DNA from: an uncultured Granulicatella sp.
GTDB lineage: Bacteria; Bacillota; Bacilli; Lactobacillales; Aerococcaceae
Length of the DNA stretch: 21,441 nt
Assembly (NCBI GenBank): GCA_934193545.1
Contig: CAKPVL010000023.1
Coordinates: 1 to 21,441, forward strand
Direction of reading: 5' to 3'
Below the pieces are notes generated by a model. It was not told the DNA's origin. It was given only the letters and a program-made list of their open reading frames with translations, and did no database searches. The translations under genes were made by a program, and so were the position numbers. This document shows, piece by piece, positions 1 to 21,441 of the stretch (position 1 is its first letter; every line of letters starts with the position of its first letter).

Positions 1-32
1 AATGCGCCTCACTTTCTACAAATTCACACACT

Positions 33-60
33 ATTGTACCATAAAAAAGCCCTATCACAA
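33..60 (-). promoter_or_regulatory. Putative promoter reading out of the window's left edge
   Basis: On the minus strand a TACAAT -10 (33-38) carries an upstream TG (extended -10). A TTGTGA-like -35 (55-60) lies 16 bases away, overlapping the end of the DUF1697 gene. It would drive a minus-strand gene beyond position 1. The gene itself is not visible, so this is a motif-only call. Confidence 0.35.
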
Positions 61-606
61 AGGTTTCTCTGTCTGCAATATTTCTGCGATTTTATCAAAT
101 GTCATCCCATTTCGAATCGTAATCGTCTTATAAAATGGTTGCTTCAAAATTTTCTTATGGTAAGTCGTTTTTTGATACTCTGCCTCATCGATTTTCGCCC
201 AGAAGACTGCACATTTCCCGACATAGACTCTCTCGTTATAAAACTCAGACTCTTCTACAAATCGAACAACTTCATCAGTATCTGTCCCGTGTGAGAAAAA
301 TAAAATATCTTTTCTAGCAAACTCATCCTTCCACCATTCCGGAAGCCCCGCCATTTCTTCTAAGTATTCCTCTTTTGAAAGCAGCACAAACGGAATCGTA
401 AAGTCGTAATTCTCTTCTAGCATCTTTTCAACCTTCAAAACGATATTTCCTACACTCTCATCGCTTGCAAAAAACAAGTTTCCGCTATTAATGTACGAAT
501 CCACATCGCTGAACCCTTCACGTCTGAGCAATTCCTTCAGTTCACTCATCACGACTTTATTTTTGCCACCAACATTGATGCCTCTTAATAAAAGCACATA
601 CCGCAT
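55..606 (-). CDS. DUF1697 family protein
   Basis: This 183-residue cytoplasmic protein has the typical DUF1697 opening MRYVLLLRGINVGGKNKV, followed by a helix and SYINSGNLFF, the signature of the family. Family members are about 180 residues long, so it is full length. No biochemical function is established for the family and I propose none. I chose the ATG at 606 because the family begins there and because AGAGAGGTGAG sits at the right distance upstream. An ATG at 675 keeps the frame open but adds 23 unrelated residues and would place the likely promoter inside the gene. It is a single-gene unit with no obvious terminator after its stop. Confidence 0.85.
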   Translation of the reverse strand: MRYVLLLRGINVGGKNKVVMSELKELLRREGFSDVDSYINSGNLFFASDESVGNIVLKVEKMLEENYDFTIPFVLLSKEEYLEEMAGLPEWWKDEFARKDILFFSHGTDTDEVVRFVEESEFYNERVYVGKCAVFWAKIDEAEYQKTTYHKKILKQPFYKTITIRNGMTFDKIAEILQTEKPL

Positions 607-630
607 CCGACTCACCTCTCTTGTCGCCCC

Positions 631-660
631 ATTATAGCACACTCTCCACGAAACGCATTC
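631..660 (-). promoter_or_regulatory. Putative promoter of the DUF1697 gene
   Basis: The minus strand reads TGCTATAAT, a consensus -10 (631-636) with extended TG. There is no good -35. It lies about 25 bases upstream of the chosen ATG, which supports the shorter start. Confidence 0.5.
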
Positions 661-752
661 ACCCCACCCCTGCACCGGTCAGCCGTGAATGAGGAACACA
701 ATCTCAAGAACTCCTCTCAACTTCCCTCAGCTTTGTTGTGAGGAATCCTTCA

Positions 753-1001
753 GGAGGCTTTTAGGTGTATCCCTGTTTCATCAATTGCGACAGAAACAGC
801 GGTTTTGTTGAAAGATTAGTGAGAACATCCATTGAATGCGAATTAGAGACACTTACGAATCCATTCGTTAGTGTCTCTTTGAGGCTTCAAAGACGAGAGA
901 CCCTAGGCTCGAGTCGGTGGCTCACTAATTCTCTTTCAACAATTAAAACCGCTTGTTTCTAAAGCAATCCACGACCACACTCCATACACCTAAAAGCCTC
1001 C
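753..1001 (+). repeat. Palindromic structured element E1, 249 bp with 18-bp inverted ends
   Basis: The 516-base stretch 607-1122 has no credible gene. It holds this element. Its ends are a perfect 18-bp inverted repeat, GGAGGCTTTTAGGTGTAT (753-770) against 984-1001. Further inward, 792-798 pairs with 954-960, GCGGTTTT (799-806) with 945-952, GTTGAAAGA (807-815) with 932-940, and TTAGTGAG (816-823) with 921-928. Inside lie two hairpins. The first is a 15-pair stem, 845-859 with 864-878, with a 4-base loop and one T-T mismatch. The second is GAC-GAG(892-897)/CTC-GA-GTC(908-915) around the loop AGACCCTAGG. Both recur in E3 and the second also in E2. No transposase and no clear target duplication is seen. 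Confidence 0.85.
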
Positions 1002-1055
1002 CCCGAAGGGGCCTCCCTGCACCTACCCACTTTACAGCACATACTTTCTTTCCAC

Positions 1056-1086
1056 ACAAAAAGCCTGAGGAAAATTCCCCAGGCCT
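1056..1086 (-). terminator. Rho-independent terminator of the ugp-type operon
   Basis: On the minus strand a GC-rich stem (AAGGCCTGGGGAA pairing with TTCCTCAGGCTT, one mismatch) is followed by a run of T. It begins about 40 bases after the ugpB stop. Confidence 0.85.
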
Positions 1087-1122
1087 TCGTTGTGATTGTG
1101 TTGTGAATGAACTTATATGTGA

Positions 1123-2418
1123 TTATTGATTCCACGCTGCATCAAATTGTGCTTTAGAATCTGTAACTAATTGATCTACATTAGCATTTTCAGTCTTGAA
1201 GATTTTTTCTAAAATCGTACGAACTTCTGCGTATGCAGGGTCAGAGTTTTCAACTACAGGAATTGAGAATAAATTCTTAGTAGCTTCGCCTAAAATTGCA
1301 GGAACTTTAGAGTTTGATTTCTTGTATTCATCTTTTTCTAACACTGAAGCAACTGTTGGCATGTAACCAGTTTGTTGTGCCCAGTATAATTGAGATTCAG
1401 CTGAAGATAAGAATTTCAAGTATAAGAATGCTGCAGTACGTTGTTCTTCAGTTGTAGAACCTTCGAACATGTAAATGTCAGTACCTTGTTGTAAGTTGAA
1501 TTTCTCAGGACGAACTGCTACTCCGTATTCGAAACCAGCTTCTTTAGCGCCTTTAGCTACGAATGATTCACCAGCTGTTGAACCAACATACATAGCCACT
1601 TTTTTGTTTTGGAATGGTGCTGATAAGTATTTATCTGAACCAGCTACACGGAAGTATCCATCTTTAATTCCGTCTGCGTAGTATTTAACAACTTCTTTTG
1701 AAGCGTCACTTGCGAAGTCTAATTCTTTAGTGAAGTCAATGCCTTTGTTCTTCATACCAATTGCATAGTAGTTGTTTAATGAGTCGAAACCAGCACCAAC
1801 AACTTCGTGGTTAGATTTTTCGTAAATTGTTTTAGCTGCTTCTTTTAATTCATCTAAAGTAGTTGGAACTTTAACACCGTATTGTTTCAATAAATCTGCA
1901 TTGTAGAATAATACTTCTGTAGATTTGTTGAATGGGATACCGTATTGTACTCCTTTGATTTTAGCACCATCCATTAAGTCTGAACGGATTTCTTCACCTT
2001 TCTTGAATCCGATTGTTTCGTTTTCAATGTATGGTTTGAAGTCTACCAATGTATCTTGCTCAGCAGCATTGAATAACCAGTTAGGATATGCTTGAGTGAT
2101 TGTTGGTAAGTCTTTTGGTGAAGTTAAAGTTGAGTTAATTTTAGCTTGTAAATCTTTGTATGAAGATTGGTTTTGTAACTCTACTTTGATATTTGGGTTA
2201 GCTTTCATGAAGTCTTCTGTTAATTTTTGAAGAGCTTTTTCAAGCTGACCGTTCATAGCATGCCAGAAAGTGATTGTAGTTTCTGATTTAACCTCTGTTA
2301 CGATGTCTTTTTTAGTTTCAGCTTGTTGTGAGCTGTTTGATGAGTTAGCTCCACATGCTGTTAACGCTACAACTGATGCTGTTGCTAGTGTCGCTTTTAC
2401 TAAAGATTTGAATTTCAT
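1123..2418 (-). CDS. ugpB: Extracellular solute-binding lipoprotein, UgpB type
   Basis: This 431-residue protein starts with a lysine-rich lipoprotein signal peptide and a lipobox LTAC (19-22), so C22 would be lipidated and the protein anchored outside the membrane. The mature N-terminus ITFWHAMNGQLEKAL and the rest of the protein fit family 1 (MalE/UgpB) binding proteins, closest in style to the glycerol-3-phosphate group. It delivers solute to the UgpA/UgpE permease encoded just upstream. It is the last gene of the operon, 27 bases after the metallo-hydrolase, with its own strong AAAGGAGAAG site, and is followed by a terminator. The substrate is inferred from the family. A multiple-sugar or oligosaccharide ligand is a real alternative. 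Confidence 0.85.
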   Translation of the reverse strand: MKFKSLVKATLATASVVALTACGANSSNSSQQAETKKDIVTEVKSETTITFWHAMNGQLEKALQKLTEDFMKANPNIKVELQNQSSYKDLQAKINSTLTSPKDLPTITQAYPNWLFNAAEQDTLVDFKPYIENETIGFKKGEEIRSDLMDGAKIKGVQYGIPFNKSTEVLFYNADLLKQYGVKVPTTLDELKEAAKTIYEKSNHEVVGAGFDSLNNYYAIGMKNKGIDFTKELDFASDASKEVVKYYADGIKDGYFRVAGSDKYLSAPFQNKKVAMYVGSTAGESFVAKGAKEAGFEYGVAVRPEKFNLQQGTDIYMFEGSTTEEQRTAAFLYLKFLSSAESQLYWAQQTGYMPTVASVLEKDEYKKSNSKVPAILGEATKNLFSIPVVENSDPAYAEVRTILEKIFKTENANVDQLVTDSKAQFDAAWNQ

Positions 2419-2445
2419 TTTTCTTCTCCTTTTGTTATATAGTTT

Positions 2446-3738
2446 TTACAACACAATTTTTTCGCCGCGATACGGCAATATTCTGTCACCATACGGATTC
2501 ACCAGAAGTTCTGGTTTTAACGTATGAATTGGAACCAAACATTTAGGCTCGATCATCGCAATAATGCGGTCTAAGTCGTCCGGTTTTGCGTGACCTGAGC
2601 AAGCTAGGCGTACAAACTCAATGTGTTTTTCCGCCAATAAATCAAGAAACGGTTGATAGTTCGGATCAAAGTCCCCAAGAGGCTGCGCATCGCTATGGAT
2701 GTATAAGCTTCCTTCTTGCAAACGTTCGAAATGATCGACTGCTTGCCATAAGTACTTCGAAGTATCCTCTAACAACGTTTGATATGAAATTTCTAAAGTA
2801 GGATCAAGTTCGTCGAGCTTAGGAGCTCCTTCTCTATAGTAGTAATGAGCTTCTTTTTGGAAAACTTCTTTGAGAAGTGCCGCCATCGTTGCTTCTAAAA
2901 CAACAGTACGGCTTGTTCCTTCGACGATTTTTTCAAAACGACGGACATTTGCAGGATAGCCATTAAATGTGATTTGTCGATTTGGATTTTCTTGTTCGAG
3001 GCGAGCGATATGACGGATCACATCTTCCTCATTTTCAGGTTTAATTTCGTCTTCAACCTCTTTACGGTCTCCAAAGCTAATCGATACGCCTTCCATCATT
3101 AAAAGGTCGGTATGTTTTGCCTTCTTACAAAACTCGATTGTATCTTCGGCATTATGACCGTGAAGTCGTAAGTCCCCTGTATAAGTAATATGATGTCCAG
3201 GAGTTTTGATGATTAAAGCAGCAGCCCCATACGCATCATGATCGACACGCACGATTTCTACTTCGATTTCTCCAACCTTAATCACGTCTCCAGCATCTAA
3301 CCCAATCATGTCTCTTGTAAATGTATCGTCTTCAAACGGCGATGGTAGTAAGAACACGCCATTGCGGTTGAGCGAATTTACAATCATTTTTGTTTCCTTC
3401 AATGTATATAAAGGAATGTTTGGGTCTAAATAATTCAACATTCTTGTATGGTCCAAATGCGCATGAGAGATAAAGACCGCCGTGTTGGCATAGTCTTTAT
3501 CTTCATCCCCTTCATATTTGTAAGGGATACGTGCATCGTACATATTTTTCAAATGTGGAATCACTTTATGGTCAGTGAGTGTTTGCACCGATTCATCGGG
3601 CAGTTCTAATTCTGGTAAAAACTCAGTCCCGAAGTCAAAGAAGATATGACTATCTTTGTACGCTACTTCGATGACCGTTCCACCGATTGTCAAAATGCCG
3701 CTATGAAAGGTAATCGTTGTTTTATCCTTTGATACCAT
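2446..3738 (-). CDS. Metallo-beta-lactamase-fold hydrolase, beta-CASP/RNase J-like
   Basis: This 430-residue cytoplasmic protein has the metal motif HAHLDH (92-97), a further ligand H in VDHDAYG (about 167) and D in YTGDLRLHG (about 189). Near the C-terminus, SGHAKPDDLDRII (about 381-393) and VPIHT (about 402-406) match motifs B and C of the beta-CASP nucleases such as RNase J. It is about 120 residues shorter than RNase J. It is expected to hydrolyse a phosphodiester with two zinc ions, but the substrate is unknown. I chose the ATG at 3738, preceded by AGAGGGG. A TTG at 3747 abuts that site. The gene overlaps the end of ugpE by 17 bases, so it is translationally coupled to the transporter. 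That suggests it acts on the imported solute, in the position where E. coli has ugpQ. Confidence 0.8.
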   Translation of the reverse strand: MVSKDKTTITFHSGILTIGGTVIEVAYKDSHIFFDFGTEFLPELELPDESVQTLTDHKVIPHLKNMYDARIPYKYEGDEDKDYANTAVFISHAHLDHTRMLNYLDPNIPLYTLKETKMIVNSLNRNGVFLLPSPFEDDTFTRDMIGLDAGDVIKVGEIEVEIVRVDHDAYGAAALIIKTPGHHITYTGDLRLHGHNAEDTIEFCKKAKHTDLLMMEGVSISFGDRKEVEDEIKPENEEDVIRHIARLEQENPNRQITFNGYPANVRRFEKIVEGTSRTVVLEATMAALLKEVFQKEAHYYYREGAPKLDELDPTLEISYQTLLEDTSKYLWQAVDHFERLQEGSLYIHSDAQPLGDFDPNYQPFLDLLAEKHIEFVRLACSGHAKPDDLDRIIAMIEPKCLVPIHTLKPELLVNPYGDRILPYRGEKIVL

Positions 3739-4540
3739 TCTTCGCAACCCCTCTAATAATTTCTTTTCTGAATACGAAGTAAATTAACAGAATTGGGATA
3801 ACCGTTAAAGTTGCTGCGGCCATTTGTAAGTGAACATCACTTCCGGCTTCTGTCGTGAAGGCAGAAAGTCCGTTGTTTAATAGACGGAATTCTTTCGTGT
3901 TTGTAACCAATAATGGCCATAGGAATGAATTCCAGCTTTGGATGAATGTTAAAATCCCTACTGTTACTAACGCTGGTTTACACATTGGCACTAAAATACG
4001 CCAGATGTATTCTAAATCGCTCGCACCGTCGATTTTAGCCGCTTTGTAGAATGTGCTTGGGATTCCTTTTAAGTATCCGTTCAAGTAGTAAATATAGAAG
4101 ATACTTGTTAAGAACGGAATGATTAACGCTACATAAGTGTTTAATAACCCTAATTGAGCGATTGTTTGGTAGTTTGTAAAGATGATTGATTCGTAAGGAA
4201 CCATTAATAGTGAAACTAAAATCATCATTACGATATTTTTTCCTTTGAACTGTAAGCTTGTTACGGCAAAGGCTGCTAGTAATGAAGTAATCACTGTTGC
4301 CACTGTTGTAAATAGAGACACGAATAATGTGTTTCCGAAGTAACGTAAGAATGGCGCACGGCTAAATACTTCTAAGTAGTTACTAAATTTGAATGAACTT
4401 GGGATGAATGACGGTGGAATACTTGTTGCTTCCGCGTATGTCATTAACCCAGTCATTACCATGTAAATAAATGGGAATACAGTAATCAACGCTAAGAAAA
4501 TTAAAAGCGCGATTGAAAAACCGTTAAATACTTTTTTCAT
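3722..4540 (-). CDS. ugpE: ABC importer permease, UgpE/MalG type
   Basis: This 272-residue inner-membrane protein has about six membrane segments. The permease EAA loop, YKAAKIDGASDLEYIWRIL (about 165-183), is the site that docks on the ATPase. An aromatic-rich WNSFLWPLL segment after it is typical of carbohydrate-uptake CUT1 MalG/UgpE permeases. Length is normal for the family. It follows ugpA after four bases and overlaps the metallo-hydrolase gene at its 3' end. Assignment to glycerol-3-phosphate rather than sugar transport rests on the neighbours and is less sure than the permease call. Confidence 0.85.
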   Translation of the reverse strand: MKKVFNGFSIALLIFLALITVFPFIYMVMTGLMTYAEATSIPPSFIPSSFKFSNYLEVFSRAPFLRYFGNTLFVSLFTTVATVITSLLAAFAVTSLQFKGKNIVMMILVSLLMVPYESIIFTNYQTIAQLGLLNTYVALIIPFLTSIFYIYYLNGYLKGIPSTFYKAAKIDGASDLEYIWRILVPMCKPALVTVGILTFIQSWNSFLWPLLVTNTKEFRLLNNGLSAFTTEAGSDVHLQMAAATLTVIPILLIYFVFRKEIIRGVAKNGIKG

Positions 4541-4544
4541 CTTC

Positions 4545-5420
4545 TTATCCCTCCGCCTTTCTCAAGAATTTGTTTTGGAGGAATGTTGCAAAAAGAATGA
4601 TTGCAAACAAGATTACAGTTGCTGCCATGGCAACCCCTGGTCTTCCTGCCACATGGAACTTGTCGTAAATATAGTACACAGCTGTTGTTGCTGAGTTCGC
4701 TGGACCAGCAGTTCCGCCAAATAATGCGTACACTTGTGTATACACTTTGAATGCCCCGATTAAGTTAACCGTTGAAAGGAAGGCAATTGTTGGAACTAAT
4801 TGCGGGAATGTAATACGCCAGAAGATTTCACGGTCTGTCGCACCAAACATTTTCGCAATCTTGAAGTGCTCAGGATCAATATTACGTAATCCTGCTAAAA
4901 GGATAATAATATTGAACGCTAAACTTGTCCAAACCCCGAAGATAATCAGTGTTGGCATACTCATGTTTACGTTATCCAACCAGTTCACGGCTGGAATACC
5001 AATCAAGCCAAGGAAGAAGTTGATAATTCCGTAGTCCCCGTTAAAGAAGTAACGGAACACAATCCCGATAGCGATTGTACTTGTAACGTAAGGCATGAAG
5101 AAGATTGTTTCGAAGAAGCTTTTACGTTTAATCTTCTCGAAAATAATCCATGCAATGATGATTGAGATTAATAACGCTACTGGCACTACTGCGAATGCAT
5201 ACAATGCTGTGTTAAGTAACGCTTTATGGAATACAGGGTCTGCAATTACTTTTTGGTAGTTGTCTAAACCAGTGTATTGTAATTTTAATAGTGACCCTTT
5301 TTGGAAACTCATCCAGAACGAACGAAGTAATGGATAAATGTTAAAGAGAAGAATCACTCCTAAAGATGGGAGAAGGAATAACCAAGCTTTAGGTTGGTTC
5401 TCTGGGTTATATTTTCTCAT
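4545..5420 (-). CDS. ugpA: ABC importer permease, UgpA/MalF type
   Basis: This 291-residue permease has six predicted membrane segments. The N-terminal segment is WLFLLPSLGVILLFNIYPLL, and the EAA loop FKIAKMFGATDREIFWRIT lies at about 186-204. It lacks the extra periplasmic domain of enteric MalF, as is usual for the UgpA/MsmF group. It would form the heterodimeric channel with UgpE. Its ATG shares one base with the ugpC stop (TAATG), so the two are translationally coupled. Confidence 0.85.
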   Translation of the reverse strand: MRKYNPENQPKAWLFLLPSLGVILLFNIYPLLRSFWMSFQKGSLLKLQYTGLDNYQKVIADPVFHKALLNTALYAFAVVPVALLISIIIAWIIFEKIKRKSFFETIFFMPYVTSTIAIGIVFRYFFNGDYGIINFFLGLIGIPAVNWLDNVNMSMPTLIIFGVWTSLAFNIIILLAGLRNIDPEHFKIAKMFGATDREIFWRITFPQLVPTIAFLSTVNLIGAFKVYTQVYALFGGTAGPANSATTAVYYIYDKFHVAGRPGVAMAATVILFAIILFATFLQNKFLRKAEG

Positions 5421-6499
5421 TAGTAAACACGCGCTCCATCTTTATCGAATAAGAAGATTTTGTGTTTTAGTAATTGGAATGAAAGTGTGTCTCCTTCTTC
5501 AATCTTATGTTCCACACTTACAATTGATTTCAAGAATTGTTCGCCTAATGGGAAGTGAAGAATACGTTCACGTCCGATTAATTCAACGCCGCTAATTGTT
5601 GTTGAGAATAGCCCTTGTTCACCTTCAGCTACTGGAACCACGTCTTCAGGACGCATTCCTAAGTAGTAGTGACCATCTGCTAATTCTTGACGTTTGCGGT
5701 CTTGTGATAATTCAGAAGTTGGTAAGTTGAATGCTGGGTGAGTAATCACGCCGTCTTTAATTTCCACTTCTGTAATGTTGATGATTGGGTTACCGATGAA
5801 TTTCGCAACGAATAAGTTACTTGGTTCTAGGTATAAGTTTTGTGGGTCATCATGTTGTTGAATGTACCCTTCGTTTAAAAGAATGATTTTATCTGAGATT
5901 GATAAAGCTTCTTCTTGGTCGTGCGTTACGAAGATGGTTGTGATTCCTACTTCTTTTACAAGACGACGGATTTCTTCACGGATTTTCAAACGTAAACGAG
6001 CGTCCAAGTTACTTAATGGCTCATCTAGTAGAAGTACTTCAGGTTTTTGAACAAGCGCACGAGTAATCGCCACACGTTGTTGTTGTCCCCCTGATAAAGT
6101 ACCAGGTTTTTTACCTGCTAGCTCTTCAATGTTTGTTAATTGCATATATTCTTCTGCAATCTTTTGAGCTTCTTCTTTAGAGATTTTGTTTTTACCAACT
6201 GTTAGTGGGAACATGATGTTCTCTAACACTGTCATATGCGGATATAACGCATAGTTTTGGAATACGAATCCGATGTTACGGTCTTTAGGTTCTGTCGTAA
6301 CAACTGAATTTCCTTTAAATTGGATGTCTCCTCCTGTTGGTGTTAATAATCCTGCGATTAAATTTAAAATTGTTGATTTCCCACAACCACTAGGTCCTAG
6401 TAAACAAACTAAGTCCCCTTGTTCAATTGAGAAATTTACTGACTTTAATGCTTCAAAGCCGTTATCGAATACTTTGTTTAAGTCAATAACATCGATCAT
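5420..6499 (-). CDS. ugpC: ABC importer ATPase, UgpC/MsmK type
   Basis: This 359-residue nucleotide-binding subunit has Walker A GPSGCGKST (35-43), a Q-loop at Q81, signature LSGGQQQ (135-141), Walker B VLLLDEP (155-161) and the switch histidine in VTHDQEE (H193). About 120 residues beyond the ATPase core form the TOBE-type regulatory domain typical of sugar and glycerol-3-phosphate importers. It is the first gene of the five-gene operon. The ribosome site is CTGGAGG. ATPases of this group often serve several transporters in Lactobacillales, so it may energise others too. Confidence 0.88.
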   Translation of the reverse strand: MIDVIDLNKVFDNGFEALKSVNFSIEQGDLVCLLGPSGCGKSTILNLIAGLLTPTGGDIQFKGNSVVTTEPKDRNIGFVFQNYALYPHMTVLENIMFPLTVGKNKISKEEAQKIAEEYMQLTNIEELAGKKPGTLSGGQQQRVAITRALVQKPEVLLLDEPLSNLDARLRLKIREEIRRLVKEVGITTIFVTHDQEEALSISDKIILLNEGYIQQHDDPQNLYLEPSNLFVAKFIGNPIINITEVEIKDGVITHPAFNLPTSELSQDRKRQELADGHYYLGMRPEDVVPVAEGEQGLFSTTISGVELIGRERILHFPLGEQFLKSIVSVEHKIEEGDTLSFQLLKHKIFLFDKDGARVY

Positions 6500-6536
6500 G
6501 ACGAATCCTCCAGTTTCTTTTACTTCAATACATTCT

Positions 6537-6565
6537 ATTCTACCATGTTTTTTAGAAACTGAAAA
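6537..6565 (-). promoter_or_regulatory. Putative promoter of the ugp-type operon
   Basis: The minus strand carries an extended -10, TGGTAGAAT (hexamer 6537-6542), and a TTTTCA -35 (6560-6565) at 17 bases, 38 bases before ugpC. I could not see a convincing catabolite-response element. Confidence 0.55.
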
Positions 6566-6623
6566 CTGAAAAAGTAAAATTTATGAAAGCTTTTTATTGT
6601 AGACAGTTATCCCGTTTCTGAGC

Positions 6624-6654
6624 ACAAAAAAAGGACGAGAAAACCTCGCCCTTT
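6624..6654 (-). terminator. Terminator of the first BceAB-type pair
   Basis: On the minus strand AAGGGCGAG pairs with CTCGTCCTT around a short loop and is followed by a run of eight T. It lies about 80 bases after the permease stop. Confidence 0.85.
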
Positions 6655-6735
6655 TTACGATTTTTATAACGTGCACAAACCCCTTTAGAGTGCGGTTTTG
6701 TATCTAAAAACTTCATGGTTTGTGAACAAAATCTA

Positions 6736-8697
6736 TTAACGTTTAATAATTTTATAGTAACTACGAGACGTGATTTGGTACACGATGAGATACACCACAA
6801 CAAAGATAGCACCAATCACAATCGTTGCGTTCAGCGTTACGTTGCCGTCAACCCCGAAGAGCTGAATAATCTTACGATACATCTTGAAGGCAAATGCGGT
6901 ATGAATAAACGCCGTCACAAGCGGTAAGAAGAATACGATTAGCACTTGACGGTTGATGGATTTCTTGATGGTCTTTTGATCGATACCAAGTTTTTGTAGG
7001 ATGACGAAACGGTCACGGTCTTCGTACCCTTCAGAAATTTGTTTGTAGTAAATGACAAGGACTGCACCAATGAAGAACGCAACGGAAAGAAGTGCCCCTA
7101 CAAAGAGTAAACTACCCATAAATCCGTAGATGTCTTTGGCCGCATCCTCTCTACTTCCAACCGTGATGAATTCCTCATTACTTCCTTCAAGCACGTTAGC
7201 GTAGGCTTCAAACTCTTCTGTTTTAGCTGAAGTGTCTGTCGATGTATCCCACAATGCATAGTAGAACCCACGGCCAAGTTTACCGTCAATCATCTTCGTT
7301 GGATCCTTTACAACGGCTACATAAACATTATCTGCAACATATGGCAATTGTGGCAATTTTTCTTTAAAGTCGCCAGTATCCATCATCTCTTTGACTTGAA
7401 GCGTTAATTGTCCATTCACGCGGATAGCCGAAACATTTTTGTCTGCTCCTTTAACCAGTCCTAGAACGACTTCATTATCACCAGGCTGAAAATTCGTCCC
7501 AAAAATACGATTGTAATCATCCGCAGAGAGGAACGTAATGAACGCGGCTGGGCTATCTCCTGGATAGACTCCCTCGATGTCCACCCCGCCCTCCATACTT
7601 TTTGCGGCACGAAGCACGCTGAGGTAATTCATTTCATTGGTTACAGTGCCCTTCGATTGCGCCTTGATTTTACTAATTTGTTCTGAAAGTTGGCGAATCG
7701 TAGAGGTGTCTTCGACGAATGCCGTTGCCGAATAATCTGTTGGATAGCTTTTCTTCAATAAATCGGCTGTCCCTGTTTGCAAAGCGACCGTTGTGGCTAA
7801 TGTGACAAGTACCATCGTCGATAAAATACAAATACTTGCAAGGCCCGCCGCATTTTTACGCATACGGAATTTTAAATTAGAAATCGAAATAAAATTCGTT
7901 GGTTGGTAAAAGAGACGTTTGTTCTTTTGTAAAAGCGAAAGCAATGCAATCGAACCTGCGTCAAATAAAATATACGTTGCTAAAACAACTAATAGAACCG
8001 CTACGAAGAAAGAATATAGCGCTGCAACAGGTGCTTCAATCGTTTGCGACATATAATACGCGCCGCCGAGAAGCCCTGCACCAATGAGTGCGCGAAGAAG
8101 GATAAAGCGCCCCTTCGTTTCTCCTTTTTTCTTCTCAGAAAGCATTTCTAACGGACGGCTCATATACATCTTTGTCGCATTTAAGAAGAAGACAGCCCCG
8201 AAAATAAACGCCATCGAAATCAGTACAAAACCGACGCTACCGAGTTGCATCGAATACTCGATGCCGATTGGAATTCGAATGAGTTTCAATAAAACGGCAA
8301 ACGAGAAGCGATGGAACACGATTCCAAGCACAATCCCTAGCCCCACGCTGACCACTGAGAAAAGAAGTAATTCAATGAAACTTAACAACTGAATGTTTTT
8401 TCGGTCGAGCCCTAAGATACTATATAGGCCGTATTCTTTTAATCGATTTTTCGTCACGAAGGCATTCGCGTAAAGAATCGTTAAGAGTGCCACGAGCTGA
8501 ACCACGATAACCCCAAAGCCCAATGTTTGCGCAATGGCTCCCCCTCCACGAAGAGTGGAAAGCTCCGGCATCGCAGATAAGGCGTGCGTGATATAGAGAA
8601 TCATCGTCACCATAATGGTCGTCAGTGCATACGGCAAATATAATGAATGATTCTTTTTTAGATTCGACGTCGCCATCGAAAAAATGAGTTTAAACAT
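6736..8697 (-). CDS. BceB-type ABC permease, FtsX family (copy 1)
   Basis: This 653-residue membrane protein has an N-terminal TM, an FtsX-type membrane block, then a large extracellular domain of roughly 230 residues (about 300-530), then the last FtsX block. That is the layout of BceB/VraG permeases, which are about 650 residues long. These exporters release undecaprenyl-cycle targets from antimicrobial peptides such as bacitracin or nisin and can signal to a histidine kinase. The C-terminal 100 residues are almost identical to the second copy at 9625-11595, while the extracellular domain is strongly diverged, so ligand range probably differs. The start is the ATG at 8697, behind AGAGGTG. 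It overlaps the ATPase stop by 8 bases (ATGTTTAA). The GTG at 8706 lies inside the ribosome site. Confidence 0.85.
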   Translation of the reverse strand: MFKLIFSMATSNLKKNHSLYLPYALTTIMVTMILYITHALSAMPELSTLRGGGAIAQTLGFGVIVVQLVALLTILYANAFVTKNRLKEYGLYSILGLDRKNIQLLSFIELLLFSVVSVGLGIVLGIVFHRFSFAVLLKLIRIPIGIEYSMQLGSVGFVLISMAFIFGAVFFLNATKMYMSRPLEMLSEKKKGETKGRFILLRALIGAGLLGGAYYMSQTIEAPVAALYSFFVAVLLVVLATYILFDAGSIALLSLLQKNKRLFYQPTNFISISNLKFRMRKNAAGLASICILSTMVLVTLATTVALQTGTADLLKKSYPTDYSATAFVEDTSTIRQLSEQISKIKAQSKGTVTNEMNYLSVLRAAKSMEGGVDIEGVYPGDSPAAFITFLSADDYNRIFGTNFQPGDNEVVLGLVKGADKNVSAIRVNGQLTLQVKEMMDTGDFKEKLPQLPYVADNVYVAVVKDPTKMIDGKLGRGFYYALWDTSTDTSAKTEEFEAYANVLEGSNEEFITVGSREDAAKDIYGFMGSLLFVGALLSVAFFIGAVLVIYYKQISEGYEDRDRFVILQKLGIDQKTIKKSINRQVLIVFFLPLVTAFIHTAFAFKMYRKIIQLFGVDGNVTLNATIVIGAIFVVVYLIVYQITSRSYYKIIKR

Positions 8698-9457
8698 GGA
8701 TTTCACCTCTATTTGCCATCGCAGTTAATGTTTCTGAGATCAACTCGAACATTTGTTGATCACTTCTTCCTTCACGGTACAATTGATTATAAATCAAGCC
8801 GTCTTTAATGAAAAGAACGCGTTTGGCACGACTGGCAGCGACCGTACTGTGCGTTACCATTAAAATCGTTTGTCCGTTTTGATTAATTTTATCAAATAAA
8901 TCTAATGTATTGCTTGCTGATTTTGAGTCAAGCGCCCCTGTTGGTTCATCGGCTAAGAGGAGGCTTGGGTCCGTAATCATCGCACGGCCAATCGCCACAC
9001 GTTGTTGTTGCCCTCCTGAGAGTTCATAAGGATATTTCTTCAGTAAGTCTTTAATCCCTAGCATTTGCGCAATCGGTTCGACCTTTTGCTTCATTTCTGA
9101 AATAGGACGGCGAGCGAGTACCAGCGGCAACACCATATTATCATAGACCGATAAGGTTTCTAATAAGTTGAAATCTTGGAACACGAACCCTAAGTGGTCG
9201 CGACGGAATTCCGTAAGAACTTTAGAAGAGATATTTTGAATGTTTTCTCCGTTTAAAAATACGGAACCAGCAGTTGGACGGTCGAGAGTCGCTAAAATAT
9301 TTAAGAGCGTTGTTTTCCCTGAACCCGATTCCCCCATCACGGCTACATATTCGCCTTCTTCAACCGAGAAGCTGATGTCTTTAAGAGCCGTCACCTCAGC
9401 AGCTCCAAAACGCGTTTGATATTTCTTTTGTAAATGTTGTACATCTAATAATGTCAT
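8690..9457 (-). CDS. BceA-type ABC ATPase (copy 1)
   Basis: This 255-residue ATPase has Walker [10 protein letters not shown] (42-50), signature LSGGQQQ (near 146), Walker B LLLADEP (near 166-172) and the switch histidine in VTHSTV (near 202). It belongs to the MacB/LolD/BceA group that powers FtsX-type permeases. The start is the ATG at 9457 behind AAAGGG. A GTG nine bases upstream lies in the ribosome site and is unlikely. It differs from copy 2 at 17 positions by my count, 15 of them in the first 145 residues, leaving the C-terminal part almost unchanged. It is coupled to its permease by the 8-base overlap. Confidence 0.87.
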
Positions 9458-9490
9458 TGTTTTCACCCTTTACTTTCATTTGTTGACCTT

Positions 9491-9519
9491 AGTATAGTCC
9501 ACTCGTAAAGGGAAATCAT
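9491..9519 (-). promoter_or_regulatory. Putative promoter of BceAB-type pair 1
   Basis: The minus strand has a good -10, TATACT (9491-9496), but no recognisable -35 at 16-18 bases. A poor -35 fits a promoter that needs an activator, and a BceR-like site lies about 30 bases further upstream. Confidence 0.45.
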
Positions 9520-9549
9520 GACACTATCCTATCATTTTATCCCCATTTC

Positions 9550-9563
9550 TTACATTTTTGTCA
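9550..9563 (-). promoter_or_regulatory. BceR-like response-regulator site upstream of pair 1
   Basis: Read on the minus strand this is TGACA-AAAA-TGTAA, an exact fit to the TnACA-N4-TGTAA pattern known for BceR-type response regulators. It lies between the terminator of the upstream pair and the promoter of pair 1, the expected place. The regulator itself is not in this window. Confidence 0.55.
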
Positions 9564-9576
9564 CTTTGAAAAAAGC

Positions 9577-9611
9577 ACAAAAAAAGAGGCTTCACAAGGA
9601 AACCTCTTTTG
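9577..9611 (-). terminator. Terminator of the second BceAB-type pair
   Basis: On the minus strand AAAGAGG pairs with CCTCTTT, with extra pairs toward the loop, and a long T run follows. It starts about 15 bases after the permease stop and separates the two BceAB units. Confidence 0.8.
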
Positions 9612-9624
9612 GAGTTGGAATTGA

Positions 9625-11595
9625 TTAACGTTTAATAATTCTGTAGTAACTACGAGACGTGATTTGGTACACGATGAGATATACGACCACGAAAATCGCA
9701 CCAATCACAATTGTCGCGTTTAATGTCACGCTGCCGTCAACCCCGAAGAGTTCGATAATCTTACGATACATCTTGAAGGCAAATGCGGTATGGATAAACG
9801 CTGTGACAAGTGGTAAGAAGAATACAATCAATACTTGACGGTTGATTGATTTCTTGATCGTCTTTTGATCGATACCGAGTTTTTGTAAGATAACGAAACG
9901 ATCACGGTCTTCGTATCCTTCAGAAATTTGTTTATAGTAAATAACAAGAACTGCACCGATGAAGAATGCGATAGAAAGAAGTGCACCCACTAAGAGCAAG
10001 CTACCCATGAAGGCATAGAGCGTTTTAGCCTCTTCATTCTTACTGCTTAACGCCATGGCATCTGCCTTGTATTGACTCTTCACATTCTTATACGCAGCCC
10101 ATTCAGCGTCACGTAACTCAAACGGTGTATTGGTATTCCAAGTAAAGTAATACATCGCTTGACCAGCCACTGGGTTTAAGTATTGCATTGGATCTTTTAC
10201 AATCCCTACATACTGATTATCTGCCACATATGGTAGTTGTGGCATTACTTTCGCGTAAGGAGTCCCATCAATCATCTCTTTAACGGTAATCGTCGCGGTA
10301 TACACAACCGAATACGTCTTTACTTCTGAAATTTGTTTAACGTCCCCTTTAATGTGGCCGACAATCATTTCCTTTTCGCCAACTGTGTAGTTCGTCCCAA
10401 ACATCTTATTATATTGGTCCACTGAAACAAGGGTGAACATCGCTGCAGGACTATCTCCTGAGTTCACATTCGCAAAGTCGAATCCATTCTCCGTACGTTT
10501 CCCAAAACGAAGCACGTTTAAGAATGTCTTCTCGTCTTTCAACTGACCTTTCGTTTGTTCCTTAATCTTTTGAACGATTGGAGGATATTGATCCATATCC
10601 TTTTCTAAAACAAAGTAAGCAACTGCAGAGTAATCTGTTGGATAGTTGCTATCGAGTCTGGCTGTTGTCCCACGTTGAAGTGCTACAGTTGTCGCCATCG
10701 TAACAAGTACCATTGTTGAAAGGATACACACGCTGGCAAGTCCGGCAGCATTTTTACGCATACGGAATTGCAAGTTTGAAATCGAAATAAAGTTCGTTGG
10801 TTGATAGAACAACTTCTTATTCTTTTGCAAGATGGATAGAAGCGCAATCGAACCAGCGTCGAATAAAATGTAAGTCGAAATCACTACTAATAATACAGCT
10901 AAGAAGAAGTATAAGAGAGCTTTAACCGGAGACTCGATGGATTGTGACATATAGTACGCATATCCGAGAAGTCCTAGACCGATAATGGCACGAATTGTAA
11001 CGGCGCGGCCTTTCTTCTCCCCTTTTTTCTTCTCTTTTAATAACTCAAGCGGACGGCTCATGTAAATCTTCGCTGCATTTAAAAAGAACACAAGAACGAA
11101 GATGGCCACCATCGTTAATAGAACAGCAATAATACTTCCGAATTGGAAGGAATATTTAATACCGATATCGTATTGAATGAGTTTCAATAGAATCGCAAAG
11201 GATGCCGCATGGAAAATCACACCAAGGATTAACCCTAGACCAATGCTTAAAGCGGCAAAGACAACTAACTCAATCAAGCTGAGCAATTGGATATTCTTAC
11301 GGTCAAGACCGAGAATACCGTATAAACCGAACTCTTTGGCACGGTTTTTCATTACGAAGGCATTCGCATACAAAATAACGACGAGTGATACGATTTGAAC
11401 GATGACGAAACCAAAACCAAGAGTCTTGGCCATCGCTGACCCACCTTCAAGATGAGCAAACTCCGGTGTTGCAGCCAGTGCGTTCGTTACATATAGAACT
11501 ACTGTCACCATCACCGTTGCGAGTGCAAATGGTACATAGAGAGCACGGTTCTTACGTAAGTTCGTAATCGCCATGGAACGCAGTAGATTAAACAT
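9625..11595 (-). CDS. BceB-type ABC permease, FtsX family (copy 2)
   Basis: This 656-residue paralogue of the permease at 6736-8697 has the same order: N-terminal TM, FtsX block, extracellular domain of about 230 residues, FtsX block. The membrane parts match closely, and the last 98 or so residues differ from copy 1 at only about three positions. The extracellular domain is only loosely similar, keeping islands such as PTDYSA, SGDSPAA or PGDSPAA, FGTN and QLPYVADN. The start is the ATG at 11595, giving the same ATGTTTAA overlap with the ATPase as in copy 1. Function as an antimicrobial-peptide detoxification or sensing transporter is inferred from the family. Confidence 0.85.
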   Translation of the reverse strand: MFNLLRSMAITNLRKNRALYVPFALATVMVTVVLYVTNALAATPEFAHLEGGSAMAKTLGFGFVIVQIVSLVVILYANAFVMKNRAKEFGLYGILGLDRKNIQLLSLIELVVFAALSIGLGLILGVIFHAASFAILLKLIQYDIGIKYSFQFGSIIAVLLTMVAIFVLVFFLNAAKIYMSRPLELLKEKKKGEKKGRAVTIRAIIGLGLLGYAYYMSQSIESPVKALLYFFLAVLLVVISTYILFDAGSIALLSILQKNKKLFYQPTNFISISNLQFRMRKNAAGLASVCILSTMVLVTMATTVALQRGTTARLDSNYPTDYSAVAYFVLEKDMDQYPPIVQKIKEQTKGQLKDEKTFLNVLRFGKRTENGFDFANVNSGDSPAAMFTLVSVDQYNKMFGTNYTVGEKEMIVGHIKGDVKQISEVKTYSVVYTATITVKEMIDGTPYAKVMPQLPYVADNQYVGIVKDPMQYLNPVAGQAMYYFTWNTNTPFELRDAEWAAYKNVKSQYKADAMALSSKNEEAKTLYAFMGSLLLVGALLSIAFFIGAVLVIYYKQISEGYEDRDRFVILQKLGIDQKTIKKSINRQVLIVFFLPLVTAFIHTAFAFKMYRKIIELFGVDGSVTLNATIVIGAIFVVVYLIVYQITSRSYYRIIKR

Positions 11596-12355
11596 GTTCC
11601 TCACCTCTGTTTGCCATCGCAGTTAATGTTTCTGAGATTAATTCAAACATTTGTTGGTCCGTTCTTCCTTCACGGTACAATTGGTTGTAAATTAAACCGT
11701 CTTTAATGAAAAGAACGCGTTTGGCACGACTTGCGGCAACAGTACTGTGCGTTACCATTAAAATCGTTTGTCCATTTTGATTGATTTTATCGAATAAATC
11801 TAATGTATTGCTTGCTGATTTTGAATCCAATGCTCCTGTTGGTTCATCGGCTAATAGTAAGCTTGGGTCTGTAATCATCGCACGGCCGATTGCCACACGT
11901 TGTTGTTGACCTCCAGATAATTCATATGGATATTTCTTCAACAAGTCCTCAATGCCTAACATTTCAGCGATTGGTTGAACTTTCTTTTCCATTTCGTCGA
12001 TTGGACGACGTGCTAATACAAGTGGCAATACCATATTGTCATACACGGATAATGTTTCTAATAAGTTGAAGTCTTGGAAAACGAACCCTAAGTGGTCACG
12101 ACGGAATTCCGTTAATACTTTATCAGAAATCTTTTGAATGTCTTCCCCGTTTAGAAGCACAGTTCCATCTGTTGGACGGTCTAGTGTCGCTAAAATATTT
12201 AATAGCGTTGTTTTACCAGAACCAGATTCCCCCATGACTGCTACATATTCGCCTTCTTCTACTGAGAAGTTAATATCTTTTAACGCAGTCACTTCAGCGG
12301 CTCCAAAACGTGTTTGATAAACTTTTTGTACGTGTTGTACATCTAATAATGTCAT
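11588..12355 (-). CDS. BceA-type ABC ATPase (copy 2)
   Basis: This 255-residue ATPase has the same motif set as copy 1: Walker [10 protein letters not shown] (42-50), LSGGQQQ near 146, LLLADEP near 166, VTHSTV near 200. The start is the ATG at 12355 behind AAGGGTG. The GTG at 12364 is part of that ribosome site. It is about 93% identical to copy 1 by my hand count (17 differences). It is the first gene of its own transcription unit, divergent from the luxS operon. Confidence 0.87.
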   Translation of the reverse strand: MTLLDVQHVQKVYQTRFGAAEVTALKDINFSVEEGEYVAVMGESGSGKTTLLNILATLDRPTDGTVLLNGEDIQKISDKVLTEFRRDHLGFVFQDFNLLETLSVYDNMVLPLVLARRPIDEMEKKVQPIAEMLGIEDLLKKYPYELSGGQQQRVAIGRAMITDPSLLLADEPTGALDSKSASNTLDLFDKINQNGQTILMVTHSTVAASRAKRVLFIKDGLIYNQLYREGRTDQQMFELISETLTAMANRGEEHV

Positions 12356-12389
12356 TGTTGTCACCCTTCATTGTTTAATAGATAGTTCT

Positions 12390-12421
12390 ATTATACTGTA
12401 AAGAGTGAAACTTTTCACTCT
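12390..12421 (-). promoter_or_regulatory. Promoter of BceAB-type pair 2 with a 20-bp palindromic operator candidate
   Basis: The minus strand has a consensus -10 TATAAT (12390-12395) and a GTGAAA -35 (12413-12418, four of six) at 17 bases. A perfect 9-2-9 palindrome, AGAGTGAAA-CT-TTTCACTCT (12402-12421), covers the spacer and -35, where a repressor would block polymerase. No BceR-like site was found upstream of this pair. From 12422 to 12599 I see only AT-rich DNA and one weak 6-bp hairpin (12454-12473). Confidence 0.6.
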
Positions 12422-12599
12422 ATTCTATAATCTTTCCAATCTAGAGCATTTTTTGCGTAAATAACACTACGCACTGATCCTCCGGAAGTCAATTCAAGCA
12501 AAATACGAACAATTCATTGTTTTATATCTATTTTAGGTTATAAAAACCGTGAATAACGAACTATAAATAAAAATTATAACTAAAAGTATGTTTTTAAGA

Positions 12600-12628
12600 T
12601 TGACTTTTCACAAACTATCCAGTATCCT
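12600..12628 (+). promoter_or_regulatory. Promoter of the luxS-metQ-mtnN operon
   Basis: TTGACT (12600-12605) and TATCCT (12623-12628) are spaced exactly 17 bases apart. Transcription would start near 12635, about 50 bases before the T-box stem I. Confidence 0.7.
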
Positions 12629-12682
12629 ATCTATATAACATATTGAAACGCAATGAAAAGAAGAGTAAAAAATAAAACTTCA

Positions 12683-12894
12683 TAGAGAGCTTACGGTTGG
12701 TGCGAGTAAGCAAGTCGTTATTTTTGAACATGATCTTTGAGCAGATTGTCCGAACCCTTAAGACAATCCGGGTACTCCCGTTATCAACCATCCGTCTAGA
12801 CGGATAAGGTCTTCTCCCCCGAAGACGAACAAAGGTGGTACCACGACTGCAACTCGTCCTTTTAGCAAGCGCTAGAAGTGCGGGCTTTTTTATT
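12683..12894 (+). ncRNA. T-box leader, probable methionine specifier
   Basis: The leader has the expected parts in order. Stem I begins at AGAGAGC (about 12684) and contains GGTGCGAG. The specifier region reads GAAC-ATG-A, with ATG at 12730-12732, decoding methionine. A stem III hairpin, GTCTTC...GAAGAC, lies near 12810-12826. The T-box itself, AGGTGGTACCACG, lies at 12833-12845. A terminator follows. Uncharged tRNA-Met would stabilise the antiterminator and switch on luxS, metQ and mtnN. All three downstream genes concern methionine or its methyl cycle, which supports the specifier reading. Confidence 0.9.
12853..12894 (+). terminator. Regulated terminator of the T-box leader
   Basis: CTCGTCCTTTTAGC (12853-12866) pairs with 12871-12884 around AAGC, with one mismatch and several G-U pairs, then CTTTTTT. 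Its 5' arm contains the CCTTT segment that would instead pair with AAAGG of the T-box in the antiterminator. Confidence 0.85.
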
Positions 12895-12929
12895 TTCGTT
12901 TCATCAAAACAACTTAGGAGGAAATCAAC

Positions 12930-13403
12930 ATGGCTGAAGTAGAAAGCTTTACACTAGACCATAACAAGGTGATTGCACCTTACGTTCGCTTAATCGCTAA
13001 CGAACATGGTAAGAAAGGAGACGTCATTTCAAACTTTGACATCCGCTTCTTACAACCAAACAAACAAGAAATGCCAACAGGTGTCGTTCATACATTCGAA
13101 CACTTATTAGCGGACCTCTTACGTGACCGCTTAGAAGGCATCATCGACATCTCTCCATTTGGATGCCGTACTGGTTTCCACTTAATCCTTTGGGAAGAAC
13201 GTTCTCCTGAAGATATCGCACGCGCATTGAAATCAACGCTAGAAGAAATCGTAAATAACATTCAATTCAAAGATATTCAAGGCGTCTCTGCCGTACAATG
13301 CGGAAACTACCGCGACCATTCATTATTCGGTGCAAAAGAATACGCCAAACAAGTCTTAGAACAAGGTATCAGCATTGATCCATTCGTTCGCAAAGTTATT
13401 TAA
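12930..13403 (+). CDS. luxS: S-ribosylhomocysteine lyase (AI-2 synthase)
   Basis: This 157-residue protein splits S-ribosylhomocysteine to homocysteine and DPD, the precursor of autoinducer-2. The metal site HTFEH gives H54, E57 and H58. The catalytic cysteine is C79 in PFGCRTGF, and the third metal ligand is C124 in [11 protein letters not shown]. Length and motifs are complete, so it should be active. The ribosome site is TTAGGAGGAAATC before the ATG. It is the first gene behind a Met T-box, so AI-2 output should rise when charged tRNA-Met falls. It works directly after the nucleosidase encoded by the third gene of the operon. Confidence 0.97.
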
Positions 13404-13457
13404 TCAATTGTCATTCAGTAAGAAACAGTAGACACCTAGACTGGAGGAACCCCCTAT

Positions 13458-14342
13458 ATGAAATTAAAAACTATCGCTAAATCCCTAATCGCCCTTTCTG
13501 CTGCATTCGTCTTAGGCGCTTGCGGCAACAATGCTTCAAGTTCACAAAGCTCATCAAACGCTCAATCTTCAGCATCAGAACTGAAAACAGTGAAAATCGC
13601 TTCTGTCGGCTCTGATGCAGACATCTGGAGATACATCGCTGAGTCTGAACAAGCGAAAAAAGCAGGCCTAAAAATCGAAGTCCAAGAAATTAACGGCGGT
13701 GTGCCATTGAACGAAAGCGTGGCAGACGGAACAGTCGATGCCAACGCCTTCCAATCAATCGGATACTTACAAGGATTTAACGAAGCCAACTCAAACAAAC
13801 TCGTTCCAGTTGGCACTACGTATATTGAACCAATGGGGCTTTACTCTAAAAAGGTAAAATCACTAAACGACCTACCAAACGGTGCAAAAGTCGCTTTACC
13901 TGATAACCCATATAACACTACTCGTGCGCTCCGCTTATTAGAAAGCGCTGGTTTAATTAAATTATCAAGCGACTTCAAAGATGGAACTGGCACTCCTAGC
14001 GACATCGTAGAAAACAAGAAAAATCTTGAATTTTTACTGATCGATGACACTACAAGCGTACGTGTATTAGACGACACTGATTTAATCGCTATCGGAAACA
14101 CAATCGCCCTTGAAGGTGGTTTAAACGTATTGAAAGACTCCCTTTTCTATGAAAAAGCAGACGCATCTACGATCACAAGCATCAACGTGATTGCCGTGAA
14201 AGCAGAAAATGCCGATAAAGAAGAATACAAAAAATTAGTGGACCTCTACCACGACCCAGAAATCCAAAAATACATTTCTGACAAGTTCGCAGGAACAAAA
14301 GTTGAAGTGAAGAAACCTGTTTCTGAAGTGTGGGGTAAATAA
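13458..14342 (+). CDS. metQ: MetQ-type methionine-binding lipoprotein (NlpA family)
   Basis: This 294-residue protein has a lipoprotein signal peptide with lipobox LGAC (C22 lipidated), then a Ser/Asn-rich linker and an NlpA/MetQ fold starting KTVKIASVGSDADIWRYIAES. Segments such as DANAFQSIGYLQGFNE, KVALPDNPYNTTRALRLL and FLLIDDTTSVRVLDDTDLIAI fit the family. It binds methionine outside the membrane for the MetNI importer. No metN or metI lies nearby, so it must dock on a transporter encoded elsewhere. It sits 54 bases after luxS with a GGAGG site. The T-box gives independent support for methionine rather than another amino acid. Confidence 0.88.
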   Translation: MKLKTIAKSLIALSAAFVLGACGNNASSSQSSSNAQSSASELKTVKIASVGSDADIWRYIAESEQAKKAGLKIEVQEINGGVPLNESVADGTVDANAFQSIGYLQGFNEANSNKLVPVGTTYIEPMGLYSKKVKSLNDLPNGAKVALPDNPYNTTRALRLLESAGLIKLSSDFKDGTGTPSDIVENKKNLEFLLIDDTTSVRVLDDTDLIAIGNTIALEGGLNVLKDSLFYEKADASTITSINVIAVKAENADKEEYKKLVDLYHDPEIQKYISDKFAGTKVEVKKPVSEVWGK

Positions 14343-14345
14343 TCC

Positions 14346-15038
14346 ATGAAGATTGCAATTGTTGCAGCGATGAAAGAAGAGCTGCATCCATTCGAAGCCC
14401 ATTTCGCACCAGGAAAAGTGGTCTTTGCAAAAGGCCCAATCCGATTCCTAGAAGTCCACGAGAACTTGTATCTCGTACAATCAGGAATCGGTAAAGCCAA
14501 CGCTGCGGCTTGTGCGGCTTGGTTATGCGAGAAGATCCAACCCGACCTCATCATTAATACAGGAACAACGGGAAGCTTTAACCCAACGTTCGACTTAGCC
14601 GATGTCATCGTTTCTACGAAATTCGCCTATAGCGACGTGGATGCGACTGGATTCGACTACGCCTGGGGACAAGTGCCTCAGATGCCAGCGGACTACCCTG
14701 TAGATAAAGACTTACACGAAAAAGTGGTCGGACTGCTGCGCGAAAAGGTGAGCAGATTTAACATCCAAAGCGGCTTTATCGCAACAAGCGACTCGTTTAT
14801 GAGCTCTGTCGACGCCGTTAGTACGATTCGCGAAAAATTACCAGACATCGTCGCAAGCGATATGGAAGCAGCGCCCATTGCACAAGTGGCTAGCTTCTAT
14901 GACATCCCCGTGCTAAACGTACGTGGCGTGAGCGACCATGTCGGTGGAGATGCCCCTGATACTTTCGAGGAAACTCTCGAAAAAGCATCTCAAAACGCAT
15001 TCGAAGCAGTGCGTATTATTGTTGAAAATTTCCTATAA
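14346..15038 (+). CDS. mtnN: 5'-methylthioadenosine/S-adenosylhomocysteine nucleosidase
   Basis: This 230-residue cytoplasmic enzyme removes adenine from SAH and MTA. SAH then yields S-ribosylhomocysteine, the LuxS substrate. The catalytic residues of the E. coli enzyme are present at the same numbers: E12 (MKEEL), E174 (SDMEAA) and D197 (VRGVSDH). The SGIGKANAA and NTGTTGSF phosphate-binding segments are also present. The gene starts three bases after the metQ stop without a strong ribosome site, so translation is probably coupled. It is the last gene of the T-box operon and is followed by a terminator. Confidence 0.96.
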   Translation: MKIAIVAAMKEELHPFEAHFAPGKVVFAKGPIRFLEVHENLYLVQSGIGKANAAACAAWLCEKIQPDLIINTGTTGSFNPTFDLADVIVSTKFAYSDVDATGFDYAWGQVPQMPADYPVDKDLHEKVVGLLREKVSRFNIQSGFIATSDSFMSSVDAVSTIREKLPDIVASDMEAAPIAQVASFYDIPVLNVRGVSDHVGGDAPDTFEETLEKASQNAFEAVRIIVENFL

Positions 15039-15070
15039 ATCTCCCTAGATTTACCGCAAACGCTAAACGC

Positions 15071-15107
15071 AAAAAGGAGCGCAGGCTTACTCGCCTCGCT
15101 CCTTTTT
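15071..15107 (+). terminator. Terminator of the luxS operon, probably bidirectional
   Basis: AAAAAGGAGCG pairs with CGCTCCTTTTT, with an inner AGGC/GCCT extension. The A run before and T run after allow it to work in both directions, serving mtnN and the convergent ketopantoate-reductase gene. Confidence 0.85.
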
Positions 15108-15143
15108 ATGTGCCGTATCACCTAACTATTAGTTGATGCAAAA

Positions 15144-15245
15144 AAAGAATCAATCTATTGAAAGAATGGTGAGCTCCGAAGGCGAGAGACTTTATCCCTC
15201 GCCGGTGCCCCCACTATGACTCTTTCAATTTTAAACTGATTCTTT
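15144..15245 (+). repeat. Palindromic structured element E2, short form, 102 bp
   Basis: AAAGAATCA (15144-15152) pairs with 15237-15245 and ATTGAAAGA (15157-15165) with 15221-15229. A weaker GTG/CAC-type stem continues inward. The core hairpin is GGC-GAG (15181-15186) with CTC-GCC (15198-15203) around AGACTTTATCC, followed by CGGTG, as in E1. The second, long hairpin of E1 and E3 is absent. It lies between convergent genes and has no T run, so it is not a plain terminator. Confidence 0.7.
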
Positions 15246-15262
15246 AAATTGTTCTTTATTTA

Positions 15263-16189
15263 CTATTTAACCTTCAAAATATCTTCTTTCGCGTGGATAA
15301 GCTCTGTAATCAATTGACAATAAGGTGTTGGAATACCATATTTCTTCCCTTTTCTAGCCACAAAGCCGTTCAAGAAGTCCACTTCAGTAAAGCGGTGGTT
15401 TTGAATTAAATCTTGGTGCATTGAAGGATAGTGTCCACGAACTTTATTAGAAGCTGTATACACATAATCTTTCATTGCAGCTGGATCAAGATGCACGCCT
15501 TCTTTTTCAGCAACGGCAACGAATTCACTGATGATTTGCGTTACGATAGCTTCGGCAGTTGAAGTATCGAACACTTCGCCGATGTTTGCATCTAAAATCG
15601 CACATGTTGCGTTCATCGTACCGTTCACGCACGCCTTACGCCATGTTGAGAAATGAACGTCTTCGCTGTAGCTTGCGTTCAAGCCCGCTTTGTCCATCAC
15701 TTCTACTAATTCTTTAGCAATCGCTACACCACTTGGGTCCGCCGCTTGCATTTCTACCGTACCAGTTCCGCCTAGACGCGCTACCCCTGGTTCGATTAGA
15801 CCCGCAGTCCAAATCGTTACCCCCATAATAATATTTTTACGAGGAACGTATTTCGCCATTGTGTCTTCGTGTCCTAGACCATTTAAAAGACAAAGCACTT
15901 TTGTATCTTCGTGGATAATCGCTTTAATCTTTTCAAGCATTTCGCCTAATTTCATTGATTTTGTAAATGCGATGACCACATCTACTTCTTCCGTTGCTTC
16001 TTCCGGACGAATAATCTTGATATCAATCGTATCTGTGTTTTCTCCATCAACGACTTTCAATCCATTCTTTTGGATGGCTTCGATATGCGCTGGCCATTCG
16101 TCGATCAACGTCACCTCTTGCCCTGTTTTTGTTAACATGTACCCAAAACGGCACCCCATTGCTCCTGCACCCGCAATTGCGATTTTCAT
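15263..16189 (-). CDS. Ketopantoate reductase / D-2-hydroxyacid dehydrogenase family protein
   Basis: This 308-residue NAD(P)H enzyme of the ApbA/PanE family has the Rossmann motif GAGAMG (7-12). The catalytic lysine is in WRKACVNGTMNAT (K185), SMHQDL lies near 256, and the conserved acidic residue is in TEVDFLNG (E269). It would reduce 2-dehydropantoate to pantoate, or a related 2-keto acid. In Lactococcus an enzyme of this family works as a D-2-hydroxyacid dehydrogenase on branched-chain keto acids. No panB or panC is nearby, so I leave the symbol empty. It follows the EIIC-like gene after 18 bases with an AAGGGGAG site, so the two form an operon. Confidence 0.82.
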   Translation of the reverse strand: MKIAIAGAGAMGCRFGYMLTKTGQEVTLIDEWPAHIEAIQKNGLKVVDGENTDTIDIKIIRPEEATEEVDVVIAFTKSMKLGEMLEKIKAIIHEDTKVLCLLNGLGHEDTMAKYVPRKNIIMGVTIWTAGLIEPGVARLGGTGTVEMQAADPSGVAIAKELVEVMDKAGLNASYSEDVHFSTWRKACVNGTMNATCAILDANIGEVFDTSTAEAIVTQIISEFVAVAEKEGVHLDPAAMKDYVYTASNKVRGHYPSMHQDLIQNHRFTEVDFLNGFVARKGKKYGIPTPYCQLITELIHAKEDILKVK

Positions 16190-16207
16190 TTTAACTCCCC
16201 TTTTCTA

Positions 16208-17266
16208 TTAAACGGTTAATTTGTAATCTTCTGGTTGAATCCATTTTAACACTTTTTCGAATAAATGAACGAATACGATGTTTAACGCGATTGGCGCAAC
16301 GACGAAAATAAGCGTCACAATAACGATATTCATCACACTCCATCCGCCCTCTGCTAAGTTCAACGCATTGATTGGTCCTACTAATCCGCTGAAACCGAAC
16401 CCTGCACTTTGAGGTGTTCCTTGAATGTTAAATAAAGCTGCTAACACACCAAGTACGGCAGATGTACACATCATTGGTAATAAGATTTTTGGTTTTGCCA
16501 ACACATTCGCCATTGACATTTTTGGCGAACCGATGAAATGCGCAATTGCAGTTCCTTTTGGATTCACTTTCCATCCCGCAATCGCAAGGCCAAATCCAGC
16601 TGCACAGATTCCAAGGTTTGCTGCGCCTGAACCTACACCGCTAAGACTAATCGCCACGGCAATCCCTACTGTTGTAAACGGAGAAACGATTAACATACAG
16701 AAAATAACGGCTAATAATAAACACATAATAACTGGTTGTAATGATAATAGCGTTCCGATTCCTTGTCCTAATAATGTTGTTAATGTTTTGATATATGGCA
16801 ATGCAAGACGACCTAGTCCACCTACGACCACTAATAACACCGTTGGAATAACGATAATAGAGTATGCTTTTGCTTTATTGCCAATCCATAAAATAACAGC
16901 TGCTCCTAATGCTGCAGTAAGTCCCATCGTGATGATGTCCCCTGTACCGCTAAAGATAATTCCTTTTACATCAGGATTGAAAGTTGCTACACCGCCTGCA
17001 AATAACACGGCTAATGCAAGTGCTCCTGTTTGAATTGGAGTGAATTTGAAGAATTGGCCGACCATCAATCCGATGATTGCCCCCATTAATGTATTGGCCA
17101 CTTGTGTTGCTTGGATTATCAATTGGCCTTGTGGGAATACTGGTAATAACGCCTTCACTAATTCACCCAGTAATGCTCCAGGGATAAGTGTAACGACCAC
17201 GCCTAATGCAAGTGCGTTAAGGACGTTCATCGTGAACTCTTTCCCGCTGTATTTCTTTTGTTCCAT
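16208..17266 (-). CDS. PTS_EIIC-like (PfoR-type) membrane protein
   Basis: This 352-residue, very hydrophobic protein has about ten membrane segments and many glycines. The loop FTTVGIAVAISLSGVGSGAA and the motif GTAIAHFIGSPKMSM resemble the PTS_EIIC_2/PfoR family. No IIA, IIB or EI-binding domain accompanies it, so phosphotransferase transport is doubtful. It may be a plain transporter for the product or substrate of the adjacent dehydrogenase. I chose the ATG at 17266 (AAAGGTGG upstream). The open frame continues to 17401 but would read through the promoter and element E3. Confidence 0.75.
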   Translation of the reverse strand: MEQKKYSGKEFTMNVLNALALGVVVTLIPGALLGELVKALLPVFPQGQLIIQATQVANTLMGAIIGLMVGQFFKFTPIQTGALALAVLFAGGVATFNPDVKGIIFSGTGDIITMGLTAALGAAVILWIGNKAKAYSIIVIPTVLLVVVGGLGRLALPYIKTLTTLLGQGIGTLLSLQPVIMCLLLAVIFCMLIVSPFTTVGIAVAISLSGVGSGAANLGICAAGFGLAIAGWKVNPKGTAIAHFIGSPKMSMANVLAKPKILLPMMCTSAVLGVLAALFNIQGTPQSAGFGFSGLVGPINALNLAEGGWSVMNIVIVTLIFVVAPIALNIVFVHLFEKVLKWIQPEDYKLTV

Positions 17267-17282
17267 AATACTTCCACCTTTC

Positions 17283-17696
17283 ATAAGATTGGCTTTATTA
17301 TAGCATACCAACCAGCTAGTATTGTGATATTTTCTTGTAAAATCATATAAAAGACCGTAGGTCGTTATATTTTTTTCTGCAAAAATAAAGTTAGTATTCA
17401 TAAAAAAAGATTCGATTACTACGAATCATTACGGATGTTTCCATAATCGCTGTAGTGGGGTACCGGTTCGAGCCTAAGGTCTCTCACCTTCAAAGCTTCA
17501 AAAAGGGAGTAAGGAATAAATTCCTAACTCCCTTTAATTTATCTTTGATACTATCCCCCACCACTGCGATTATAGGATCCGTAAGATTCTTCGTAATCTC
17601 TGTTTATGAGACTTTTATTCGCAGAACGCCTACGGTCTTTTATCATTCAACTTAAAAATATCACTGTGCTGCGAAAGCTAGTAAAGCCAATCTTAT
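17283..17696 (-). repeat. Palindromic structured element E3, 414 bp
   Basis: The 622-base stretch 17267-17888 has no credible gene and is mostly this element. The ends are a perfect 15-bp inverted repeat, ATAAGATTGGCTTTA (17283-17297) against 17682-17696. Further in, ATAAAAGACCGTAGG (17347-17361) pairs perfectly with 17629-17643, and the arms stay imperfectly complementary to about 17460/17560. On the minus strand the centre holds a 15-pair hairpin (17521-17535 with 17502-17516, 4-base loop, one T-T mismatch). It also holds the core hairpin GGT-GAG/CTC-GA-ACC (17465-17488) around AGACCTTAGG, both as in E1. Confidence 0.85.
17297..17302 (-). promoter_or_regulatory. Extended -10 promoter of the EIIC-like gene
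   Basis: The minus strand reads TGCTATAAT (hexamer 17297-17302), about 30 bases before the ATG, with no good -35. It overlaps the left end of element E3, so the element contributes the promoter of this gene. Confidence 0.6.
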
Positions 17697-17794
17697 AAAA
17701 GCTTCGTTATGGTGGGATGAGTTCCAGATAATGTGTGCTTCTAACGGTTTAACGATTAGGCGGGGTTACTCTTAGGAACTTTGCATTGATGAAT

Positions 17795-17826
17795 TTATCA
17801 TATTTGATAATTATCATATATGATAA
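17795..17826. promoter_or_regulatory. Two adjacent 16-bp AT-rich palindromes
   Basis: TTATCATATTTGATAA (17795-17810, one mismatch) is followed directly by TTATCATATATGATAA (17811-17826, perfect). The junction reads TGATAATTATCA, resembling a Fur-family box. It lies downstream of dps and 530 bases upstream of the EIIC-like gene, with no adjacent promoter that I can identify. From 17697 to 17794 I see nothing recognisable. Confidence 0.45.
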
Positions 17827-17846
17827 TTTTCAGAATTTGGGCAAAA

Positions 17847-17873
17847 GAAAAAGGCCGGACAAATTGTCCAGCC
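17847..17873 (-). terminator. Terminator of dps
   Basis: On the minus strand GGCTGGACAA pairs with TTGTCCGGCC (one wobble) and is followed by TTTTTC. It begins 15 bases after the dps stop. Confidence 0.85.
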
Positions 17874-17888
17874 ATGAAGTCTTTAGAA

Positions 17889-18350
17889 TTATAATCCTGG
17901 TGCTTCGTTGATTGTTGCTGTAAGCATCCAAACTAATTTTTCTAATGCACCTTTTGCACCGATGAAGATATCTTGTGTTACATCGTCGCCTTCTTCACCT
18001 GTTACTTCGATTCCTTTTTGGTAAAGGTCGATTAAGTAACGGTATCCTACTAATAAATGACGGATGCGGTCTTCCATGCTGTCGCCGTAGTTTCCTTTAG
18101 CATCGGCAATCTTAGTATTTTCAGCAAATTCACGTAATGTTGAATAAGGTGCGCCACCTAATGTGATTAAACGTTCTGATACTTCATCTAATTGAGCGTC
18201 TAACATTTCCATATGTTGATCCATTAATGGATGCATTGTGATGAAAGTAGCTCCGCGCATGTACCAGTGAGCTTGGTGAACGATTACTGATTGTTGGCTT
18301 AAATCAGCCACTAATTGATTTAATACTTGTTTTGTTTGTTCTTTTGACAT
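17889..18350 (-). CDS. dps: Dps/Dpr-type ferritin-like iron-storage protein
   Basis: This 153-residue protein forms dodecamers that oxidise and store iron and so limit hydroxyl-radical damage. The ferroxidase residues are H28 (in HQAHWYMRG), H40 (TMHPLMD), D55 and E59 (DEVSERL). They show the same spacing, 12, 15 and 4, as Listeria Dps. The N-terminus is short and has few lysines, so DNA binding is doubtful and a Dpr-like role is likelier. The ribosome site is GAGGAGG. It is a single-gene unit with a consensus promoter and a PerR-like operator, so peroxide induction is expected. Confidence 0.93.
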   Translation of the reverse strand: MSKEQTKQVLNQLVADLSQQSVIVHQAHWYMRGATFITMHPLMDQHMEMLDAQLDEVSERLITLGGAPYSTLREFAENTKIADAKGNYGDSMEDRIRHLLVGYRYLIDLYQKGIEVTGEEGDDVTQDIFIGAKGALEKLVWMLTATINEAPGL

Positions 18351-18371
18351 ATAAATTTCCTCCTCTTTCTA

Positions 18372-18390
18372 GTTTAGAATTATTCTAAAC
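18372..18390 (-). promoter_or_regulatory. PerR-like box in the dps leader
   Basis: A perfect 19-bp palindrome contains TTAGAAT-N-ATTCTAA (18374-18388), the 7-1-7 form of PerR boxes seen at streptococcal dpr genes. It lies at the predicted transcription start, between the -10 and the ribosome site, where binding would repress. Confidence 0.8.
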
Positions 18391-18399
18391 TATGTATAA

Positions 18400-18428
18400 A
18401 TTATAGCCCCGTTTCTATGAGTTGTCAA
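18400..18428 (-). promoter_or_regulatory. Consensus sigma-A promoter of dps
   Basis: TTGACA (18423-18428) and TATAAT (18400-18405) on the minus strand are both perfect and are separated by exactly 17 bases. Such a strong promoter fits a gene held down by a repressor. Confidence 0.88.
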
Positions 18429-18438
18429 TAGATAAATA

Positions 18439-18469
18439 CAAAAAAGTGCAGGAAATTTTTCCTGCACTG
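18439..18469 (-). terminator. Terminator of the nucleoside-hydrolase-like gene
   Basis: AGTGCAGGAAA pairs with TTTCCTGCACT, followed on the minus strand by six T. It sits between the stop at 18476 and the dps promoter. Confidence 0.88.
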
Positions 18470-18475
18470 TCATCA

Positions 18476-19414
18476 TTATTTTTTCGCTAAATCGGTGATG
18501 TAGTCGAAGAAGGCATCGCGGTCGACGTGGTAGACAAGATCGACTGGACGGCCATTTTCGGCTTTGACGGTACGGCCACGGCTTGCACCAGCCACGATGA
18601 CGTCACTGTTTACGACAGAACGTTTCACAAGGTCTTCTTTTCCAAATGATGCCGTTGTTAATACGTCCCATAAGAAATATGTTGAATTCGTTACGTAGTG
18701 AGTGAGCGGCGGAACGATGGCGTAACATTGACCTAGGAAGTCAACACCTTCGATGGCACGTTCTCTAGCCCAGCGGTCGCGGACATCAAGAGATAATGGC
18801 ACCATGTTTGTACTTTCAAGCGCCACAAGTTCGATTTGGATGCCTGATTCCCAAACGCGTTTTGCCGCAAATGGATCCCAGTACACGTTCCACTCTGCAG
18901 TTCCGTCGTGTTCAGGGTCTTCCACGTTCCCCATATCAAGGAAAGTTCCACCCATCCAGTAAAGTTTACCGATGTTCTCTTCGATGGTTGGGTCTTGGTC
19001 CAACGCACGCGCTAAGTCCGTTAATGGTCCTACGAATACAAGATCCACTTTTTCGCCCGATTCTTTTAAGGCACGGATTAAATCTTCGTGCGCTTTTAAT
19101 GGTGAGTCTTGCACCGTAATTGGTTTATGTTCGTTTAAGATAGGAAGTGCGTCCACTGTGAAGGCATGCATTCTCCACTCTTTCGGGAATGGGTTCACAG
19201 GGCGTGAGTCTGAAGAAGCGACTTTCAATTGTTTGTCTTTTTCAGAACCGAACTTATGAATAATCTTCTTGCTGGCTTCCACCGCTGGTAATAAATAGCA
19301 GTCTGCTTCGATTACGCCGACCCCTACTAATTCCACGTCTTCCATTTTTAATAGTAAATATAATGATACTAAATCATCTACGCCACCATCGTGGTTTAAA
19401 TAAACTTTACGCAT
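18476..19414 (-). CDS. Nucleoside hydrolase family protein, atypical active site
   Basis: This 312-residue protein of the inosine-uridine nucleoside hydrolase family would cleave the N-glycosidic bond of a nucleoside to ribose and base in the cytoplasm. The N-terminal calcium loop is NHDGGVDD (7-14), keeping D9, D13 and D14 but with N7 in place of the usual first aspartate. FVGPLTDLA (about 127-135) and GTAEWNVYWDPFAA (171-184) match the substrate pocket. In the C-terminal motif, normally HD, it has WD (W249-D250), so the histidine proton donor of classic members is missing. It may belong to a subgroup with another substrate. The ribosome site is AAAGGAG. It is a single gene, divergent from brnQ. 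Confidence 0.82.
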   Translation of the reverse strand: MRKVYLNHDGGVDDLVSLYLLLKMEDVELVGVGVIEADCYLLPAVEASKKIIHKFGSEKDKQLKVASSDSRPVNPFPKEWRMHAFTVDALPILNEHKPITVQDSPLKAHEDLIRALKESGEKVDLVFVGPLTDLARALDQDPTIEENIGKLYWMGGTFLDMGNVEDPEHDGTAEWNVYWDPFAAKRVWESGIQIELVALESTNMVPLSLDVRDRWARERAIEGVDFLGQCYAIVPPLTHYVTNSTYFLWDVLTTASFGKEDLVKRSVVNSDVIVAGASRGRTVKAENGRPVDLVYHVDRDAFFDYITDLAKK

Positions 19415-19456
19415 TTATGAGTTACGCTCCTTTAAAATGGTTTCCTTGCACGCTTT

Positions 19457-19462
19457 ATTATA
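19457..19462 (-). promoter_or_regulatory. -10 element of the nucleoside-hydrolase-like gene
   Basis: The minus strand has a consensus TATAAT (19457-19462) 42 bases before the ATG, with only a poor -35. The rest of the short divergent gap is AT-rich. Confidence 0.5.
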
Positions 19463-19540
19463 CCTAAAAACGAACGATAAAGAAACTATTTTATTTAACG
19501 TTTGGTTTTGTTTTTAGATGCAAACTCTAAACGATTATGG

Positions 19541-19546
19541 TACACT
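19541..19546 (+). promoter_or_regulatory. Putative extended -10 promoter of brnQ
   Basis: TGGTACACT (hexamer 19541-19546) is an extended -10. No good -35 is visible. It lies 36 bases before the brnQ ATG. The ribosome site TAAGG is weak. Confidence 0.45.
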
Positions 19547-19582
19547 GTTTCTAATCATTTTTTAATGTAAGGTTGTGATTCA

Positions 19583-20899
19583 ATGAAAAAGAAATTAATA
19601 GATATTATCATTATCGGTTTTGCCTTGTTTGCCATCTTCTTCGGCGCGGGTAATCTGATCTTCCCACCTTACCTTGGTGTAACAGCTGGGGAAAATTGGG
19701 GAATTGCAACACTTGCATTCTTAATCAGTGACCCACTGTTATCGGTTGTTGCCGTAATGGTCGTCGCTACGCTCGGAGGTAGCGCACTCGCGGTCGGGCG
19801 ACGCATTCACCCTGTCTTTGCAGGCGTCTTGAATGCCATCTGCGTCCTTTTAATCGGACCGATTTTTGCCGTTCCACGTACCGGAGCGTCCACACACGAA
19901 ATCTTCGTACAATCGTATATCCCAGACGCACCACAATGGATGACTTCCCTCGTATTCTTCGGGATTGTCCTCTGGATCACGTACCAGGAAAACTCCGTCA
20001 TGGATGCCATTGGAAAATACTTAACACCGATTTTACTGGTGATTCTCTTCTGTATTTTCGTGGCCGCTATCATTCAACCAGATGCAACATTTGCCCAAAC
20101 AGACGGTACTGGACTTTTCGCACAAGGATTTAAAGAAGGGTACCAAACCATGGACGTGCTCGGAGCGCCCCTCTTGGCCGGAGTCGTGATGAAAGATATT
20201 ACGCGCCGTGGATATTTAAATAAAAAAGACCAATTCAGAATGATGTTCGGCGTCGGAATCGTCGCGTTCATCCTGCTCGCAGTCGTGTACTCAACACTCG
20301 CTTACAGCGGAGCCAGCATGAGTACGGTTATCGACACAACTGCGCAACGTGCCGCAATGCTTACAACAATCGTCAAGAACTTACTCGGTTCTTGGGGACA
20401 ACTCGCGATGGGTCTCGCTGTCTGCTTCGCCTGCCTCACAACAGCGATTGGCCTAACAACCACTTGTGGTCAGTATTTCGAAGAAGTCTCAAAAGGAAAA
20501 TTACAATACAAGAAAATCATCCTTGTCACTGTGGCAGTAGAATTCATCATCTCACTTGTCGGCGTGGATTCACTCATTAACCTAGCCGTTCCAGTGTTGA
20601 CATTCATCTTCCCAATCGTGATTGCACTGATTCTCTTCTCTGCCTTCGACCAATACATTCCGTATGACTGGACGTATCTTGGCGCAGTCATCGGTGCCGG
20701 AATCGTCGGCCTCGTGCAAGGAATCAACACCCTATCACAACTGTTAGGTGGAAACCTACTCGAAGACGCAGCCACTTGGATTGGCACCTTCCCACTAGCC
20801 ACATACGGACTAGAGTGGATTGTCCCAACCTTTACCGGCGCCCTTATCTTCACTATCGCCGCCGCTATCCTAAAACCAAAACAACTCGAATTCGACTAA
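19583..20899 (+). CDS. brnQ: Branched-chain amino acid transport system II carrier protein
   Basis: This 438-residue protein with about twelve membrane segments is a cation-coupled importer of leucine, isoleucine and valine (LIVCS family). The N-terminus FALFAIFFGAGNLIFPPYLG is the family hallmark. ISDPLLSVVAVM and GPIFAVPRTGASTHEI also match. Length is normal. It is a single-gene unit between a divergent neighbour and its own terminator. C-rich third positions are noticeable compared with the ugp genes, which may reflect different expression or history. I do not press this. Confidence 0.93.
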   Translation: MKKKLIDIIIIGFALFAIFFGAGNLIFPPYLGVTAGENWGIATLAFLISDPLLSVVAVMVVATLGGSALAVGRRIHPVFAGVLNAICVLLIGPIFAVPRTGASTHEIFVQSYIPDAPQWMTSLVFFGIVLWITYQENSVMDAIGKYLTPILLVILFCIFVAAIIQPDATFAQTDGTGLFAQGFKEGYQTMDVLGAPLLAGVVMKDITRRGYLNKKDQFRMMFGVGIVAFILLAVVYSTLAYSGASMSTVIDTTAQRAAMLTTIVKNLLGSWGQLAMGLAVCFACLTTAIGLTTTCGQYFEEVSKGKLQYKKIILVTVAVEFIISLVGVDSLINLAVPVLTFIFPIVIALILFSAFDQYIPYDWTYLGAVIGAGIVGLVQGINTLSQLLGGNLLEDAATWIGTFPLATYGLEWIVPTFTGALIFTIAAAILKPKQLEFD

Positions 20900-20929
20900 A
20901 AAAACGGAGCCTCCAGCTCCGTTTTTTTT
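20900..20929 (+). terminator. Terminator of brnQ
   Basis: ACGGAGC pairs with GCTCCGT around CTCCA, with an A run before and eight T after. It starts directly at the brnQ stop and may work in both directions. Confidence 0.88.
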
Positions 20930-20967
20930 ACTATTTGTATAGAATTTTCAAAAAAAATAATGCTCCC

Positions 20968-21008
20968 ACTACAAACTGTAGTATTTTTTCATAAAAAAAG
21001 TTTATAAT
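20968..21008 (+). promoter_or_regulatory. Promoter with TetR-type operator candidate
   Basis: A perfect 6-3-6 palindrome, ACTACA-AAC-TGTAGT (20968-20982), lies where the -35 should be, and TATAAT follows at 21003-21008. Such TACA-N3-TGTA palindromes often serve as self-operators of TetR regulators, and a TetR-type reading frame starts 22 bases later. Confidence 0.55.
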
Positions 21009-21029
21009 AGTTTCTATGAAGATTATTAA

Positions 21030-21320
21030 ATGACTAAAGGAACTAGGAAAAATATTATTAACGCATTTTTGAGACTGGCTTTTAAATTTCCAAATCAATC
21101 GCTTTTTTCGTTTCCTGAGATTGCAACTGAGGCATGTATCGCAAGATAAACAATTTATAAAAAGCATTTTAATAACCCAGAAGAATTAAAATCATATCAT
21201 TTAACATTACCTAAAGAAATGTTAAATGATATATTTGTGACCATGATTTTAGCAACTATACAAGAACTACTATCTACATATTTTGAATTTTATCTAATAT
21301 TCTTTCAAAAATCCCCCTAA
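21030..21320 (+). pseudogene. TetR-family regulator, disrupted by a nonsense codon and shortened
   Basis: One frame runs from the ATG at 21030 to TAA at 21318-21320 with a single internal stop, TAA at 21147-21149. The first 39 residues have a TetR helix pattern: RKNIINAFLRLAFKFPNQS, then FSFPEIATEACIAR. After the stop the frame resumes with TIYKKHFNNPEEL, the recognition-helix end TIYKHF of TetR proteins. The stop falls where family members usually have Q, so a single C-to-T change (CAA to TAA) explains it. Even read through, the product is 96 residues, about half a TetR protein, so the ligand-binding domain is mostly missing. An ATG at 21016 gives only five codons. The methyltransferase gene follows after 16 bases. 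Confidence 0.75.
21194..21232. repeat. 15-bp perfect inverted repeat inside the TetR remnant
   Basis: ATATCATTTAACATT (21194-21208) pairs perfectly with 21218-21232 around a 9-base loop. There is no T run after it, so it is not a typical terminator. Confidence 0.7.
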
Positions 21321-21336
21321 AGGAGAGGTATCTAAA

Positions 21337-21441
21337 ATGTTCATTCAATATCTTATTAATCAATCTAAAAAACCTAGTGGTATTGTAGGCCAGGTGATTG
21401 CGAAAATTTGGACTTCCTATTTTAAAAAGCTTAGCCTTTGG
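21337..21441 (+). CDS. Probable class I SAM-dependent methyltransferase, N-terminus only
   Basis: Only the first 35 codons are in the window. The start MFIQYLINQSKKPSGIVG and the following hydrophobic/basic helix IAKIWTSYFKKLSLW resemble the N-terminal lid segment (PxGxxGxxxxxxW) of a group of small SAM-dependent methyltransferases. The catalytic Rossmann motif would lie beyond the edge, so the call is tentative. AAAGGAGAGG precedes the ATG by a good distance. It follows the broken TetR frame and probably shares its promoter. Confidence 0.5.
   Translation, partial: MFIQYLINQSKKPSGIVGQVIAKIWTSYFKKLSLW

Follow-up and report, generated by a model that had tools for sequence, protein, structure and literature searches.

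Three folded elements in the window

The stretch of DNA analysed here (the window; 21,441 nt) carries three elements, E1, E2 and E3, whose parts are located in Table 1. The unit is ~185–195 nt long and its core is a three-way junction: P2 is interrupted by a conserved internal loop, in which GAATTA faces TTTGA, P3 bears the loop motif GAGACC..GGCTC, and an extra short helix (RCAT/GTGY), not among the stems listed in an earlier note on this DNA, connects P1 to the junction.

Table 1. Positions of the three elements and their parts in the window (R1 and R2, covariance models).
Feature	Position	Strand	Details and basis
E1 unit	785..967	+	outer arms TTGCGACAGAAACAGCGG ... CCGCTTGTTTCTAAAGCAA flanking the core; bounds from extent of homology
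E1 core (P1, P1b, P2, P3; three-way junction)	813..933	+	R1 126.0 bits; R2 113.4 bits
E1 P2 hairpin	845..878	+	15 positions, 4-base loop, T-T at pair 10
E1 P3 loop motif and CGGT	895..918	+	pattern match
E2, shortened E1-like copy without P1b and P2	15144..15245	+	alignment; P3 motif at 15184–15206
E3 unit	17414..17598	-	arms GATTAC ... GTAATC flanking the core; bounds from extent of homology
E3 core (P1, P1b, P2, P3; three-way junction)	17447..17567	-	R1 131.6 bits; R2 120.6 bits
E3 P2 hairpin	17502..17535	-	15 positions, 4-base loop, T-T at pair 10
E3 P3 loop motif and CGGT	17462..17485	-	pattern match
Terminator-like hairpin then T run, 3′ end of E3	17409..17427	-	consensus scan only

The P3 hairpin with CGGT, which the earlier note had described as common to all three elements, was recovered at each of them by the pattern GAGAGACYYTAN{1,4}CTCGN{0,5}CGGT (3 matches in the window versus 0 in 100 dinucleotide shuffles). 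The second, 15-pair stem reported for E1 and E3 is also present; both have the T-T mismatch at pair 10, and pairs 2, 5, 6, 8 and 12 differ between the elements on both strands of the stem, and the weaker stem said to enclose it is a helix in an 11-copy alignment and again in a 99-copy alignment (helix 3). Over the extents originally proposed, folding z-scores were -12.3 (E1), -6.0 (E2) and -14.5 (E3). The core of E1 and E3 is as first described, but the boundaries are not: the shared unit is shorter (~785–967 and 17414–17598). Similarly, of the three-way junction on a long outer stem the junction holds, whereas the farther outer inverted repeats are absent from dispersed copies. Between such copies BLAST homology mostly stops within ~40 nt either side of the core, the exceptions being one pair that reaches 56 nt and pairs with an apparent 130-nt insert, which reach farther.

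By alignment, E2, in which the P1b/P2 part is absent, is a member of an E1-like subgroup; neither covariance model (R1, R2) matched E2. Terminator-like sites in the region number two, against a shuffle mean of 0.2, by consensus scan only. A site in genome G001 that seemed to be empty of E1 proved on alignment to be a deletion between two AGCACATA repeats, which also takes the start of the adjacent gene.

Copies in other genomes and their covariation

A covariance model was built and related genomes were searched, as the earlier note had suggested, and further copies were found. Across seven genomes of the nearest genus the model returned 91, 86, 76, 11, 1, 0 and 0 copies; within the window's family 17 of 76 genomes have matches, as do, with a wider covariance model, 37 of 295 Lactobacillales genomes. 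(We take G001 and G390 to be Granulicatella, g5 to be Aerococcus and g4 to be Streptococcus.) The copies are mostly intergenic. Gene context was obtained for 74: 25 lie between convergent genes, 5 between divergent and 44 between tandem genes. In the last class 28 of the 44 are oriented against the genes, and a role inside mRNAs would therefore make most of them antisense. Genome G099 contains near-identical, recent copies.

Searches of plasmid and phage DNA had as outcomes no match, a 25-base match in one phage, Aerococcus tenax, and Enterococcus relics. Several sets of pattern matches were set aside: those on viral contigs (27 stretches) are, by eye, nearly all instances of a single, apparently coding stretch with nothing but the short pattern in common with the elements; of 41 in genome contigs, most occur singly in other phyla and, on the same inspection, resemble chance hits; and three in Lachnospiraceae LC2019 (L019, L022, L052) have a surrounding of their own in common. 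Three loci of Lacticaseibacillus songhuajiangensis (L024, L035, L049; R2 17.3–20 bits) have P3 alongside other hairpins and are possible distant relatives.

The covariation seen in the window persists with more sequences. Among 99 distinct copies 94.8% of 3474 cells are paired, versus 25.7–43.3% when the alignment is slid, and there are 886 double-change cells against a shuffled mean of 248. In a further alignment (A3; 31 copies, mostly from another genus) 89.6% are paired versus 26.4–43.0% slid; here, of five measures, that of further pair types was reached in 18 of 500 shuffles. Compensatory changes exceed both shuffles and slides, as is required of a conserved structured RNA.

Thirty-four ortholog pairs link two species, and hence many sites are common to both. 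All 34 together contain 165 compensatory changes; because some pairs look mispaired among neighbouring copies, 13 with less than 0.80 identity were left out, and the 21 kept (755 base pairs) show 26 compensatory changes versus 16 single changes that gain or lose a pair. Between the two species, resident copies have changed at 3 of 263 conserved unpaired positions, versus 1283 of 9232 in the flanks (22 ortholog pairs, one at about 0.80 identity), so the copies look selected in place, with the proviso that the ortholog pairs were chosen for identity and that core-less copies escape the model. Variable unpaired bases changed at 50 of 409 positions, much like the flanks. The covariation in 99 and 31 copies, combined with the ortholog pairs, strongly supports the earlier claim of selection on a folded nucleic acid. 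As to which nucleic acid, G-U pairs are scarce (80 of 4484 standard pairs, versus 11 of 109 in five tRNAs) and A-C mismatches number 45, versus none in the same tRNAs: both are unusual for an RNA.

Transposon-borne relatives and known families

In G099 the core lies within an ISL3-family insertion sequence, between the transposase gene (PF01610) and the right end, and all five elements checked there have perfect 8-bp target duplications (this check supersedes an end search of four distinct G099 copies, in which the left end fell beyond the stretch). R2 places the core behind the G099 transposase gene in four of the five (L197, L198, L199 and L203), and in L214 it was recognised by eye. Of 13 copies in genomes of other families within the order (f2, f3 and f6), 4 combine ISL3-type ends with exact 8-bp repeats (control 0 of 13), and some short core-bearing derivatives are also ISL3-ended with 8-bp target duplications. 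A different transposon, in G123, holds the core between an istB-like gene and its right end, with GATGAAAT on both sides; its putative assignment to the IS21 type comes from reading the ORFs.

The earlier proposal of a non-autonomous mobile element is supported indirectly by these relatives, which resemble ISL3-family MITEs in several genera, and not by ends on the window copies. Among 99 copies, nearly all of the window type (mainly from G001, G053, G390 and the window, with three from L. songhuajiangensis), ISL3-like terminal repeats with an 8-bp repeat were found in none (control 1), and for the window type mobilisation is therefore argued by analogy. The same search found no ends with 8-bp repeats on 26 copies from G182, G077 and G092. 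By eye, however, traces of ISL3-like ends can be made out in copies from these three genomes. A further difference from ISL3-family MITEs is that the interior forms a conserved fold, which another transposon family also carries. The bridge RNA of IS110 is likewise a non-coding part borne by an insertion sequence, in the partial account drawn on here; the module described above differs in that two unrelated transposon families, as well as transposase-less elements, contain it.

No Rfam 15 family reached its gathering score on any window element. Weak matches were taken as chance: SQ1002_RNA on E3 (27.2 of 128 bits, E 0.027, the best weak match there), MIR5638 on E1 (E 0.066), IS605-orfB-I over E3 (E 1.5), and mir-787 (E 0.0017), ar35 and others on other loci. 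Rfam SSRC8_2 (threshold 72 bits) did not match the window at gathering or at E up to 10. The earlier note's statement that it recognised no published family stands for the window type, but the P3 loop of that type ties it to SSRC8_2 (RF02616, Streptococcus sRNA 8). SSRC8_2 has the P3 loop GAGACCTTAGGCTC with a covarying stem, P2 and P1 around the junction, and a dispersed distribution: 8 of 13 g4 genomes contain 30–45 matches, and in the genus nearest to the window one genome has 44 and another 23. Unlike the window type, it has four hairpins, in a four-way junction with an added P4, and its model scores only 0–2 places in G001, G053, G014 and G182. One loop and a similar layout suggest a distant link. 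SSRC8 is a streptococcal sRNA with a Northern signal and mapped ends in the accessible portion of PMC3675131; the blots, made on this putative relative, lend the non-coding RNA half of the original proposal indirect support.

Pneumococcal BOX, RUP and SPRITE are also short intergenic interspersed repeats with strong predicted RNA folds, and are thought to be non-autonomous mobile elements. Compared by description only, BOX differs in being modular (A, B, C), and no relation of the three to ISL3 or IS21 is seen in the portions of PMC3049150 drawn on here, where BOX modules are reported to alter downstream gene expression. On the Rfam searches above, the window type appears to be a new structured interspersed repeat family.

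Proposed spread and retention of the family

Together these analyses make it probable that the three window elements are copies, scattered through the genome, of a MITE-like structured element: a mobile family, with transposon-borne relatives, that is constrained in place. It is unlikely that the family is an ordinary MITE, whose fold is carried by a transposase in trans without other function and whose resident copies are decaying relics. That account accommodates the 8-bp repeats and ISL3-type ends of some lineages, forms with a deletion such as E2, and the recent copies in G099; it sits poorly with orthologous copies whose conserved unpaired bases barely change (3/263) while variable ones behave like flanks (50/409), with the many sites common to two species (34 ortholog pairs) and with window-type copies that have no ends. 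An element at transcript 3′ ends, stopping, processing or protecting the RNAs of adjacent genes (a role discussed for other interspersed repeats), would explain the excess of copies between convergent genes (25 of 74) over those between divergent genes (5), and the terminator-like site at the end of E3 and the effect of BOX modules on downstream expression (in the part of PMC3049150 drawn on) are in keeping with it. The 28 of 44 tandem-gene copies that run against the genes, a consensus that by eye has no T tract after the unit, and the variety of neighbours make it improbable.

More weight, even if we are doubtful of it, attaches to an element acting as DNA: a single-stranded hairpin or cruciform recognised by a transposase or by a nucleoid or repair protein of the host, with arm-to-arm copying perhaps helping to maintain pairing. 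Very low G-U, visible A-C, the double versus single changes in ortholog pairs (26+2 versus 34) and the lack of a fixed orientation relative to genes all speak for it. However, G-U still exceeds A-C (80 versus 45), which means that one strand is favoured; bulges and internal loops are kept, though arm copying would erase them; and the relative SSRC8 is transcribed, according to the accessible portion of PMC3675131.

If the family is indeed mobile and constrained in place, ISL3-family and istB-bearing transposons would have carried it for at least part of its spread, and the window's relatives, having no recognisable transposon ends, would sit mostly at old, shared sites. The element would act as a folded nucleic acid read via its conserved loops, most likely as RNA once transcribed, and resident copies may be kept because the fold is still of use to the host or to the element itself. 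That the function lies at the RNA level alone is possible, although we would not assume it. We also propose, tentatively, that a module of at least two unrelated transposon families (ISL3; istB-bearing, IS21-like) has turned into a genome-wide functional element: ~90 copies per genome in some genera, without ends, each held by selection on fold and loops, beside a sister family in streptococci that has until now been known as one sRNA (SSRC8).

The window type is abundant in the genomes that carry it yet is matched by no Rfam family, and we found no report of it in the open-access literature that was searched. One conserved fold is connected to unrelated transposons; the data suggest that SSRC8, described as one sRNA, is part of a high-copy repeat; and since resident copies show signs of selection, the retention by bacteria of dozens of transposon-related folds becomes a testable question.

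The folded core and its covariation

The three intergenic elements of the window (E1, E2 and E3) share a hairpin, P3, as had been claimed: the pattern GAGAGACYYTAN{1,4}CTCGN{0,5}CGGT matches at these three places in the window and in 0 of 100 shuffles, and folding z scores against each element's own shuffles are -12.3 (E1), -6.0 (E2) and -14.5 (E3). The second stem of E1 and E3 is exactly as the earlier note described it, with T-T at pair 10 in both and pairs 2, 5, 6, 8 and 12 altered on both sides. When aligned, E2 groups with E1-like copies, without the P1b/P2 part. No Rfam family threshold was met on E1, E2 or E3, in agreement with the failure to recognise a published family; weak overlaps at E up to 10 (SQ1002, E 0.027; MIR5638, E 0.066; IS605-orfB-I, E 1.5) were taken as chance.

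The core is a three-way junction comprising P1, P1b (in which RCAT pairs with GTGY), P2, whose internal loop has GAATTA facing TTTGA, and P3 with the loop GAGACC..GGCTC, followed by CGGT. Median pairwise identity among 95 full-length copies is 60%. Three copies (L003, L009 and L011) bear an extra insert of ~130 nt in the P2 internal loop, made of two hairpins (GTTGAATAGG ... CCATTCAACCACTGTG); E3, at the site orthologous to insert-bearing copies, is without it.

In alignments fitted to the model structure, and thus biased in its favour, standard pairs fill 94.8% of 3474 cells in 99 distinct copies (from the window and genomes G001, G053 and G390; 25.7-43.3% with slid partners), and 89.6% in 31 copies with other stem sequences, about 25 of them from G182, a genome of another genus (slid, 26.4-43.0%). 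The larger set has both-side changes at 31 of 36 pairs, and none of five measures was reached in 500 shuffles; in the smaller set four were never reached and further pair types were reached by 18 of 500. A1, a first alignment made without the model structure, still has both-side changes at 23 of 36 pairs. The covariation first noticed in the window therefore persists with more sequences.

Coordinates of features in the window and in related records
Feature	Record	Position	Strand	Remark
E1 core	window	813-933	+	
E3 core	window	17447-17567	-	
ABC permease + ATP-binding ORF pair	window	6736-9466	-	
ABC permease + ATP-binding ORF pair	window	9625-12364	-	adjacent to and highly similar to the preceding pair
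T-box leader	window	12644-12864	+	132 bits; ORF at 12930 downstream
Gene with window-type copy upstream	window	16208-17266		orthologue in G001 and G053 likewise
E1 site	L119 (G053)	3650-5000		two tandem copies
Skipping-rope RNA (Rfam)	L244 (G001)	10790-10868		65 bits
Degenerate relative	L286 (E. faecium plasmid)	3501-3699		ISL3-like right end

Spread, placement and a sister family

The strict pattern finds 7 copies in G001, the genome nearest to the window, and has matches in 4 of 395 Lactobacillales genomes, its reversed control having 0 in every genome listed. A covariance model of the core built from 11 copies (R1, counted at E up to 0.01) gives 91 copies in G001, 86 in G053, 76 in G014, 11 in G390, 1 in G346 and 0 in G161 and G131, among at most 150 candidates scored per genome. 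Across the bacterial family R1 has matches in 17 of 76 genomes and 5 of 21 genera (at most 47 candidates scored per genome); across the order a wider model, R2, built from 85 rows, has matches in 37 of 295 genomes and 18 of 75 genera, its per-genome counts being lower bounds from at most 12 candidates scored. Aerococcus tenax CP127381 is a named carrier (93.5 bits). Related genomes thus hold further copies, as expected, and the identity of the family as real, large, mobile structured elements is well supported; as far as our searches of the open-access literature go, it is undescribed.

Gene neighbourhoods were read for 74 copies, 72 from G053 and 2 from the window. Forty-four lie between tandem genes (28 oriented against them, 16 along them), 25 between convergent and 5 between divergent genes; 11 of the 74 overlap an ORF of at least 80 codons, ORFs being chosen by a crude rule. 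In most comparisons of dispersed copies BLAST homology gives out no farther than ~40 nt from each edge of the core; one pair extends to 56 nt at the 5' end, and three others run to 114-162 nt, these involving copies that, judged by layout, seem to bear the ~130-nt insert. Eleven copy pairs in G053 are spaced by ~450 nt or less. At the E1 site the window has one copy and G001 a deletion. Orthologues of the gene preceded by a window-type copy (Table) have upstream, in L174 (G346) and L175 (G131), a short hairpin element resembling a truncated SSRC8-type copy. The two ABC ORF pairs of the window are apparently a tandem duplication.

R2 was also run on 11 genomes in which window-type copies are scarce or lacking, and 10 of them gave weak matches. 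Several of these (in G131, G346 and genomes of g4, a genus of the order) share P1, P2 and P3, the P3 loop included, and add a further hairpin, P4, as in Rfam SSRC8_2 (RF02616, streptococcal sRNA 8). On eight such loci SSRC8_2 gave six matches in five, at 34.9-59.6 bits, under the threshold of 72. Among 20 genomes 16 were matched, 7 above threshold, against 0 of 14 controls, with at most 55 candidates scored per genome and many matches partial. On that basis G346 has 44 matches, G131 23, G053 2 and G014 1, and the 13 g4 genomes have 30-45 in eight, 3-6 in four and 0 in one; searches of G001, G161 and G182 gave 0. By these counts SSRC8_2 stands for a repeat of high copy number, and in the genomes searched this repeat and the window type tend to take each other's place. 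What would link the two is the common P3 loop and layout.

Transposons carrying the core

Genome G099 has an ISL3-family insertion sequence, 1780-1781 bp long (PF01610), whose non-coding 3' tail contains near-identical copies of the core. All five of the elements checked have identical flanking 8-mers (TTAAAACG, CGGATTTT, TTTAAAAT, CTTATTTA and CTTTTTTA); R2 detects the core in four of them, and in the fifth (L214) it was found by eye. In other families of the order, ISL3-type ends with exact 8-bp repeats accompany 4 of 13 copies (L184, L187, L188 and L189; control 0 of 13). Genome G123 has an element with matching ends and GATGAAAT on both sides, in which a closely similar core occupies the interval from an istB-like gene to the right end; from a reading of its ORF this is a candidate IS21-type transposon. 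L206 is a short version that has ends of this kind and an 8-bp repeat. One core thus occupies the same place and orientation in two apparently unrelated transposons. Ends with 8-bp repeats were found in none of 99 copies, mainly of window type (control 1).

In L150 (G338) an IS3-type orfB-like ORF is followed after 57 nt by a core. The 3' tail of another ISL3-family element (L223, L230, L222 and L231, from G131 and G346) forms a three-way junction of its own and bears no obvious similarity in sequence to the core. The degenerate relative on the E. faecium plasmid is also present in 67 other Enterococcus plasmid records; in three records examined it is flanked by a helix-turn-helix gene and lnu(B), and R2 matched neither of two records searched.

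Probable selection on resident copies and the nature of the fold

Of 75 elements tested (74 core matches and E2), 50 have flanks that both map to a single place in the examined G001 stretches, and for 34 copies the two flanks identify a partner copy in G001. The 755 base pairs of the 21 pairs with at least 0.80 identity include 26 compensatory changes and 18 single changes via G-U, with 16 pairs gained or lost and 2 non-pairing double changes. Among 22 ortholog pairs identity is 92.8% in the core (2450/2640), 90.7% in the adjacent 40 nt on each side and 86.1% in the farther flanks. Differing sites number 3/263 at conserved unpaired positions (12 columns), 105/1583 at paired and 50/409 at variable unpaired positions, and 1283/9232 in the flanks; two biases toward constraint enter here, pairs having been picked by identity and core-less copies escaping detection, and in our judgement they do not account for the twelve-fold gap between conserved unpaired bases and flanks.

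Whether the fold is one of RNA or DNA can be weighed from its pairs. With two fixed-wobble positions set aside, 80 of the 4484 standard pairs are G-U, compared with 11 of 109 in a small control of five tRNAs from the same stretches; A-C mismatches number 45 in the copies and 0 in the tRNAs. Both features are odd for an RNA, as far as so small a control goes, and make a DNA fold possible. G-U is nevertheless commoner than A-C (80 versus 45; the copies being mutually related, the p value of this difference is not strict). PMC3675131 reports a Northern signal and mapped ends for SSRC8 in S. pyogenes, and this relative speaks for the RNA reading.

The boldest reading remaining is that a transposon passenger may have turned into a genome-wide functional element, which we put forward tentatively, as possible rather than probable.
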